Shown here piece by piece: positions 1 to 64,000 of a DNA stretch of 64,000 bases. Source of the DNA: Acidimicrobiales bacterium (GTDB lineage Bacteria; Actinomycetota; Acidimicrobiia; Acidimicrobiales; SZUA-35). The notes beneath the pieces are model-generated. The model ran no database searches. It worked only from the letters and a program-made list of their open reading frames with translations, and was not told where the DNA came from. Both the position numbers and the translations under genes were made by a program. The DNA lies in contig JAHDDW010000004.1 in the NCBI GenBank assembly GCA_020629155.1, forward strand, positions 130,018 through 194,017, given 5' to 3'. Position 1 is the first letter of the stretch, and each line of letters begins with the position of its first letter.

Positions 1-688
1 TCATGGTTGGGTTCCAATCTTGGACGATAGCTCCAGAACTGAAAGGAGATCGAGCTATAACCCCAACACCGTTTGCCTTAGCGAGTGGCAGTACTGTCCA
101 TTGTGGTTCTTGCTGGAAAACATTAAACACGAGTTGGACAACATCAATTTGTCCTGTGCCTATGAAATAGTTTGCGTCATCGGGTCGTTCATCAGGAACA
201 GAAATGCCAATTGCTTTGACAACACCACTTTCTTTGAGCTCGTTTGCTGCTTCAAGCCAAGCTAGTTCGCCATCCCAAGCACGACTCCACGTATGGATAA
301 AGAGCATGTCGATATAGTCACAGTTCATTCGGGAAATGCTTTCGTGACATTGTGTTAGTATCCAGTCGGCTGGGTAAGCATCTTCTATTGGGATATGTGG
401 GCTTGGAGCAAAAACGCCGTTTTTAGGAAGAATCTTAGTGGATAGCTGCAAATGTGTTCTATCAAGTTCTCCAGAATTGAGAAGCTCGCCGATCAGTTTT
501 TCGACATGGCCAGAACCATAACCTGCAGCACAGTCGATAAATGTAGCGCCAGCGTTTACTCCAGCTAGTATGGCAGCTTTTGACTGGGTGTCGTCTTTAG
601 GTCCCCAGACGTCGCCAGCTAACTCCCAAGTCCCAATCCCAACCTCAGAAATTTGCTGACCAGTACGGCTAATAGTTCGTGTCTTCAT
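1..688 (-). CDS. Aldo/keto reductase, 3' end cut by the window edge
   Basis: NAD(P)H-dependent oxidoreductase with a TIM-barrel fold; 229 residues are visible and the C-terminus lies outside the window. It begins with an IGTWELAG strand-loop typical of the family. The catalytic tetrad can be read as Asp52 and Tyr57 (in DCAAGYG), Lys85 (in LSTKI) and His122 (in LFIHTW). The substrate cannot be told from sequence. I chose the ATG at 688; a TACACT box lies 7 nt before it, so the mRNA may be leaderless. It is divergent from the acetyltransferase gene at 764. Family assignment is firm; physiological role is unknown. Confidence 0.85.
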   Translation of the reverse strand, partial: MKTRTISRTGQQISEVGIGTWELAGDVWGPKDDTQSKAAILAGVNAGATFIDCAAGYGSGHVEKLIGELLNSGELDRTHLQLSTKILPKNGVFAPSPHIPIEDAYPADWILTQCHESISRMNCDYIDMLFIHTWSRAWDGELAWLEAANELKESGVVKAIGISVPDERPDDANYFIGTGQIDVVQLVFNVFQQEPQWTVLPLAKANGVGVIARSPFSSGAIVQDWNPTM

Positions 689-763
689 CTCGGCAAGTGT
701 AGCAAACCACGATGAACTTTAAATAAATTCGCGAGTTGCTACGGTGCGTTAGTATTGCAGATT

Positions 764-1288
764 ATGGCTATAACAGTACGTACTTTAGAGGACGAAGATC
801 AAAACGAAGCAGTAGCTGCTCATCGAGTGCTCCAAAATGAAGGGTTTGACTTTCTTCATGGCTATGGCAGAGCTGACTCTTGGTCTGGTTTTGTTGCGAT
901 GATGCGTGACCATAGCGAGGGTCGAAATTTGCCAAAAGGCTGGGTTCCTTGTTCTTTTTTGCTCGCGTACAACGAAGCCAACGAACTAGTTGGGCGTATC
1001 TCAATCCGTCATAAACTGAATGATTTCTTGCTTAAAAAAGGTGGTCACATTGGCTTTGGCGTGTTGCCCAAACATCGGCGGAAAGGCTATGCAACTGCTA
1101 TGTTGCGTCAAGGGCTGGTAGTAGCAAAATCATACGGCATCGAAAAAGCCCTGGTTACCTGCGACGAGTCGAATATCGGATCTAGGTCGGTTATTGTCAA
1201 ATGCGGCGGTGTTCAAGATGATTCATTCAACGACCAAAAGACACGAGAAGTAACGTTGCGGTTCCAGATAGATACCACTAACGAGTAG
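764..1288 (+). CDS. GNAT family N-acetyltransferase
   Basis: Predicted acetyl-CoA-dependent N-acyltransferase of 174 residues. The acetyl-CoA pyrophosphate-binding loop is visible as HRRKGYATAML near residues 107-117, after a beta strand (IGFGVLP), and is followed by the typical helix and a late VTCDESNIGSRSVI segment, where Asn lies in the usual position for contacting the cofactor. The ATG at 764 is preferred; a TTG at 755 in the same frame is possible but lies inside a TAGTAT box that could be the -10 element, leaving almost no leader. The substrate (amino acid, aminoglycoside, protein) is not deducible. It stands alone, followed after 23 nt by a phosphatase gene on the same strand. Confidence 0.85.
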   Translation: MAITVRTLEDEDQNEAVAAHRVLQNEGFDFLHGYGRADSWSGFVAMMRDHSEGRNLPKGWVPCSFLLAYNEANELVGRISIRHKLNDFLLKKGGHIGFGVLPKHRRKGYATAMLRQGLVVAKSYGIEKALVTCDESNIGSRSVIVKCGGVQDDSFNDQKTREVTLRFQIDTTNE

Positions 1289-1311
1289 AGTAGTCTTGAA
1301 AGGATGATTTT

Positions 1312-2259
1312 TTGCAAATACAACAAGCAGGATATGACGTAATTGGAGATATCCACGGCGAAGCTGATCTTCTCGAAGGCTTGCTGAACAAAATGGGCTA
1401 TGCCAACAACGGGAAGTGTTGGCGGCACCGAAATAGGCAAGCGCTTTTTGTCGGCGATCTTATAGATAGAGGCCCACAACAGTTGCGGACAGTGCAGATT
1501 GTGCAAGCTATGGTTGTCAACGGTGCCGCAAAAATAGTAATGGGTAACCACGAATTGAACGCCCTAGCCTATGTCACAAAAGACCCAGCTACCCCTGACA
1601 AATTCCTACGCCCACATACTGAACATAGCCGTAGACAGCATGAAGTTTTTTTGAACGCAGTTAGCTATGGATCGCAACTTCACCAAGATGTTATGGCCTG
1701 GTTTCGAACAATCCCGTTATGGTTTGATGCTGATGGTTTACGTGTCGTTCATGCCTGTTGGGATAGCCCATCGATAGAGCTTCTCAAGAAATCGATTGGC
1801 GATTCAGCCATGTTAACGCCCGACTTAGTAGCGGCCAAAGCAGGTTCTGACGAACATGGTGCGCTAGCTACTGTTCTGAAAGGTCCTGAAATAGAGATTT
1901 CTCCGCCGTTTCTTTATCCAGAAGGAAGGCGGAGCATAACATCGCGGTTTGCGTGGTGGTCTGCTACACCGACGCAGCTTTCTTCGGCGGCGCTTCTTCC
2001 AGCTGGTGCACGTCTTGAAGATGGCACACCATACCCTGCGTTAGGCGATGATAAGGTGACGCCCCCCGTCGAACCTTATAGCGATTCGGTGCCTGTACTC
2101 TTTGGCCATTACTGGCGACGTGGCACACCTGCAACGTTGACGCCACAGCTTGCTTGCGTCGATTTTGTTACCAACAACCGTGCACTCGTTGCTTACAGAT
2201 GGCAAGGTGAGGCCACGCTAGGTAACGGCGCTTTCGTCTCCTATGGAGACAAGCAGTAG
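1312..2259 (+). CDS. Metallophosphoesterase of the PrpE/ApaH type
   Basis: Calcineurin-like phosphoesterase, 315 residues. All three metal-binding blocks are present in order: GDIHG (about residue 13), GDLIDRGP (about 48) and GNHE (about 78), with a later VVHACWD and a FGHYW motif supplying the C-terminal histidines. The spacing matches the Ser/Thr phosphatase or diadenosine tetraphosphatase branch (PrpE, ApaH). The start is probably the TTG at 1312, preceded at 8-9 nt by a GAAAGGA ribosome-binding site; no ATG in frame gives a complete first strand. It may be cotranscribed with the acetyltransferase gene 23 nt upstream. Whether it acts on nucleotides or phosphoproteins is open. Confidence 0.85.
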   Translation: MQIQQAGYDVIGDIHGEADLLEGLLNKMGYANNGKCWRHRNRQALFVGDLIDRGPQQLRTVQIVQAMVVNGAAKIVMGNHELNALAYVTKDPATPDKFLRPHTEHSRRQHEVFLNAVSYGSQLHQDVMAWFRTIPLWFDADGLRVVHACWDSPSIELLKKSIGDSAMLTPDLVAAKAGSDEHGALATVLKGPEIEISPPFLYPEGRRSITSRFAWWSATPTQLSSAALLPAGARLEDGTPYPALGDDKVTPPVEPYSDSVPVLFGHYWRRGTPATLTPQLACVDFVTNNRALVAYRWQGEATLGNGAFVSYGDKQ

Positions 2260-2289
2260 AAAGTCGTTCATACTCGTAGCACAGTATCG

Positions 2290-3198
2290 TTAGGACAGTA
2301 GCAACTTTTTAACGGTGGCTGCGAGTTCTACAGATGCTTCTATTTCTTCTCTGCGAATTGAAACACTTTCAATATTAAAACCTATTGGCAGTTGTTGGGC
2401 GGCAGCAAACTCGCTAAGTTCGCTAGCTACAGCATTACAGACAGCAAGCGATGTAGCCAGAATGTCTTTTGCATTGTGCAAGTCTTTTTGGATCCAAGAT
2501 GGCACCTCAATCCCAAGCCACTGCATAAAGTCAAGTGTTTTAGAAGATCCGCAAGGGGTCAGCGTGAAATATATGGGCGAAAGTGCAAGATTATTTTGTG
2601 TAGCCTTATCTTTGTAGGCTTGCAAAAACTGTTTAGCGTTCTCGACGTTATAGACGCATTGCGAGATGAAAAAGCTGACACCATGGTGTTTTTTCTGCAA
2701 CACTCGTTCATGTTCGTCACCTTTCGCTCTGTGGCGTTCTGGGATCATAACAGCGCCAAGTGGCAACTCGGGAGCCTGGTTCTGTTTAATTCGATACGCT
2801 TCTTTCAAGCTAAGTGTCGATGGGCTTTGTGTTGATGGGCTCCCAACAAGCACTAACGCATCGATCGTGGGGCTGTGGGTTTGTAGCCAAGCCGTGAAGC
2901 TTTGCGCAGTAAACTTACCGACGCTTTTATAAATTATTTTCGGAGCTGCTAAGACGTGAAGGTATTCTTGTGCGTAACGTTCAGGGTCTATTGTCGATGT
3001 AAATGGAAACGGGCGGGGCATAGTAGTGCGAGCCGATTCGTCTTGTAGATCATAAAGTACAATGCCGTCAACATCAAGCGGAGCGACACGGTCGACTTGT
3101 CGCTGGGCGATTGAAGCAACAGCGTCAGCAGCAGTTCTTGATTTGGGAGGTGTCATGCCATAAAAAAGAGTACCTGATTGAAGAAAGCGAATGCTCAT
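2290..3198 (-). CDS. MetF-like protein (methylenetetrahydrofolate reductase homologue)
   Basis: 302-residue single-domain protein resembling 5,10-methylenetetrahydrofolate reductase, the flavin-dependent TIM-barrel enzyme that makes 5-methyl-THF for methionine synthesis. Supporting features are an N-terminal YGMTPPKS segment, where MetF has its E-x-x-P-P strand; a GIVLYDLQDE strand in place of the folate-site acidic strand; a FFISQCVYNVENAKQF segment corresponding to the FITQ.ffD helix; and a C-terminal GFNIESVSIRREEI stretch. The N-terminal catalytic Glu is replaced by Gly or Met in the YGMTPP segment, so it may be a divergent paralogue and not the housekeeping enzyme. Start: ATG at 3198. 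It converges with the phosphatase gene (gap 30 nt). Confidence 0.65.
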   Translation of the reverse strand: MSIRFLQSGTLFYGMTPPKSRTAADAVASIAQRQVDRVAPLDVDGIVLYDLQDESARTTMPRPFPFTSTIDPERYAQEYLHVLAAPKIIYKSVGKFTAQSFTAWLQTHSPTIDALVLVGSPSTQSPSTLSLKEAYRIKQNQAPELPLGAVMIPERHRAKGDEHERVLQKKHHGVSFFISQCVYNVENAKQFLQAYKDKATQNNLALSPIYFTLTPCGSSKTLDFMQWLGIEVPSWIQKDLHNAKDILATSLAVCNAVASELSEFAAAQQLPIGFNIESVSIRREEIEASVELAATVKKLLLS

Positions 3199-3254
3199 AA
3201 AAACACTCTAATCGCGTTGGTGAGATCCACCACACAAGTTGTAGGCTCATTTCT

Positions 3255-3338
3255 AGCCTATTCTGATTGTCCTTCCCACGAAAGTGGGAATCTCCGCTGG
3301 ACAAGATCTCCGACTTCTCGGGGATGACCCTGGAATCC
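3255..3338. repeat. Dispersed palindromic repeat, copy A
   Basis: An 84-bp intergenic block that recurs at 60810-60895 with roughly four fifths identity. Its core is a perfect 7-bp stem (TTCCCAC/GTGGGAA, 3273-3290) closed by a GAAA tetraloop, followed by a GGAATCTCC...GCTGG...GGATGACCCTGGAATC tail. It resembles the REP or dRS3-like ATTCCC..GGGAAT elements scattered in many bacterial chromosomes. No coding potential was seen. It lies between the divergent MetF-like and aap genes, so it cannot be a simple shared terminator. Confidence 0.75.
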
Positions 3339-3476
3339 ATCTAGGAAAGTATTTCGTCACAATGTTACAGAAACGGTTGCCTACCAGACCAGCTTCTGAG
3401 TGTGTGCTACCATTTTTACACCTAATAAGAATCTGATTGCATGCAAATGCACTTGGGAGACCTGGAGGTCATACAT

Positions 3477-4586
3477 ATGAAAAGGAATGCTAAAAAGTTA
3501 GTTGCGCTTGCCGCAGCGCTGGCTCTTTTTGCTACAGCTTGTTCAAGTTCTGGTAGCACGCCAACCGACCCTGCAGAAGGCGGCGATGACGGCACAACAG
3601 AAACAGCTGCAACAGGTGAAACGCTAGCCGCAGTCAAAGCAGCCGACGTTGTTAAATGTGGTACTCGGGACGCACTGCCAGGTTTTGCAAAGCTTGAAGA
3701 TAACGGCGATCGTAGTGGTTTCGATGTCGATTTCTGTCGTGTGATCGCAGCTGCTGTGTTGGGTGATGCCGAAAAGGTGGAATTTGTTGATCTCGAAACA
3801 CCTGAACGATTCACCGCGTTACAAACTAAAAAAGTTGATGTCTTGGTTCGTAACACAACCTATACCGCAACGCGTGATGGTTTAGAGCAAGCTACCTTTG
3901 TGACACCAAACTTCTATGACGGTCAAGGCATGGCTGTGCCAGGGAATTCAAGTGCGACAAGCCTTGAAGATATTGCAAACGATGCGACTATCTGTGTTGC
4001 CTCAGGGACAACTACAGAGGGTAACGTTGCTGACAAATCTGACGAGTTAGGTAAAAACTGGAATGTTAAAGCATTCGACGAAGCCGATCTGGCCGTTGCT
4101 GACTTTGAAGCTGGCAACTGTGAAGGTTGGTCTGCCGATAAGAGCCAGCTTGTGTCACTTGGTTCAGATCTAGACCCAGTGCCTACTATCTTTGAAGATA
4201 CCTTCTCTCGTGAACCTCTAGCACCTGCAGTGCTTGATGGCGACAGTGAATGGGCGCAGGTTGTGAACTGGGCAGTGAATGTGACAATCTATGCCGAAGA
4301 GCTAGACGTTACGCAAGCAAACATCGAGTCGTTGAAAGATAGCGATGATGCTAACATTCAAAAGCTGTTTGGGAAAACAACTGATGATGATGGCAACGAA
4401 ATTGAATTTGCTCCAGCGCTAGGTTTGCCTAGCGACTTTGCTTATCAAGTCATTAGCCAAGTTGGTAACTATAACGATATTTACGAGCGCAACTTGACTC
4501 CGCTTGGTCTAGAGCGTGCAGGCAGCTTAAATGACTTAGCTGTTAATGGTGAAGGTGGCGTGCATTACGCTATCCCATTGAAGTAA
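3477..4586 (+). CDS. aapJ: General amino-acid ABC transporter, substrate-binding lipoprotein
   Basis: Periplasmic-type solute-binding protein for polar or general L-amino acids (AapJ/BztA branch), 369 residues. The first 23 residues form a lipoprotein signal (MKRNAKK, hydrophobic core, then ATACSS), so Cys at about position 21-22 would be lipidated and the protein tethered outside the membrane. A family-typical CGTRDALPGFA block, a GFDVDFCRVIAAAVLG helix and a VDLETPERFTALQTKKVDVLVRNTTYT segment follow. The ATG at 3477 has a GGAGG ribosome-binding site 8 nt upstream, better than the in-frame ATG at 3441. It is the first gene of the aapJQMP operon; a 14-bp hairpin separates it from aapQ and probably lets it be expressed in excess over the permeases. 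Confidence 0.93.
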   Translation: MKRNAKKLVALAAALALFATACSSSGSTPTDPAEGGDDGTTETAATGETLAAVKAADVVKCGTRDALPGFAKLEDNGDRSGFDVDFCRVIAAAVLGDAEKVEFVDLETPERFTALQTKKVDVLVRNTTYTATRDGLEQATFVTPNFYDGQGMAVPGNSSATSLEDIANDATICVASGTTTEGNVADKSDELGKNWNVKAFDEADLAVADFEAGNCEGWSADKSQLVSLGSDLDPVPTIFEDTFSREPLAPAVLDGDSEWAQVVNWAVNVTIYAEELDVTQANIESLKDSDDANIQKLFGKTTDDDGNEIEFAPALGLPSDFAYQVISQVGNYNDIYERNLTPLGLERAGSLNDLAVNGEGGVHYAIPLK

Positions 4587-4630
4587 CGAGTTCGTAATGG
4601 CATTCTCGGTGGCTTTGGTCACCGGGTTTG

Positions 4631-4664
4631 CATAGAGGCAGCAAACCCTGTTGCTGCCTCTATG
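4631..4664 (+). promoter_or_regulatory. Perfect 14-bp hairpin in the aapJ-aapQ gap
   Basis: CATAGAGGCAGCAA (4631-4644) pairs perfectly with TTGCTGCCTCTATG (4651-4664) around a 6-nt ACCCTG loop. There is no T-run after it, and the stem ends exactly where the aapQ ribosome-binding site (GGAGA, 4664-4668) begins. Hairpins in this place in binding-protein transporters usually protect the upstream mRNA or damp permease expression. The overlap with the ribosome-binding site hints at control of translation as well. Confidence 0.85.
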
Positions 4665-4674
4665 GAGACCAAAC

Positions 4675-6147
4675 ATGCCTAAACATAGCGTTGCGAAAGA
4701 GAGTTCTAAAATTCCGTTCTGGCGAGATGTTCGTGTGCGTTCATGGGCATTACAAGCGTTGCTGTTAGCGATTGTAGGCTTGTTCTTCTTCTATCTTTAT
4801 AGCAATTTCAAAACCAGGACGGCTTCTTCGCCTGTGCCGTTAGGGTTTGATTTCCTTTATGGACGTGCAGGTTTTCCTATCGAAGGTAGCAGTTTCGATA
4901 ACGATAGCGTTTTGTGGAAAGCGTTCATTGTCGGTTTCCTCAATACGGTTCGTCTTGTTATTCCAGGGCTTATCCTGACAACCATAGTTGGCATACTCAT
5001 CGGCATTGCTCGGTTGTCTAAAAATGTTGTCTTGCGATCTGCTGCTTCTGGCTATGTCGAGGCAGTCCGAAACATTCCGCTTCTTGTTTTTGTGATTGTG
5101 GTGTATTTCGGTTTTGTGCAAACAGTGTTCCCTCGGTTTAATTCAGCGACAGACGACACGGTACCTACAACGTGGGATTTCTGGGGAGATAACGTTATTG
5201 ATTCACGTCGAAGTCTAGATCCCTGGTTTGCAGGTACAGGAAGTACCTTGTTTATTGTGCTAATGATTGCAGTTCTAGCTTGGATAGCTGTCTTCTATTG
5301 GGGTGGTGATATTCTTGGAGATCAAGGCTTTCTTCAAGCGAGACTATGGGGGGTTGCGGCTTTTGTCACGGTCATGCTAGTTGGTTGGTTTGGGTTTGGT
5401 TATTCCATCAATTTCTCGGAAGTTATTCCTGAATCTGGCGAAGGCAACGTTATTGTTTCGCGTCGAGGTTTAGATATTCCTTGGTTCGTCGGGTCGAAAA
5501 GCACGTTGTTGTTCATCTTTGCTGCTGCGGTTCTGGCGTGGTTTGTGGTGGCCAGGTGGCGTCGATCTGTTTTTGCGCGAACTGGCGCGGCAGCTCGAAC
5601 AGGTCTGTGGGGGGTTGCGGCTTTTGCGGTGGTATTTTTTGCAGGATGGTTGCTCTTTGGCTATGGCATCACAACGCCAGAGGTGATCCCTGACGAAAAT
5701 AACGGAGCAGTGACAAAAGCGACCGGTGGCATCAACATGTCTGGCGGCTATTTCGCGATGCTTGTCGCGTTGGTGATGTATACCTCTAGCCATGTCGCCG
5801 AGATTATCCGTGGCTCTATTCAGGCGGTGCATAAAGGCCAAGACGAAGCTGCTGCGGCGTTAGCTCTTTCTGCTTTCCAACGGATGTGGCATGTTGTTTT
5901 GCCGCAAGCATTGCGCACCGCTATCCCACCGTTGGGCAATCAATATCTAAACCTTATGAAAAACTCTTCGCTTGCTGGCATTGTGGCATATTTCGACTTG
6001 ACGAAGGTTGCAGGCACCGCTGTTGGCGGGTCTTCACCAGCTATCCCAGCGTTTTTAGTCACAATGTCGATTTATTTGTTCTTCTCCCTAACTATTGCCT
6101 TGTTGATTAATATCTATAACCGCAGAATGGCGTTGGTGACACGATGA
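4675..6147 (+). CDS. aapQ: Amino-acid ABC transporter permease AapQ with an internal duplication
   Basis: Inner-membrane permease half of the Aap/Bzt amino-acid importer, 490 residues. N-terminal membrane segments lead into an FIVGFLNTVRLVIPGLILTT helix and the first half of the transport domain. The C-terminal EAA loop (RGSIQAVHKGQDEAAAALALS) docks the ATPase AapP. Homologues such as AapQ/YhdX are usually near 400 residues. The excess comes from a tandem duplication (about residues 173-257 and 258-344): both copies carry an SRR-x-LD start, a WF-x-G hydrophobic pair, LWGVAAF, FGYGI/FGYSI and EVIP. Start ATG at 4675 follows GGAGA; an ATGA overlap joins it to aapM. Confidence 0.92.
   Translation: MPKHSVAKESSKIPFWRDVRVRSWALQALLLAIVGLFFFYLYSNFKTRTASSPVPLGFDFLYGRAGFPIEGSSFDNDSVLWKAFIVGFLNTVRLVIPGLILTTIVGILIGIARLSKNVVLRSAASGYVEAVRNIPLLVFVIVVYFGFVQTVFPRFNSATDDTVPTTWDFWGDNVIDSRRSLDPWFAGTGSTLFIVLMIAVLAWIAVFYWGGDILGDQGFLQARLWGVAAFVTVMLVGWFGFGYSINFSEVIPESGEGNVIVSRRGLDIPWFVGSKSTLLFIFAAAVLAWFVVARWRRSVFARTGAAARTGLWGVAAFAVVFFAGWLLFGYGITTPEVIPDENNGAVTKATGGINMSGGYFAMLVALVMYTSSHVAEIIRGSIQAVHKGQDEAAAALALSAFQRMWHVVLPQALRTAIPPLGNQYLNLMKNSSLAGIVAYFDLTKVAGTAVGGSSPAIPAFLVTMSIYLFFSLTIALLINIYNRRMALVTR
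5191..5706 (+). repeat. In-frame tandem duplication inside aapQ
   Basis: Two copies of about 255 and 261 bp (5191-5445 and 5446-5706) both begin AACGTTATTG and share exact stretches such as GGGGTTGCGGCTTTTG. Each encodes two hydrophobic helices ending in EVIP. The DNA copies have diverged clearly, so the duplication is not recent and has been kept in frame. Confidence 0.85.
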
Positions 6148-7349
6148 ATCAGATGCGTACGTGGCTGCAAGACAACCTTTTCCGAACCGTAAAAGATTCA
6201 TTTATTACGGTTCTGGTTTCGGCGATTGCTGGTTTGTTTCTGTTTTTTGTCGGACGGTTCGTTTTCTTCGATTCTGATTGGGAAATAAACCGAGTCAATC
6301 TACGGCTGTTGATGCTTGGGCGCTATCCGCAAGAGAGCGAATGGCTGCTTGTTTTATTCCTCGGAACGTGTGCTGTTTGCATTGCGATGGTTGCTGGTCT
6401 CGTTGAAGGCGCGGCTATCAAAAATCTGAAACGTAAACCTGAGCCTTTCTTTCGCACGATGGTTGGTTACTTAAAAAGGTTTTGGATTCTCGGTTTGGTT
6501 ATTGTGTTGCTACTTTTGTGGGCTGGGACGTGGCCGCCATTTTTTGTGGCGGTGGCAATCGTAGCTGTTTCTTTGGTGGGTAAAGCACTAGGTCTTGTTG
6601 TTCTTGCGAGGGTTCCTGAATCTATGCGAACCTATACCTATGCGATCATTATGGTTGCGCCATTGGTTGCGCTTTATTTTGTGTTTCGGCCGCTAGATAA
6701 AGTTGATGACCTCGGCGGGTTTTTCCTCAACACAGTCGTTGCGGTTGGCTCTATAGCGTTGTGTTTGCCTATCGGGATTTTGCTTGCGTTGGGTCGTCGT
6801 TCGAAGATGCGTGCGGTTTCTGTTGTCAGCGCTACCTATATAGAACTTGTTCGAGGTGCACCGCTCTATGTTTTGCTTCTGCTTGCTGGCACACTTGTTG
6901 AGTTTGTGTTGCCAGGAACGTTCAGCCCGCCAAATATTTTGCGTGCGGTTATTGTTTTCACCATCTTCACTGCTGCCTATATGGCCGAGATTGTTCGCGG
7001 CGGGTTGCAGTCGTTACCGAAAGGTCAGCAAGAAGCGGCGCAAGCGCTGGGGCTGAGCCCCTATAAACAGACGACGTTGATTATTTTGCCCCAAGCACTG
7101 CGTAATGTGATCCCTGCACAAGTCGGTCAGCTGATCTCGTTGTTTAAAGATACAACACTTGCTGGCATTGCGTTGAGCCTGTTTGATGTGCTGACTATCT
7201 CGCAGTCGATTACGAAACAAGATGCGTTTAAGGCGGACAGCCGTTTGTTTGAAGCGCTTCTATTTTCGGCGCTGCTTTTCTGGTCGGTGGCCTACACCGT
7301 GTCGAAAGAGAGTCAAAGGTTTGAGAAGAAACTAGGAGTTGGTGTATGA
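6144..7349 (+). CDS. aapM: Amino-acid ABC transporter permease AapM
   Basis: Second permease of the amino-acid importer, 401 residues, with about eight hydrophobic segments. The transport domain is in the C-terminal half: [21 protein letters not shown] begins the core, and [21 protein letters not shown] is the EAA coupling loop for the ATPase. Its start overlaps the aapQ stop by ATGA and its own stop overlaps the aapP start the same way, so translation is probably coupled throughout. Its length is typical of AapM/BztC proteins, in contrast to the enlarged AapQ. Heterodimer with AapQ is inferred from family knowledge. Confidence 0.92.
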
Positions 7350-8140
7350 GTGGAGCAGAAGAAAATATGGTTGATCTAGCGGCTGCTGCGACGCAGGCTG
7401 GTGGTACTGGCGAGCCTATGATTGTGCTGGAGAACGTCGATAAATATTTCGGCAAATTTCATGCATTGAAACATATTGATTTGGTTGTTGGCAAGCAAGA
7501 AGTGGTTGTTGTTATCGGGCCGTCTGGGTCTGGTAAGTCGACAATGATTCGTTGCATTAACCGTCTTGAAGAGCATCAAAGCGGCAATATCGTGGTTGAC
7601 GGTGTTGCGTTGACAAAAGACGTGCGTAACATCGCTGAGATTCGTAAAGAAACAGGCATGGTGTTTCAAAGCTTTAACCTGTTTCCACATTTGAGTATTC
7701 TTGAAAACATTACGTTGGCGCCGAGGCAGGTGCGCGGCATCGCGAAGGCGGAAGCTGAAGCGACAGCGATGGAGCTGTTAGAACGAGTAAAGATTCCTGA
7801 GCAGGCAAACAAGTATCCTGGTCAGCTTTCTGGTGGTCAGCAACAGCGTGTTGCTATAGCTAGGGCGTTAGCGATGGCACCGAAGGTGATGCTGTTCGAC
7901 GAGCCGACCTCGGCACTTGACCCAGAAATGATTGGTGAAGTGTTAGACACGATGAAAACCTTAGCTGAAGAGGGGATGACGATGATTGTGGTGACGCACG
8001 AAATGGGTTTCGCTCGTGAAGTTGCTGATCGTGTTGTGTTTATGGCTGACGGTGAAATTGTCGAAGTGGGCGACCCTGAACATTTCTTCACAAATCCTCA
8101 AGAAGAACGCACAAAACTCTTTCTCAGCCAAATCCTGTAG
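7346..8140 (+). CDS. aapP: Amino-acid ABC transporter ATP-binding protein AapP
   Basis: Cytoplasmic ATPase of the importer, 264 residues. Motifs are complete: Walker [10 protein letters not shown] (58-66), Q-loop in MVFQSFNLF (about 106-113), signature LSGGQQQR (161-168), Walker B VMLFDEP (181-187), D-loop SALD and switch His in VVTHEMGFA. The ATG overlaps the aapM stop (ATGA at 7346). A nonstandard 25-residue N-terminal leader rich in Ala and Gly precedes the usual [12 protein letters not shown] start, so an internal Met at about residue 25 is an alternative. Last gene of the operon; only 13 nt separate its stop from the end of the convergent gene. Confidence 0.95.
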
Positions 8141-8153
8141 GAGCGATTCTCGA

Positions 8154-9050
8154 CTATGCTGCCTTCGGGCCAGTTCTTTCTGAAACGATTAGGCTTGTGG
8201 CTGTCGCAGTTGCTATTTCGAATGTAACAGCTTTCGACGCATCTTCTGTAGGTGCGGAAGCGATAATATAGCCTTCTTCTGTTAGTGTTATGATAGGTTG
8301 GCTATCTGGAGAATAAGAAAATGCTGTACCTTCTATTGTTTTCCCGTCGTAGCACGCTGTTTGAGATTTCTGACCAAAGTCGCTCTCGCCCGTAAAGTAG
8401 TCGTCGTTTAGTTCGTGCACTGTCCCTTCAGGAACAGCATGCGCCTCTAGATCGCCGCCTTCAATCGAATCTTTATCATTTGATACTCTTATTTCATATT
8501 CATCCCCATCGGGCGTGATCACACGAAATGCATCGGTGCCTTCTAATTCTTTAATTTCGCAACCTTGGCCAAACTTTTCTTTTGCGAATGCAAGTTTCTC
8601 AGCATCAGGGGTGTGTAAAGTTTTTGCTATGTAATAGATTCCACCGACAATGGTAGCAAGAGCTGAAAGGCCTAGTGCCACCGTCCTAGTTTGCCTGGCT
8701 CTCTTTATCAGTTTAGGATGACGTTCTGCGAAAGGTGCCTTAGGTTGCGGAGGTGTATCAAACTTTTCAGTGACTTTTCTAACAGACATAATTATTTCGT
8801 GGAAATCACCAGAGCCGTCTTGTGGGCTTGTGAGACTCTTATGGTATTCACCTGCAGCAGTTCGCATTCCTGGTTCATCAAAGTTGTCTTTACCCCACTC
8901 AAGGAGAGCTAATTTTTCTATCTTAGGGATACTTTGATCAATGAGCGTTTCATAGACACTTCTAGTCCCAGCAAGAGGTAAAAGCTCGTTTTTAAAGTCG
9001 CTTTTTTGTTCTTTGGATAGTTGCTCGTAGTAATTCCTTGTGTCTTCCAT
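8154..9050 (-). CDS. Hypothetical single-pass membrane protein
   Basis: About 298 residues from the ATG at 9050; an in-frame TTG at 9092 would add 14 residues and neither has a clear ribosome-binding site. A hydrophilic, charged N-terminal part (about 125 residues, probably helical) is followed by one membrane segment (TVALGLSALATIVGGIYYIA) and an acidic C-terminal domain of about 150 residues containing short beta-rich stretches such as AFRVITPDGDEYEIRVS and a pair of Cys residues. I do not recognise a family. The topology suggests a cytoplasmic head and an exported tail. It converges on the aap operon and lies 158 nt downstream of vapC on the same strand. Confidence 0.6.
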   Translation of the reverse strand: MEDTRNYYEQLSKEQKSDFKNELLPLAGTRSVYETLIDQSIPKIEKLALLEWGKDNFDEPGMRTAAGEYHKSLTSPQDGSGDFHEIIMSVRKVTEKFDTPPQPKAPFAERHPKLIKRARQTRTVALGLSALATIVGGIYYIAKTLHTPDAEKLAFAKEKFGQGCEIKELEGTDAFRVITPDGDEYEIRVSNDKDSIEGGDLEAHAVPEGTVHELNDDYFTGESDFGQKSQTACYDGKTIEGTAFSYSPDSQPIITLTEEGYIIASAPTEDASKAVTFEIATATATSLIVSERTGPKAA

Positions 9051-9207
9051 GCGCACAGAAATGATTCTAGCTTCTTTGACAACAAGATACAATTAGTGGG
9101 TTTTGGTATTTGTTGAGATTCTTCACTCTTTCGCAGAGTCTTGAAGTAGTCGTGGTCATAGCTGTAGCGTTTTGTATTGGGTTCTAGTGGAATGGCAGCT
9201 CTGGGAA

Positions 9208-9609
9208 TCAGACGCCGACGACGTGTAAGCCTGTTGCTCTTGCAGCTTGGGCTTGTTTGATATCGAAGGTCAGAAATGTGGTGTTGCGTCCTGCTCGTAG
9301 GGCAGATGCTATGTGGATCGCATCTGCCGAGCGGCAAAGCGTTTGTTCGGCTATGCGTGCGGCTTCGTTGCAGGTAGTTTCGTCTATAGCAATTAGCGCA
9401 AATCCATCAAGGTCTACGGTGAACTGCTGTTTAGCCATAGTGAACTCAGGTTCTTTTAAAAGGCGAGCGAGGTTTCGCCTTGTTTCAACTTCTGTCAGTC
9501 TGCTCGTTGTGAGCACTGCATCTGTTGACATAAGTGATAGCGCCGCTTCAGAATCGTGTTCTTGAACGTATCTTTTAAGTAAGGCACTTGTGTCTACATA
9601 CATAACCAT
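9208..9609 (-). CDS. vapC: VapC-type PIN-domain toxin (ribonuclease)
   Basis: 133-residue PIN-domain protein, likely the RNA-cleaving toxin of a type II toxin-antitoxin pair. The four acidic metal ligands are in place: Asp6 in YVDTSALLKRY, Glu40 in SRLTEVE, Asp96 in SADAIHIASAL and Asp116 in TFLTFDIKQA. An ATG at 9603 would remove two residues and is equally plausible. The antitoxin gene ends 9 nt upstream, so the two are cotranscribed from the promoter before vapB. Length and residues look intact, so it should be active. Confidence 0.9.
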   Translation of the reverse strand: MVMYVDTSALLKRYVQEHDSEAALSLMSTDAVLTTSRLTEVETRRNLARLLKEPEFTMAKQQFTVDLDGFALIAIDETTCNEAARIAEQTLCRSADAIHIASALRAGRNTTFLTFDIKQAQAARATGLHVVGV

Positions 9610-9618
9610 GGCGAGCTG

Positions 9619-9870
9619 CTATTGTCTATCTTCGGTTAAGATTTCAGTAGTTGTTTTTGAAGCGGTGTATCTTTGTGGAGGCGGCCCTAACGAACGCAAA
9701 GGTGGTTGGACCCAGCCTTGTTCTTCTCCTAGTTCTAAACCAGTTTCTTCATATCGCTCGATACGAGCCACTGGTTTGCCCCTATCGGTGACAATTATAG
9801 TCTGCCCTTCTTTAGCCAGCTGTATGTGCTCGGAAAGCTGAGCCTTAAGATTTCGTATGCCAATCTTCAT
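9619..9870 (-). CDS. vapB: Phd/YefM-type antitoxin partner of VapC
   Basis: 83-residue antitoxin. The N-terminal half (IGIRNLKAQLSEHIQLAK, then EGQTIIVTDRGKPVARI) is the classic Phd/YefM DNA-binding and dimerisation fold. The C-terminal part, rich in Pro and polar residues, would wrap the toxin. It precedes vapC on the same strand with a 9-nt gap, the usual antitoxin-first order, and would repress its own promoter. The ATG at 9870 sits exactly 6 nt after a -10 hexamer, suggesting a leaderless mRNA. Confidence 0.88.
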   Translation of the reverse strand: MKIGIRNLKAQLSEHIQLAKEGQTIIVTDRGKPVARIERYEETGLELGEEQGWVQPPLRSLGPPPQRYTASKTTTEILTEDRQ

Positions 9871-9905
9871 GTGACTACATTAACATATTTATGTGGTTGC
9901 GTCAA
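9871..9905 (-). promoter_or_regulatory. Promoter of vapBC, apparently leaderless
   Basis: Reading leftward: TTGACG (9905-9900), a 17-nt spacer, TAATGT (9882-9877), then 6 nt (9876-9871) and the ATG of vapB at 9870. The expected transcription start falls on the start codon itself, and no ribosome-binding site is present. Confidence 0.7.
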
Positions 9906-9978
9906 AGTTTATGATTGTTAACTGCTTGTGTATCAGTATCGTATGTGCCGTGACGTTTTTAGAGGTACGCTTGGACAG

Positions 9979-10668
9979 ATGGAAATAGATCTTGATGGCA
10001 AGCGGGTTTTGCTTATAGGCGCTAATCAGATTCTTGGGTATACCTGTGCAGAGGTGCTTGCAAGCGAAGGGTGTAGTCTCGCTTTGGCTGGCGGCAATAT
10101 CAAAGATCTTAAAGAAGTGACAACAGATCTTCGTTCTAACTACGAGGTTTCGATCACAAGCCATGCTGGAGAGGTTAGCGATGTTGACTGGCAACATTCG
10201 GTGCTGGCTGTTGTTACACCGCTTGACAGCATTGTTGTTGACGTTTCAGCTTTTTTCGACTTGACTTTATTTGTTGAAAATGATGAAGATGAGTCAAAAG
10301 CGTTAGCGGCAGTTACTCAATCGTTGCAGGCGATTTTTTCCTTTGCGCAAACTGCTGCGTCAGGTTTTCGAGAAGACGGAGAGGGTATTTTTATCTTCGT
10401 GATGCCAACACTTGGGTATCTGACGAGCGACCCTTCAGCAACTGCTTTATGGGAAACGTCATATGCTGCTGTGCAAAAATTTAGTGCTACCTATGCTGCC
10501 GCAAATAATATGGCGTGTCATAGTCTTTTCTTGTCGGCTGAGGCTGATGAGTTGCAACCTGAAATTCCTGGAACGTTTGAATACCAGATCGCTGATTTTG
10601 TGGCGTATGCGATGACAGAAAAAGGCGCGCCTTTTGCCGATACTGCTATGCTTTTGCATCAACGTTAG
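9979..10668 (+). CDS. Degenerate short-chain dehydrogenase/reductase-like protein
   Basis: 229-residue Rossmann-fold protein of the SDR superfamily by overall pattern: KRVLLIGANQILG (cofactor strand and loop), LASEGCSLALAGG (second strand), a central helix set and a late helix-strand with AAVQKFSATYAAAN. Key residues are altered. The TGxxxGxG loop reads GANQILG, and the catalytic YxxxK is replaced by W-E-T-S-Y when AAV is aligned with the usual helix. It is therefore probably not a functional oxidoreductase, or has another activity. The ATG at 9979 is preferred over an upstream in-frame ATG at 9928 because the SDR strand starts just after it. It is divergent from vapB. Confidence 0.6.
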   Translation: MEIDLDGKRVLLIGANQILGYTCAEVLASEGCSLALAGGNIKDLKEVTTDLRSNYEVSITSHAGEVSDVDWQHSVLAVVTPLDSIVVDVSAFFDLTLFVENDEDESKALAAVTQSLQAIFSFAQTAASGFREDGEGIFIFVMPTLGYLTSDPSATALWETSYAAVQKFSATYAAANNMACHSLFLSAEADELQPEIPGTFEYQIADFVAYAMTEKGAPFADTAMLLHQR

Positions 10669-10762
10669 AATCCTTCGAGCTTCTCAGAAAAACAACACTT
10701 CTAGTAACCTATTCAGGTAGTGTGAAAGCGTTACTTCTTTCATAGAGATTCGGAAGCTATAT

Positions 10763-13450
10763 ATGCTTAGTAAAGTTTCGCAATTTTTTGCAAAAAATGT
10801 TGTGCTCACACTCGCCCTTTGGATTTTCTTACTGGTCTTTGGTTCTTTGGCCTATACCAGCTGGCTGCCTCGTGAAGGATTCCCAGCGGTTGAGGTGCCA
10901 ACGGCTATAGGTAGCGGCCAGTTCTTCGAAGAAGAGGTATTAACGCCTGATGAAGTAGACGCGCAAATTAAGCCGTTGGTCGAGGCTCTTGCTGCCCGGC
11001 CTGAAGTGAAAACTTTTAATGATAAAAAGCGAGTTGCCTCGTTTGCTCGACCAAATTCGTTCCAGCTTACTGTTGAGCTAAAAGATGGGTTTACTTCTGC
11101 GAAAAGCAAAGAAATAATTGATGAAGAGTACGCCAAACTTGACATGCCACAAAGTTTAGAGTTTCGAGCTGAACCTTTAAATCTAGCTTTGCTTTTAGGG
11201 AAGTATGATTTGCTTGTTGGTGTTCGAGGTCCAGCAGATGCGACAGCTGAAGAGCTAACAGAGATAAGTGCGACAACGCTAGAGGCCTACACAAATCAGC
11301 AGGGGATAGCAGCTGCAGAAGTGTATCCACTAAGTTTTCAGCAAGAGGGAACAAACCAGACGGTGCAAAGCGGGTTTAATCAGCTGACTAGCTTGAACGA
11401 TTCAGCAAAGGTCTTTAATCCAGCGGCAACGGTCGGAATCGTTGCTAGCGATGGGTACGACTCGATAGAGCTTCGGGCTGAAACTGAAAAAGCTGTTGAC
11501 GAAATCAACGCTTCTTCGCTGTTGCCTGAGGGCTATGAAACTTTTGTTGCCTTTGACTATGCCCCACAAATTGAAGAACAAATAGGTTCGCTGCAAGGTA
11601 ACGTGATCACTGGTATTTTAGCTGTTGCTCTTATTGCTTTGCTGGTGATCTCATGGCGAGCGTCAGTTATCGCTGCGTTGTTTATCGTTACTGTTATGGC
11701 GACGTCGCTAGGGATCTTGTACCTCGTCGGCATTACGCTGAACACAATTTCTTTGTTCGGTATTATTCTGGCTTTGGGCTTGTTTGTTGATGACGCCATC
11801 GTTATTACCGAAGCGATAGATACCTTTAAGAAAAAAGGTGAAAGCTATCTTGAAACGATTGGCAGCGCTATCAACAAAGTCGGTTCAGCCAGTGTTTCTG
11901 GAACTATAACGACTATTTTAGTGTTCGCTCCGATGCTTGCGATTACTGGTGTGTTGGGCAAGTTCATCAAAATTCTGCCGATTTCAGTAATGATAGCGTT
12001 GGCAGTTTCACTAGTTCTTTCGCTAGTTCTGATTCCATTTGCTTCTCGTTTCCTAACGATTAATGCGCCAGAGTCGAAGAATCCTATTTTGAAACTTGAA
12101 AAGAAAGTTGCACATTCTTTAGCTTCTGTTATCGGTCATACGTCAAAAGGAACAACTTTTGCAGCGATAGGTGTTGCTATCAGCATTGTCATGACCGCTG
12201 TCGGTATCGGAGTATTTGCTCCGAACGTTAAGTTTAATATCTTCCCGCCGCAGAAAGATTCAATTGACCTTTCTATTACTGTAAGCGATTTTAAAGGCGG
12301 CGAAAGCGTCGAAGAGGCAAATGCTCTTATCCAAGAAATAAACCAGAAAGCCGCTGATGCTTTGGGTGAAGATCTTATTTCTGGTTATCTTTATGATGGT
12401 AACGAGCGACTTTCTTTCGGAGCGTTTCGTTTGACCCCTATTGGCGGTCGTGAGAAAGCGCCTGATCTTGTTGCTGATCTTCTAGACCCTATCGAGGAAG
12501 AATATGCTGATAGAGCCAGAGTCGATTTTGCTGTAGTCTCGGCTGGCCCTCCCGAAGAGGTTTTCCCGTTTAAGATGCAGATATTTTCTGAAGATGCTCA
12601 AGTTCTAGAGAACGCAGCTACACAAATTTCTTCTGAACTATCTGGCAAAGTGCTAGATGAAGGTAAGCCGTCAGAATATACAGTGCTAGAAACAAAAGTT
12701 GTGCTTGATTCGCTTTCGCGTAACGGCGGCAAACGTTTTGCTCAAATAGAGGCACGTTTCGACGGTGACGAAGTGACTGCCTTAACACAGAGCACACAAA
12801 AATATTTAGAGGAAAAATATCCAGAAGCCGAGTTGACAGCACTTGGGCTTTCTGCGGATGCATTGGAATTTGATTTTGGGTTTGAAAGCCAGAACCAAGA
12901 ATCGTTTAATTCGATGCCGCTGGCGTTTGGCTTTGCTTTACTGGCGATGCTTGTGCTGTTGATTATTCAGTTCCGTTCATCTGCACAATGGTTGCTTGTT
13001 TTCTTAGCGATTCCATTTAGTATGTTTGGTGTTTTTGGCGGGTTGTGGCTTACAGGCAATAACCTTAGTTTCTTCGTAATGCTAGGGCTGTTGGGCCTTA
13101 TGGGCATAGCGGTAAACAATACTATTTTGCTTGTAGATTTCGCCAACCAGCAGCGTGTCGCTGGAGCCGATAGAGTCACAGCGATTCAAGAAGCTGTGCG
13201 CATGCGTTTCAGGCCACTAGTTGCTACATCACTTACAACAGTGTTTGGCTTGCTGCCACTTGCGTTGTCAGATCCGTTCTGGGAAGCACTTGGGTTCACA
13301 ATTATCTTCGGGCTGCTATCGAGTACGTTCCTTGTGCTTGTTTCTTTCCCGTTCTATTACCTTGGTATGGAATGGCTGCGAGACCGATATGAAACCCCAT
13401 GGCGTCGCGAAGCTCTGCGCTCCGGAGCGTCAACAGAATACGAGAGGTAA
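10763..13450 (+). CDS. RND-superfamily efflux permease
   Basis: Proton-driven exporter of 895 residues with the internal repeat of RND pumps: a single N-terminal membrane helix, a large extracytoplasmic loop (about residues 35-265), a block of five or six helices (about 270-430), a second large loop (about 490-715) and a second helical block. The conserved LGLFVDDAIVITEAID segment carries the paired Asp residues that relay protons in this family. It is shorter than Gram-negative AcrB-type pumps and has no membrane-fusion protein or outer-membrane channel gene beside it, as expected for a single-membrane actinobacterium. The substrate is unknown. The ATG at 10763 has a weak CGGAAG site upstream. 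Confidence 0.85.
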   Translation: MLSKVSQFFAKNVVLTLALWIFLLVFGSLAYTSWLPREGFPAVEVPTAIGSGQFFEEEVLTPDEVDAQIKPLVEALAARPEVKTFNDKKRVASFARPNSFQLTVELKDGFTSAKSKEIIDEEYAKLDMPQSLEFRAEPLNLALLLGKYDLLVGVRGPADATAEELTEISATTLEAYTNQQGIAAAEVYPLSFQQEGTNQTVQSGFNQLTSLNDSAKVFNPAATVGIVASDGYDSIELRAETEKAVDEINASSLLPEGYETFVAFDYAPQIEEQIGSLQGNVITGILAVALIALLVISWRASVIAALFIVTVMATSLGILYLVGITLNTISLFGIILALGLFVDDAIVITEAIDTFKKKGESYLETIGSAINKVGSASVSGTITTILVFAPMLAITGVLGKFIKILPISVMIALAVSLVLSLVLIPFASRFLTINAPESKNPILKLEKKVAHSLASVIGHTSKGTTFAAIGVAISIVMTAVGIGVFAPNVKFNIFPPQKDSIDLSITVSDFKGGESVEEANALIQEINQKAADALGEDLISGYLYDGNERLSFGAFRLTPIGGREKAPDLVADLLDPIEEEYADRARVDFAVVSAGPPEEVFPFKMQIFSEDAQVLENAATQISSELSGKVLDEGKPSEYTVLETKVVLDSLSRNGGKRFAQIEARFDGDEVTALTQSTQKYLEEKYPEAELTALGLSADALEFDFGFESQNQESFNSMPLAFGFALLAMLVLLIIQFRSSAQWLLVFLAIPFSMFGVFGGLWLTGNNLSFFVMLGLLGLMGIAVNNTILLVDFANQQRVAGADRVTAIQEAVRMRFRPLVATSLTTVFGLLPLALSDPFWEALGFTIIFGLLSSTFLVLVSFPFYYLGMEWLRDRYETPWRREALRSGASTEYER

Positions 13451-13488
13451 GATTTTCAGTACAGGTCTTGCCTTTCCTGCTCTTTGCA

Positions 13489-13522
13489 TGGCATTCCAGC
13501 CACGACTAGGAATCTAGATTTC
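13489..13522. repeat. Dispersed short repeat, copy C
   Basis: The block GGCATTCCAGCCACGACTA followed by GGAATCTAGATTT matches the reverse complement of 20331-20362 (GTCATTCCAGCCATGACTG and then GGATCTAGATCT) at about 27 of 31 positions. It belongs to the same ATTCC/GGAAT type as the longer repeats at 3255 and 60810. It lies between the RND gene and brnT. Confidence 0.5.
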
Positions 13523-13537
13523 TAATAAATAAGTATC

Positions 13538-13566
13538 TTGATAAAAATGTACATTGTATGTACAAT
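13538..13566 (+). promoter_or_regulatory. brnTA promoter with overlapping palindromic operator
   Basis: TTGATA (13538-13543), 17-nt spacer, TACAAT (13561-13566); the predicted start is about 13573, the GTG taken as the brnT start. Overlapping the -10 box is ATTGTA-TG-TACAAT (13553-13566), a perfect inverted repeat, inside a wider TGTACA-N5-TGTACA arrangement (13549-13565). This is the right place for an operator bound by the BrnA antitoxin. Confidence 0.75.
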
Positions 13567-13572
13567 AGTTGT

Positions 13573-13863
13573 GTGGAAGGTTTGCAGTTTGCTTGGGACA
13601 GTAACAAGAACTCGGTTAATAAACAGAAACATGGTTTGAGTTTCGAAGAAGCGGTAACGGCGTTTAGGGATGAGAATGCTGTTGTATTTGCAGATCCGGA
13701 CCATTCTGAACTTGAAGATCGATACTTGTTGCTAGGAGTAAGCTCACAACTACGAGTTTTAGTTGTATGTCACTGTTATAGGCAAAATGATGAAGTGATA
13801 AGAATTATTTCGGCAAGGAAAGCTAATAAAAAGGAACAAGCGAGTTATCGGAGATACTTATGA
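13573..13863 (+). CDS. brnT: BrnT-type toxin (ribonuclease)
   Basis: 96-residue RelE-like toxin of the BrnT family. The diagnostic N-terminus FAWDSNKNSVNKQKHGLSFEEA and the RIISARKANKKE segment with its basic pair near the C-terminus are both present, and length is normal. An ATG at 13558 is in frame but lies inside the promoter spacer, so the GTG at 13573, where the transcript should begin, is the better start; TTG 13582 is a further option. The stop overlaps the start of brnA by ATGA, the usual toxin-first order for this family. Confidence 0.85.
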   Translation: MEGLQFAWDSNKNSVNKQKHGLSFEEAVTAFRDENAVVFADPDHSELEDRYLLLGVSSQLRVLVVCHCYRQNDEVIRIISARKANKKEQASYRRYL

Positions 13864-14075
13864 GAGAAGAATACGATTTTGAAAATATGGAAGGGGAGAA
13901 AAACCCCTATATAAAAAAGTTGAAAAAATCTGTCACTATACGGTTAGACACATCGACAGTTGATTATTTTAGGTCGTTATCTGACGAAACTACTATGCCG
14001 TACCAAACTCTAATAAACCTATATCTGCGTGACTGCGTTGAGAATAACAAAAAACTCGAATTCAATTGGGTGTAG
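13860..14075 (+). CDS. brnA: BrnA-type antitoxin
   Basis: 71-residue antitoxin that neutralises BrnT and represses the brnTA promoter. The basic strand KKLKKSVTIRLDTSTVDYFR followed by a MPYQTLINLYLRDCV helix is a ribbon-helix-helix DNA-binding unit. Translation is coupled to brnT by an ATGA overlap. Base composition of the pair is somewhat AT-richer than the neighbours, as common for toxin-antitoxin cassettes. Confidence 0.83.
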   Translation: MREEYDFENMEGEKNPYIKKLKKSVTIRLDTSTVDYFRSLSDETTMPYQTLINLYLRDCVENNKKLEFNWV

Positions 14076-14083
14076 ATTCCCAG

Positions 14084-15823
14084 TCAGTTGTAGCCAATCC
14101 AGGTGAGGAACTTGTCTCGTGGCCAGCTGTTGACAACTAGGTCTTTGGTGGCCCAGCCTCGCCGTGCGGTCAATACGCCGTATTCCATGCGTCCAAGCTC
14201 GCTTTTGTGGTGGCTGTCAGTGTTAATCACAAGTTTTACTCCACGTTCTGTGGCTTGGCGGACAACGTCGCTTGCTGCATCTAGCCTATTGAGCGAGCCG
14301 TTGATTTCTAGCGCCACATCATGTTCTACTAATGCATCAAAAACGGTTTGCATGTCTAGCTCGATACCTGGCCGTTTGCCGATATATCGCCCTGTGAGGT
14401 GGCCAATTGAATGCACCGATGGGTCGGCGATTGCGTTGTAAAGTCGCTGCGTTTGCTTGTCAACTGATTGATCAAAATGTGAGTGGACAGAAGCAACGGT
14501 ATAGTCAAAAAGTGCTCGAAAATCGCTGTCATAATCAAGACCGCCGTCAGGCCCAATGTTAAGTTCGCAACCAAAAAGTAACGTCATGTTCGGATAGCTC
14601 GGTTGAAGCGCTGCGATTTTGTCTCGATGTTCTAGCATCTGCTCACGATTTGAACCGTTGATAGCTAAATCTTCGCCATGATCGGTAATAGCCAGATAGC
14701 TATAGCCTTTCGCAGCCGCTGCTGCGACCATTTCTTCCACACTCGATCGCCCGTCGCCGCTTCGGTCGGTATGATAATGCAAATCACCTTTCATGTCGGT
14801 TAGTGCAATAAAATCTGGCAGCGCCTGCTTCGCTGCAGCTTCAAGCTCGCCAGAAGCTTCACGCAGTTCAGGAGCCACATAGTCACATCCTAAAGCTGCG
14901 TAAATAGCTTGCTCGGTCTGGCTCGCAACCAGAATGTTTTCCTTGCCATCATCAGTTTTCTTGAAAAGACCATATTCGTTAAGCAACATGTTTTGTTGCA
15001 ACGCCAGCTGCCTTATAGCAATAGTATGTGCTTTAGACCCTGTGAAATAGAGCGTCGCTGCTCCGAACTGTTCAGGCGAGACAATACGCACGTCAACTTG
15101 CAGCCCAGAGGCTACAAGAAAAGAAATCTTTGTGTCACCAGCGGCTAGCATCTCAGTAATCTCAGGGCTGCTTCTGACCTTTTCCGCCACAAGAGGACCA
15201 TTGCTAGCGCCAATAGTGATATCGATATCGGCTACTGTTTCGTTCATCCGTCGAAGGCTGCCGCAAAAAGTAGCGTCGCTAACACTTTCAACTTCTATCC
15301 AACGATCAACAAGTGCTTGAGCAAGTGGAAGAGCATCAGCAATCGGAAACCGTCGATTTTTATCAGAAATGCCTAGGCGTTCAATCGCTTTCGCTATCTT
15401 CTCTTCGCTCGTAGCGCCAAAACCTTCGAGTTCGCGAAGCTGTTGACTATCAATAGCTGTCTGCAAATCAGCAAGATTGTTAATGCTAAGCTTCGCACGT
15501 AATGTTTTTATCGATTTTGGGCCAAGCCCAGGAATGTTACTAAGCGCCACAAATTCGGGCGGATATTTTTTGCGAAGCTGGTCGATCTTTTCGACGCTCC
15601 CTATAGTAAGATATTCGCGAATCTTGGCGGCGGTAGACTTGCCGACGCCGTCTATCTTTGTGAGCTGTGTGTCAGAAAGCGCAGGTAAATCGTCTGTCGC
15701 ATTTTCAACACCTCGACGAGCTTTCTCGTACGCGCGCACTTTAAAAGATTGCACGTTCTCTTCGTCAAGAATAGTTAAAGCTATAAGCTCGTCTAGCATT
15801 GCTAGTACTGCGGTTTTGGTCAT
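14084..15823 (-). CDS. polX: Family X DNA polymerase with PHP exonuclease domain
   Basis: 579-residue repair polymerase. In order: an N-terminal 8-kDa-like helical domain with helix-hairpin-helix turns (KIDGVGKSTAAKI about 57-68; NIPGLGPKSIKTL about 96-108); the nucleotidyltransferase palm with GSLRR (188-192), catalytic DID (199-201) and a third Asp in LQVDVRIV; and a C-terminal PHP domain (about 340-575) beginning DLHYHTDRSGDG with further His/Asp ligands in ITDHGED, CELNIG and NTDSHH. Bacterial PolX fills short gaps and the PHP part is a 3'-5' exonuclease. All metal ligands I can trace look intact. A TAAGAT box 6 nt before the ATG suggests a leaderless mRNA. Confidence 0.95.
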   Translation of the reverse strand: MTKTAVLAMLDELIALTILDEENVQSFKVRAYEKARRGVENATDDLPALSDTQLTKIDGVGKSTAAKIREYLTIGSVEKIDQLRKKYPPEFVALSNIPGLGPKSIKTLRAKLSINNLADLQTAIDSQQLRELEGFGATSEEKIAKAIERLGISDKNRRFPIADALPLAQALVDRWIEVESVSDATFCGSLRRMNETVADIDITIGASNGPLVAEKVRSSPEITEMLAAGDTKISFLVASGLQVDVRIVSPEQFGAATLYFTGSKAHTIAIRQLALQQNMLLNEYGLFKKTDDGKENILVASQTEQAIYAALGCDYVAPELREASGELEAAAKQALPDFIALTDMKGDLHYHTDRSGDGRSSVEEMVAAAAAKGYSYLAITDHGEDLAINGSNREQMLEHRDKIAALQPSYPNMTLLFGCELNIGPDGGLDYDSDFRALFDYTVASVHSHFDQSVDKQTQRLYNAIADPSVHSIGHLTGRYIGKRPGIELDMQTVFDALVEHDVALEINGSLNRLDAASDVVRQATERGVKLVINTDSHHKSELGRMEYGVLTARRGWATKDLVVNSWPRDKFLTWIGYN

Positions 15824-15945
15824 AAATGTATCTTAGAACAACGTCGCCATTTCCTTGCAGTTCGTAATAAATCGAAGATTGCACTAGCTAAGTTGCGGCT
15901 AAGCTACTAAGATTTTGGTGACGCCAAAATTAGGTAGTAGGAAAT

Positions 15946-16437
15946 ATGACTAAACTTGTCAGTCTCAATGAGATTGGTGCCCGCCGAGTTTCTTTATCGC
16001 AGGTTTCTAATAATTTAGAGCTTGCATTGTCTGCTCCATCTGGGGATCCCCGCTATTGGAGGTCCAAGGTGGTTGCAGCTTTGACTGAGTTTAAAGCTGT
16101 ACTTTCCGATCACGTCCATTCGTCTGAAGATGGTTTCTTGAAAGCTGTTGCTGCTGACTTTCCTAACCAAGCGCGTAAAGTTTCGCAACTTCTTGTTGAT
16201 CATGAGCGGCTCCAGGTTTCAATTGATGCATTGTTTGAAAAAGTAGTCCATCTTGAAGACGATGGTGAGGGAGAAGAAATTAACGCAGTGCGGCTACAGG
16301 CAATAGAGTTATTAGGCCAAGTTTCACGGCATAAGCAGCGAAGTTCTGATCTGATTTATGAAGCGTATAAGGTTGATGTGACAGAGCTTTTAGCTTCCGA
16401 TGAGCCTTCTGGCGAGCCGACGCTGTATCTGACGTAG
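15946..16437 (+). CDS. Hemerythrin-like helical-bundle protein
   Basis: 163-residue, mainly helical cytoplasmic protein. The spacing of His and acidic residues recalls hemerythrin HHE domains: LSDHVHSSEDGFLKAV (about 54-69), LLVDHERL (about 82-89) and SRHKQRSSDLIYEAY (about 126-140), which could supply a di-iron or metal site in a four-helix bundle. The match is partial, so oxygen or metal binding is a hypothesis. The ATG at 15946 has AGGA upstream. A 7-bp hairpin (ATTTTGG/CCAAAAT, 15912-15930) lies in the leader. It is divergent from polX. Confidence 0.55.
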   Translation: MTKLVSLNEIGARRVSLSQVSNNLELALSAPSGDPRYWRSKVVAALTEFKAVLSDHVHSSEDGFLKAVAADFPNQARKVSQLLVDHERLQVSIDALFEKVVHLEDDGEGEEINAVRLQAIELLGQVSRHKQRSSDLIYEAYKVDVTELLASDEPSGEPTLYLT

Positions 16438-16710
16438 GCGTTACTGTTGGAGCACATAACGAAAAGGTTGCTGAGGTGGCTAATAGTGTCACAAGCTGCT
16501 ACTGTTGAGTTGTAAAGATTTTCCGTGAGTTTTTTACGTTACGAGTTCTCACCGTCAATTTGCTACTCAGCTCCATGCAGCGAACAAGCAACTGTTGATT
16601 GTGCGACTACTACATATTTCAAGAGCGTCTAGCGGAGATGCTACGTTGAATGGGGTAAGACAATTACTGCTCAAACTGTTCAGCCGCTTCCAGTTTCGGT
16701 TTCGGAATTT

Positions 16711-19700
16711 ATGGAAGTGGTGCAAAATGATATAGACGGGTTCGCGACTGACGAACAACGTGAGATGTTGCAAGCTCATGCTCAGGCATGGACGGCGGCG
16801 CTGCTACGACTGCTCGACAGCGTGTCAGCTTCGTTAGATAAAGCGTCTAAGTCTTTGCATGGACGAGAACGCTACCACGTTGTTGCAGACTACACCTCGC
16901 AGCGAGAGCAGATAGACCAAGCGTTAACTGCTCTCATCGGCCCGTCTGCGAAACCGCTAAAAGAAGAACAGAAAGCGTCGTCAGAAGAGGCGTTTGTTGA
17001 ACCGCTTGTGCAGCTTTCTTGGCAGCCGGGACGAATTATTTTATGGGCGTCTGAGCGTAATGCGCAAGCGAAAAATCTTGAAGAGTTAGAACAGGTTCTA
17101 GCCGAGTTAGGCGCAGATTCGATTGACTGGGAGCCATATAAATCTTTACGCATCCCAGGCCAGGGCAACATCGATGCGTTGACTGCCCCTATCGGCGCTG
17201 CGTTGGGCTGGCTAGTTGGCTTGCTCTCGCTTGACGCTGATGATGCGAAACTTGGTGTGAGCGCACGTTGGCTTGCCGTAGCTGTTTCTTTGAGCATAAA
17301 AGTTGTGGCGCAAGGCAGAGCGTTTCCTCAGATGCGTAAATATAAGAAACGCTTACCAAAACAGCTTCCTAAAGGTGTTTCAAGTTTCGAAGTTCGTTGG
17401 AGTCCTGCATTGCTAGATCAGGAACATTTCGCGAAACTCAGTTCGTCAGTGCCTGCTAGCGTGGCTATTTCTGACCAGTCATCTGACCGCCGTAGTGTTG
17501 TCACTTCGATCCTCAACGATTTTGTTACCTCCATCTTCCGTGAAGCTGCTAGTCGGCTTGAGCTGCCTGCAGGAGTTGAAACGGCAACATCAGCTGAAGA
17601 GGTCTCTGAATCGTTTCTTGCCAGTGTGGACGGTTCAACCTTCAGTGCGTCGTCTCAGTTCGCTGGTGATATTACCCGCAAAATAGACAAGTGGAGTCTC
17701 CCTATCGCTGGGACAAAAAGTTCGCAGCTGGTAGTTCAGCTTGACCCTCCAGACGATAGCGACGCATGGTACTTATCCGTGCTTGCCTATAACAGCGATC
17801 ATAAACTAATGCCAGTAGAGCGAGTGATTGTCAACTCTTCGAACAGTAAAAGTAAAGAAGTTGAAGCTGATTTGCTGCGACTAGAGCGCTTGTATCCTGA
17901 GCTGCTTCGTCCAGGCGCGCGGCGTCGAGGTGAGGTATTGCTGAGCCAAGACGAGGCGTGGCATTTGATGACCGTTGCTGGCTCTGTAATGGTCGCCGCT
18001 GGTTACGAAGTCCGAGCGCCAGTGCTTTCTCGCAAAAAACCGTCACCGTCGCTGCGTCTCAGCTCGTTCGAGGCTGCAGAAGATAGCGTCGTTGGTGCTC
18101 AACAGCTCGCAAATGTTACTTGGTCTGTAGCCTTTGACGATGTTGAACTGAGCGCAGAGCAAGTGCGTGAGCTTGCCTCACAAGCCAAACCGCTGGTGCA
18201 GTCGCACGGTCGTTGGGTCGAGCTAGACAAAGCCGATTTGGCCGAAGCGGCAGCTGCGTTAGAAGAACGCGCTGACAAAACAAACCTAACTGGTGCTGAC
18301 ATGTTACGTCATGCACTTGGGTTAGAAGGCACCCCGTTCTCTGGCGGTATTTCGCTCGCAGGTTCTGGCTGGGCTGCTGATCTATTGCAAAGCGCTTCTG
18401 ACGCGTCGAATCAAGTTCTGGCAACACCTAAAGGGTTTAAAGGCGAGCTTCGTAGTTATCAGGCCGAAGCCCGCACATGGCTTAACTTTTTAGATTCTGC
18501 TGGTCTGGGTGGCTGCCTTGCTCTCGACATGGGGTTAGGAAAAACGCCGACGATGCTTGCCCACATAGGGGCCACCAAAGGCGAAGGCCCTGCGCTTATT
18601 ATCGTGCCGCCAGCGGTTGTTGGTAACTGGGCGTCTGAAGCAAAAACGTTTGTGCCTGATGTGCGTGTAAAGGTGCATCACGGCCCGAATCGAGCGCCGT
18701 TAAACAAAATAGCTGCGTTAGCAAAAAGCGCTGACGTTATTATTACAACCTATGGCACAGCTATTCGAGATGTTTCTGCGCTAGAAAAAATTGAGTGGAG
18801 CAAAACCGTTCTTGACGAAGCGCAGGCAATAAAAAACCCTCAGTCCGAAACGGCGCAGCAACTGCGGCGGATCCCGTCAACGACACGGATTGCGTTAACA
18901 GGGACACCTATAGAAAACGGTCTAGGCGACTTATGGGCAATCTTAGACTATACAAACCCTGGTCTTGTGGGTGATCGCAACTCGTTTATTCATCAGCTTT
19001 CGCTTGATGGCACGTCGAAAGAAAGTGCGGAAAGCGCGTTGAAAGCGTTAAACGGCATCTTGGTTTTCCGTCGCACAAAAGCCGAGCCAGCGATTGCAGC
19101 AGAGCTGCCTGACCGCATCGACAATTTGGCGCATTGTGCGATGACCGCCGAGCAAATCGGGCTATATCAAGCGGTGTTAGATTCGCTTGTTATCGAAGCA
19201 AGCGATAGCGATACGCCGAAACGTAAAGGCGCTGTGCTTGCGGCTATCACTGCATTAAAGCAGATTTGTAACCATCCAAACGCCTATCAAGATGATGACG
19301 GTGGTTTAGAAGGTCGTTCAGGCAAGCTGAATAGGCTTAATGAAATTATTGATGCTGTCTTTGCTGCCGATGAACGCATCTTAATTTTCACGCATTTCGC
19401 TAGCTGGGGCGAAAAAATGGCCGACTATTTGACAAAACGTATGGGTGTTCCTATCCCTTGTTATCACGGCGGTTTAAGTCGCGGTGTTCGCGACAAGATG
19501 GTAGATCATTTCCAGAGCTTAGAAACAGCTGGTGCTATGGTGCTTTCGTTGAAAGCTGGCGGTACTGGTTTGAATCTAACAGCTGCAAACCATGTAGTGC
19601 TCTATGACCGTTGGTGGAACCCCGCAGTTGAAGACCAAGCCCGTGACCGTGTCTGGCGTATAGGGCAAGAAAACACGGTTGTGTGCCATCGTCTAGTGTG

Positions 19701-19896
19701 TCCAGGCACGGTTGATGAACGAGTCGAAGAAGTAGTTGCTGGTAAGCGCCGCATCGCCGATATGGTGCTGCCAAAATCAAGCACGGTAGGTGACTTGGAT
19801 GCACAGCAGCTGCAAGTAGCGTTGGGGATAGATCCAGAGCTGTTGCTTGCTGTCGAAGAGAGTGAAGAATCAAAAGATAAGCTGGTTATGTCATGA
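16711..19896 (+). CDS. SNF2/Rad54-family DEAD-like helicase
   Basis: 1061-residue ATP-dependent DNA translocase of the bacterial SNF2 (HepA-like) group. The N-terminal 580 residues are poorly conserved and probably recognise substrate. The motor follows: Walker A DMGLGKT (606-612), motif II DEAQAIKN (702-709), motif III LTGTPIENGLGDLW, and in the second lobe ILIFTHFASWGEKM, SLKAGGTGLNLTAA and WWNPAVEDQARDRVWRIGQ with the arginine fingers. Such proteins remodel nucleoprotein or stalled polymerase complexes. The ATG at 16711 lacks a strong ribosome-binding site; an open in-frame stretch upstream is interrupted by TAG at 16630. The stop overlaps the next gene (ATGA). Confidence 0.92.
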   Translation: MEVVQNDIDGFATDEQREMLQAHAQAWTAALLRLLDSVSASLDKASKSLHGRERYHVVADYTSQREQIDQALTALIGPSAKPLKEEQKASSEEAFVEPLVQLSWQPGRIILWASERNAQAKNLEELEQVLAELGADSIDWEPYKSLRIPGQGNIDALTAPIGAALGWLVGLLSLDADDAKLGVSARWLAVAVSLSIKVVAQGRAFPQMRKYKKRLPKQLPKGVSSFEVRWSPALLDQEHFAKLSSSVPASVAISDQSSDRRSVVTSILNDFVTSIFREAASRLELPAGVETATSAEEVSESFLASVDGSTFSASSQFAGDITRKIDKWSLPIAGTKSSQLVVQLDPPDDSDAWYLSVLAYNSDHKLMPVERVIVNSSNSKSKEVEADLLRLERLYPELLRPGARRRGEVLLSQDEAWHLMTVAGSVMVAAGYEVRAPVLSRKKPSPSLRLSSFEAAEDSVVGAQQLANVTWSVAFDDVELSAEQVRELASQAKPLVQSHGRWVELDKADLAEAAAALEERADKTNLTGADMLRHALGLEGTPFSGGISLAGSGWAADLLQSASDASNQVLATPKGFKGELRSYQAEARTWLNFLDSAGLGGCLALDMGLGKTPTMLAHIGATKGEGPALIIVPPAVVGNWASEAKTFVPDVRVKVHHGPNRAPLNKIAALAKSADVIITTYGTAIRDVSALEKIEWSKTVLDEAQAIKNPQSETAQQLRRIPSTTRIALTGTPIENGLGDLWAILDYTNPGLVGDRNSFIHQLSLDGTSKESAESALKALNGILVFRRTKAEPAIAAELPDRIDNLAHCAMTAEQIGLYQAVLDSLVIEASDSDTPKRKGAVLAAITALKQICNHPNAYQDDDGGLEGRSGKLNRLNEIIDAVFAADERILIFTHFASWGEKMADYLTKRMGVPIPCYHGGLSRGVRDKMVDHFQSLETAGAMVLSLKAGGTGLNLTAANHVVLYDRWWNPAVEDQARDRVWRIGQENTVVCHRLVCPGTVDERVEEVVAGKRRIADMVLPKSSTVGDLDAQQLQVALGIDPELLLAVEESEESKDKLVMS

Positions 19897-20180
19897 CACA
19901 ATCTCGAAGACCGCAACGTAAATCTCGCAGACGCAAAACTTCTAAAAAAACTGATCCTGCAAAGTTTTGGGGCGATCATGACGCAGTGCCAAAACTTGGA
20001 GAAAAGATCAGCCCTTCAACCGACCCAGCAGCAGTTGTCCGCTCATTAGGGGCGATCCCGCTTGTTGGGCAGCACAACCAGCCTGAACTACTTTTCTCTG
20101 TTCTATACGAGCGTTCTGTTGGCTTAGCAACTGCTTTAGCGGCGTCAGCTGATCTTGTCGAAGGTCCTGAAGAGGCATAA
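19893..20180 (+). CDS. Small basic-headed protein coupled to the SNF2 helicase
   Basis: 95 residues. The first 20 are strongly basic (QSRRPQRKSRRRKTSKK), the remainder is neutral to acidic, with PAAVVRSLGAIPLVGQHNQ and a C-terminal helix. No family was recognised. Its ATG overlaps the helicase stop by ATGA, so it is cotranslated and is likely to work with the helicase, perhaps by binding nucleic acid through the basic head; that role is inference only. Confidence 0.65.
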   Translation: MTQSRRPQRKSRRRKTSKKTDPAKFWGDHDAVPKLGEKISPSTDPAAVVRSLGAIPLVGQHNQPELLFSVLYERSVGLATALAASADLVEGPEEA

Positions 20181-20393
20181 CTATACGTTCAGACAGAAAT
20201 GCCTCATCGTCGCCATTTTAACTACGTAAAAATTATTTTAACTACACCAAAATTATTTTAAATATGTAAACGTCATCTCCAACTTGTCAACGTCATCTCC
20301 AACTTGTCAACGTCATCTCCAACTTGATTGGAGATCTAGATCCCAGTCATGGCTGGAATGACACCTGATCGGTCGAAATGATGAAGTTGAGGT
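20181..20393. repeat. Intergenic tandem repeats and a REP-like element (copy D)
   Basis: Three abutting 20-bp units beginning CGTCATCTCCAACTTG (20271-20290, 20291-20310, 20311-20326, the last incomplete) follow two AT-rich 17-bp units of AAAATTATTTTAA type (about 20229-20261). The last unit runs into an inverted repeat, ATCTCCAA-CTTGA-TTGGAGAT (20314-20334), and then into CTAGATCCCAGTCATGGCTGGAATGAC, the partner of the repeat at 13489-13522. No coding potential was seen. The region separates convergent genes. Confidence 0.7.
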
Positions 20394-21788
20394 TTATGTC
20401 CGCAATAGTGAGCTGCGATTACTAAGCAGTTCGTCGATTTTTTGCGCGTCGAGAGACCCAGAAAAAAGTGGGCCACTAATAGTTGTTGCGCCTAGCTTTT
20501 GTGCTGTTTCGAGGTTCTCTGGAGTAGCGATCTCTCCAGCCTCGATGTCTGTTTGAGAGCGCTGAGCTAGATCAATGTAAAAATGTTGTGTCACCGTATT
20601 TTCTTTTTCAACTGAGCGTACAAAATGTGGATGTAACCCTATTTTGTGGTATTGCTGTTGAGCGAACAAGCGTAAGGTATCTTCTCGGGGGTCAACGTTG
20701 CTGACTGATAGCATGATGTTGGTTGCTGAAAGCTCTGCGAGCACGTTCTGCACTAAAGGCTGTGCGAGACATTTTGTGTTGCCTATGGTCATGCCGATTG
20801 AGAGCGGGGGATACTTTTTTGCTTGTTCTTTCACATAGCTTGTCATAAGAGGATCTGCTAAAGCGCCGATGCCTGTCTGGAGCCACAGCTGAGCGCCGCT
20901 GATTTGTTTGACTTTGCTCCAGCGAGCAAAGTCGTTAAGCGCCTCGGCAAAAACAAACTGTTGCAAGTTTGCTAGCAGCTGGTTGCTTTCGGCGCAAGCG
21001 TAAATGGTTTTTGAATCTATAGTTTGGTCTTGGTACTCAAAACCTTGCAGCGCCGTAGTGAAGCCAAGCAGCTTTTTGCTTGTCGTACTGTATGTCGGGG
21101 TGTAAAGAACTTTGCAGGTTTTGTTTTCTATACGCCTGCGTATTTCAGCAGCAAGTTCCTGATCTCGGCTTCGTCTGTCTTTAAGGTACGAGCTATACAT
21201 CATAAATGGTGCTTTACTGCTTGTTGTTTGCAGCGTTTGGGTTAAAGCATTGTCAAGCGACTCAATTGTAGGATCTTCAGCGTCTTCGAGCAGAACACAC
21301 GCTGCGATGCAGTTAAGCCACACCCAGGTTTTGCCTATTTGAATAGGGTCTCTGCATGATTTTATTATCGTGCCAACTGTTTGTTCTGCCTCTTGTGTGG
21401 TGGCTGCTTTGCCGATGAAACCTCTGATCTCGTTTTTGTGGTGGTCAAAGAAGTAATAGGCTTGCACGCCTAGCTTCTGGAATTTCTTTTCAAGTGCCTC
21501 GGCGTATTCTTGTTGAGTGGGTTGGAAGGTGCGAGTTGAGGACCATGAACGAGGTGCGAGCAATTCGAATTTTATTTGAAATTCGGCAATATGTTTGGTG
21601 TTGTTCGAGTCGTTTTTTATTGCTGCTTCAAGATCGTCTCTGTATAGCAGCTCTTCTTGCGTGAAGAACATTTGGGTCCCGACTGTTGTCGAGTTTTCTG
21701 CTACGGGAGAGTTTATTTTCCCAGCTCGCAAGTTACGCATCGAAAATTTTACTGCTTCAGTTTCGTTCGTCTCGTTCGAGTTCTCCAT
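20394..21788 (-). CDS. Cytoplasmic GGDEF-EAL-like protein without catalytic residues
   Basis: 464 residues with no membrane segment. Residues about 80-200 follow the pattern of the second half of a GGDEF domain (DPIQIGKTWVWLNCIAACV in place of the strand that ends SIGIA), but no GGDEF loop exists. Residues about 215-460 follow an EAL domain: ELAAEIRRRIENKTCKVLY, GFTTALQGFEYQ where EALLRW is expected, and IEAGEIATPENLETAQKLG where AEGVET is expected. The EAL Glu is kept as neither EAL nor a replacement acid, the DDFG block reads SNVDP, and the catalytic Lys is absent. It is probably a c-di-GMP-blind scaffold or a diverged receptor. No ribosome-binding site is evident before the ATG. Confidence 0.6.
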   Translation of the reverse strand: MENSNETNETEAVKFSMRNLRAGKINSPVAENSTTVGTQMFFTQEELLYRDDLEAAIKNDSNNTKHIAEFQIKFELLAPRSWSSTRTFQPTQQEYAEALEKKFQKLGVQAYYFFDHHKNEIRGFIGKAATTQEAEQTVGTIIKSCRDPIQIGKTWVWLNCIAACVLLEDAEDPTIESLDNALTQTLQTTSSKAPFMMYSSYLKDRRSRDQELAAEIRRRIENKTCKVLYTPTYSTTSKKLLGFTTALQGFEYQDQTIDSKTIYACAESNQLLANLQQFVFAEALNDFARWSKVKQISGAQLWLQTGIGALADPLMTSYVKEQAKKYPPLSIGMTIGNTKCLAQPLVQNVLAELSATNIMLSVSNVDPREDTLRLFAQQQYHKIGLHPHFVRSVEKENTVTQHFYIDLAQRSQTDIEAGEIATPENLETAQKLGATTISGPLFSGSLDAQKIDELLSNRSSLLRT

Positions 21789-22345
21789 AGAGTACAGAGA
21801 TCGGATTTTGTGTCACCGATATGAGTAGATGAAGGAAAATATTTTATTTCGATGTGCTTGTCGAAGCACATCGAATAGAGTGCATCGTGCCGCCTAAAAG
21901 GGCAGCTGTCTGGGTGGCAGCGTGGTGTTTGGGAAGGTTGTCGTAGTTGTTTCTTGTGTCTGCTGGTTTGATAACCATGGACAACCGATATGATTGCTAG
22001 TTGAAAGAACAAGCCAGTCTCAATGCAGCCATATGGCAATCATCAAGACTGGCTTGGTTTCATCACATTGACCATACGTGGCGGCGTCTGGTCAATGAGA
22101 TGAGGTGCCTTCGGTGGCGGCCGAAGTTACCGACATATGTACTATGCCATAGCTCTATTGGGGTTTAATTGGAAACCAATTGGAATCGATTGGAGAAACT
22201 CCAATTGCGATTCATGCTGACCCGAGTGAGGCTAGGTTTCCGTGCATGCGTATTTGACGCAGGTATGTTTTGAGGTTGTCTGTAGGTATCGATTTGAGCT
22301 GGATGGTGTTTGAGAAAATATTTGTACGATCAGCTGAATCAATGC
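21789..22345. other. Hairpin-rich 557-bp intergenic region
   Basis: No convincing gene. At least five inverted repeats follow one another: TTCGATGTGCTT/AAGCACATCGAA with a 4-nt loop (21848-21875); CAAGCCAGTCT/AGACTGGCTTG (22010-22056) enclosing the palindrome GCCATATGGC; CATCACATTGACCA/TGGTCAATGAGATG with one mismatch (22061-22102); CTTCGG/CCGAAG (22109-22126); AATTGG-AAA-CCAATT (22167-22181); and GAATCG..ATTGGAG-AAA-CTCCAATTGCGATTC (22183-22213). Both flanking genes read leftward, so this is the leader or promoter region of the GGDEF-EAL-like gene, a structured RNA, or a set of protein-binding sites. Confidence 0.7.
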
Positions 22346-24307
22346 CTAGACGAGCATTGTTTCAGCGTTTCTGAGCTGTCGAGTTTTTTGTCGTTTCTCT
22401 AAACCGCTCTGTGAGGCAGCAAAGGCATCTTGAATTATTCTGCTTCGAAACTGTATATCGTCAGCTTCTTCGACGAGAAGGCCAGCTTGGATGGCTGCTA
22501 TTGTTGCATCCTCGATCTCGGTTATTGTCCTTTTATGGCAGTGGCTGATAAGGTCAAGATTGAATGGCATCGAGAGCAATGAGGCTGTTTTGAGAACAGA
22601 AGTTGTTGTTTCTCCTAAACGTTCAGCTCTTCGAGTAATTAGATCGATAACGTTCTTGTTGGGTTGCAATTGTAAATCGTTTGTTGAGGCAAAGAATGTT
22701 TCTACGATCATCTGAGGGTTTCCGCCGCAGTAGCTATGTAAAGTGGCTGATGTTTTCGAAGAGGTTGGTTTATGCTCGTTGAGTAGCTCAAATGTATCTT
22801 CTGGGGAGAAAGAGTTAAGCTCGAACCGTTGCATCGGCCGTATCCGCGCTAGGTCTTTAATTTCTCCTTTCGCTGCTGCTTGGTGGAATTCTGTTGTGCT
22901 ATAGGTGATGATGAATGCTATTTTTTTCTTGCGGTTACTTTGCATTATGAAAGAGAGCAGATCAACAGAATCGCGATCGCTATGATGTATGTCTTCTATT
23001 GAGAGAACCGTTTTTGTTTCACAAGCTGTTTCAAGTAGTGCATCGATGGAGGCAAACGTGTGAGCTTTCGATGGCATGACACTCTCAGCCGCATTAGTTT
23101 TTGTTTTACTCAATTGAGGAAGCAGAGAGACTAATGCAGGATGCTGATCTAGCAAATCCTTCAGCGTTTTTTTAGGGAGTGTTTGGGCTAGAGCTGAAAG
23201 TATTTGTGTCCAAGGCCAAAGCCATGTTGAGTCGTTTTCGAGACAGCTGCTTCTGTAAAAGGTGACAGTATCGTTTAGTTGCTTGCTTAGCGTTTCTATC
23301 AGATTGGTTTTGCCTACTCCAGGTTCGCCACTGATAATAAAAAGTTCTGCTTCAGTTAGCTGTCGGATGGCTTTTTGTACTTTGTGTAGTTCTTGAGCAT
23401 GACCTATGTATGGCGAAACGTCTGTTGCTTGTAGGTCAAGTTCTTGCTGAATAGCTTCACTTTGGGGGAGTGCAGCTAACGAAGGTGGTACAAGTATCTG
23501 AGAAAGCACTTGTTTGCGTGGTGCTAACGTCTGGTCTTGGTTAAGGATTTTGACTTCTAAATCTTGTATTGGTTGGCCTGGGTCTATTCCAAGCTGGTCG
23601 ACTAGGCGGTCTCGTAGGGTTTGCGCCATTGTTAAGGCCTCTGATTGTCGCCCTGATTGATAGAGCGCAAGCATAGCAAGCTCGGTTAGTTTTTCTCGCA
23701 ATGGGTTGTTAGCTATTAGCGCTTCTATTTCGGGGATAACTGCTTTGTGTTCGCCTAAGTGTATTCGTGCGTCTAATAGAAGTTCTGTGGCAGCAAGACG
23801 TTGCTCGCCAAGGCGGTTGCGAAACCCCATGAGTGTTTCAGTTCCGGTAAGGCCAGCGCAGGGTTCGCCCTGCCAAAGGTCCAGTGCTGTCCCTAGAAAG
23901 TTGACGGTTTGCAGATAATCTTGATTGCGGTATGCGGCCCGGCCTTGGCTTAGAAACTTTTCGAAGGCGACCCAGTCGACAGCTTCGTCTGGTATGTCTA
24001 GGCGATAGCCTGGTGCTATGTTAACGAAACAGCTTGGCATGTGGCGGTTTGTGCGGTGTGGTTCAAGAAGTTTACGCAGGTTGGAGATATAGCTGCGAAT
24101 AGCGATGTGAGGTTGGGCAGGTATTTCGTCTTCCCAAACAGCGACCGCAAGTTGTTCCATCGAAACAACACGACGAGGTGATAAGAGAAGCCTTGCGAGA
24201 ACAGCAATTTGGCGTGGTCCACCAAGGGAAACTATCTCGCCGTTAAGAGCAGCAGTGACAGGGCCAAGAACAGAGTAGCTAGCTGCAGATTCGATTGTAT
24301 CGGACAT
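22346..24307 (-). CDS. SARP/BTAD-type transcriptional regulator with AAA ATPase domain
   Basis: About 653 residues. An OmpR-like winged-helix DNA-binding domain comes first (YSVLGPVTAALNGEIVSLGG, VVSMEQLAVAVWEDE, YISNLRKLLEP; about 10-100). The bacterial transcriptional activation (BTAD) helical domain follows (about 105-250, with VDWVAFEKFLSQGR and the DRLVDQLGIDPGQPIQDLE end). The C-terminal half is a STAND-like ATPase with Walker A ISGEPGVGKTNLIE and an LSIEDIHHSDRDSVDLL Walker B region. Large SARPs of this design activate nearby gene clusters in actinobacteria. The ATG at 24307 is used; a GTG at 24349 is possible. It lies just downstream of the leftward T4SS-like genes and may control them. 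Confidence 0.85.
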   Translation of the reverse strand: MSDTIESAASYSVLGPVTAALNGEIVSLGGPRQIAVLARLLLSPRRVVSMEQLAVAVWEDEIPAQPHIAIRSYISNLRKLLEPHRTNRHMPSCFVNIAPGYRLDIPDEAVDWVAFEKFLSQGRAAYRNQDYLQTVNFLGTALDLWQGEPCAGLTGTETLMGFRNRLGEQRLAATELLLDARIHLGEHKAVIPEIEALIANNPLREKLTELAMLALYQSGRQSEALTMAQTLRDRLVDQLGIDPGQPIQDLEVKILNQDQTLAPRKQVLSQILVPPSLAALPQSEAIQQELDLQATDVSPYIGHAQELHKVQKAIRQLTEAELFIISGEPGVGKTNLIETLSKQLNDTVTFYRSSCLENDSTWLWPWTQILSALAQTLPKKTLKDLLDQHPALVSLLPQLSKTKTNAAESVMPSKAHTFASIDALLETACETKTVLSIEDIHHSDRDSVDLLSFIMQSNRKKKIAFIITYSTTEFHQAAAKGEIKDLARIRPMQRFELNSFSPEDTFELLNEHKPTSSKTSATLHSYCGGNPQMIVETFFASTNDLQLQPNKNVIDLITRRAERLGETTTSVLKTASLLSMPFNLDLISHCHKRTITEIEDATIAAIQAGLLVEEADDIQFRSRIIQDAFAASQSGLEKRQKTRQLRNAETMLV

Positions 24308-24425
24308 GTGAGAGGGAGTCTTTCTAGGAACACAAGACAGCACAAACACAAAGCAAGAGCCGCCTTTACTTTTCCTAGCTCCACCAATCTACTTCATCAA
24401 GCACCATTGCGCAAGTGGAAGATTT

Positions 24426-26336
24426 TTAGTTGCCATTAACTGACCAATGCCAGGGCTCAGAGGGTAGGTTTTTGAATCCGTATTCAGCTGCGTTGTTTTT
24501 AAGCCAGACGAAAGCGGCGGAATTGCGTGACTTGATTGTTCTTCCCTTGTAAGTAAAATCCATTGCAAGCCCTTGCTCATGCATAGAGCGACCAGGCCTA
24601 GCTGTGGGTGGTCGGCAACTGCTAGAGGGGGTAGTCCAAACGTTGGCGCAGTTCTGCTTCCGAAGTGCAATTTGTCTTGAATGTGGGCGATGAGCCCAAC
24701 CTGATAATGCTATGCCATCGTCTGCTGCGGCATCGAGCATCGCTTGTATGTTCGCTTGAATTTCGGGGCAGACATCTGTTGTGACGCCTTGGATAATACC
24801 TGGACCTGCTTCTATATATGTATTGATTGGAACCATGCCATCATCGCCGACAGAACATTTAGTTATTCCACTTATATCTCCAACAGAGCCTAGGTTCTGT
24901 TGGGGCGTGTAATAGTTTGCTTTCTCGACGGTTCCTCGTGTGAAGCTTGCATCTGGATTTTTGGCATGTAACGCCACTTGTAAATTCTCGCTAAATGTTA
25001 TGGAGCCTGATTTATCAAATTTAGTCCGTATAGCCGCTATCGTGCTGTCATAGTTAGCGTTGGATTTCTCAGTTGTGCTGTCAGTCGAAGTGCGGAGCAA
25101 GCCATCTGTGTTTATCATGTCTGGGTTAGGCGCTTTTGCGCAAAGAAATTCAGCTAGTGTGGCGATGCCATCGAGATAATTATATTGATCTACAATGCCA
25201 TCTTGATTACCGTCAGTACCATATGTATCGAATGTTCCTGAGGGTAAGTCCATCGCAGGAATTTCCTTTTCAGGAACCATAACTGCCTTCCGCAGAGTCC
25301 AGGCAGTAGAACCTAAACCGCCTTTACCTCCAAGAAGCGTGTAAAGTTCTTCGGCTTGATTCATTCTTTCTGTATATTTATCTGGGAAACCCGACCGTTG
25401 AACCTCCTGAGCCGCTACGCCTGGAGGTAAATCTGTCCAACTTGCAACTTTCTGACGTTCAGGCATCTTAAAAAAAAGATCGTCATAGAACTTAAAAGCA
25501 GCCCAGCGCCTATCCATAATTTGCTCTTTCGTACCCCATCCTTGCGAAGGTCGTTGTTGAAGCATGCCGACAGAGTCTCGATCTCCTTCTGGCTTATGAT
25601 CTAACTCGTCTTCCACAAGCGCTGTCGATAGTGCGATTATCTTGGCTCTAGGTGGAGCGTTGAAAACATCTCCAACATCGAGAAGGTATTGTGCTGAAAG
25701 AAGCTTTTCTTCATTGAAGGTTATAGTGCCAGTGGGTCCTGGAAGAGTGTCTCCAAGTATGTTGTTCAACCCAGGGTTTAAAGAGTCACTTGTTGGGATA
25801 GCTGCAGTTACGTCTTCAAAACTAGCTGGTTTAATTTGAGTATTGTTGGCTTCGGCCGCTCCTTCCCCCACAGCTCCTCTGACACTGATTTCTTTAACAA
25901 TCATCTCGTCAGAACCAGTAGTGATGCCATAGAGCCCGTCTTTAATAGGAGTGTCAAGATCAGAATTGTCGATAAGACTTTGTGTAAATGCACTTCCAAC
26001 TGAAACTATGTCGCCAACAGTGCCGTCAGTAGCCACTTGTCGCGAAAAAGAAATATCACCACGAAGGTTGAGATACTTAGTGCCATGTAACGATTCTTCC
26101 TTGCCTATTCCTGCTAACACCTGCCATGGGATAGCAGAACAGCTAGGAGCTGATTTATAAGCGCTTAAAACGTGAGGTGGTATCTCCTCAGCAGCTCGAT
26201 CAACCTGCAATGATGCTTTCCTGGTTTCGCTATCTATAACAATAAAAAGAACTATAAGAATAATTCCCAAAACCAGAAGGCCAAGGGCAATAACTGCGAA
26301 CACTACTGCTCCTTTTTCATTATCCTGGTTCGCCAT
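24426..26336 (-). CDS. Membrane-anchored murein hydrolase: split transglycosylase plus VanY-like carboxypeptidase
   Basis: 636 residues. An N-terminal membrane anchor (about 10-34) precedes an exported region. Residues about 52-86 (IPPHVLSAYK, IPWQVLAGIGKEES) are the start of a lytic transglycosylase with its catalytic Glu. A module with SVGMLQQRPSQGWGT (about 258-272) follows, and the calcium-binding-like DGNQDGIVDQYNYLDGIA typical of the same transglycosylase fold comes only at about 380-400. The C-terminus (about 520-636) is a VanY/M15 carboxypeptidase with SMHEQGLAMD and EPWHW metal and catalytic motifs. Gram-positive conjugation systems use such an enzyme (TcpG, VirB1-like) to open the wall. 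Last gene of the leftward T4SS-like arm. Confidence 0.8.
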   Translation of the reverse strand: MANQDNEKGAVVFAVIALGLLVLGIILIVLFIVIDSETRKASLQVDRAAEEIPPHVLSAYKSAPSCSAIPWQVLAGIGKEESLHGTKYLNLRGDISFSRQVATDGTVGDIVSVGSAFTQSLIDNSDLDTPIKDGLYGITTGSDEMIVKEISVRGAVGEGAAEANNTQIKPASFEDVTAAIPTSDSLNPGLNNILGDTLPGPTGTITFNEEKLLSAQYLLDVGDVFNAPPRAKIIALSTALVEDELDHKPEGDRDSVGMLQQRPSQGWGTKEQIMDRRWAAFKFYDDLFFKMPERQKVASWTDLPPGVAAQEVQRSGFPDKYTERMNQAEELYTLLGGKGGLGSTAWTLRKAVMVPEKEIPAMDLPSGTFDTYGTDGNQDGIVDQYNYLDGIATLAEFLCAKAPNPDMINTDGLLRTSTDSTTEKSNANYDSTIAAIRTKFDKSGSITFSENLQVALHAKNPDASFTRGTVEKANYYTPQQNLGSVGDISGITKCSVGDDGMVPINTYIEAGPGIIQGVTTDVCPEIQANIQAMLDAAADDGIALSGWAHRPHSRQIALRKQNCANVWTTPSSSCRPPTARPGRSMHEQGLAMDFTYKGRTIKSRNSAAFVWLKNNAAEYGFKNLPSEPWHWSVNGN

Positions 26337-26344
26337 TTTTTGCC

Positions 26345-27490
26345 CTAGAGATCGACTAAGATTTCACTTACAAGCTTTGCCTCGCTGTCTTGCTTTATTT
26401 CTACTGTAATTTGTTTAGTTACTCGCTGTGTGACCTCGCTCGTGCTGCGTTCTTCAACTTCTGCCGTTATCCGATATGCACCTTCAGTTAGTTTGCTGAT
26501 TCTAGGTTCTGATACAACAGTCACTTTTTTTTCAAACCGTTTTGCTTGTTCTGTCTCAAAATTTTCTGGCTGATCTTCTAGAATCTCTATATAGAGCTCA
26601 GGTGTTGTGAATGCTTTAAGACTCTGGGTCTTTTCCGTATAGCTCACTGTATAGTCTTCCATAAAATATGCTTGTCCAAATTGTTTTAATAAGGTTTCGG
26701 CCGAACTTTCAGTAACCAATGTGCTTCCTGGCAGAAAATCTTCTGCTGTTGGCGGTTCTCCGTCTCCGCTTTCAGACGGCAATGAGGTGGTATTGCCACT
26801 TGTCGTGCCTGGATTGATTAAACTCGCTTGATCTGAAACAGCTTGAATCGAAGGATTGAAGTTTGTAAGGTCAATCTTAGGCGGGATTGTTGTTCCGAAT
26901 GCATTGACTTGCGTCTTCCATCCGTCAGGTGCGACGAGTTTCCAATCGTTGTCTTCCCATCGTAAATTGGTTCTTAAATAAAAGTATGCGTCGTCATTGG
27001 AAAAGTAAACATCCACTTCAGCTAAGGCGTCTGTTAAAACGTTAACTTCCCATCCTGCAATAGGTAGGCTAGAAGAATCTGGTGTTCTTTGCAATCGAGC
27101 ATTATCAGTTGCTTGTTGAAGTGAAGAGGAGAATTGACCCCTCACGCTAGTAGCGTAAGCTAGATCAGAAACAGACTTTGGTGCAACGTCTGAAGTTGAA
27201 AACAAATAGTGAGTCGCCGCAAGCCCTGCGCCGTTTTCGTTTTGGGTAAAGCCAGAAGTGAAACCTTTTTCCGCTTTAGTAGGTCCGAACGTTGGTGAAA
27301 TTGGTAGATTGTATCCCGCTACTTCTCGCCATTCTAATGATTCTATCCTGATCGAATTTTTAGGCCCGTCATCAGCGCTGTTGTCTTGGCCGCCCCTAAA
27401 AAACAACGGCAAAAACAAACCCGCAGCAAGAATCAACCCACCCATAACGCAAAGCAAGATGATGAGCTGTTTGCGAGTCGAGCTGTCCAT
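26345..27490 (-). CDS. TcpC/VirB8-like single-pass conjugation protein
   Basis: 381 residues. A short cytoplasmic start and one membrane helix (LIILLCVMGGLILAAGLFLP, about 9-28) are followed by an exported region. The first exported part (about 45-215) contains NLPISPTFGPTK, GFTQNENGAGLAATHYLF and KLVAPDGWK, a combination seen in T4SS-linked proteins of actinobacteria. After a low-complexity linker, the last 120 residues (LLKQFGQAYFMEDY, AYRITAEVEER, TKQITVEI) look like the NTF2-like fold of VirB8/TcpC. The role would be a structural bridge of the secretion channel. It lies 3 nt after the VirB2-like gene and 8 nt before the hydrolase gene. Confidence 0.65.
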   Translation of the reverse strand: MDSSTRKQLIILLCVMGGLILAAGLFLPLFFRGGQDNSADDGPKNSIRIESLEWREVAGYNLPISPTFGPTKAEKGFTSGFTQNENGAGLAATHYLFSTSDVAPKSVSDLAYATSVRGQFSSSLQQATDNARLQRTPDSSSLPIAGWEVNVLTDALAEVDVYFSNDDAYFYLRTNLRWEDNDWKLVAPDGWKTQVNAFGTTIPPKIDLTNFNPSIQAVSDQASLINPGTTSGNTTSLPSESGDGEPPTAEDFLPGSTLVTESSAETLLKQFGQAYFMEDYTVSYTEKTQSLKAFTTPELYIEILEDQPENFETEQAKRFEKKVTVVSEPRISKLTEGAYRITAEVEERSTSEVTQRVTKQITVEIKQDSEAKLVSEILVDL

Positions 27491-27493
27491 GAG

Positions 27494-27814
27494 TTATTTT
27501 ACAATTATTCCAACGAGTTGAGTCGCACTTAACATTAGGATTAGGCCTCCTGCTACCCATGGAAGACTACCTAAAGCTTTGGCTGCGTTCTCTGGACTGT
27601 TGCCACCTCGTGCAACAATTATTTTTATGCCGATAAGTATCACTGTAAAAATAGCTGCAACAGCTGCTATCCAGCTCAAATAATTTAGGATACTATTGAT
27701 ATCTGCTAGATTCTGGCTCCCGTTTTTGAAACCTGTAGGTGGGGTGGGATTGGGATCTGTAATTCCTGGGACTTGGAAAGCTAGTAAGTAAGCTTGATGG
27801 AGTAGATTATTCAT
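27494..27814 (-). CDS. VirB2/TrbC-like small membrane protein, paralogue 2
   Basis: 106 residues: a polar exported N-terminus, then two hydrophobic helices (LNYLSWIAAVAAIFTVILIG and LPWVAGGLILMLSATQLVGI) joined by a short loop, KIIVARGGNSPENAAKA. This two-helix layout with a small polar loop is that of VirB2/TrbC pilins and of the matching small proteins in actinobacterial conjugation clusters. It shares the I-x-I-(R/K)-I-x-x-AR turn with the products of 28436-28792 and 38348-38776. Probably a pore or pilus subunit of the secretion system. Confidence 0.65.
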   Translation of the reverse strand: MNNLLHQAYLLAFQVPGITDPNPTPPTGFKNGSQNLADINSILNYLSWIAAVAAIFTVILIGIKIIVARGGNSPENAAKALGSLPWVAGGLILMLSATQLVGIIVK

Positions 27815-27828
27815 TGATATGTGCCTTT

Positions 27829-28356
27829 CTAATTGTAAGTTCTATTTGTATGATAATGGATACGGTTGGCCAATAATGTTAGAGAACGATGATATTTTTT
27901 CGATTGTCTGTTTAGGTTGCCCTTGTGCCATTGCCACACATGAGGAAAAATAACAACATCTGCTCTGCCGGTTAGAGCTCTTAATTTAAGTTTAGTGCTG
28001 AATGGTATAGTTAATGGAGTTTCACGAACAACAGCAACGAGATGAATCTGATGTTGGGCAGTAAGCTCCGCAGCTTTGCTTGCCCCAACATACGAGGAGT
28101 TGACCACAACTATTTTTGTTTGCGGCAAATTATTTTGATCTGAAGCGAGTAGTGAATTGACTTGACAACGGCATTGCGGCTCAAAAGCTCTTATCCCTAT
28201 CAGCTGTAAATGATTAACTAAAGTCGTTGTTCCAGAGCCGCCAGTACCTCCAAAAACCATCGCTGTTTGCGGCGTCTCGAAATTTGTTTGGTTCTCATAG
28301 GTTTGATGTAAAGTGTCAGAAGTGACTGCATGTTGGTCGTGAATCTGGGTGTTCAT
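27829..28356 (-). CDS. Small P-loop protein lacking the Walker lysine, in the T4SS-like arm
   Basis: 175 residues. A disordered, Gln/Thr-rich N-terminus (about 30 residues) precedes AMVFGGTGGSGTTTLVNHL, which has the shape of a ParA/MinD/CpaE P-loop, but the invariant Lys of GKTT is Thr or Ser here (GSGTTT). A strand KIVVVNSSYVGASKAAEL follows and then HLVAVVRETPL and ADVVIFPHVWQWHKGN. The protein is shorter than normal ParA-like ATPases. It may bind nucleotide weakly or be a scaffold. A good AGGAGG site precedes the ATG. It sits between two VirB2-like genes, so a role in the secretion system is likely. Confidence 0.5.
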   Translation of the reverse strand: MNTQIHDQHAVTSDTLHQTYENQTNFETPQTAMVFGGTGGSGTTTLVNHLQLIGIRAFEPQCRCQVNSLLASDQNNLPQTKIVVVNSSYVGASKAAELTAQHQIHLVAVVRETPLTIPFSTKLKLRALTGRADVVIFPHVWQWHKGNLNRQSKKYHRSLTLLANRIHYHTNRTYN

Positions 28357-28435
28357 GCTTCTGCCTCCTGTTCAACCTTTATGATAGAGCATTGAATGGA
28401 TAAAATTTAGGCAGGAGACAATTTATTGAATATTT

Positions 28436-28792
28436 CTAATAGACAACATCTATAATTGATACCGCAGCGCCAGAGATTATTAAGCCAAGAAAAACAAATC
28501 CTATTGCCTCAATCGATTTTGCAGATTGGTTTGGGTCATTGCTTAAACGGGCGATTATGATTCTTGTGCCAATTATAATAAGTGATCCAACCGCTAAAAC
28601 AGCAAGGACCCATTGCATATAGTCGAGATATTGTTGCAGTTCATCATAAAACTTGTCGCTATTGCCTGTTGTTATTTGCTCTGGTGGGCATGTGGCTATC
28701 TCAAGCTGATATTTAAAATCGTCATTGTTGTTGGTGACATTTTTGCATTTAGGATTAAGCAGATAAAAGCTAAGCAAAAGATTGTTTATCAT
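28436..28792 (-). CDS. VirB2/TrbC-like small membrane protein, paralogue 1
   Basis: 118 residues. The N-terminus (about 12 residues) is hydrophobic and may be cleaved. A polar exported stretch with two Cys residues (CKN..., CPPEQ) follows, then two membrane helices, WVLAVLAVGSLIIIG and AIGFVFLGLIISGAAVSIID, joined by TRIIIARLSNDPNQSAKS. The helix-loop-helix matches the product of 27494-27814 (IIVARGGNSPENAAKA). First gene of the leftward T4SS-like arm; it is divergent from the J-like gene with 133 nt between them. Confidence 0.65.
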   Translation of the reverse strand: MINNLLLSFYLLNPKCKNVTNNNDDFKYQLEIATCPPEQITTGNSDKFYDELQQYLDYMQWVLAVLAVGSLIIIGTRIIIARLSNDPNQSAKSIEAIGFVFLGLIISGAAVSIIDVVY

Positions 28793-28866
28793 GGTGTAAT
28801 AACCGCCTTCGTTGACACTGTTAATAATATCGTAGTTGTTTTTGTCCTACAAAGCAGGGCCTAGGT

Positions 28867-28895
28867 TTGTGTATGTCTTAACGTAACGCTAAAAT
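28867..28895 (+). promoter_or_regulatory. Candidate promoter of the rightward T4SS-like arm
   Basis: TTGTGT (28867-28872), 17-nt spacer, TAAAAT (28890-28895), about 30 nt before the ATG at 28926, which has its own AGGCGGA ribosome-binding site. The match is by eye and unsupported by expression data. Confidence 0.45.
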
Positions 28896-28925
28896 GAGTG
28901 CAGTATTCTAATCTAGGCGGATGTT

Positions 28926-30290
28926 ATGGCAACACACTTTATGATTTTGGGCGTTGGGTTAAACGCGGCAGAGGACGAGATTCAAGATGCCTATGATCGG
29001 ATTAAGGAAGAGGGAACTTCTAGTCAAGTTGCAAAAGATGCCTATCATACTCTTATTGACCCTCAAATAAGGGAAGAGTATATAGAGACACTTCAACAGC
29101 GACAGGATGCTAGGCAGGTAAGAGAACGAAGAGATCTTGTCGAAACTTTCCAGAAAAAGAAAGATGCAGCCGAATTAGCTTCGCTCGCTGACCAATTTAA
29201 TCTGGTTGAAAGGCGAGTGAAATCTTTAAGCGCTCAGCGTGGTGACGCGGCAGATGCTGCATTGGCAGATGCTGCATTGGCAGATGTTGAGCGAGTCACT
29301 AGAAAATATATTGGAAGTGATGATGACCCGAAGGCTGCATTTAAGGAAAAAATACGTATCTTAGTTGCGTTTCTTAATACTTTAGCTGCGGATTCAGAGT
29401 CGGTTAAGGTTGTTAATAATGTTAAAAGCGAACAGAAGGATTTGCAAGGCAAGCTTCGTCGAATCGAATTGAAGTACAACAATGAAGTTAACAATCTTAA
29501 GCAAAAACACTCTTTGGAGGATCCTAGCCGTCCTCCTGCTGAACTTCGGCAACAGAATCGAAAAGGACTATCTTCTCTTTGGTCATCGCTTAGCAAGGTC
29601 GAGAAAGCTGTAGCAGCTGGAGGTGTTGCTGTCGTTGGTCTCTTAGCTGCTATTGGGATTTCCAGAATGTCTGGGTCGCCTGATTCTGCTTCAGCGTCGA
29701 CTGGAACCAGTACTCAAGCCGACCGGCCTTCGGGTGTTATCAGTGATGATGGTCCTGAAGTTGGGGTTTATGAATCGACAGTGCTTAGTGACGGGTCAGT
29801 AGTGGATGTAGAGACCATCAGTTTTGCTCCTGAAGGAGTTAAGACAAAAACACTTGCTAATGGCGTCGAGTACTATCGCACCTCGGACGACACATTAGTT
29901 TTCGTTGGTGAAGATCTTACGCCAAACCAAGTCGTTGGACTTGTTGAGGATTATGACACTGAGGTTGTTGGTGATGTCGAGGTTGTTGAAGACACTGCGG
30001 TCGATGATGTCGAGGTTGTTGAAGACACTGCGGTCGATGATGTCGAGGTTGTTGAAGACACTGCGGTCGATGATGTCGAGGTTGTTGGTGATGTCGAGGT
30101 TGTTGAAGACACAGAGGTTGAGGTTGTTGAAGATACTGAGCAGGCTTTAGGTAACGTGCAAACCATTAACTATGAAGTAAATGGGCAAGATGTAGAGATC
30201 CATGTTCCAAACCCTGACGGGAACCCGATAGAACTTGTTGGTGTGCAGGTCAACTCTTCTAACATTTCTGGTGCATCTCAGTCAATGTAA
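28926..30290 (+). CDS. J-domain-like membrane protein with acidic exported repeats
   Basis: 454 residues, an unusual architecture. Residues about 4-56 follow a DnaJ domain (HFMILGVGLNAAEDEIQDAY, AYHTLIDPQIREEYI), but the HPD tripeptide that stimulates Hsp70 is absent, as the loop is shortened to EEGTSSQ. A charged coiled-coil-like region runs to about 215. One membrane helix (AVAAGGVAVVGLLAAIGI, about 226-243) and an exported Ser/Asp-rich tail follow, which includes the 11-residue repeats VEVVEDTAVDD (about 350-400) and ends in a small beta-rich unit. It opens the rightward T4SS-like arm. Likely a structural or assembly factor; the function is not known. Confidence 0.6.
   Translation: MATHFMILGVGLNAAEDEIQDAYDRIKEEGTSSQVAKDAYHTLIDPQIREEYIETLQQRQDARQVRERRDLVETFQKKKDAAELASLADQFNLVERRVKSLSAQRGDAADAALADAALADVERVTRKYIGSDDDPKAAFKEKIRILVAFLNTLAADSESVKVVNNVKSEQKDLQGKLRRIELKYNNEVNNLKQKHSLEDPSRPPAELRQQNRKGLSSLWSSLSKVEKAVAAGGVAVVGLLAAIGISRMSGSPDSASASTGTSTQADRPSGVISDDGPEVGVYESTVLSDGSVVDVETISFAPEGVKTKTLANGVEYYRTSDDTLVFVGEDLTPNQVVGLVEDYDTEVVGDVEVVEDTAVDDVEVVEDTAVDDVEVVEDTAVDDVEVVGDVEVVEDTEVEVVEDTEQALGNVQTINYEVNGQDVEIHVPNPDGNPIELVGVQVNSSNISGASQSM
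29973..30134 (+). repeat. 33-bp coding tandem repeat
   Basis: Three nearly identical 33-bp units (29973-30005, 30006-30038, 30039-30071) starting GATGTCGAGGTTGTTGAAGA are followed by shorter, decayed units to about 30134. They encode the acidic VEVVEDTAVDD repeats of the J-like protein. Their identity at DNA level indicates recent expansion and likely length variation between strains. Confidence 0.85.
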
Positions 30291-30358
30291 AACCCTGATG
30301 ATGTTTCAAGTTTCTTGTTGTTTCTGCATCGATAGACGGCAGAAGTAGAGTGGGCGCA

Positions 30359-30387
30359 TTGTATTTAGGTCATAAGAATAATAGTAT
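30359..30387 (+). promoter_or_regulatory. Leaderless-type promoter of the VirB6-like gene
   Basis: TTGTAT (30359-30364), 17-nt spacer, TAGTAT (30382-30387), 6 nt, then the ATG at 30394. No ribosome-binding site is seen, so the transcript would begin at the start codon. It gives the VirB6-SCO6880-VirB4 genes a promoter separate from the J-like gene. Confidence 0.65.
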
Positions 30388-30393
30388 TGTTGT

Positions 30394-32226
30394 ATGGGTA
30401 TCGTTCGTTATGGAAAAAAGTTTTACTCTCGGTCAAAACTTTATGTAGCTGTAGCGGTGATACTCTGTGGTGTTTTTTTTCAGCCTGCTGTAGGTTCAGC
30501 ATCCTTAGCTGCCGCAGATCAAACGGTCGATAACGTTTGTGGCGAGGTGGAGGAAGTATTATCAGGGCCTGGGTGGGGAGATCGAGCGCTAGATGCAGCA
30601 AATCCTCTTCCTGAAGTTTGGGGTGCTGGAAAGGCTATTGTCAATCCGATAGACACGGCGAAAGATGGGGCTAGTCGAGCTTTAGATAATTTCGGAGATC
30701 AGCTTAGATTTAAAACACTAGCTGCAGCCGGCCAGTTCATTTTTGGAATGGATGAAAAAGTTCTTAAAAATCACCTTGAACTAGTTCATGGATCAGTAAC
30801 TAATGAAACCCCTGAAGTTTACGATAAGGCTTTTGAATGTCAAAATCAATACAGGGAATATTTTGAAACTGAGGGGTACGACCAAAAGGAAGGGTTTTCG
30901 TTTAGAGCGAAAAAGAGCAATGGAATTACACTTACCGCTGCGTCTGCGTATGCAGATGTTGATCTCGAAAGAAATGCTTGGTCTCTCATCGGCCAGCTTT
31001 TCGGATATCAAAGAAGCAATGAGCTCTCAGGCAACCCTGAACTAGTTACTGAGGTAGTTCTTCCAATTAATGCTTTGTTCTATCCAGCATCTTTAGGACT
31101 GGCTCTAATAGGCTTGATGTGGCAATGTGCGAGGCTTATCGTCTCGCAGAAAAGCGAAGGCTTGACTATTGTGATTAAGTCTTTAGTGACAATAATGTTC
31201 GTCCATGGATTGGGAACCGTTGCTGCTATGATTGCTGCTAGAGCAGCAGATGCTTATACCAACTATATTGGAGATGTTCTAGGTGAAACTGTAAGTATTT
31301 TTGATATTTGGCAAGGTATGGCTGTTGGGTTCATGTCTGTCTCCTGGGCGTGGATGTTAGCCTTGATACTTTTCCCATTTCTGTATCTTGCAGCTCTTAT
31401 ATTTCAGTTAATGTTACTGATGAGGCAAGTGCTTGTAGTTTTCATGATAGGTTTACTGCCATTTGCAGCATCTGGTCTGATGTTGAAAAGTACAAGAGGG
31501 TGGCTACTGCGTTTAGTTGGTGCAATAATAGGTGTTTATTTGTTTAAACCAGCTGCAGCCTCATCTGTTGCCTTTATCTTCATGATGATTGCTAGTTCAT
31601 CGTTTACGATGACTATTATTGGTGTCATACTCCTATGTTTTTTGCCCTTTACTTTGCCGAAGGTGATGAAGTTATTCTCGTTTGCGGGAGTGAACGGCGA
31701 TAATACCGCAAATAACATGTTTAAGCGATTTTTATCTGATGCAGCTGAGTACAAAAGTCAAACAGCTGCTGGTGGCGGTGGCGGTGGCAGTGGCAGTCCT
31801 AGTAACCTGGGTCTAACTGGTCAAGGGCCGAAGCTGCCAGGGGGCGGCGGTGGCGCATCAGTTAACAAGTTGCAGGGAAGCAAGCTGGCAGGCAAAGTTG
31901 CGGGCTTAACCGCTCAAGGTGCGGCCGCTTTTTTCTCAGCTGGGTCTTCTGTCGCTGCCCAAGGAGCGGCGAAAGCTGCGGCCAGCGGTGGGAAAGCCGC
32001 ACAAATAGCTTCAAAGGCGCAGCAGATACAGCAATCCGCAAAGGGACAGAAAGCATTGTCAATAGCTAAAAGTATACCTAGCTATGCTAACCCCTTAAAT
32101 TCTGGCAATGTTGACGCCAAAACGTTTGTTGCTGGAACAGCAGCGACAGGTATCGCTGATGGCGTAGGTGATGCAGCGAACACAGGAAAAGATTTCAATG
32201 AGGACTTCGTAATGCGGGACATGTGA
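30394..32226 (+). CDS. VirB6/TrbL-like polytopic membrane protein
   Basis: 610 residues. A basic start and hydrophobic stretch (LYVAVAVILCGVFFQPAVGSASLA) form a signal peptide. An exported region of about 170 residues with two Cys follows. Six or more membrane helices lie between about 215 and 430 (for example ASLGLALIGLMWQCARLI, MLALILFPFLYLAALIFQLM, TIIGVILLCFLPFTLP). The C-terminal 170 residues are Gly/Ala-rich (GGGGGGSGS, GGGGGASVN) and probably disordered and cytoplasmic. This layout fits VirB6/TcpH/TrbL proteins, the inner-membrane channel of T4SS. An internal MxxxR-rich LMRQVLVVFMIGLLPFAAS segment is typical. Followed after 43 nt by the SCO6880-like gene. Confidence 0.72.
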   Translation: MGIVRYGKKFYSRSKLYVAVAVILCGVFFQPAVGSASLAAADQTVDNVCGEVEEVLSGPGWGDRALDAANPLPEVWGAGKAIVNPIDTAKDGASRALDNFGDQLRFKTLAAAGQFIFGMDEKVLKNHLELVHGSVTNETPEVYDKAFECQNQYREYFETEGYDQKEGFSFRAKKSNGITLTAASAYADVDLERNAWSLIGQLFGYQRSNELSGNPELVTEVVLPINALFYPASLGLALIGLMWQCARLIVSQKSEGLTIVIKSLVTIMFVHGLGTVAAMIAARAADAYTNYIGDVLGETVSIFDIWQGMAVGFMSVSWAWMLALILFPFLYLAALIFQLMLLMRQVLVVFMIGLLPFAASGLMLKSTRGWLLRLVGAIIGVYLFKPAAASSVAFIFMMIASSSFTMTIIGVILLCFLPFTLPKVMKLFSFAGVNGDNTANNMFKRFLSDAAEYKSQTAAGGGGGGSGSPSNLGLTGQGPKLPGGGGGASVNKLQGSKLAGKVAGLTAQGAAAFFSAGSSVAAQGAAKAAASGGKAAQIASKAQQIQQSAKGQKALSIAKSIPSYANPLNSGNVDAKTFVAGTAATGIADGVGDAANTGKDFNEDFVMRDM

Positions 32227-32269
32227 GTAACTCGTTTTTTGAAGTGAACGTATCGTAGAAAAGGAATTT

Positions 32270-33742
32270 GTGAGCGATCAACCGTTATATTCAGGGTGGC
32301 GTCGGAAAAAAGGCTTAGGCTTCTTTGGATTTAGTCAAGGAGAAACTGCGGTATTAGCGGTTCTACTGTTTGTTGTCTTGCTTATTGGCGGGACAAATCC
32401 ATTTGCCCTATTGTACCTGATTCCATTATTCTTACTTTCTTCCCTAGCTTTTTTTCGCTACAACGGCATGCCTGGGTGGGATTATCTACGACGAGAGATG
32501 TCTTGGCGCTGGGCAAAAAACCGAGGATACTTAGAGTTTCAATCAGGCCTAGTTAACAAAAACCCGTTGCCAGATAATGTAGAGCTCGAACTGCCTGGTT
32601 TACTCGCTTCAACAAAACTGATGGGAATCAGAGATGGCTATAATGAATGGGCGCTTGTATGGGATCAAACGACGGATTTTCTTACAGTGAATCTTCTCTG
32701 TAACGTGCAGTCTCCTTGGTTGGTCGACACTGACCAATTTAATGGATGGGTGCATCAATGGCATCAGTGGCTTGCATCATTAGGATTTGAACCTCAAATC
32801 GAACACATAAGCGTAACCGTTGAATCAGCGCAAGCTTCTGGAGCGCAGGTTGCTGAGAATATCCGTAATTCATTAGTGCCGACTGCTCCAGCACATGCTT
32901 ATGATGTCGTTTCGTCTTTAGCCTATATGGGCAGGGAAAGTGCTTCAATAGTTGAAACCCGTATAGCAATAACTTTTAATCCACGTAAGGGCTCAGCAAA
33001 AGGCAGAACGGTTGACGAACGAGCTGCAGAGATCTCTCGTCTGCTTGTTTCTTTGGAGAATAAACTTTTGAGCTGTGGCGTTTCCAGCGTGCGTAGAATG
33101 TCACCACAAGAAATGATAGGTAACCTGCGTATTGCCTATGACCCAGATGCTCACGATGAAGTGTCAGCTGCGCAAGCTGTTGGTGCTGTTGACCTTCGGT
33201 GGGTGCAGGCAGGGCCCATGGCTGCGAAAGAAGACAGAGATTTCTACATGCACGATAGCGGTATTTCTGTTTCCTGGGTCTGGTCAGATGGGCCACGTTC
33301 TCCAGTGCCAGCAACAATACTGATGAACATGGTAAACCCTGGACCTTACCAAAAAAGGTTTACAATATTCTACGAACCTTCAGACCCTGGAGAAACAGCA
33401 CGAAAACTAGAGAATGAAAAACTAGCGTTAGAAGCAAAAGCAATGCTAATGAAACGCTCATCTTCAAACGAAACTGAACGGGCTCGTCTTGATCGACAAT
33501 TTGCTGAGATGGCCGCACGAGAAGAGGCGAAAGGCTCAGGTTTTGGAGATATTTCAGTCTACTTGACAGTAACTGTTGGGTCCACAGATCATTTAGAAGA
33601 CGCGATTATTGATATCGGAGCGAGAGCAGCGCAATCAAAGCTAAAGCTTAGACTTGCGACATGTAGCCATGCAGCTATTTTCGCAGCAGGCTTAGGCGTA
33701 GGTATTCGCCCTTCAGCAAAACGTGGCAAAGGTGTTTTTTGA
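32270..33742 (+). CDS. SCO6880-family protein of actinobacterial T4SS-like loci
   Basis: 490 residues. The N-terminus starts YSGWRRKKGLGFFGFSQGETAVL and continues into two membrane helices (about 26-62), the signature layout of SCO6880-type proteins that accompany VirB4-like ATPases in actinobacteria. The rest is a large soluble part with WALVWDQTTDFLTVNLLC near 125-142 and VTVGSTDHLEDAIIDIGARA near 447-466. Its function is not established; it may correspond to the N-terminal (VirB3/PrgI plus N-terminal VirB4) part of the ATPase module. GTG start with an AAAGGAA ribosome-binding site. The stop overlaps the VirB4 start (TGATG). Confidence 0.75.
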   Translation: MSDQPLYSGWRRKKGLGFFGFSQGETAVLAVLLFVVLLIGGTNPFALLYLIPLFLLSSLAFFRYNGMPGWDYLRREMSWRWAKNRGYLEFQSGLVNKNPLPDNVELELPGLLASTKLMGIRDGYNEWALVWDQTTDFLTVNLLCNVQSPWLVDTDQFNGWVHQWHQWLASLGFEPQIEHISVTVESAQASGAQVAENIRNSLVPTAPAHAYDVVSSLAYMGRESASIVETRIAITFNPRKGSAKGRTVDERAAEISRLLVSLENKLLSCGVSSVRRMSPQEMIGNLRIAYDPDAHDEVSAAQAVGAVDLRWVQAGPMAAKEDRDFYMHDSGISVSWVWSDGPRSPVPATILMNMVNPGPYQKRFTIFYEPSDPGETARKLENEKLALEAKAMLMKRSSSNETERARLDRQFAEMAAREEAKGSGFGDISVYLTVTVGSTDHLEDAIIDIGARAAQSKLKLRLATCSHAAIFAAGLGVGIRPSAKRGKGVF

Positions 33743-35307
33743 TGGGGCTATTTACTAAAAAAGAACCTGAAGAAGTAAAAGATTCAGGAGAAATTCTGAC
33801 TCGGAAGCAAAAAAAGAAAGCAAAAGCCTTAGCCGATCGAATTGAGAAGGATAAAAACTTTTTTTTGAGAAACCTCCCAATAGCGCCGCCATGGGGGAGG
33901 CGTACTCGTAATGCTGGGCGTGTGGCATATATTGCAGAAACTACGAGGCTTTCTGCGCCGACAACGCAGGCATGTGGGCTGTTTCCCTTTGTTGCTGGTT
34001 CGGGGGCGCCTAAAATCGGTGTGCCTCTTGGGCTGCACCTGATGAATCAAGAGACAGTGTGCATGGATCCATTCAAATGGGTCCAACACGGTCTAGTCAC
34101 TAACCCTGGTATTTTTATTATCGCACAACCTGGTTGTGGCAAGTCAGCCACAGTGAAACGGCTTATCACTGGCATGACAGCTTTTGGATCAGTGCCGATC
34201 ATTCTCGGTGACGTTAAACCAGACTATCCACGAGTAGTTGAAGCGCTTGGCGGTCAGGTTATCGAAATGGGTCGAGGCCGTGACACTATCAATCCTTTAG
34301 ACGCAGGCCCTATTCGACGTGCTGCAGAGCGTCTTAGTGCTGAAGGATTCGAAAAAGAAGCGCGAGAACTTATGGCTGAAGCTGTCGGTCGACGCCTGGC
34401 GCTGCTTATCGCCATCTGTCAGGTTGGACGTAACGGTCAACCTGTTGTGCCTGCTGAAGAAGTAATGTTGGCGGCATGTCTGACACATTTCGAAGAAATA
34501 GGCGATTCGCAGCCAACGATCCCTGACGTATTAGAGCTTCTTCGTAATCCGTCAGATATTGTTATAAGCTCTGCTGAAGCTAGAAGTCGTGAAGAGTTCG
34601 ACCAGGACTCAAAACCGCTACGGCAAACGCTTTCATTAATGCTCACAGGCACGCTTAAAGGGCTATTCGACGGCCCCACAACACATCCAATAGACATCAA
34701 TGCTCCTGCTATTGAAATTGATATCTCTTCAATCGCACGTTCAGGTGAAGAAAACGCGATATCGTCTGCCATGTTAGCAGTTTGGGCGTATGGGTTTGGC
34801 GTCGTCGACGCCGCTATGGCGCTAAGCGAAGCTGGTTTAGAGCCGCCGCGTGACTATATTGCTGTGCTTGACGAGCTATGGCGAGCATTGCGAGGAGCCC
34901 CTGGCTTAGTCGATCGAGCTGATGCGCTGACTCGTGTAAACCGTGCCCGTGGCATGGCTCAAGTTATGGTCACTCACTCTCTCGACGACCTTGAAGCACT
35001 GCCAACAGAGTCAGACCGCCGCAAAGCTCGTGGTTTGGTTGAACGTTCAGGCACGGTTATCCTCGGAGGTGTTTCGCCTCGTGAAGCAGATGCTATAAGC
35101 GGCGTGGTTCCATTGTCAGAAAGCGAAAAGCAGATCCTCACAAGCTGGCAGGCCCCATCTTCATGGAGCGGTACAGAAGCTCACCCTGGACGAGGTCGTT
35201 TCATGATTAAAACGGGTGATCGTACAGGTCTGCCTATCCAAGTGCTTCTTTTGCCAGTTGAACTGGAGCTTTATAACACGGATCGAATCGCTGGACAAGA
35301 TCGCTAG
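33742..35307 (+). CDS. VirB4/TraC-like conjugation ATPase
   Basis: 521-residue cytoplasmic or membrane-associated ATPase that would power the secretion channel. Walker A is AQPGCGKSA (128-136) and Walker B is VLDELWRAL (375-383). Other VirB4 hallmarks are ILGDVKPDYPRVVEALGGQVIEMG after the P-loop, TINPLDAGP, a central helical insertion (about 190-290) and a late MAQVMVTHSLDDLEAL segment that corresponds to the arginine-finger region. It is shorter than VirB4 proper because the N-terminal part seems to be supplied by the preceding SCO6880-like protein. ATG at 33742; the TTG at 33739 overlaps the upstream stop. Last gene of the T4SS-like core on this strand. Confidence 0.88.
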   Translation: MGLFTKKEPEEVKDSGEILTRKQKKKAKALADRIEKDKNFFLRNLPIAPPWGRRTRNAGRVAYIAETTRLSAPTTQACGLFPFVAGSGAPKIGVPLGLHLMNQETVCMDPFKWVQHGLVTNPGIFIIAQPGCGKSATVKRLITGMTAFGSVPIILGDVKPDYPRVVEALGGQVIEMGRGRDTINPLDAGPIRRAAERLSAEGFEKEARELMAEAVGRRLALLIAICQVGRNGQPVVPAEEVMLAACLTHFEEIGDSQPTIPDVLELLRNPSDIVISSAEARSREEFDQDSKPLRQTLSLMLTGTLKGLFDGPTTHPIDINAPAIEIDISSIARSGEENAISSAMLAVWAYGFGVVDAAMALSEAGLEPPRDYIAVLDELWRALRGAPGLVDRADALTRVNRARGMAQVMVTHSLDDLEALPTESDRRKARGLVERSGTVILGGVSPREADAISGVVPLSESEKQILTSWQAPSSWSGTEAHPGRGRFMIKTGDRTGLPIQVLLLPVELELYNTDRIAGQDR

Positions 35308-35309
35308 GT

Positions 35310-35489
35310 CGCCGCCTTATATGTGGAGTACAACTAGATGTATGCTCTCAAGCCATTAGGAACTACGAGATAGTCGCCTATGATGCTACTTACGTCGCAT
35401 TGGCAGCTATCCTGGATGCTCGGTTGCTGACGTGCGATCAAAAAGTTGCGAATGCTCCTTCGCTTTCTCTCTCCACTATCGTTTTCTAA
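35310..35489 (+). pseudogene. Remnant of a VapC PIN-domain toxin
   Basis: About 42 codons ending at TAA 35489 read YEIVAYDATYVALAAILDA and then RLLTCDQKVANAPSLSLS, a good match to the C-terminal third of VapC with the last two acidic ligands (in AYDATYVALA and LLTCD). The N-terminal two thirds are missing and no start codon gives a plausible protein; an upstream fragment in another frame (ALYVEYN, then a stop) hints at a frameshift. The gene starts right after the VirB4 stop and has no antitoxin beside it. Confidence 0.75.
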
Positions 35490-35576
35490 TCGTCTAGCAA
35501 GAAAAGCTAACCTATTGGCACCTATAAGAAGAAAGTAGTACTAGTATGGACTATCGAACATACCTGGAGAATACTA

Positions 35577-35750
35577 ATGGCTACAAGTTCTAAATCAGTC
35601 GAATCAGAAGAGCTGCAGATTAAACAACAAAATCGTAAAGCAAACATTCAATGGATAGTTATCGCATTGCTTGGGATTATCGGCCTGGTCGCACTTGTTA
35701 TCTTTTTTGGCGATACATCATCTGTGCCAACGCAACACAGTCCTCAGTAA
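35577..35750 (+). CDS. Small single-pass membrane protein
   Basis: 57 residues. A charged cytoplasmic start (ATSSKSVESEELQIKQQNRK), one membrane helix (IQWIVIALLGIIGLVALVIFF) and a short exported tail. The ATG is well placed after CTGGAGA (35563-35569). No family was recognised. It lies at the head of the group that includes a tail-anchored-like Pro/Glu-rich protein, ApbE and a ferric-reductase-like membrane protein, so it may belong to that electron-transfer group or to the T4SS-like locus before it. Confidence 0.65.
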   Translation: MATSSKSVESEELQIKQQNRKANIQWIVIALLGIIGLVALVIFFGDTSSVPTQHSPQ

Positions 35751-35844
35751 ATTTTCGAGTTCAAAATGAAGGCGGGTGTCCACCTGCGCTATTTTCAGTT
35801 GTATCTTCCTATAAACTGAAGATAAGCGGAGTAAGGCAGAACGT

Positions 35845-36201
35845 ATGGCAAAAGCACATCCAGCAAAAAAAGCTCGATTCCTAGCAGGCTGCATGGGGGC
35901 AGCTGGTTTCGCTTTAACCTCGATGGCCATCCTGCAAGATTCCCTTGTTTCTCATGAAATTTCTTCTTCATTTCTGCAGGCCCCTCAGTCAGAACCACAA
36001 CCTGCCAGCATTAATAGCGAAGCGTTTGCATTGCAAGGGTCTGCGGCTCCGGCTCCAGCAGCGCCTCAAAGTATCGAATCTGAGCCACTTGAACCTTCGC
36101 CAGCTGAGGTTCCTTCAACAGTAGCAAGCACAGAAGCCGAACAGCCCGCACCGAAGGCAGAAGCAGCATCAGAATCTGACGCTGAAAGCGATGCCAGCTA
36201 A
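35845..36201 (+). CDS. Pro/Glu/Ala-rich protein with N-terminal membrane anchor
   Basis: 118 residues. A basic start (AKAHPAKKARFLA) and a weak hydrophobic helix (GCMGAAGFALTSMAIL) are followed by an exported, disordered tail made of Pro, Ala, Glu and Ser (for example APAPAAPQS, EPLEPSPAEVPS). Wall-spanning spacers look like this. No heme-, flavin- or metal-binding motif was found. Only 5 nt separate it from apbE, so the two are cotranscribed. Confidence 0.6.
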   Translation: MAKAHPAKKARFLAGCMGAAGFALTSMAILQDSLVSHEISSSFLQAPQSEPQPASINSEAFALQGSAAPAPAAPQSIESEPLEPSPAEVPSTVASTEAEQPAPKAEAASESDAESDAS

Positions 36202-36206
36202 ACAAA

Positions 36207-37121
36207 GTGGCTGCGCAGACGCTTGAAACTTCTTTTCCTTGCATGGGGACAACAGCACAGCTTATCCTTGTCGGAGCGCTACCTAGCCAGCTACATCAGG
36301 CACAGAAATTTGTTGAGCAATGCGAACGTCTATGGAGCAGATTCGACCCTGACTCAGAACTATCGCAGCTCAATAACGATGCTGGTAAACCAGTTGTCGT
36401 GTCAGAGTCAACGTATAGCCTTATTAGACAAGCTTTGCTGGCTTGGAAAGCTACTAAAGGGGTGTTCGACCCAACGCTTGGGGCTGCACTTCAAGCTGCT
36501 GGTTACAATATCAGTTTTGACACAATCCCTGACTTTTCTGAAGCACCCGAACCACAACCCGCGCCCACTCCAACCGCGATAGAAATGAACGACAGCCTAA
36601 AAAGTGTACAACTGCCATTGGGCACTGTTATAGATCTTGGAGGAATAGCGAAGGGATACTGCGTTGATATTCTGGCGGCAAAATTGCAACAAGACGGAGT
36701 AAAAGGCTGCTTACTTAACCTAGGGGGAGACATTATCGTTCAAGGCACGCCTAAGGAAAATCCAGCTTGGCGAGTAACATTGAACTGCCCAGGGGCCGAT
36801 GAAAAAATAGTTGTGAATCTGCAAGCAGGAGCTGTTTGCACGTCTTCAGTTGTGAAGAGAAGCTGGCATAGCCAAAATGGGTTGGAAACTCACATTCGCG
36901 ATCCGTTAACTGGCAGTTCGGTCGAAAGCGATGTTTTAACAGTTAGTGTGATTTGTGAACGAGCAACGCAGGGTGAAGTTCTTGCCAAAACTGCTTTACT
37001 TATGGGCAAAACAGAGGGTGCTAGTTTTTTGATTGATCAAGGAACGGCTGGTGTTATGGTTGACGATAAAGGCCAGGTCGAAAGAATAGGGGATCTGTCG
37101 CAGTACGAAATAGCTAGGTGA
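36207..37121 (+). CDS. apbE: FAD:protein FMN transferase (ApbE)
   Basis: 304 residues. ApbE transfers FMN from FAD to a Ser/Thr of exported flavoproteins. Family blocks are clear: FPCMGTTAQLIL at the start, WSRFDPDSELSQLN (about 44-57), FDPTLGAALQA, VIDLGGIAKGYCVD (about 146-159), LLNLGGDIIVQG (about 172-183) and THIRDPLTGSS (about 231-241), where Asp binds metal. No signal peptide precedes the catalytic part, so it is either cytoplasmic or held by a partner. The GTG at 36207 is the first start after the upstream stop. Its flavoprotein substrate is not evident nearby. Confidence 0.92.
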   Translation: MAAQTLETSFPCMGTTAQLILVGALPSQLHQAQKFVEQCERLWSRFDPDSELSQLNNDAGKPVVVSESTYSLIRQALLAWKATKGVFDPTLGAALQAAGYNISFDTIPDFSEAPEPQPAPTPTAIEMNDSLKSVQLPLGTVIDLGGIAKGYCVDILAAKLQQDGVKGCLLNLGGDIIVQGTPKENPAWRVTLNCPGADEKIVVNLQAGAVCTSSVVKRSWHSQNGLETHIRDPLTGSSVESDVLTVSVICERATQGEVLAKTALLMGKTEGASFLIDQGTAGVMVDDKGQVERIGDLSQYEIAR

Positions 37122-37188
37122 TGCATTCAAAGTTTGTTATTCCTACGCAAATGGGAGTTGACAAAGGTTGCGGTTACACTAGAACCAG

Positions 37189-37761
37189 ATGCAATTCTCT
37201 GATTTCGAACTAAGCGATCAATTTTTTTGGTATTTAGTCAGGTCTTCTGGAGTGATGGCTTATTTCGCTGCTGGAGCTAGCGTTCTGGTAGGTTTACTTC
37301 TCTCATCGCGACTGTTAGGACGCAAACCTTCGTTTCCATGGCTAAATGATTTGCATAGATTTTTCAGCTCGATGTTGGTTCTTTTTGTTGTTGTTCATAT
37401 GGTTGCACTCTTATTTGAAGAGTGGACACAATTTGGGGTAGTGGATATCTTAGTCCCTGGTCATGCGGCAGAAGCCGACATGATTCCTGGTTCTAAAAAT
37501 GAAGGTAGTATAAGATTAACGCTTGCAATTATTGCGTTTTGGCTTCTAGTTATTGTTGAAGGCACATCACTTATTAAAAAACATTTACCAAAAAAATTGT
37601 GGCATAGCATCCACCTATTGTCATTTCCTATTCTTGGCCTAGCTGCGTTGCACGGTTATCAAATGGGTTCTGATGCCGACAATATAGTACTGTTGGCCTT
37701 GAGTGCTTCGATGGCTACAGCGTTAGTAATGACAGGGATTGGACGACTTTTCAGGCTGTAA
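37189..37761 (+). CDS. Ferric-reductase-like transmembrane heme protein
   Basis: 190 residues with about five membrane helices. Four His residues are spaced as bis-heme ligands of the ferric-reductase (YedZ/NOX-like) fold: His56 and His70 (LHRFFSS, VVVHMVAL; 14 apart) and His142 and His155 (SIHLLSF, LHGYQ; 13 apart). It would pass electrons across the membrane to an exported acceptor, which fits its place next to apbE. No cytoplasmic NAD(P)H/FAD domain is fused, so an outside electron donor is needed. A TTGACA (37157-37162) lies upstream but the -10 is not clear. Confidence 0.8.
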   Translation: MQFSDFELSDQFFWYLVRSSGVMAYFAAGASVLVGLLLSSRLLGRKPSFPWLNDLHRFFSSMLVLFVVVHMVALLFEEWTQFGVVDILVPGHAAEADMIPGSKNEGSIRLTLAIIAFWLLVIVEGTSLIKKHLPKKLWHSIHLLSFPILGLAALHGYQMGSDADNIVLLALSASMATALVMTGIGRLFRL

Positions 37762-37782
37762 GAAAGTAAATGAGGCTTTTCT

Positions 37783-38343
37783 TTATCTCATGCCTTGCGC
37801 CTTCACAATACGTTGAGAAACTTCGATAAGCTCTTGTTTCTTCACCTCATAGGAGATGACCTTATCGACGCTATGTTGGCCTCCGCGTGCTTTGCCTGAA
37901 ACAACATCAAGCTGCATGCCATCTAGGGCAGGAACTAATGCAATTGCTTGGAAGCCTTCTTTGGGGCCAGGAGTTGAACGTTTATCTTCTCGGATAAGTT
38001 CTTGAGACTCCCAAACCCAACAGTCATTAACACTTATGAATCGGCAAGTATGGTTCGTATAGCTTTTAGAAACTAAACCACCTGGGCAGACGACAACATT
38101 ACCTTCGACCCAGGGGAGTAGCGGCAAATTATTAGAACCGAAACCGTTAAGAAAAGCCTCTTGTATGATTGCATCTAAGTCACCCCTGGCAAGCGCACGT
38201 TCTCGTTGGATTTGAGTAATAGTCTCAGCAGCAGCAGATAGCGTAGATTCGTCAAGTCTAGAAAAAACCGATACCATATCCTCTGGCTGTTCAGACAGAA
38301 GCTTTGCAGTCGCCGTTATGCGCCTTTGAGAAGCAGAGGTCAA
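37783..38343 (-). CDS. Hypothetical protein coupled to a VirB2-like gene
   Basis: 186 residues, soluble. The first 65 residues are helical (LSEQPEDMVSVFSRLDES, ETITQIQRERALARGDLD); the rest is predicted beta-rich with LPLLPWVEGNVVVCPGG, HTCRFISVNDCWVWESQELI and three Cys. No family was recognised. Its gene begins 4 nt after the VirB2-like gene, so the two are probably cotranscribed and function together. It is convergent with the heme protein gene (gap 21 nt). Confidence 0.6.
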   Translation of the reverse strand: MTSASQRRITATAKLLSEQPEDMVSVFSRLDESTLSAAAETITQIQRERALARGDLDAIIQEAFLNGFGSNNLPLLPWVEGNVVVCPGGLVSKSYTNHTCRFISVNDCWVWESQELIREDKRSTPGPKEGFQAIALVPALDGMQLDVVSGKARGGQHSVDKVISYEVKKQELIEVSQRIVKAQGMR

Positions 38344-38347
38344 ATCT

Positions 38348-38776
38348 TTAGGTAGTGACCTGAGTCAAGAAATATGCGATAAGAGCAGGAGCTGCAAGTA
38401 CAAGAACCAACGCACCAATAATCCAGCCGATTCCATTGCTGCTTTTCTTTGCCCCATCGACATCGCCAGTGGCACGTGCAAACATGATACGAATAGCAAT
38501 GACGATAAGAGAGCCAATTGCTGCAAGCACCGCAAAAACTGTTAGAGGAGCAAGAAGTTTATCTCCAAGTGTGGCAAGTGATTCAGGGTCGCTAGGGTCA
38601 AGCGTCACGCCACCAGATTTGCTGGCATTATCAGCAGCGGTAACAGCATCAAATAGTGCACTGCCGCCTTCCTGGGTTGTTTCAGTGCTATCAACAGTTG
38701 TTGAGGAACCTGGTGCAACAGTTACTTGCGTCTGAAATAGAGCTGATTGAGCTGCAACTAGTGATTTTAAGAACAT
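38348..38776 (-). CDS. VirB2/TrbC-like small membrane protein, paralogue 3
   Basis: 142 residues: a short hydrophobic start, a Ser/Thr/Gly-rich exported stretch, and two helices (PLTVFAVLAAIGSLIVIAI and IGWIIGALVLVLAAPALIAY) joined by RIMFARATGDVDGAKKSS. The I-x-I-R-I-x-x-AR turn matches the two VirB2-like proteins in the 27.5-28.8 kb arm. A GAGGAG site precedes the ATG. It probably provides another subunit of the same apparatus even though it lies 3 kb beyond the VirB4 gene. Confidence 0.62.
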   Translation of the reverse strand: MFLKSLVAAQSALFQTQVTVAPGSSTTVDSTETTQEGGSALFDAVTAADNASKSGGVTLDPSDPESLATLGDKLLAPLTVFAVLAAIGSLIVIAIRIMFARATGDVDGAKKSSNGIGWIIGALVLVLAAPALIAYFLTQVTT

Positions 38777-38990
38777 GGAATACTCCTCGCCAAACTTACT
38801 ACCATTCTAGCAGGGATGTATGACAATATGCTAGCTGTCTAGAATTGTAACAAGTGTCTTCATCGGGGTGTTTGGTGGTCCACCTGTTAGTACAGCTCAC
38901 AATATTGGTCCGAAAAATCTGCGCAATAAGGGTAACCCAACTGAGAGATGGCGTAGCCTGAATGTCTATCCAGCCAGTAGGATGCTAGCT

Positions 38991-39299
38991 ATGAAGACGG
39001 TTTTCTCGATAAAATATATAGCTGTAGCTGCTGGACTATGTTTACTCACAAGCTGTGCTGCACAGCCAACCGCACAAGACTTAGCAACCTCAATCAAAAA
39101 GGCTAGTGATGCGGACCCAACACTAAATACTAGTGACGAACAATCGCTATGTATCGCAGCAATACTCCTTGAAGCAGACCTTTCAGACACTTCACTTTCA
39201 GGCTTGGCTAAAGATTTTGCTGACCCAACAGTTCTTGTAACGGAAAAGAAAAAAATAGAAAGAACAGTTCAAGAAGCTGCTGCTATTTGTAAGTCATAA
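38991..39299 (+). CDS. Small lipoprotein
   Basis: 102 residues. A type II signal peptide is clear: KTVFSIKYIAVAAGLCLLTSC with lipobox LTSC, Cys at about 21. The mature part is 82 residues, mainly helical and polar, with two Cys (SLCIAAILLE, AAAICKS) that could form a disulphide. No family was recognised. The ATG at 38991 is preferred over an upstream in-frame ATG at 38868 because the signal peptide begins there and AGGA precedes it. It is convergent with the YpfJ-type gene. Confidence 0.7.
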   Translation: MKTVFSIKYIAVAAGLCLLTSCAAQPTAQDLATSIKKASDADPTLNTSDEQSLCIAAILLEADLSDTSLSGLAKDFADPTVLVTEKKKIERTVQEAAAICKS

Positions 39300-39382
39300 A
39301 GTGGGCTAGCGTAACGATCGAATAGAAAACTCTAGCCTGGGTGTTAATGCGCCGGGCGCAGCGGAAATTCTGAGGCGATGTC

Positions 39383-40288
39383 CTATAGCTGTAGGCCCTG
39401 CTCAAAAAACGTGTCACACACTGTAACGTCACCTCGTGAGTTAAGACCACGATCGAACCACTGCTGACGCTGCTCAGACGAGCCATGAGTCCAAGTATGC
39501 GGGTCAATCTGTCCAGTAGTTTTTTCCTGGATGCGGTCATCGCCAACAGCGGCAGCTGCTTCTAAACCTTCTTCAATATCGCCTATTTCTATAATCGATT
39601 TACCAGAGTCAGTTTTTCTTTTTGAAGCCGATTCAGCCCACATGCCAGCGTAACAGTCGGCTTGAAGTTCCAAGGCTATAGCATACTTATTCTTATTGCG
39701 AGAGTCTCGTGCTTGTGCTGCACGAACATCATTGCTCGTGCCAGTTATAGCTTGAATATGATGGCCAACCTCATGGGCAATAACATATGCCTGAGCGAAA
39801 TCGCCAGGAGCAGCGAATTGCGCCTCTGACTCAAGTTGACGATAAAAATCAAAATCAATATAGGCAGTTTGATCAGAAGGCGCAGGGCAATAAAAAGGAC
39901 CTACAGCCGAAGTTGCATTGCCGCAACCGTTTGTCTCCACAAAATCATCAAAGATAATAAGGTTAACTTCTTTATATTGAACACCTTCTTCTTCAAATAT
40001 CTCGGCCCAGGTCTCATTTAAGTCTCCCATTAAGAAGCCCATAAATTCTTTTGTTTCAGCATCAGGATCATCTGTAGGGCTGATTGTCGTGCCCGAACCT
40101 TGCTGAGTGCCAGTAGAGTCTCCAAGGTTTAATCCACTGAGAGCATCAGGCCCAAGAAAAGCAGCAAGTAGTAACATTACTATGCCGCCAGCGCCTCCAA
40201 GAGCTTTGCCGCCGCCTGGTGTTTTGCCGCGAAGATCTTTGACGTATTTACTTCCACGTCGAGCCGAGCTTCTATCATACCTAACCAT
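39383..40288 (-). CDS. YpfJ-type neutral zinc metallopeptidase
   Basis: 301 residues. Basic N-terminus, one membrane helix (about 31-50), a Gly/Thr-rich linker, then the peptidase domain with VIAHEVGHHIQ (HEVGH 172-176) and a third ligand region LELQADCYAGMWA, both characteristic of the neutral zinc metallopeptidase family. The C-terminus HTWTHGSSEQRQQWFDRGL is also typical. The catalytic domain is exported. Substrates are unknown. A perfect 14-bp palindrome (CCTAAAGCTTTAGG, 40326-40339) lies upstream of the start. Confidence 0.92.
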   Translation of the reverse strand: MVRYDRSSARRGSKYVKDLRGKTPGGGKALGGAGGIVMLLLAAFLGPDALSGLNLGDSTGTQQGSGTTISPTDDPDAETKEFMGFLMGDLNETWAEIFEEEGVQYKEVNLIIFDDFVETNGCGNATSAVGPFYCPAPSDQTAYIDFDFYRQLESEAQFAAPGDFAQAYVIAHEVGHHIQAITGTSNDVRAAQARDSRNKNKYAIALELQADCYAGMWAESASKRKTDSGKSIIEIGDIEEGLEAAAAVGDDRIQEKTTGQIDPHTWTHGSSEQRQQWFDRGLNSRGDVTVCDTFFEQGLQL

Positions 40289-40346
40289 AGTTTCTACCTA
40301 ACACATATTTTAGTTACTGGTTCAGCCTAAAGCTTTAGGTTTCAAA

Positions 40347-41279
40347 TCACTCATCGATCATCTGTCTGAGCTGATCGATGGTTAATCCAGTTGCTTGAGC
40401 GACTTTTTCTAGCGGCATGTTCATGTCCTGAAGGTTCTGAGCGATCTGAAACTTGCTGCGAAGTTCTCCTTTTTGTATTCCTTGCTCCATTCCTTTTTGT
40501 ATTCCTTTTTCCATTCCTTTTTCCATTCCTCTAGCTAAGCCTTCTTCTTCGGCTGTGTCGACAACATTATTCATATCTCGATAATATTTAAGACTTTGCT
40601 GATAACTCTGAGCTTCTTGAGGGGTAAATGCTGCTATCTCAGCAACTTCAAAAAGGCGTTTAAACACTCTCTCTTGTAGTTTTTCTGGACGCTGCCGAAG
40701 TTCTTCAAGATTTTTTAATATGTATAACCACTTATCAAATTTGGTTTCGAGTTGGTCGATAGTTTTATTGAACTTGGGCATTTCAATATAAATGAAACTC
40801 AGTTTGTCGTAGAATACCTGATTTGTCTCTTGATCAGTAAGTTTCACATTGTGTAAGTATTTGTTCTCTATGTGAACGATGTCATCACTGTCAGTTTCAA
40901 AAACAAAGTCCAAAATGCCGATGGTATAAACTGCTTTAAGTCGAAAATTCCAGTTTCCTTTTAGAGCTTGTTCTTGAATCGGGAATGTTGAATAGAACAC
41001 ACTTCGATCTTTAAAAAACTTTTGTTTGGCTTTCTGGAGCTCAACTATTATTTTTTCACCTGAAGAAGTAGTGCAATAAAGATCGAAAATAGCTTTTCGA
41101 TCAATAACTGAAATGCCTAAGCGTTCAGTTTGTGTATAGGAAAGATCTACGATCTCATTTTCTTCCAGCTCTTTGAACAATAATTGATTTAAGAAATCAA
41201 TTAAAAGATCTTTATTTGGTTCTTCGCCAAATAAACGCTTAAATCCAAAGTCGGTGAAGGGAGATATAAAACCAGTCAT
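40347..41279 (-). CDS. Rpn-family PD-(D/E)XK nuclease (putative transposase relative)
   Basis: 310 residues. The N-terminus SPFTDFGFKRLFGEEPNKDLLIDFLNQLL and the core IFDLYCTTSSGEKIIVELQKAKQ (Asp, Glu, Gln-x-Lys of the PD-(D/E)XK centre) are diagnostic of the recombination-promoting nuclease group, most common in Bacteroidota and cyanobacteria. A YRDMNNVVDTAEEEG linker and imperfect G-M-E-K-G repeats lead to a C-terminal helical unit ending LTIDQLRQMIDE. The composition and family suggest horizontal gain. The ATG at 41279 is preceded by a full leaderless-type promoter. The open frame extends upstream to a TTG at 41300, which lies inside that promoter. Confidence 0.88.
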   Translation of the reverse strand: MTGFISPFTDFGFKRLFGEEPNKDLLIDFLNQLLFKELEENEIVDLSYTQTERLGISVIDRKAIFDLYCTTSSGEKIIVELQKAKQKFFKDRSVFYSTFPIQEQALKGNWNFRLKAVYTIGILDFVFETDSDDIVHIENKYLHNVKLTDQETNQVFYDKLSFIYIEMPKFNKTIDQLETKFDKWLYILKNLEELRQRPEKLQERVFKRLFEVAEIAAFTPQEAQSYQQSLKYYRDMNNVVDTAEEEGLARGMEKGMEKGIQKGMEQGIQKGELRSKFQIAQNLQDMNMPLEKVAQATGLTIDQLRQMIDE

Positions 41280-41314
41280 GGGTAGAGTATAGCTAGGCAA
41301 ACAAATGTTCTCAA
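41280..41314 (-). promoter_or_regulatory. Leaderless-type promoter of the Rpn-family gene
   Basis: Reading leftward: TTGAGA (41314-41309), 17-nt spacer, TATACT (41291-41286), 6 nt, then ATG at 41279. The geometry equals that of the vapB and VirB6-like promoters. Confidence 0.7.
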
Positions 41315-41334
41315 CTTGGTTTTAGGTAAGACTT

Positions 41335-43458
41335 CTAGCTGAAAGGCCCTGAAACGAACGCAGAGGCAAACACTAAGCTCACGATGGTCATGACCTTAAT
41401 CAGGATATTCATTGCTGGCCCTGACGTATCTTTAAACGGATCACCGACGGTGTCGCCAACCACGGCAGCTTTATGTTGATCAGAACCTTTACCCCCGAGA
41501 TGGCCAGATTCGATATATTTCTTTGCGTTATCCCAAGCACCGCCAGCGTTAGCCATAAAGATAGCTAACGCAAACCCGCTCACTAACGCGCCAGCTAAGA
41601 AGCCACCTAGTGCATTCACATTAATAAAGCCGATGATAAGTGGTACAAGCACAGCGAGTGCGCCAGGAACAACCATCTCTTTCAACGACGCAGCCGTTGA
41701 AATAGCGACACACTTTGCCGAGTCAGGGCGAACACCTTCTTTGCCTTCACGAAGGCCAGGGATTTCTCTGAACTGGCGGCGAACCTCGACAATCATCTGG
41801 CTGGCCGCACGGCCAACAGCATCGATGGTGAGTGCGGCAAACAAGAAAGGCAACATAGCGCCAAGAAATAACCCGATAAACACAGCAACGTCGCCAACGT
41901 CTAAACTCAAAATGACTTCACCGTCTGAAGCTTCTTTAATTGCAAATTCAAACGATTTGAACAACGCAAGAGCTGTTAACGCAGCTGAACCAACAGCAAA
42001 CCCTTTCGCAACCGCAGCTGTCGTGTTGCCAAGAGAATCAAGCGCGTCGGTAACCTCACGAACCTTAGGGTCGAGTTCGGCCATCTCGGCGATACCACCA
42101 GCGTTATCGGCGATCGGCCCATAGGCATCAACGGAAACAACAACGCCAGTTGTTGCTAGCATGCCAATTGCTGCAACTGCGATGCCATAGATGCCGCCGA
42201 AATCGCCGTCGCCTAACGTGTCGCTAATAGCGTACTGGCCGCCCCAGTAGGCAATACCAACACCGACAACAAGTAGCACAACCGAAGCTGCGACCGAAAT
42301 CATGCCAGCCGAAATGCCTTTAAGAATTGTAGTCGCAGGACCAGTTTCAGTTTCTTGCGCAATCTTTTTGACTGGGCTGAAATGGTCAGAAGTATAATAT
42401 TCAGCTGTCTTGCCAAGTGCCCAACCAACGATAAGACCACCAATAACCGAAACAGCCAGCCCAATAGGGTTCTCAAAAACCTCACTATCAGAGAACATCC
42501 AATAGGCCGCGCCAACGGTGCCGACAACAGTAAGACCCATCGCCACGTTAGTGCCCATATGTAATGCGCGACTCAACGATTTGTTATCTAGCGACGAGCC
42601 GCCGCGAACAAAAAATGAGCCAATGATAGAGGCGATCATGCCGATAAATGCGATAGCCATCGGAAAGGTAAGCAGCGAAATATTTACAGCGTCTGTCGCT
42701 TGATCAGCGACAAGAGAAAGACTGAAAGCAGTAAGCGCAACGGGAGCAATAATAGAGCCGGCATAACTTTCAAAAAGATCGGCTCCCATGCCAGCAACGT
42801 CACCGACGTTATCGCCAACATTGTCGGCAATAGTTGCAGGGTTGCGAGGGTCGTCTTCTGGAATGCCAGCTTCTACCTTGCCGACAAGATCAGCACCAAC
42901 ATCGGCAGCTTTTGTGAAAATGCCGCCTCCAACACGAGAGAAAAGAGCAATAGAGGAAGCGCCTAAACCGAAAGCAGTCACAACTTCAAAAGCCGAATCG
43001 ACTTTAAAAACAAGCACAAAAAGAACATAAATAGCCATCAAGCCGCCTAATGCAAGACCAGCAACCGAAAAGCCCATAACAGCACCGCCACGAAAGGCAA
43101 CCGCTAGCGCTTGCGCAGGACCAGATTTAGCGGCTTGTGTCGTGCGGGCATTAGCCATAGTCGCAACCGTCATGCCTATATAGCCAGCTAGAGCTGAAAG
43201 GGCCGCACCAACAATGTAAGAGACAGCAGCAGGAGGTTGGATGAAAACTGCGATGAGTACAGCAAGCACAGCAACAAAACCTGCAACCCAGGTATATTCT
43301 TGTTTCAAGAACGCTTTTGCTCCTGACTGGATTTCTTGCATCAGGTAACGCATGCGTTCATCGCCTGGGTCAGCTTTTTTTACGCTGCTGAAAAAGAACG
43401 TCGCTAGTCCGAGTGCTAGCATGGCTGAGCCGAAAGCTAAATACGGTATTGCTTCCAT
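41335..43458 (-). CDS. hppA: Membrane-bound proton-translocating pyrophosphatase
   Basis: 707 residues, about 16 membrane helices. Hydrolyses pyrophosphate and pumps protons (possibly sodium). The active-site loops are present: [34 protein letters not shown], and near the C-terminus [16 protein letters not shown] and [19 protein letters not shown]. At the residue that sets potassium dependence the sequence is GNTTAA, as in K+-dependent enzymes, and not GNTTKA. ATG at 43458 follows GGGAGG. It stands alone in the neighbourhood. Whether it carries H+ or Na+ cannot be fixed from these motifs by eye. Confidence 0.96.
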
Positions 43459-43638
43459 GTGAACCTCCCACAATGTTTTACTATGAGGCGAGGCTATCGG
43501 CCAGAAAAGTAATTAGAAACCCCTGGTCGCAACGTTGTTGGCTACGTTTTCTTCATAGCGTGAAGCGTTTGACAAAGCAGTAAACATGTTGTAAGTCACG
43601 TTTTTTAGAGGCGAAATTTTCAATCAAAGTTGAGAATT

Positions 43639-44889
43639 TTATTGCCAAAAAGATTGGCATAGCGCGACAAGGCTCTGGGCGTCTTCAAGGCCTGCTGTTT
43701 CGCGAATGCTGTGCATCGCAAGTTGCCCGACACCAATATCTGCGGTCGCAATTGCTAGATTCGCCGAGGCGATCGGGCCTATCGTCGAGCCACACGGTAT
43801 GTCATTGCGATGGCTATAGCGTTGAGGAACCTGACCAATATTCTTCAACAGCGACGTAACATACGCTGCTGTTTCGCTAGAGGTTGCATAGCGCTGATTC
43901 ACATTTTGTTTAATAACAAGACCGCCATTTAAGGCAATATGGTGCTGTGAGTCATGCTTGTCAGCATAGTTCGGGTGTGTAGCATGTGCCCCATCTATCG
44001 ACAGTAAGAAAGAAGAAGCGAGAGCAGCTAAGTAACGTGTCCTGTCTAAACCGCAGCTGTACGCTATCTGCTCTAGCGTGTTTGCTGCTAGGTTACCAGC
44101 AGCCCCAATTGCCGATTGCGAGCCGACCTCTTCATGGTCGTAGAAAAAGGCAACAGGACAAACCGTTTCGAGTGGAGCCGTCGAAAGTAAAGCATAGGTC
44201 GCACAAAAAACCGAGAGCTGATTATCTATACGCGAAGAGGTAAGAATATTTTTTTCTAAACCAACTATCGACGCTTTCTGCGTATCAAAAAGCTGCATAT
44301 CAAAACTTAAAATATTCTCTGAAACAGTATCGCATTGCTTGGCAAGAAAAGACCGAAATGGGGCATCTGAATACCACATTGGGGTGAGATGTTTCTGAGG
44401 GTCAAGCTGTAACCCTTTTGATTTGATCGTCCGATCTAGATGAATAGCAAGCTGAGGTATATGCAAACACGGCTCTTCAACTGTGACCAATGTAGTGGTT
44501 GTCGTATCGCCGTTTTCGATGATGACATGGCCTGCGAGACTAAGATCTCTATCTAGCCAAGAGTTAAGCAGCGGAGAGCCGTACACTTCGACGCCGAGCT
44601 GGTTACAGTTTGCAGATTCTGTATCTGGCTGCGGCCGAACTCGAAGATTCGGCGAATCAGTATGGGCGGCGGCTATCGAAAAACTTTTTAGACGCTCAGG
44701 CTGTATCCAAGCCATAAGTGTGCCACCAACCTGAAGAAAATATTTCCCAGGTGTGCGAGCAAACTGTGTACGTTTCTGTTCCACAAAACCCTGCGCTGTC
44801 AGGAGCCCTTTGACTGTCTTGACACAGTGCCGAGGTGTCGGCGATGCATTAATATCGCGGCAAAGTTGTGAGGAAAAATCTTGTGGCAT
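43639..44889 (-). CDS. M18 family aminopeptidase
   Basis: 416-residue dinuclear zinc aminopeptidase (ApeB/aspartyl-aminopeptidase group), cytoplasmic and usually dodecameric. Metal and catalytic residues: AAHTDSPNLRV (His ligand, about 74-84), SSRIDNQLSVF (bridging Asp), FYDHEEVGSQSAIGA (catalytic and ligand Glu) and DGAHATHPNYADKHD, with a C-terminal His in GQLAMHSIRE. All positions look intact. A TAGACT box 6 nt before the ATG suggests leaderless translation. It follows the DUF4388 gene by 19 nt and may be in one transcript with it. Confidence 0.93.
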   Translation of the reverse strand: MPQDFSSQLCRDINASPTPRHCVKTVKGLLTAQGFVEQKRTQFARTPGKYFLQVGGTLMAWIQPERLKSFSIAAAHTDSPNLRVRPQPDTESANCNQLGVEVYGSPLLNSWLDRDLSLAGHVIIENGDTTTTTLVTVEEPCLHIPQLAIHLDRTIKSKGLQLDPQKHLTPMWYSDAPFRSFLAKQCDTVSENILSFDMQLFDTQKASIVGLEKNILTSSRIDNQLSVFCATYALLSTAPLETVCPVAFFYDHEEVGSQSAIGAAGNLAANTLEQIAYSCGLDRTRYLAALASSFLLSIDGAHATHPNYADKHDSQHHIALNGGLVIKQNVNQRYATSSETAAYVTSLLKNIGQVPQRYSHRNDIPCGSTIGPIASANLAIATADIGVGQLAMHSIRETAGLEDAQSLVALCQSFWQ

Positions 44890-44908
44890 GCTGGTAGTCT
44901 AGAACGCT

Positions 44909-45652
44909 CTAGGCTTTTTCCGAAATAATGCCTTCAAGTTTCAATCGATACAGCGTAGAGCATACTCGAAATGCGCTTTGGCCTGTCTCATGAACAATCG
45001 AAGCCACGGTGCGGCGGCCGTCGATGCGCGATAAATATTGCCACTCATCTGACGAAATAATGCGCTCTAATTTGCCATCTGGCAATGTTGTTGTCAACGA
45101 AAAGATAGCTTCTGTCGAAGGAACGGCTGCTGCTATCTCTTTCCAAACGCTTAACCTTTTTTGAGCTTTAGCCGTGAGTTCTTCTGAGGGTACTGCAAAA
45201 AGCGAACCCAGCTTATGTTGTCGATTAGGTTCAAATCTGAAAGCATTGCTTGAAGGAACAAGAAGTTCAAAAAGACCGCTCATATTGTATTCTGTTAGCA
45301 CTCGTTGGATGATAGAGCGAACCTCAGGTTTGGAATTAACGAGTTGCTGAGTAACGGTGCCCGCATCTTCAGTAGATGTGAACATTTCTTCTAACTCGTC
45401 TAAAGACGCAGCGTCAGCAGAAAAAAGTGCAGAAGTTAACGGAGGGCTTTGCGAAGTTTTAACAAGGTAGATGAGGCCTGCGTCTAGCCACACTTCGCTT
45501 GCGTCTCCTATCACTAACAAACCAGTTCGTTTTTCTTTGGAAAACATGGTGAGTAAATCGGTTAAGGCGAACTCGTTGAGTGTGCCTGAAAAAATATCGT
45601 CTGTCACGTCAGCTGCTAACACGTCTTTCTTATCGGTTGAGAAAAGCATCAT
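44909..45652 (-). CDS. DUF4388 (PATAN-like) protein divergent from the conservon
   Basis: 247 residues, soluble. The N-terminal 60-90 residues (FSGTLNEFALTDLLTMFSKEKRTGLLVI, then ASEVWLDAGLIYLV) match the DUF4388/PATAN signalling domain, which often goes with small GTPases and two-component systems. A helical middle follows, then a winged-helix-like end (RIDGRRTVASIVHETGQSAFRVCSTLYRLKLEGIIS). It may link the conservon GTPase to a response. The first ATG at 45652 is followed at once by a second, which lies 6 nt after TAACTT. Confidence 0.75.
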   Translation of the reverse strand: MMLFSTDKKDVLAADVTDDIFSGTLNEFALTDLLTMFSKEKRTGLLVIGDASEVWLDAGLIYLVKTSQSPPLTSALFSADAASLDELEEMFTSTEDAGTVTQQLVNSKPEVRSIIQRVLTEYNMSGLFELLVPSSNAFRFEPNRQHKLGSLFAVPSEELTAKAQKRLSVWKEIAAAVPSTEAIFSLTTTLPDGKLERIISSDEWQYLSRIDGRRTVASIVHETGQSAFRVCSTLYRLKLEGIISEKA

Positions 45653-45818
45653 CTCAAGTTATTTGTAGGCATTTTTTGAACGAGCAGTATGAGCTGTAAA
45701 CAAGAAGTCAACAGGGAGTTGAAAATTTTTAGAGAATCCAAAATAAAAATTCAACTGGTACAAAAACTGTCCGATACATCATCCATAGACCCATACCACC
45801 TACCCGTTGCGAGGATTA

Positions 45819-47501
45819 ATGTTCGACAAAATTCCTTTCCGCTATCAGCTCATTGCTATGGCGGCCATACCAACTCTGATCACTGCTATACTTGCTGCGG
45901 GAGCTCTTTTTAAAACAGATATTTCGTTTCGCACGTATGGCATTTTTGCTCTTTCAGGTTTAGCCGTAAGCATTACCGTTTGCGTCTTGGTGTTTCAAAA
46001 TATTATTCGTATGATGCGTCAGCTTCGTCACTCAGCTCAGTCGCTAGCTGAGAACGGTTCATATTATAGTTATGATGTTAACGATAAGACTGAAGTAGGA
46101 GAAATCGCAAAATCGCTCGACTCGATTTATGATTCTGCTGAAGGGATCAAACAGCTACAGCGTGACGCTATTAAAAAAGGCATCTCAGGTATTGTTGTCA
46201 ACCTCGCCCGCCGAAGCCAAACGTTGCTAGACCGCCAGGTAGAAGTTATCGATGATCTGCAATCAGGCGAAGAGAACCCAGAACGTTTAGAAAAACTCTT
46301 TAAAGTCGACCATCTTGCTACTCGCATGCGTCGTAACTCTGAAAGCCTCTTAGTATTAGCAGAAGCTGACCCTGGGAAACGTCGTGGTGAGCCAGTACTT
46401 ATCAGCGACGTTATGCGTGTCGCTATGGGTGAGGTCGAAAACTATGATCATATTGCCTTAGCGAACGAAGACGATGCTTCTGTATCTGCTGGCGCAGCTG
46501 TTGACCTTGCTCACTTATTAGCTGAACTTATCGAGAACGCATCACAGTTCTCGCCTCCAGAAACCAAAGTGGAAGTGCTCGGTAAATTCAATATCGATGG
46601 TGACTATGTAGTCAACGTAATTGACCACGGCGTAGGCATGAGTGAAACACAGCTTGAAACGTCAAATGCTGTTCTTGCTGAACCGCCTGAAATGACGTTA
46701 GGTATGAGCCGTTCGCTCGGGTTTAACGTTGTTGGTCGTTTGGCTAAACGGCTTAGCATGTTTGTCAATTTGTATAGCACGCCAGGTTCTGGTGTGACTA
46801 GCGTTGTGAAAATCCCACAGTCACTACTTCGCGGACAAGTCACTGGCAAGAAAGCTGACGGTCCTGCAAACGAAACAAATAAAGAAAAAGTTACGACGAA
46901 ACAAAAAGAAGCCAAAGGCGAGAAAAAAGTTGTAGAAGAAGCTCAGGCTGAAGAAAGTCTTGATCCTATAAAGATCCCTCTAGAGGATTCTGGGAACAAG
47001 AAAAATAAAAATAAAAAGGGCAAGAAGCAAGAAGTTGAGCCTGCAGCAGAAGAGTCAGAAGGAAAAGTCACAGAATTTGGTGATATCCCTGACCCTGTCA
47101 AGGTCGAAGATCGTCCACAGAAACTAGATGAAGTTATACCTGAAGGTGAAGCTTTCGATAAGGGCGTTAAATCGTTGCTGCAAGAACCTAAACGAGGTTC
47201 GTCTGGCTTAACGAAACGCAAACGAGGCGCGTCGAAAATAACGACTGGTGAAAGCCGTACTATTTCTACAGCGAGCACACGTAAGCCTGATGAGATACGC
47301 ACGATGCTTTCGAAATATCGTGAAGGTTTGAAAGGCGGCGGTTCTGCTGCAAAGCCAGTTGTTAAAGCCCAGGCTGAAGCAGCGAACGTCAAAATGATTA
47401 AAGACGCTCCCAAAGCGAAATCAACGCCAGCACCATCTGGGAACGCAAACAAAAACCGCAAAAAATCTAAAAAATATAGGAATAGAAAAGGAGATAAATA
47501 A
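45819..47501 (+). CDS. Conservon sensor histidine kinase (CvnA-like)
   Basis: 560 residues. Two N-terminal membrane helices (about 12-35 and 42-65) enclose only a short exported loop, so it lacks the large sensor domain usual in Streptomyces CvnA. A HAMP-like region, a dimerisation and acceptor helix with LFKVDHLATRMRRNSESLL (His in DHL) and an ATPase domain with LLAELIENASQFSPP (N box) and VIDHGVGMS (G box) follow. The last 200 residues are a long Lys/Glu-rich, disordered tail ending in a basic cluster. ATG at 45819 follows GCGAGGA. Its stop overlaps the Roadblock gene (TAATG). Confidence 0.88.
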   Translation: MFDKIPFRYQLIAMAAIPTLITAILAAGALFKTDISFRTYGIFALSGLAVSITVCVLVFQNIIRMMRQLRHSAQSLAENGSYYSYDVNDKTEVGEIAKSLDSIYDSAEGIKQLQRDAIKKGISGIVVNLARRSQTLLDRQVEVIDDLQSGEENPERLEKLFKVDHLATRMRRNSESLLVLAEADPGKRRGEPVLISDVMRVAMGEVENYDHIALANEDDASVSAGAAVDLAHLLAELIENASQFSPPETKVEVLGKFNIDGDYVVNVIDHGVGMSETQLETSNAVLAEPPEMTLGMSRSLGFNVVGRLAKRLSMFVNLYSTPGSGVTSVVKIPQSLLRGQVTGKKADGPANETNKEKVTTKQKEAKGEKKVVEEAQAEESLDPIKIPLEDSGNKKNKNKKGKKQEVEPAAEESEGKVTEFGDIPDPVKVEDRPQKLDEVIPEGEAFDKGVKSLLQEPKRGSSGLTKRKRGASKITTGESRTISTASTRKPDEIRTMLSKYREGLKGGGSAAKPVVKAQAEAANVKMIKDAPKAKSTPAPSGNANKNRKKSKKYRNRKGDK

Positions 47502-47920
47502 TGGCTCTAAGTGATCTCGCAACTAATATCAACTGGTTGGTTACAAACTTTGTAGCGCAAACGCCTGGGGTTTCTGAGGCGGTTGTTGTATCTTCTGACG
47601 GTCTGCCTATCGCAACTTCTGAAGGTCTAGACCGCGACTCAGTCGACAGGTTCTCTGCCGTTGCGTCAGGCCTTATAGGTTTGAGCTATGGTGCTGCTAG
47701 CCGTTTCGACGGAGGTGCAGTAACTGAGGTAATCGTAGAAATGGAAAAAGCTTTCCTTTTCGTAACAGGTATCAGCGATGGTTCGCTTCTCGCTGTTATT
47801 GCTGAGGCGAAGGCTGATGTTGGGCTCGTTGCCTACGAGATGGCAGTATTGGTCGATAAAGCTGGCGAAGCATTGACTCCGGAGCTGCGAGCAGAGCTTC
47901 AGGCGGCGTTGCCTCAATGA
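47501..47920 (+). CDS. Conservon Roadblock/LC7 protein (CvnB-like)
   Basis: 139 residues. A single Roadblock/LC7 domain: helix-strand start INWLVTNFVAQTPGVSEAVVVSSDGLPIA, then VDRFSAVASGLIGLSYGAA, FLFVTGISDGSLLAVIAEA, YEMAVLVDKAGEAL. In conservons this protein and CvnA communicate with the small GTPase, probably as a nucleotide-state regulator. AAGGAG precedes the ATG. It overlaps the DUF742 gene at its end (ATGA, 47917-47920). Confidence 0.95.
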   Translation: MALSDLATNINWLVTNFVAQTPGVSEAVVVSSDGLPIATSEGLDRDSVDRFSAVASGLIGLSYGAASRFDGGAVTEVIVEMEKAFLFVTGISDGSLLAVIAEAKADVGLVAYEMAVLVDKAGEALTPELRAELQAALPQ

Positions 47921-48267
47921 GCGGATCCGAACCAAATAAGCGATTTCGGATCCCACCGTACGCCATAACACGCGGGCGGACCAAAGACAACCATGGGCTA
48001 CGAATCGAATCGATGGTGCATCGAGTGGACAAAGCTGGAGTTGAAAGCCTCGGTCACGAGAAAAAAGCCATTATCGATTTGTGTTCTGAGCCTTTGTCTA
48101 TCGCCGAAGTTTCAGCCTATCTACACCTACCTTTGCAAGTGGTAAAAATTGTTGCCAGTGACTTGCTAAGCGACGGATACCTAAGCTCGGGTGCTACAAA
48201 CACGAGTAATGAACGACCAGATTTGCAATTATTAGAACGTGTCCTCGATGGACTTCAGAGTTTGTGA
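47917..48267 (+). CDS. Conservon DUF742 protein (CvnC-like)
   Basis: 116 residues. DUF742 hallmark RIPPYAITRGRT near residue 11-22, then a winged-helix-like part (KKAIIDLCSEPLSIAEVSAYLHLPLQVVKIVASDLLSDGYL). A regulatory or adaptor protein between the sensor and the GTPase. The start overlaps the Roadblock stop; its own stop lies 13 nt before the GTPase ATG. Confidence 0.93.
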   Translation: MSGSEPNKRFRIPPYAITRGRTKDNHGLRIESMVHRVDKAGVESLGHEKKAIIDLCSEPLSIAEVSAYLHLPLQVVKIVASDLLSDGYLSSGATNTSNERPDLQLLERVLDGLQSL

Positions 48268-48280
48268 GGAGACCCTACAA

Positions 48281-48847
48281 ATGAGTAACCCATTTCCAGT
48301 AAAAATAGTAGTAGCCGGAGGGTTTGCCGTTGGCAAGACCACTTTCGTCGGAACAATTTCTGACATCGAACCGTTGCAGACTGAAGCCAACATGACAAAA
48401 GCTAGCGAGGAGGTTGATGACCTTGGTGACGCTACGTCAAAGAAAGGCACAACTGTTGCGATGGACTTCGGTCGTGTCGCCTTAAGCGAAGAGCTTATTA
48501 TGTACGTGTTCGGTACGCCAGGACAAAATCGTTTCCACTTCATGTGGGATGAACTTGTACGCGGTGCTATCGGTGCGGTTGTGCTTGTTGACACAAATCG
48601 TTTGGATGATTGTTTCACCGCTGTTGACTATATGGAACAGCTAGATGTGCCATTCATCGTGGGGATTAACACCTTCGATGGTGTTCTTAGCCACCATCCA
48701 GAGGATGTTCGTGAGGCGTTAGATCTTGATGAGAATATCCCTATTGTCGTGACAGATGCGAGAGATAAAGCGTCCGTGCGTGACACAGTGATAACGCTTG
48801 TGCGTCATAGCATGTCTAAACAACAGATGGCTGCTGCATCGTCATAA
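48281..48847 (+). CDS. Conservon small GTPase (CvnD-like)
   Basis: 188-residue Ras-like GTPase. G1 is GGFAVGKTT (about 12-20), G3 is YVFGTPGQNRF, in which the usual DxxG is replaced by FGTPG, G4 is NTFD instead of NKxD, and G5 is VVTDARDK. These variations are family-typical. It is the switch of the conservon. The ATG at 48281 has a TGAGGAG site; an in-frame ATG at 48239 would overlap the DUF742 gene. Confidence 0.93.
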   Translation: MSNPFPVKIVVAGGFAVGKTTFVGTISDIEPLQTEANMTKASEEVDDLGDATSKKGTTVAMDFGRVALSEELIMYVFGTPGQNRFHFMWDELVRGAIGAVVLVDTNRLDDCFTAVDYMEQLDVPFIVGINTFDGVLSHHPEDVREALDLDENIPIVVTDARDKASVRDTVITLVRHSMSKQQMAAASS

Positions 48848-48940
48848 AATTTCCGAATTTCTAGTTCGGTCAAACCGTCAAAAAGAAAGCTATTCTAAGG
48901 TACCCTACTAGTACGGTAGGCTGACAGAAAGATAGCTGTT

Positions 48941-49735
48941 TTGACTGTTCTTACATTTACGAAAATGCATGGTTTGGGAAATGATTTCATCATGTTTCTC
49001 GATGATATTGTTCTGCCCGCTTCGACGATTCAAGCTTTATGCGATCGCAATAAAGGCGTTGGCGCTGATGCGATAATCAGTGTGACGATTGAAGATGAGC
49101 TGCTGCGGATGCGTTATTGGAACGCTGATGGTTCTCCTGCTGAAATGTGTGGGAACGGGCTCAGATGCGTCGCTGCGCTAGCAATATCGAAAGGGCTTGT
49201 CTCGCCTGGAACGCATAGCGTAAAAACTGATGCTGGGATACTGCAAGTTCGTTGGGATGGCACAAACGTTGACATGGTGGAAGCTCAGATAGGAAAAGTG
49301 CGTGTTGCTGAGCAAACTAGTACGCTACACGACACGCTTTTCTATGAAGCTAACGCAGGAAACCCTCATGCTCTTTGTTTCGTTGACTCGGTTGAGGCTG
49401 CTCCTGTTCTCGAACTTGGTCCACGTATCGAAAATGATGCGCATTTCCCTAATAGAACTAACGTTGAATTTGTTGAAATAGTTGATTCTTCCTTTCTCAA
49501 AGTTCGTGTCTGGGAGCGAGGTGTCGGCGAGACGTTAGCGTGTGGCACAGCCATGATTTCATGCGCAGCCGTAGCCCATCACCTTGGGAAAGCTAGCTAT
49601 CCTTTGACTGTAGAAGTAGCTGGCGGCCAAGCACAAGTGTGGATAGATGAAGATGGCTATTCATGGATGCAGGGACCTACCGCTATTGTCTATGAAGGAC
49701 ATGTCAACATAGAACAACAAGATTCCTGCGAGTAG
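48941..49735 (+). CDS. dapF: Diaminopimelate epimerase
   Basis: 264 residues. Converts LL- to meso-diaminopimelate for lysine and peptidoglycan. The catalytic pair is Cys70 (EMCGNGLRC) and Cys201 (ERGVGETLACGTA); FTKMHGLGNDF at the start is diagnostic. The TTG at 48941 gives the expected N-terminus of four residues before this motif; ATG 48965 would cut the first strand. It follows the conservon by 93 nt but has its own promoter-like region. Cytoplasmic. Confidence 0.96.
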   Translation: MTVLTFTKMHGLGNDFIMFLDDIVLPASTIQALCDRNKGVGADAIISVTIEDELLRMRYWNADGSPAEMCGNGLRCVAALAISKGLVSPGTHSVKTDAGILQVRWDGTNVDMVEAQIGKVRVAEQTSTLHDTLFYEANAGNPHALCFVDSVEAAPVLELGPRIENDAHFPNRTNVEFVEIVDSSFLKVRVWERGVGETLACGTAMISCAAVAHHLGKASYPLTVEVAGGQAQVWIDEDGYSWMQGPTAIVYEGHVNIEQQDSCE

Positions 49736-49747
49736 CTGTAGCGTTAC

Positions 49748-50011
49748 TTATGCAAGCGCTAGGTAATTTGCGCTTACTTCCTTAAGTGTCGGTGCGTTAG
49801 CTGCTGGTTCGGCTTGTTCTTGTGGGCTGCGTCGTATTGCTACGATTGTGCTGGTGCGATAACTCGCCAGCCGTTTGCTCCATGAATCAACAATTTTTCC
49901 GCCTTCTCGGAATGAGAAGAACGTTGTCATAGGTCCTTCTTGTTGGTAGGCATCAGCGTTTTCAATGATGTCTATGGTGTTGTCACTTAGTGTTACTGCG
50001 AACAATGTCAT
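49748..50011 (-). CDS. Small hypothetical protein
   Basis: 87 residues. A compact beta-strand start (MTLFAVTLSDNTIDIIENADAYQQEG), a FFSFREGGKIVDSWSKRLASYR segment, and a strand ending IVAIRR before a disordered tail. No family was recognised. The GGGAG site fits the ATG at 50011 better than upstream in-frame TTG/ATG codons. Convergent with dapF (gap 12 nt). Confidence 0.6.
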   Translation of the reverse strand: MTLFAVTLSDNTIDIIENADAYQQEGPMTTFFSFREGGKIVDSWSKRLASYRTSTIVAIRRSPQEQAEPAANAPTLKEVSANYLALA

Positions 50012-50085
50012 TGTCTGCTCCCTGCCTAGTTGCTTACTAGAGTTATCATAAAGCACAGTGCCTGTGGGGTGCTAGTAGGGTAACC

Positions 50086-50151
50086 CTGTGGATTTCGGTT
50101 TTTATCCACAGATTTGCTGCGGAAAACGCTGGTATCGCTTCGAGCGATACC
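50086..50151 (+). promoter_or_regulatory. Inverted repeats with a DnaA-box-like sequence upstream of selO
   Basis: CTGTGGAT/ATCCACAG (50086-50093 and 50104-50111) is a perfect 8-bp inverted repeat whose right arm contains TTATCCACA (50102-50110), the consensus DnaA box. A second perfect 9-bp hairpin, GGTATCGCT-TCG-AGCGATACC, lies at 50131-50151. The selO ATG follows 19 nt later, with TAGCCT 6 nt before it. Confidence 0.6.
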
Positions 50152-50170
50152 TGGCAGATAGCCTTAACAC

Positions 50171-51736
50171 ATGCAGCTAGACAACCAGTTCGTTTCTTCA
50201 TTGCCAGGTGATCTTGACGAATCGATCAAACCTCGGCAAGTGTATGAGGCTGTTTATTCTCGTGTGGCTCCCAAAAAGGCTGCATCGCCAGTTGTGGTTG
50301 ACTACGTGCAAGATCTTGCCGATGAGCTACAACTTCCTATAGCTGACTGGGAAGAGAAACAAGCTGCGGCGTATCTAAGTGGTAGTGAGCTTTTGCCTGG
50401 TAGCGTGCCGCATGCGCTTTGCTATGGTGGGCACCAATTTGGCAATTGGGCTGGTCAGCTTGGCGATGGCCGAGCAATAAACCTGGGGGAGGTAGCCACA
50501 CAAAACGGTGACGCAGCGATGTTGCAGTTAAAAGGCGCAGGCCTGACGCCATATAGTCGTAGCGCTGATGGGTTGGCAGTGTTGCGTTCGTCGGTACGTG
50601 AATATGTGTGCTCTGAAGCGATGCAGCACCTTGGTGTGCCGACAACACGGGCGTTAAGTTTGGTGCTCACTGGCGATCAGGTGCTGCGTGACATGTTTTA
50701 TGATGGCAACCAAGCATTTGAACCTGGTGCGGTAGTGAGTCGGGTTGCTCCGTCGTTTCTTCGGTTCGGCAATTTTCAGTTGTTTGCCGCTAGGGGGGAT
50801 TTGGCAACGTTGCGAACGCTGCTTGATTTTACGATTGAAACCTATTTCCCAGAGTTAGGCGAGCCAAATGAAGAAGCCTATGTCGCCTGGTTTAAAGAAG
50901 TAGCAGCGCTAACATGTGAAGTTGTCGTCGGTTGGATGCGTGTTGGGTTTACTCACGGGGTTTTGAACACAGACAATATGTCTATCCACGGGTTGACTAT
51001 TGATTATGGACCTTATGGCTGGGTCGATGATTATGATCTGCAGTGGACGCCGAACACAACTGATGCAGCTCATAAACGCTACCGTTTTGGTGCGCAAGGT
51101 GCAGTATCACAGTGGAACTTGTTGCAACTGGGGAACGCTATTGCACCTTTGCTTGCATATGTTTCACCGCTAGAAGAAGTTCTAAATGCGTATCCGCAAA
51201 AGTATACAGAGCAGTATCAATCGATGATGCTGCAAAAACTAGGGTTGACGCAGACAGATGCGAAGCAAGACGCTGCGTTGATCGCTGCCCTTGAGCAAGC
51301 GTTGCAGCTCAATGAGGTTGACATGACGATTTTCTTTCGGTCACTGGCAACATTGCAAACGTCTGCAACGGCGCTGCAATGTCGCAGCCATATTAAAGAG
51401 GCGTTGTATGAACCAAAAGAGTTTGATGACGATCATGGCTTGATCCAATGGCTAATGGCCTATAGCAAGCGGGTTGCTGCAACAGTAGATGAAACGCAAT
51501 TGCTTGTTAGACGTGAAGCTATGAATGAAGTGAATCCGCTCTATGTTTTTCGTAACTACCTCGGGCAGCAAGTGATTGAAGCCGCTGAAAAAGGTGACTA
51601 TGAGCCGTTGCGTGAGTTGCAAAAAATGTTGCGTAACCCGTATAAGCAACAACCTGGCAAAGAAAAATATGCTGCGAAACGCCCCGAATGGGCTCGCAAC
51701 AAACCAGGCTGCTCAATGCTTTCATGTAGCTCATAA
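50171..51736 (+). CDS. selO: Protein adenylyltransferase SelO (YdiU family)
   Basis: 521-residue pseudokinase-fold enzyme that transfers AMP to Ser/Thr/Tyr of proteins, linked to redox stress. Family blocks: YGGHQFGNWAGQLGDGRAINLGEV, LQLKGAGLTPYSRSADGLAVLRSSVREY, LNTDNMSIHGLTIDYGPYGW with Asn and Asp metal ligands. The C-terminus ends GCSMLSCSS; the Cys replaces the selenocysteine found in animal and some bacterial homologues. A mitochondrial/bacterial cytoplasmic role is inferred from family. Length is normal. Confidence 0.95.
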   Translation: MQLDNQFVSSLPGDLDESIKPRQVYEAVYSRVAPKKAASPVVVDYVQDLADELQLPIADWEEKQAAAYLSGSELLPGSVPHALCYGGHQFGNWAGQLGDGRAINLGEVATQNGDAAMLQLKGAGLTPYSRSADGLAVLRSSVREYVCSEAMQHLGVPTTRALSLVLTGDQVLRDMFYDGNQAFEPGAVVSRVAPSFLRFGNFQLFAARGDLATLRTLLDFTIETYFPELGEPNEEAYVAWFKEVAALTCEVVVGWMRVGFTHGVLNTDNMSIHGLTIDYGPYGWVDDYDLQWTPNTTDAAHKRYRFGAQGAVSQWNLLQLGNAIAPLLAYVSPLEEVLNAYPQKYTEQYQSMMLQKLGLTQTDAKQDAALIAALEQALQLNEVDMTIFFRSLATLQTSATALQCRSHIKEALYEPKEFDDDHGLIQWLMAYSKRVAATVDETQLLVRREAMNEVNPLYVFRNYLGQQVIEAAEKGDYEPLRELQKMLRNPYKQQPGKEKYAAKRPEWARNKPGCSMLSCSS

Positions 51737-51776
51737 TAAAGAAATAGTATGAAGCTCTTGCTAGTATGATCGAAGT

Positions 51777-52142
51777 ATGTCTAGTAAAAAAACGCCCAAT
51801 CATGCAGTTTATGCAATGAGCTTTGCAAGTATCTACCCTCACTATGTGGCGAAAGCTGAGAAAAAAGGCCGCACGAAACAAGAAGTCGATGAGATTATTT
51901 CATGGCTACTGGGGTATAACCAAAAAGAATTGAATGAGCAGTTAGAGAAACAGACAGACTTTGAAACCTTTATCACTGAAGCGCCCAAGCCTAACCCAGC
52001 ACGCACATTAATTAAAGGGGTTGTCTGTGGGATCCGGGTGGAAGAAATAGAAGAGCCGATGATGCAGGAAATTCGCTATCTAGACAAGCTGATAGACGAA
52101 CTTGCTAAAGGTAAAGCAATGGAAAAAATTCTGAGAGATTGA
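51777..52142 (+). CDS. DUF2200 family protein
   Basis: 121 residues, helical, charged. [37 protein letters not shown] and the later [47 protein letters not shown] cover the family from end to end. The function of the family is not established. TATGAT lies 6 nt before the ATG, as in the leaderless genes. Neighbours (selO, DtxR-type regulator) give no functional hint. Confidence 0.88.
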
Positions 52143-52194
52143 TGAGCCGTGGCGAAGATGCAGCGAGTTTGATGCTGATGTCTAGCATCTGAAA

Positions 52195-52875
52195 TTAAGC
52201 CTCGATAGCAACTTGCACTAAAATACGTTCAGCGCAGAAGGCGCTGATGTCGACAGTCGCTTCACCGATCGCAAGAGTGGTAGCGCCATCTGGGGCGTTT
52301 GTCGTTATTGCGACACTCGCGCCTGGAAGTAGCTGGTTTGTCTCTAAAAACTCTAGCATGCCCGGAGTAAATTCTAGTTCTTCAGGAATGCGGGTGATCA
52401 CAGCGTTTTCCCCTGCTGCAACAGTTGAAAGCTGCACCATATCGGGCGCTTCGTATTCAGTGCCTGGAATAGGGTTGCCGTGTGGGCATGTGGTAGGGTT
52501 CTCTAATTTTGCTGCGAGGGCTTCTTCAACATCTGGGCTGATAACATGTTCCCACTTGCCAGCCTCGTGGTGTGCTTGCGCCCATGATAAGCCCAAAATA
52601 TCAGTCAGAAATCGTTCAGCGATTCGATGTCGACGGACCATTACATTAGCAAGTTCAGAACCGTCTTCTGTCAAAACAATTTCAGATTTTTCTAGTGTTA
52701 TGAGGCCTTCGGCAACCATTTTCTTAATCATCTCAGAAACAGCTGGTCGAGAAACGCCGAGTCGTTCGCTTATCCGTGCTTGGATAACTTTAGTGCCATC
52801 TTCGGCGAGCTCAAAAATGGTCTCGCAGTACTCTTCGAACGCTGGGTGATGTTCTGCCGAGATGTAGTTATCCAT
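52195..52875 (-). CDS. DtxR/IdeR-family metal-dependent repressor
   Basis: 226 residues. N-terminal winged helix (IQARISERLGVSRPAVSEMIKKMVAEGLI, about 28-57), dimerisation and metal domain with HHEAGKWEHVISPDVEEAL (about 102-120; Gly replaces the DtxR Cys102) and PTTCPHGNPIPG, and a C-terminal SH3/FeoA-like domain (about 150-226). Divalent-metal-activated repressor, iron or manganese. The ATG at 52875 is used; TTG 52884 also possible. It lies 11 nt after the sulfite-oxidase-like gene start region on the same strand order (regulator upstream of nothing obvious). Confidence 0.9.
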   Translation of the reverse strand: MDNYISAEHHPAFEEYCETIFELAEDGTKVIQARISERLGVSRPAVSEMIKKMVAEGLITLEKSEIVLTEDGSELANVMVRRHRIAERFLTDILGLSWAQAHHEAGKWEHVISPDVEEALAAKLENPTTCPHGNPIPGTEYEAPDMVQLSTVAAGENAVITRIPEELEFTPGMLEFLETNQLLPGASVAITTNAPDGATTLAIGEATVDISAFCAERILVQVAIEA

Positions 52876-52895
52876 AGATACCAACGTAGCAGATC

Positions 52896-54488
52896 TTAGG
52901 CAACTTCGATGTTAACAGTATGCCAACCCGTCGCTCCGTCTGGGGCTGGAAGGGCTAGCTCTTCGGTTTGCGTACTGCCGCTTTTGTCAGTGGCCCTACA
53001 TGCAATGTCGTGTCGTCCAGCGGTAGGTTTCTCCCAATCGAAACGCCATTGACTCCAAGCGTTTTTACCAAGCGAAGGCCCTAGGTTAGCTTCTTGCCAT
53101 TCGCCTTCGTCAATACGGATTTCAACTTTTTCGATGCCAGTATTAGGGGCCCAAGCGACTCCAGCGATAGGAGTTGGCTGGCCTGCCTGGATTTGCCGAC
53201 CCCGTCGAGGGACATCGATTCTGGACTGAGTTTTAACAGGTCCGTCTTTCGACCAGCCCCTCGGCATCCAATAGCCATTAAATCCTTCAAGCGTGGTTAG
53301 TTCAATTTCTGTAATCCACTTTGTCGCCGAAACATAGCCATAAAGACCAGCTATCACAAGACGTGCAGGATAGCCATGTTGTGGAGGTAAAGGTTCGCCA
53401 TTCATCGCCAAGGCAAGCAATGCAGTTCGGCCGTCATATGCTATGTCAGTTGGGAAGCCACAGGTGAAATCGTCATGGGCTGTTCGGCTAGCGATCTGGG
53501 TCGCTCCTTCTTGCACCCCAGCTTTATCTAACAGCGTGGTGAGTGGCACTCCTTGCCACCATGCGTTGCCAACAAGCTCGCCGCCGACTTCGTTAGAAAC
53601 ACATGACAATGTTACAGGTGTTACTTCTTCATCCTGTGCCAAATCGAGAAGCTCATCGTAGGTGAAGGTGAGTTCATTATCGACAAGCCCATGAATACGT
53701 AGCTTCCATGTTTCAACGCTGACCTGCGGTACTCGTAAGGCCACATCGATACGATAAAAATCTTTTGTTGGCACAATAAGAGGGGTAATGTCAGGCGTTT
53801 CTTGGACAGTTTTCTCTTCTTTCGATATTTCAGGTTGCTTTCCGATGGCAAATCTTGTTTTAATTTTCTCGCGTTCGGCGGCTACTTTTTCTTTCGCGTT
53901 CAGAAAAGTTGTAGTTAAAGCTGCGACAACGGTGACAGCAGCGGTAGCTCCTGCCCACACAAAAAATCTACGCCTATCGTAGCGCTGCAAAATAGCAGAG
54001 CCGGCACTTGACTCTTCTTCTGTAGCCACGATTTTTTGTGTAGAAGGTCGTTTAGTATCAGAACCTAGACGAGCTAATGAAATGCTAAAAAGTCCAGCGG
54101 TGACCGCTAAAGTTGTGGCAGAGAAAGCAGTCAACACGCCTGCCTGCGGATCGGTAGCAATTGCGAAAAAACCAAGAACTGAAAACGCAAGGATTCCAAC
54201 CTGTAACGGACGGGGGGAGCGAGAAGAGAACCAGCCTAGAACGACGCCGATAGCCGCCGCTAGAACAATAGTGCCAGCGACGAGAGCAGGTTTGTCTGCA
54301 AGGCCAAAAACATTTTTGCCAAATTCGACGACAGCGTTTGGGGCATTATTTTTCACCCAATCAGCTACAGCAAAAACGGGGCCTGTCTGCGACAGTAAAC
54401 TAGCGCTTAGTTCTCCGATCGCAAGCGAAATTGTTGCAGAAAGCAACCCTATAACTGATGAACGAATCTGTGTAGACCACTTTTTCAT
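52896..54488 (-). CDS. Membrane-anchored sulfite-oxidase-like molybdopterin enzyme
   Basis: 530 residues. Four or more N-terminal membrane helices (about 1-205, including a helix at FFVWAGATAAVTVVAALTTTFL) anchor a catalytic domain on the outer face. The domain has the sulfite-oxidase family blocks: VTLSCVSNEVGGELVGNAWWQGVPL (the Cys binds Mo), HDDFTCGFPTDIAYDGRTALLAL, LPPQHGYPARLVIAGLYGYVSATKWI and GFNGYWMPRGWS. The C-terminal 110 residues are the Ig-like dimerisation domain (WAPNTGIEKVEIRIDEGEW, WEKPTAGRHDIACRATD). The physiological substrate is uncertain. AGGAGAG precedes the ATG. It is 20 nt upstream of the DtxR-type gene on the same strand. Confidence 0.92.
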   Translation of the reverse strand: MKKWSTQIRSSVIGLLSATISLAIGELSASLLSQTGPVFAVADWVKNNAPNAVVEFGKNVFGLADKPALVAGTIVLAAAIGVVLGWFSSRSPRPLQVGILAFSVLGFFAIATDPQAGVLTAFSATTLAVTAGLFSISLARLGSDTKRPSTQKIVATEEESSAGSAILQRYDRRRFFVWAGATAAVTVVAALTTTFLNAKEKVAAEREKIKTRFAIGKQPEISKEEKTVQETPDITPLIVPTKDFYRIDVALRVPQVSVETWKLRIHGLVDNELTFTYDELLDLAQDEEVTPVTLSCVSNEVGGELVGNAWWQGVPLTTLLDKAGVQEGATQIASRTAHDDFTCGFPTDIAYDGRTALLALAMNGEPLPPQHGYPARLVIAGLYGYVSATKWITEIELTTLEGFNGYWMPRGWSKDGPVKTQSRIDVPRRGRQIQAGQPTPIAGVAWAPNTGIEKVEIRIDEGEWQEANLGPSLGKNAWSQWRFDWEKPTAGRHDIACRATDKSGSTQTEELALPAPDGATGWHTVNIEVA

Positions 54489-54760
54489 AGCTCTCCTGGC
54501 GACGCTTTCTATTGTACATCACCTCGGTCTTTCCGCTACCTTTCGATGCAGCAGCCCTAGTTTAAGCGGTTCTTTAGGCAACAATAGTTCGAAATGAATG
54601 AGTAAGAAAAGCCCACAGTTATAGGTTTGGTCTTGCGTGCAGCAGAGCACTCGCTAAATGTGGTGGCTTAACCACTTAGAGTCCACCACTGTGAGAAAGG
54701 TTTGTAGTACTGTCGAACACGAGGTAGGCGATGCAAGGTGCATCGCTGGCAAAGGTAACA

Positions 54761-55306
54761 ATGACTGCAACAGAGGTAACAATAGAAGATTTTTTCGCCA
54801 CGCAGCGGGCAATAAACGCGAAAGTGGTTTCGGCAAGATACCAAAAATTCCCCTTACTTATTTTAGGTTTTTTTGCTATGTCGGCGGCTATAGTTTTTTC
54901 ATTGTGGAAACCGTTAGATAATCCAACGATTGGCGTTGTTCTTCTGCTCGCAGGACCTGTTATAGGATTATACCTTTTGCTGAAATCTCAGAAAGATCTT
55001 CATAACCACGGTTTTGAGACAAACCACACACCATATGTCGCTGGTTTCTCAGGTGTCTGTGGTGGCTGTCTTCTCGCTGGGTTATATGTCAACGAAATTT
55101 GGTTCGTAAGCATGTTGCTGTTTGTGAGTGCACTTGTCATAGGATTTCTCGGTTGGTTTGAAAAAAGCGGAGTCGGGATGACTGCCTCGTTAACGCTAGG
55201 GATAATCGCGGCGCTGCTATCAATAAGTAGTTTCAGTTCTGGCGCTGCCACAACTGCACTGCTCATCGGGTCGGTCTTATTCGCAGGCGCGTGGGCACTT
55301 GAATAA
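54761..55306 (+). CDS. Multipass membrane protein
   Basis: 181 residues. An acidic cytoplasmic start (ATEVTIEDFFATQ), then about five hydrophobic helices (FPLLILGFFAMSAAIVFSL, IGVVLLLAGPVIGLYLLL, FSGVCGGCLLAGLYV, MLLFVSALVIGFLGWF, ALLIGSVLFAGAWAL). No family recognised. The ATG at 54761 follows AAAGG; an in-frame ATG at 54731 lies inside a perfect hairpin (GCGATGCA-AGG-TGCATCGC, 54728-54746). A strong terminator follows the gene. Confidence 0.65.
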   Translation: MTATEVTIEDFFATQRAINAKVVSARYQKFPLLILGFFAMSAAIVFSLWKPLDNPTIGVVLLLAGPVIGLYLLLKSQKDLHNHGFETNHTPYVAGFSGVCGGCLLAGLYVNEIWFVSMLLFVSALVIGFLGWFEKSGVGMTASLTLGIIAALLSISSFSSGAATTALLIGSVLFAGAWALE

Positions 55307-55356
55307 AAGCATCAACTTTGCGCCATTAATCAAAGCAAAAATGTAACTGTCATAGT

Positions 55357-55403
55357 TGTAAAGTGGTAGCGCCTGGGCGCTACCACTTTACAGTTTTCTT
55401 TCT
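55357..55403 (+). terminator. Strong intrinsic terminator
   Basis: TGTAAAGTGGTAGCGC (55357-55372) pairs perfectly over 16 bp with GCGCTACCACTTTACA (55377-55392) around a CTGG loop and is followed by the T-rich tract GTTTTCTTTCT. It ends the transcript of the membrane protein gene and insulates the beta-helix gene. Confidence 0.88.
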
Positions 55404-55424
55404 ATAGCATAGATAGAGGTGGCT

Positions 55425-56879
55425 ATGGCGAAAATAGGAAAGCAGACAAAATATATAGCAACGGGTATCGTCGGTGTTCTGGGATGCCTGGTTATAGCAG
55501 TGCTGCTTCAAACAGATAAAGCCAATAGGTTAGCGACAGTTGATTCACAAGTAGCTACAACGCTAATGATCACCAATGCCGCCGACGAGACACAAACCAC
55601 TAGCAGCACTACCATGGCATCGATTGATCGTGAAACCACATCGATAGCAGTGTCAACAAACAATAGCAGCACCTCTGTTACGACAAGCCAGCCTGAGGAG
55701 ACAAACAACTTACAGCCTAAAGCGGTATATGGCAGCACTAAAAAAGGTAGCAACGCGACCAGTGGCTGTACTTTCTCAATCACAAAAAATATTGCGCAGT
55801 CTTTGAGAGAGGCTCCAGCAAACAGCGTCGGCTGTGTCGCTAGCGGCAATTACGAGAACGAAGGAATAATAGAAATAACATCTGATGGTGCAACGTTGAG
55901 GGCACATGCTGATGTCACAGTGCAAGGGTTTGCTGTGAAAGCAGATGGCGTGACGCTAGATGGTTTCTTTGTTCGGGGGAGTGACGGAGTACCAGCTGCG
56001 ATTGGGATCGAAGGCAATTCAGTAACGGTAAACAATACGTATATAGACGCGCCAAAAACCCGTGTCGGTATAGGGTGTGTGACTAGAACCAACTGCTCAG
56101 ACTTAGTTGTAAAAAACAATACTATTACAAATGTCGAAAGCCTAGCTGTCGAAGTATATGGTGCTAACGCTCTCATCGAGCGCAACAATATTTTTGGTCT
56201 ACGCCGCACATCAAGCGGCTATGACGTTGACGCGATCCGATTTTTCGGATCAGGACATCGGATAGTCAACAACTACATTCATGACATTAATGAGTTCCAA
56301 AGTATGCGTGGCAACGATGGAGACACCCCACATGTTGATTGCTTTCAAACGTTTACAACCTATGAAAAGTACAATCCAGATGTGAACCCTATTAGTACTT
56401 TTGATGTCGTCATCGAAAACAACTATTGTGTGCGAGTTTCTCGACAGTGCCTAATCCTAGAGAACAATAAAACAGATCAGAAGTTGGTTTACGATATTAC
56501 CTTTCGCAATAACGTTTGCGAAGTCTATGACTCTCAAATCATCAACCTGAAAGGGGTAGAGGATGTGCTAGTCGAAAACAATTATCTAGGTGGAAATCCT
56601 GCGTTTCATATAGTTAACTTTGCAACTAGCGGCGCTTCTGGTACTAAACCGAATCGCAATGTTACGGTGCGCAACAATATTATGCAGCATGAAGGTTCGG
56701 CGCAGCTGACTAGCGGTACTAATGAAGGCGGAAATATTGCTGACAACACTGAGCGCAAAACGCAATCGTCAATAACTCGTTCTGGTGAGTTTCAAACCAA
56801 CACGGCTGTTGTATATAAAGAATTTGAAGATAGCGACTTCTATGAGTTTAGAGATCTTGGTGCACGTATCAGCGAGTAA
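55425..56879 (+). CDS. Surface-anchored right-handed parallel beta-helix protein
   Basis: 484 residues. A membrane anchor or signal (YIATGIVGVLGCLVIAVLLQ, about 10-30), a Ser/Thr-rich linker (30-110) and then a beta-helix of about 12 coils between 120 and 450. Coils show the typical N-N-x-I and V-x-x-N-x pattern (LVVKNNTITNVESLAVEVYG, ALIERNNIFGL, HRIVNNYIHDI, VVIENNYCV, ITFRNNVCEVY, VLVENNYL, VTVRNNIM). This fold is used by polysaccharide lyases, epimerases and adhesins; catalytic residues cannot be assigned, though HVDCFQTF is a conserved-looking acidic patch. GTG 55419 or ATG 55425 after AGAGGTGG. Confidence 0.85.
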   Translation: MAKIGKQTKYIATGIVGVLGCLVIAVLLQTDKANRLATVDSQVATTLMITNAADETQTTSSTTMASIDRETTSIAVSTNNSSTSVTTSQPEETNNLQPKAVYGSTKKGSNATSGCTFSITKNIAQSLREAPANSVGCVASGNYENEGIIEITSDGATLRAHADVTVQGFAVKADGVTLDGFFVRGSDGVPAAIGIEGNSVTVNNTYIDAPKTRVGIGCVTRTNCSDLVVKNNTITNVESLAVEVYGANALIERNNIFGLRRTSSGYDVDAIRFFGSGHRIVNNYIHDINEFQSMRGNDGDTPHVDCFQTFTTYEKYNPDVNPISTFDVVIENNYCVRVSRQCLILENNKTDQKLVYDITFRNNVCEVYDSQIINLKGVEDVLVENNYLGGNPAFHIVNFATSGASGTKPNRNVTVRNNIMQHEGSAQLTSGTNEGGNIADNTERKTQSSITRSGEFQTNTAVVYKEFEDSDFYEFRDLGARISE

Positions 56880-57196
56880 ACACATAGGTGTGGCTGTAGA
56901 AGAGCCACCTTTGACTCACAAGTGGTCGTTAAGTGAACGGTTTGAGATCAAAAACATTCCTAAATGTCGTAGTTTCGTGTCTGACTTACTGTAAAAGACC
57001 GATACTGCGTCTTTTTTGTTGAATGTGGTGCAAGGAAAGAGACGCAGAAGCATCTGGAATAGCGCGACGCTAGAAGCTACTGTGAGTACTACTGTTAACT
57101 CAACCACCTTTACCAAGGGACAGCGGCGTCAAGGTTGGGTGCAGCAATAGTTTCCCTCTTTCTTCTTGCTGCTATCAAGAAGAAAGAGGGAATGTT
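56880..57196. terminator. Intergenic region with three hairpins between convergent genes
   Basis: GTGGCT/AGCCAC (56889-56907) just after the beta-helix stop, AAAAGAC/GTCTTTTTT (56992-57017) with a T-run, and a perfect 16-bp repeat TTCCCTCTTTCTTCTT/AAGAAGAAAGAGGGAA (57152-57167 and 57177-57192), the last next to the stop of the leftward yqeY-like gene. They can end transcription from both sides. No gene was seen. Confidence 0.75.
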
Positions 57197-57643
57197 TTAG
57201 CTCAAAGCCGCTTTCACAAGCGCGGCCACTTCTTTGCCAGCTGCTCGTCCAGCGGCTTTCTCGTTCACAGCTTTAATTGCTTGGCCCATATCGGCTTTAG
57301 AAGTCCAGCCACCTTCGTTTAAGGTTGTGCTAACAAGCAGCTGAAGCTCATCAGCTGTCATTGGCTCAGGCAAGTATGATTCTAAGATTTTTTTCTCTGC
57401 CAATTCTTGTTGCTCGCGATCAGAAGACCCTGCGTTAGCAAAAGCTTCTGCTGCTTCTTGGCGACGCTTAGCCTGTGATTGAATTATCTTTTCAACCTCG
57501 GCATCGGTAAGTGTTTTTGTCGAAGACTCTGCAACTTCTGCCTGTTTAACAGCAGCGATAATAGAGCGAACTGTTTGTAACCGTACGCTATCTTTCGCTT
57601 TCATCGCAGACTTCATATCTTCTCGGATGGTATCGATTAACAT
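57197..57643 (-). CDS. YqeY/GatB-tail family protein
   Basis: 148 residues. The GatB/YqeY domain covers the protein: IREDMKSAMKAKDSVRLQTVRSIIAAVKQAE, DAEVEKIIQSQAKRRQEAAEAF, LPEPMTADELQLLV, DMGQAIKAVNEKAAGRAAGKEVAALVKAAL. The domain is like the tRNA-binding tail of amidotransferase GatB; as a free protein its role is not clear. ATG at 57643 follows GAGGAGC. Length is normal. Confidence 0.95.
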   Translation of the reverse strand: MLIDTIREDMKSAMKAKDSVRLQTVRSIIAAVKQAEVAESSTKTLTDAEVEKIIQSQAKRRQEAAEAFANAGSSDREQQELAEKKILESYLPEPMTADELQLLVSTTLNEGGWTSKADMGQAIKAVNEKAAGRAAGKEVAALVKAALS

Positions 57644-57774
57644 AGCGCTCCTCAGCGTAAAGGGATGCTTTGCAGTATACATCTCATCGATATTTCCGTT
57701 GCATTGAGCGTTGTGCAAAAGCAGAAAAAGGTGAGCTTGGGAAGAAAAACTGAGAAAGAACAGGTCGGCTAATG

Positions 57775-59595
57775 TTATTTGGTGCTTGCTAGAATGGTTT
57801 GCTGAAATACCCGTTGTAACGTCTGACGTAAACTATCGAGCGAAACTGGTTTCGCGATATAGTCGTTCATCCCTGCTGCAAGACACTTTTCTCGGTCGCC
57901 TTCCATTGCATTTGCAGTTAACGCCACGATTGGTATTGAAGCTACCTGCCCAGCAGACGAGCGGATAGTTTTTGTTGCTTCAAACCCGTCTAGTTCTGGC
58001 ATCATGCAATCCATTAGAATGACGTCAAATTGCCTCTCAGAAGCTAAGGCCACAGCTTTTTTGCCATCTTCAGCAATCGTAATGTCTGAGTAGCCTAGTC
58101 TGCGTAACATCGCATCAATAACAATCTGGTTCGTGTGATTGTCTTCTGCAACCAAGAGCGCAAGTGAAAAGTTTTCGTCGTTAGATTCTTCTAGAAGCTT
58201 TTCTCTGCGTTCGCCTTGGCGTCGGCGTTCTTGCACAACAAGATCATTCGGCTGAACTTCTACCGAGAAACTGAATGTGGAGCCGTGTCCAACTTCTGAA
58301 AGAATCTCCATTTCACCGCCCATCTGTCGCACCAAAGCACCACTTATAGAAAGTCCAAGCCCTGTGCCTCCATGGGTGCGAGTGGTCGAAGCATCCAACT
58401 GCATAAAAGGTGTGAAGAGCGAAGGAATTTTTTCGGTCGGTATCCCAGCGCCAGTATCACAAATTTCGAAACGGAGAAAAAAACTGCCATTTCGACTTCG
58501 TGTCACAGGGTAAAGCGAAGCAACATGAATAGAAATACTGCCCTGGTCAGTGAATTTAATCGCATTGCCTACAAGGTTAAAAAGTACTTGACGAATCCGA
58601 CCTGCGTCAGCTTTGCACGATGAGGCTAATCCAGGGGCGACAGTAACGTCAACGGGCAGTCCAGACGCCTGAGCTTTAGGGCGCAAGACACTGGCAACGT
58701 CATTTGCGATAGCTAACGGGTCCATTTCGGCTGTTTCAAGTTGGACCTTTCCTGCTTCAAGTTTTGAATAATCTAAAATATCGTTGATAATCCTAAGCAG
58801 CGACTCGCCAGAAGATTTAGCGATAGAAGCAAATTTATTTTGTTCTTGAGTCAGCGATGAGGCAAGCAGCAAATCGAGCATGCCGATAACACCATTTAGT
58901 GGCGTTCTAATTTCGTGGCTCATTGTGGCAAGAAAGTTGCCTTTCGCCTGGGCTGCTTGGTTAGCTGCTTCTAACGCAACGGAAAGGTTGCGCATCATTT
59001 GGTTGTGTTGCGTTCGGTCATGAAAGGTTAAAACAAGACCTTCGGCTCGATCAGAACCTTTGCAAAGCAGAGGGCTTAGCGAAGCTAAAACTTTAATGCG
59101 GTCGTTGGAAGAACGTTGAAGCGTAGCACTGTAGTCAAGAAGGTGTTCGCCTCGAAGCGCCTTTTTGGCCAATGCTAGAGGATCCAATTTCTTGCCTTGA
59201 GCAGAAACTGGAACGAAACGTCGTAACATGTCTTGATAATGAGTTGGCGAGGTTCCAAAAAGGCGTTTAGCGGCGCTGTTTAAAAACAGAATTTCACCTT
59301 TAGGGCTGACGGTGCAAACCCCGTGGTCTAGCGATTCCATCACGGCGTGCAATTTGCTTTGTTCGGCTTCGACAAGTTTGGCTGAGGTTTGCTTCAAATC
59401 GTTGTAGAGATCGCGCATCTCCTCAGAAGAAAGCTCCATTGAACGCTGCAACGTATAGCGAGTTTCTTCTGCTTCTTTATATGAAGCGCTGATGCGTTGT
59501 AGAAATGCATCAAATTTTTCTTGTGTCAATTCGTCGTCTAAAAGAGCTGTGCGGCGCAACTGTCTTTGTAACGTTGAATGAAGCTTGTCAGACAC
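57775..59595 (-). CDS. Hybrid histidine kinase with PAS and receiver domains
   Basis: 606 residues, no membrane segment. Coiled-coil start (about 10-85), PAS-like domain (about 85-205: VMESLDHGVCTVSPKGEILFLN), HisKA with MSHEIRTPLNGVIG (His227), ATPase domain with NLVGNAIKFTDQGS, DTGAGIPTEKI, GTGLGLSIS, and a receiver domain (about 480-600) with DVILMDCMMPELDG (Asp529) and IALTANAME. It starts with GTG at 59595 after AAGG. It follows the FIST gene by 7 nt, so the FIST protein is its likely input; the output partner is not seen. Confidence 0.95.
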   Translation of the reverse strand: MSDKLHSTLQRQLRRTALLDDELTQEKFDAFLQRISASYKEAEETRYTLQRSMELSSEEMRDLYNDLKQTSAKLVEAEQSKLHAVMESLDHGVCTVSPKGEILFLNSAAKRLFGTSPTHYQDMLRRFVPVSAQGKKLDPLALAKKALRGEHLLDYSATLQRSSNDRIKVLASLSPLLCKGSDRAEGLVLTFHDRTQHNQMMRNLSVALEAANQAAQAKGNFLATMSHEIRTPLNGVIGMLDLLLASSLTQEQNKFASIAKSSGESLLRIINDILDYSKLEAGKVQLETAEMDPLAIANDVASVLRPKAQASGLPVDVTVAPGLASSCKADAGRIRQVLFNLVGNAIKFTDQGSISIHVASLYPVTRSRNGSFFLRFEICDTGAGIPTEKIPSLFTPFMQLDASTTRTHGGTGLGLSISGALVRQMGGEMEILSEVGHGSTFSFSVEVQPNDLVVQERRRQGERREKLLEESNDENFSLALLVAEDNHTNQIVIDAMLRRLGYSDITIAEDGKKAVALASERQFDVILMDCMMPELDGFEATKTIRSSAGQVASIPIVALTANAMEGDREKCLAAGMNDYIAKPVSLDSLRQTLQRVFQQTILASTK

Positions 59596-59602
59596 AAAAA
59601 CC

Positions 59603-60721
59603 TTACCTTTCTGTAAGTAATGTGAGTGTCATGGTTTGGTTATGAAGATCACAAGGTTGGAACCCTGTAGGAGCCAATTCACCATAAGAATAGAATCCAA
59701 TTTGGTGGCTGTTGTCACCTAAAGAAGCATAGGTTGCTTCGACCTCTTCATCGCAGTCTTGGCCAAGAACAAGGCGTCTACCAACGCAACTAACTGCCAA
59801 GCAAAGCGCATCGGTAGCGGTTTGCGAGTTCCAATTTGTTGCTGCGTCTTCGGCTCCTTTAATCAGCGTGTCAAGTGTTGATCGCATAAGTTGTACTTGC
59901 GCTCCTTGCGGAATATCGCCGGCAAAGGTCATCGATTGTTGTTCCTCATCAACCGCTAAAATTGTTCGTACAAGTGAACGTTCGTCGTCGCTGATCTGTA
60001 GCGGGAAAAGTAGTGCGGTTGCTGGTAAGCCTTCAGCTCGTTCGCCTAGGTAGCGTTTATAAAGTTCGAGTGCTGGTTTCCCGTCTATCTCATAGAGTAT
60101 ATTGTTGTCAGATTTGGTCACTTCGCGCACTGGACCGAAAGGTTGCCAACCACCTTCAGAGCCGCATGTCACTTGGAGAGAATCGCCATAGAGGCCGACA
60201 GCGCTGACAAACGATGTTCGAGGTTTATCGTCGATAACAACCCAACTGCGGTCGAATCGGTCTCCGTCGCCTGCGAGACCTCCGCTAAGTGAAACAGAAG
60301 GTGGGAGTTTCTCGTTAAATCCTGCTGCCAAAGCTGTGCCGTTTACGCCCAAGCCATCAGATGCGATCCACACAGCTTGCAAGTCGTCGGCTAGCAACTG
60401 GCTGGCGATAGAAGAGCCCACGTGATAAGAATCTTCTGGCGATTCTAATTGTTCGTGAATAACAGCGAAGCGGGCATTGTCGAAGGTGACAAGTGCGACA
60501 ACGACAGATTCTTCTTGCACCTGGTCTTTAAAAATTTCGCCTGCACCAGAACAACCAATGAGTTTGATAGTGCTATATGTTGTTGTTAACGTTTCAAATG
60601 GTGTTGGGTCGTCAAAATATGCCGGGTCAGCGAAAACGAAACCCAAAATAGCGTCAGAATCAATTGTCGGCAACGGCGGTTCCCAACGGTCGTTTGTGTA
60701 AGAACTGCTAAAAACCTGCAT
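59603..60721 (-). CDS. FIST-domain sensory protein
   Basis: 372 residues. FIST_N (about 20-215: ILGFVFADPAYF, IKLIGCSGAGEIF, AVWIASDGLGVNGTALAAGF, SLSGGLAGDGDRF) and FIST_C (about 220-365: EIDGKPALELYKRYL, LLFPLQIS, QIGFYSYGELAP). FIST proteins are thought to bind small ligands such as amino acids and pass the signal to kinases. No transmembrane part. The start ATG 60721 has AGGAT 5-6 nt upstream; ATG 60733 is possible. Cotranscribed with the kinase gene. Confidence 0.93.
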   Translation of the reverse strand: MQVFSSSYTNDRWEPPLPTIDSDAILGFVFADPAYFDDPTPFETLTTTYSTIKLIGCSGAGEIFKDQVQEESVVVALVTFDNARFAVIHEQLESPEDSYHVGSSIASQLLADDLQAVWIASDGLGVNGTALAAGFNEKLPPSVSLSGGLAGDGDRFDRSWVVIDDKPRTSFVSAVGLYGDSLQVTCGSEGGWQPFGPVREVTKSDNNILYEIDGKPALELYKRYLGERAEGLPATALLFPLQISDDERSLVRTILAVDEEQQSMTFAGDIPQGAQVQLMRSTLDTLIKGAEDAATNWNSQTATDALCLAVSCVGRRLVLGQDCDEEVEATYASLGDNSHQIGFYSYGELAPTGFQPCDLHNQTMTLTLLTER

Positions 60722-61075
60722 GATGATCCTCATTTCGCTAAGACAAAATAGCTATATCAGCACGATCGGCCTTTTCTGTTTGTGATTAAGCAACATATGG
60801 TTGATTCCAAGCCTATTCAGGTCGTCATTCCCACGAAAGCAGGAATCTCTGCTGGGCAAGATCCCCGTTTCCTCAGAGATGATCACCCTGGAATCAAGAG
60901 AGAGCGCAAAAATGATAGTGCTAGTTGTGTGTAGAATATTTTAAGTTCGACGTGCCCTTGGAATCACCATCTAGCTAGGTTCACAAGGGTTGTTTGTTAA
61001 GAAGGTAAGCCCAGGAGAAAATCTAACTTTCGAAAGATTCTAGGAATTCTTAAAAGTCATTGTAGAGATATCCAG
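60722..61075. repeat. Intergenic region with dispersed repeat copy B
   Basis: 60810-60895 is the partner of 3255-3338: both share AGCCTATTC, TTCCCACGAAAG, GGAATCTC-GCTGG, CAAGAT-CCG and ACCCTGGAATC. In this copy the central stem is weakened by two changes. Further right, GGAATCACCATCTAG (about 60959-60976) recalls the end of copy A (GGAATCCATCTAGG). Near 61020-61038 AATCTAACTTTCGAAAGATT can fold and may end the M50B transcript. No gene seen. Confidence 0.7.
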
Positions 61076-61795
61076 CTAGATTTCGACGGGGATACCCCAA
61101 GCGGTATAGAAAGAAAACCCGAGAATAACGAAGCTTAGCAACGCGATGAGTCCGCCCCAGAACCAGTAGGGCAGAATAAGCGCTTCAGCGATATTTTGGG
61201 TGTCTGAGTTAAATTTTTTGCCGTCTCGCTTAAAATCTTTTGTGAACATATAATCGAGCGAACTGAAACTCGTGACACAAAGCTGAATGCCGACAAGCTG
61301 TGTGACAAGAACAAGAAGCGGCTCAGGTGCCCAGATGACAGTAGCTGCGAAAAGTAACGCAGTTAAACCCATAACAACGGCACCAAAAAGATTGCGTATA
61401 ACAAAAATGAGCGAAAGTACAATAAGAATAATGGTGACAATCATCACCCAATTGACTGTTTTCTCTCTTGAACCGAAGATAATAGCTGCACCACCAGCGA
61501 TTGCAGGTCCAAGTAGGCCGCCAGCAGCAGTGAAAGCACCGCCGAAGCGGCCGACTCCTTTAAAATAAGCAGAACCTCCAAAGTTGGAGTGTAACTCTAG
61601 TTTCACAAACGTTCCGCCAGCTGCAATAGCCGCAACGCCATGCCCTGATTCATGAGCCCAGGTGCCTAACATGGTGAAGGGATAAATCAAATATTTCCCG
61701 TAAGGGATTCGCGAAACCACAACACTTAAAAAAGCTGCAACCCAAAAAGCATTTTCCAGCGAGTCATTTTCAAAAGCAGAAAAACCTTCGAGCAT
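61076..61795 (-). CDS. M50B-type membrane metallopeptidase-like protein
   Basis: 239 residues, about six membrane helices. TWAHESGHGVAAIAAGG (HESGH at 48-52) is the HExxH metal site within a helix, typical of the M50B group in actinobacteria. A second ligand (LDG in true site-2 proteases) is not seen as such, so catalytic activity is uncertain; SLDYMF near the end could supply the Asp. It is divergent from the small basic protein with 393 nt between. Start: ATG at 61795 with TACCCT 7 nt before it. Confidence 0.8.
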   Translation of the reverse strand: MLEGFSAFENDSLENAFWVAAFLSVVVSRIPYGKYLIYPFTMLGTWAHESGHGVAAIAAGGTFVKLELHSNFGGSAYFKGVGRFGGAFTAAGGLLGPAIAGGAAIIFGSREKTVNWVMIVTIILIVLSLIFVIRNLFGAVVMGLTALLFAATVIWAPEPLLVLVTQLVGIQLCVTSFSSLDYMFTKDFKRDGKKFNSDTQNIAEALILPYWFWGGLIALLSFVILGFSFYTAWGIPVEI

Positions 61796-62188
61796 ATCTT
61801 TAAGGGTATCTCTCTATTTATTGTTTTCTGCTGAACCGCTTTACACACAAATCGCGTAAAGCTACATGCTGACGTTGCGGGCGAAGCGGAAATACAGAGG
61901 GCATCTACAATTTTTTAAAGATGCCCCTCAAGCCTACCTACAATAGTCAGGTCTTTATAGCGAATCTGACTGCTTGTCGAATCAGTTGTTGTGAAGGATT
62001 TGGATTAGATTTTGCCCTAAAAACAGGTACTTAGACATCTTAAGAAGCCCGATAGGTAGTCAAAAGGCCTACCTGGCGGAAGGTAGGGATAGACAAATGC
62101 CCAAAAAAGTAGTAAAACTATAGATACGTCATTGACTTGTAAATAGTCTGTACAGCAATCGCAAAGATTGCGAGGAGGTAATGCTAAA
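61796..62188. other. Intergenic region with several hairpins, leader of the basic protein gene
   Basis: GCTTTAC/GTAAAGC (61838-61862), GGGCATCT/AGATGCCC (61899-61926) and CCTACCT/AGGTAGG (62068-62087) can fold. Just before the ribosome-binding site of the next gene, GCAATC-GCAAA-GATTGC and TCGCAA-AGA-TTGCGA overlap and exclude each other (62155-62173). No coding potential or known riboswitch was recognised. Confidence 0.6.
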
Positions 62189-62503
62189 TTGTCCACCCGT
62201 ACTAGAATGAACAAAAGCCGCAAGCCAGGAGTGGCTTCGAAAAATAAACCGTCTGGATTTGAAAGACATAAATCACACAAATCTGTAAGACGTGCCGCCA
62301 AAATGCGTTTAGCCGATATTGCTGAGCCTGAGGATTTGACTATCCCACGCCCAGTACGTACCGCCGACAAGTTAGATCCGTCACTTAAAAACGATGCAAC
62401 AACTTCGCCCAAAAAGTTTAGGTTCTGGAAGTCGAAAGCATGGAAGCGTCGCAGTAACGTACGTGCGCAAAAAGCAAGAGCATACAGAGAACTAGCCTCG
62501 TAG
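62189..62503 (+). CDS. Small, very basic protein
   Basis: 104 residues, with many Lys and Arg in two clusters (STRTRMNKSRKPGVASKNK, SHKSVRRAAKMR near the start; PKKFRFWKSKAWKRRSNVRAQKARAYR at the end) around an acidic middle (LADIAEPEDLTI). A nucleic-acid- or ribosome-binding role is plausible. No family was recognised. The TTG at 62189 is chosen because GAGGAGGT lies 10-11 nt upstream; upstream in-frame TTG 62168 precedes the site. A terminator follows. Confidence 0.65.
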   Translation: MSTRTRMNKSRKPGVASKNKPSGFERHKSHKSVRRAAKMRLADIAEPEDLTIPRPVRTADKLDPSLKNDATTSPKKFRFWKSKAWKRRSNVRAQKARAYRELAS

Positions 62504-62533
62504 CTCAATAGCATCTTCTAAAGATTCTACTAG

Positions 62534-62589
62534 ACCCTTGTGATACTGTCTTCTTCTAGATAGCTATCACAAGGGTTTGCTTGTTTCTT
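62534..62589 (+). terminator. Intrinsic terminator after the basic protein gene
   Basis: ACCCTTGTGATA (62534-62545) pairs perfectly over 12 bp with TATCACAAGGGT (62565-62576) and is followed by TTGCTTGTTTCTT. It lies between convergent genes. Confidence 0.8.
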
Positions 62590-62618
62590 AGCCCGAAAAT
62601 TGCACGTTGTTTAACGCC

Positions 62619-64000
62619 TTAGCTGTTTCCAATAAAAGCTGCGAGACGGGAAGCTTCACGTTCTCGCAAAGCCACTCGCACCTGTAAAATCTCTCGAAGT
62701 TGCAGCAGCGTCTGTTCGCCAACTGGTATTGGATTTGCATCTAAAAATGTTGACACATCAAGTGCCTGTTCAGGCGTGTCTAACGCAACAATTCCTGCAA
62801 GCATCCGCACCAACGTAGCATCGGCAAAAGTGTCAACTATAAAATCCCAATTATCTTTCACAAACGACCATGTCAACCTGCTTGTCCGTTTATCTGACAA
62901 TGCTTTTTGAATCATAAAAGGTGCCGTCTGGATTCGTATTTCTTTGTCCAAGATAAGCTTTTGGAATGCTGCAACAAGTTCAGGATCATCAAAGGATGCC
63001 ATCGCTGCGAGGTAGCGGTTTTCCTCTTGCGGTACTTTGGTAGCTTTCCAACTGTCTTTGAAAAGATAGTAGTCTGCTTCATCGCCGACAAAAGCTGTTA
63101 CAGCCAGTGCTGCATTTAAAACGCCGGGATCAACAAGCTCTGGATCTCGAATGCCGACAGAAACAGTTCGTTGCGCCTCGTCTTGGATCTCCTGATCATT
63201 TGCAAGTATTCCTAGCGCTTTGATCAGGTCACCGCGTAGCGCTTTTGTCGATTGCGTTTCTTGGTCTCTCGGTCCTAAACCGAGTCGCAACATTGCTGGC
63301 TGTAAAGCAGCTGCGATGATTGGTTCGAACCGTTTTTGCGTATCTCCATCAAGAAGATGCGATAGCGAACCGAACCCAGCAAGAATACGTTGCCATACGC
63401 TACGGTTTGTTTCTGACCCCATCGTTTCGAGAATAGTTAAAAATTCGCTTGTTGTTGCCTTGCCTTCTAAAACAGTTGACCAGAAATCGTCAACCAAGCT
63501 ATAGCGTTCGCTAGCTGTTAAGAAGCTGCGGTTGTCTAGTAGCTGCTCGGCTTGTTCTACCGTTCGAGCAACTCGAAAAAATCCTGTGCTTTGTGTATTC
63601 AGCAGTAACACCGCATCTTTATCAACATCTGGGATCAGCTGTGATGCTTCTTCCAGCAGAAATGTTTTGATAGTAGGGGTGTCGGCTGAGGTCAGCGTTC
63701 TATAGCTAACAGGCACTGACCATAGCTGCTGCTCGGTGTCAGGGTCGCCAGCATGGGCAACGCGTCGCTGGGAGACTGTTAGGCCTTTCTCTGAACTTGT
63801 GGCTTCCACAACAGGGAAGCTGCCTTGGAAAATCCATGTTTCCATAATTTCTTTCACTGGCTGGTTCGATGCTTGTGAAAGTGCTAGCCAAAGATCTTCC
63901 GTCTCGGTGTTTGAATAACTGTGTTGAGAAATATAGTTTTGGATACCTTTTTGAAAGTCCTTTTCGCCTAAATATTGCTCAAGCATGCGAACAAGCGAAG
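62619..64000 (-). CDS. M1 family aminopeptidase N, C-terminal part; N-terminus beyond the window
   Basis: 460 visible residues, beginning in SLVRMLEQYLGEKDFQKGIQNYI, the segment that follows the zinc site in M1 peptidases. The HExxH site itself lies outside. The C-terminal ERAP1-like helical domain fills the rest (YSNTETEDLWLALSQ, MLRLGLGPRDQETQSTKALRGDLIKALG, NRYLAAMASFDDPELVAAFQ, SFVKDNWDFIVDTFADATLVRMLAGI). The frame is open to the edge, so an ATG at 63986 is an internal Met. Cytoplasmic or surface peptidase of broad specificity. Confidence 0.93.
   Translation of the reverse strand, partial: SLVRMLEQYLGEKDFQKGIQNYISQHSYSNTETEDLWLALSQASNQPVKEIMETWIFQGSFPVVEATSSEKGLTVSQRRVAHAGDPDTEQQLWSVPVSYRTLTSADTPTIKTFLLEEASQLIPDVDKDAVLLLNTQSTGFFRVARTVEQAEQLLDNRSFLTASERYSLVDDFWSTVLEGKATTSEFLTILETMGSETNRSVWQRILAGFGSLSHLLDGDTQKRFEPIIAAALQPAMLRLGLGPRDQETQSTKALRGDLIKALGILANDQEIQDEAQRTVSVGIRDPELVDPGVLNAALAVTAFVGDEADYYLFKDSWKATKVPQEENRYLAAMASFDDPELVAAFQKLILDKEIRIQTAPFMIQKALSDKRTSRLTWSFVKDNWDFIVDTFADATLVRMLAGIVALDTPEQALDVSTFLDANPIPVGEQTLLQLREILQVRVALREREASRLAAFIGNS

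Follow-up and report, generated by a model that had tools for sequence, protein, structure and literature searches.

Described systems resembling the locus

Chromosomal MOBless T4SSs were described in 2011, and those that have been tested are mostly protein secretion systems (PMC3158045). Almost every function known for Gram-positive T4SSs consists in transferring DNA one way, and it is a long-standing question whether Gram-positives evolved dedicated effector translocators (PMC12857230). The T4SS of Streptococcus suis 89K is a Gram-positive system with a VirD4 and is reported to secrete protein (PMC12857230). It differs from the Acidimicrobiales system described here in its location on a pathogenicity island and in having a reported protein substrate. 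The T4SSs of Patescibacteria, which are derived from MPF_FATA, are relaxase-less and chromosomal, carry several divergent VirB2 pilins, and usually have VirD4 far from virB4 (PMC12102498, PMC12857230). In Streptomyces, cmdABCDEF (SCO4126-4131) and SCO6871-6884 also contain chromosomal VirB4-like and SCO6880-like genes that do not serve plasmid transfer (PMC2782261). Two actinobacterial plasmids, Glutamicibacter pRE117-1 and the Verrucosispora NA02020 plasmid, carry cassettes composed of the same gene families as the system studied here, arranged as one operon in the order DUF6668, pilin, TcpC, VirB6, SCO6880, VirB4, VirD4, and DUF4913; a MOBP relaxase and MobC are encoded close to it.

In contrast to the plasmid cassettes, the Acidimicrobiales genes are set in two divergent arms, VirD4-DUF4913 is located on another contig, and no relaxase was found. 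The likeness to the Streptomyces genes is one of description, and the system here differs in that it comes from the order Acidimicrobiales and retains VirD4-DUF4913 together with a wall hydrolase and a set of three pilins. It is distinguished from the Patescibacteria systems by a different host phylum, by a split VirB4 of the SCO6880 type accompanied by DUF4913 and DUF6668, and by its occurrence, at this level of similarity, in only one genus among 61 genomes. No paper describing it was found in the open-access literature searched. While MOBless systems were already known, the Acidimicrobiales genus, the SCO6880-type machine, and the coupling module in a ribosomal neighbourhood are new here.

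Locus structure and gene content

The window, the whole stretch of 64,000 nucleotides that was analysed (G000:C3:130018-194017), belongs to the 3.17-Mb genome of an uncultured Acidimicrobiales actinobacterium, assembled in 59 contigs and 97% complete. It was compared with two genomes of the same genus (G001 and G002) and with a wider set of 61 related genomes. As a guard against circularity, the independent profiles were built from actinomycete chromosomes and plasmids only, with this genus left out. All genes named in the initial annotation are present where it had placed them, and profile searches back the SCO6880, VirB4, VirB6, TcpC, pilin, VanY, and SARP assignments (Table 1). Every cassette component matches profiles that contain no sequence of this genus, and weak Pfam matches (PrgI, TraG, and similar) were set aside as a basis.

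The two divergent arms recognised earlier were confirmed, with 133 bp separating pilin B from the J-like gene. A scan of this gap for sigma-70-type promoters gave no more than expected by chance. The left arm runs from pilin B through the DUF6668-type P-loop protein, pilin A, and the TcpC-like protein to the VanY hydrolase and then the SARP gene, and the right arm consists of the J-like, VirB6, SCO6880, and VirB4 genes; a third pilin, pilin C, lies away from both. Two features of SCO6880-type T4SSs are present in the window: TcpC/VirB8, VirB6, and a VirB2-like pilin occur in one locus, and VirB4 is divided between an SCO6880-family gene and a separate ATPase gene, the two sharing an overlap of 4 bp. 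The Walker A (GQPGCGKS) and Walker B (AVLDELW) motifs of VirB4 are intact.

Table 1. Predicted features of the locus, with positions in the window and supporting matches
Feature	Position	Strand	Evidence
SARP/BTAD regulator with AAA_16 ATPase domain	22346..24349	-	PF03704 E=4.4e-39; downstream of left arm
VirB1-like murein hydrolase	24426..26336	-	C-terminal VanY DD-carboxypeptidase PF02557 E=9.1e-12
TcpC/VirB8-like membrane protein	26345..27490	-	independent actinomycete profile E=1.2e-25; hhalign 98.6%, residues 49-195
VirB2-like pilin A	27494..27814	-	PF18895 E=8e-10; independent profile E=9.4e-22
DUF6668-type protein, ParA/SIMIBI-like fold without Walker lysine	27829..28356	-	11-member independent DUF6668 profile E=2.3e-10; hhalign 93.7%
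VirB2-like pilin B	28436..28792	-	independent profile E=2e-17
J-like membrane protein with C-terminal acidic 11-residue repeat	28926..30290	+	weak DnaJ match E=0.0076
VirB6-like polytopic membrane protein	30394..32226	+	independent profile E=4.3e-30; hhalign 99.4%
SCO6880-family protein, taken as VirB3/VirB4 N-terminal part	32270..33742	+	NF042935 E=1.7e-121; independent profile 4e-141
VirB4-type ATPase	33739..35307	+	independent profile E=1.6e-196; ATPase half NF045975 E=3e-17, TIGR00929 E=1.7e-5
orf186, genus-specific protein	37783..38343	-	57% identical to L076:20061-20645; adjoins pilin C
VirB2-like pilin C	38348..38776	-	independent profile E=3.7e-13; conserved position in congeners, matches in L035 and L037

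The VanY hydrolase has a membrane anchor and transglycosylase-like N-terminal and middle parts, and its residues 193-346 match phage endolysin and tape-measure profiles. The TcpC/VirB8-like protein has a longer C-terminus than the plasmid proteins, and no solved structure was matched by its sequence. Pilin B shares 33-37% identity with pilins A and C. The genus-specific orf186 also occurs near the VirD4-containing locus of G001; it has no plasmid match, a scan of viral contigs for relatives was empty, and its structure model (pLDDT 57) was too poor for a fold search.

The lysine-less P-loop protein, previously regarded as an unusual extra, turned out to be a relative of DUF6668, a standard gene of the plasmid cassettes with which that of pRE117-1 begins. 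The Walker lysine is absent in all eight aligned rows, which share the motif GGxGGxGxTTL. A first pairwise BLAST against one DUF6668 protein gave nothing useful and the relation was seen only with a profile; the Pfam scan of the protein listed no direct match to PF20373 itself. The structure model (pLDDT 78) aligned to CooC1 and ParA with VIA-align Z scores of 11.2 and 10.2, respectively, and the fold search placed ParA/CooC-like rows at the top, with generic alpha/beta folds nearly tied.

For two other genes, the earlier reading stands in part. The gene of the J-like protein is present, but its DnaJ match lies below the cut-off and the N-terminus lacks an HPD motif; the protein is found in this genome only, with no match elsewhere among the loci searched. 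Within the gene, 33-nt in-frame repeats (29928-30161) encode the acidic unit VEVVEDTAVDD, C-terminal to the membrane helix. The proposed tie of the SARP regulator to the system is one of adjacency only: the gene follows that of VanY on the same strand, at a distance of 76 bp. A recurrence of BTAD/SARP genes beside T4SS loci in other families found no confirmation, the candidates showing LysM or nothing.

Coupling protein on another contig

The locus had been described as lacking a coupling protein, which is true of the window but false of the genome. A VirD4 gene (PF02534, E=1.4e-29; TraG-D_C, E=8e-28) was found by the genome search at G000:C37:95818-98073, followed next by a DUF4913 gene (E=1.4e-18). 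The pair stands directly after rpoA-rplQ-truA and faces these genes, where the ribosomal operon ends. In G001, truA is followed by rplM and rpsI (ribosomal names from sequences), with no VirD4 there. VirD4 and DUF4913 follow VirB4 in every other complete cassette examined among the actinomycete loci reaching far enough, whereas the cassette in the window stops at VirB4. Because the VirD4 of this genome groups with that of a second G001 locus (sisters, support 100), it is a presumed partner of the genes in the main locus. Examining the main locus by itself can wrongly suggest that a system of this kind has no coupling protein.

Relaxase, integrase, and att sites

In agreement with the initial annotation, no relaxase, coupling protein, or integrase was detected in the window by a scan that covered, outside the arms, nearly all ORFs of at least 130 aa. 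The check was extended to the rest of the genome, where PF03432, PF08751, and PF03389, representing MOBP, MOBF, and MOBQ, gave no match above the cut-off. MOBP (PF03432) was found in none of the 61 related genomes, G001 and G002 included, and relaxases from plasmids with this type of cassette exceed the PF03432 cut-off, so the search should detect them. MOBF (PF08751) was found in 24 of the 61 relatives, which indicates a sensitive test, and in none of the three members of the genus. With a chromosomal VirB4, mating-pair components, and no relaxase of the classes searched, the system corresponds to a MOBless T4SS in the sense of Guglielmini.

Borders typical of an ICE were not seen: there is no integrase in the window, no att-like flanking repeat across 20.0-41.5 kb, and no tRNA in the window, and on the right flank the chromosomal gene order is shared with the congeners. 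A single mobile-element-like gene occurs close by, an Rpn-family PD-(D/E)XK nuclease gene (40347-41300) beside the conserved block; neither G001 nor G002 showed it at the corresponding site.

Conservation within the genus

The order SCO6880, VirB4, orf118, ApbE, ferric-reductase-like protein, pilin C, lipoprotein, ZnPep, HPPase, M18, DUF4388, and histidine kinase is common to the three genomes of the genus; orf118 has no significant match in G002. In both G001 and G002 the contig ends close to SCO6880, which limits the comparison upstream of it. In the VirB4 tree, the genus forms one clade (SH-aLRT 99) with a second G001 copy as sister, and VirB4 relatives elsewhere in the family and order are distant (about 25-30%) and patchy. 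VirB4 is 72% identical between this genome and G002, with dN of 0.25 and synonymous sites so saturated that no dN/dS value is given. The neighbouring ApbE and M18 are only 36-43% identical, and this difference points to selection to keep the VirB4 sequence.

In contrast, the 16-kb unit as a whole is not conserved. At this site, G001 carries a different gene upstream of SCO6880 and no VirB6. Its only detected VirB6 is in a second locus beside nrdAB, which contains pilins, TcpC, VirB6, SCO6880, VirB4, VirD4, and DUF4913, so that the G001 genome has two VirB4s; the nrdAB site of the genome studied here is without such genes. A cluster assignment had suggested that the nrdAB locus of G001 also contains a VanY/SLT gene; this was rejected as a single-linkage artefact, the gene being a DUF1996. 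The conserved position expected earlier under domestication is seen for SCO6880-VirB4, pilin C, and their neighbours, which are ordered alike in both congeners, but not for the entire locus. Judged from gene order, SCO6880-VirB4 and pilin C appear fixed in position, and the rest appears to have moved within the genus.

Origin and possible function

We consider it probable, at roughly 0.6, that the locus is a chromosomally inherited MOBless T4SS derived from an actinobacterial plasmid-type conjugation cassette, which has kept its coupling protein and probably serves protein export. The chromosomal, relaxase-less, conjugation-derived machine proposed in the initial annotation is supported by the absence of MOBP, MOBF, and MOBQ from the genome, the absence of an integrase from the window, and the partial synteny in two congeners. 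However, the MOBless state alone is not equivalent to protein secretion, as the Streptomyces cmd genes serve another role.

In the proposed mechanism, the window would provide the envelope-spanning part, composed of pilins A, B, and C, TcpC/VirB8, VirB6, SCO6880, VirB4, the VanY hydrolase, and the DUF6668 protein, and the VirD4-DUF4913 coupling module would have moved to the site after rplQ-truA. The VanY hydrolase may open the peptidoglycan, after which TcpC and VirB6 would form the membrane channel and VirB4/SCO6880 would power the assembly of short VirB2-type fibres. VirD4-DUF4913, made from its separate locus, would then feed substrates into the channel. As no relaxase was found, protein is the likeliest cargo, which may be delivered to neighbouring cells or the medium. 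We infer that the separated loci form one active machine and that this machine moves protein. A more far-reaching and tentative proposal is that of a dedicated Gram-positive protein translocator, which would have arisen from a plasmid conjugation cassette by relaxase loss and dispersal and would operate with three divergent pilins and a coupling protein in the ribosomal-operon neighbourhood. Whether effector translocators evolved in Gram-positives can be asked concretely of a MOBless system like this one, which is partly conserved within a genus and keeps its coupling protein.

The main rival explanation, although unlikely, is a cell-biological role like that of Streptomyces cmdABCDEF, in which a VirB4/SCO6880 membrane complex would serve growth, septation, or chromosome segregation and not secretion. 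CmdB is VirB4-like and membrane-located, SCO6880 resembles CmdC, and chromosomal cmd is dispensable for the transfer of an SLP2-derived plasmid while its loss disturbs sporulation and chromosome segregation (PMC2782261). Part of the present locus is likewise chromosomal and conserved, but the retention in the genus of VirD4-DUF4913, a wall hydrolase, and more than one pilin suggests envelope transport, and VirD4 does not figure in the published account of the cmd operon (PMC2782261). Still less likely is a working conjugation system that has an unrecognised relaxase or mobilises elements in trans. Its close homologues belong to conjugative plasmids whose cassettes come with MOBP relaxases, VirD4 is retained, and six relaxase families (MOBV, MOBT, MOBC, MOBH, MOBB, and MOBM) lie outside the MOBP, MOBF, and MOBQ search. 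Yet MOBP is the relaxase class of the related cassettes and MOBF is widespread in the order, and neither was found in the three congeners; the lack of an integrase in the window and the position of VirD4 in a ribosomal neighbourhood on another contig also speak against conjugation.

The splitting of the system and the variation of copy number and gene content among congeners, with two VirB4s in G001 and no VirB6 at the site, could be expected if one or more integrative elements were decaying and had left scattered remains. We regard this as improbable, since all ORFs of the locus and the ATPase motifs are intact, the VirB4 protein is strongly conserved while its synonymous sites are saturated, and the GC content of the locus (0.451) is close to that of the flanks (0.463-0.470). 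A role in DNA uptake or release, as in ComB, is suggested by the relaxase-less T4SSs that serve DNA uptake in Helicobacter. ComB is generally described as having no coupling protein, whereas one is retained here, and the window showed no competence gene, which makes such a role very improbable. The conjugation-derived MOBless T4SS that probably exports protein is the preferred reading.

Other features of the window and of G001

Between VirB4 and pilin C (35845-37761), orf118, an ApbE flavin transferase gene, and a ferric-reductase-like membrane protein gene are found in all three genus members and may constitute an unrelated redox unit. Further downstream (44909-48847), a conservon-like row of genes encodes DUF4388, a histidine kinase, a Roadblock protein, and small GTPase-like proteins; G001 and G002 share the first two. 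Between the SNF2 helicase and EAL genes, two arrays of 20-bp tandem repeats lie side by side (20215-20326). In G001, two tandem pilin genes (L036:4271-5051) encode nearly identical mature parts with different leaders, and two proteins without a known family follow DUF4913 (L036:13382-14943) and are possible substrates or accessory proteins.
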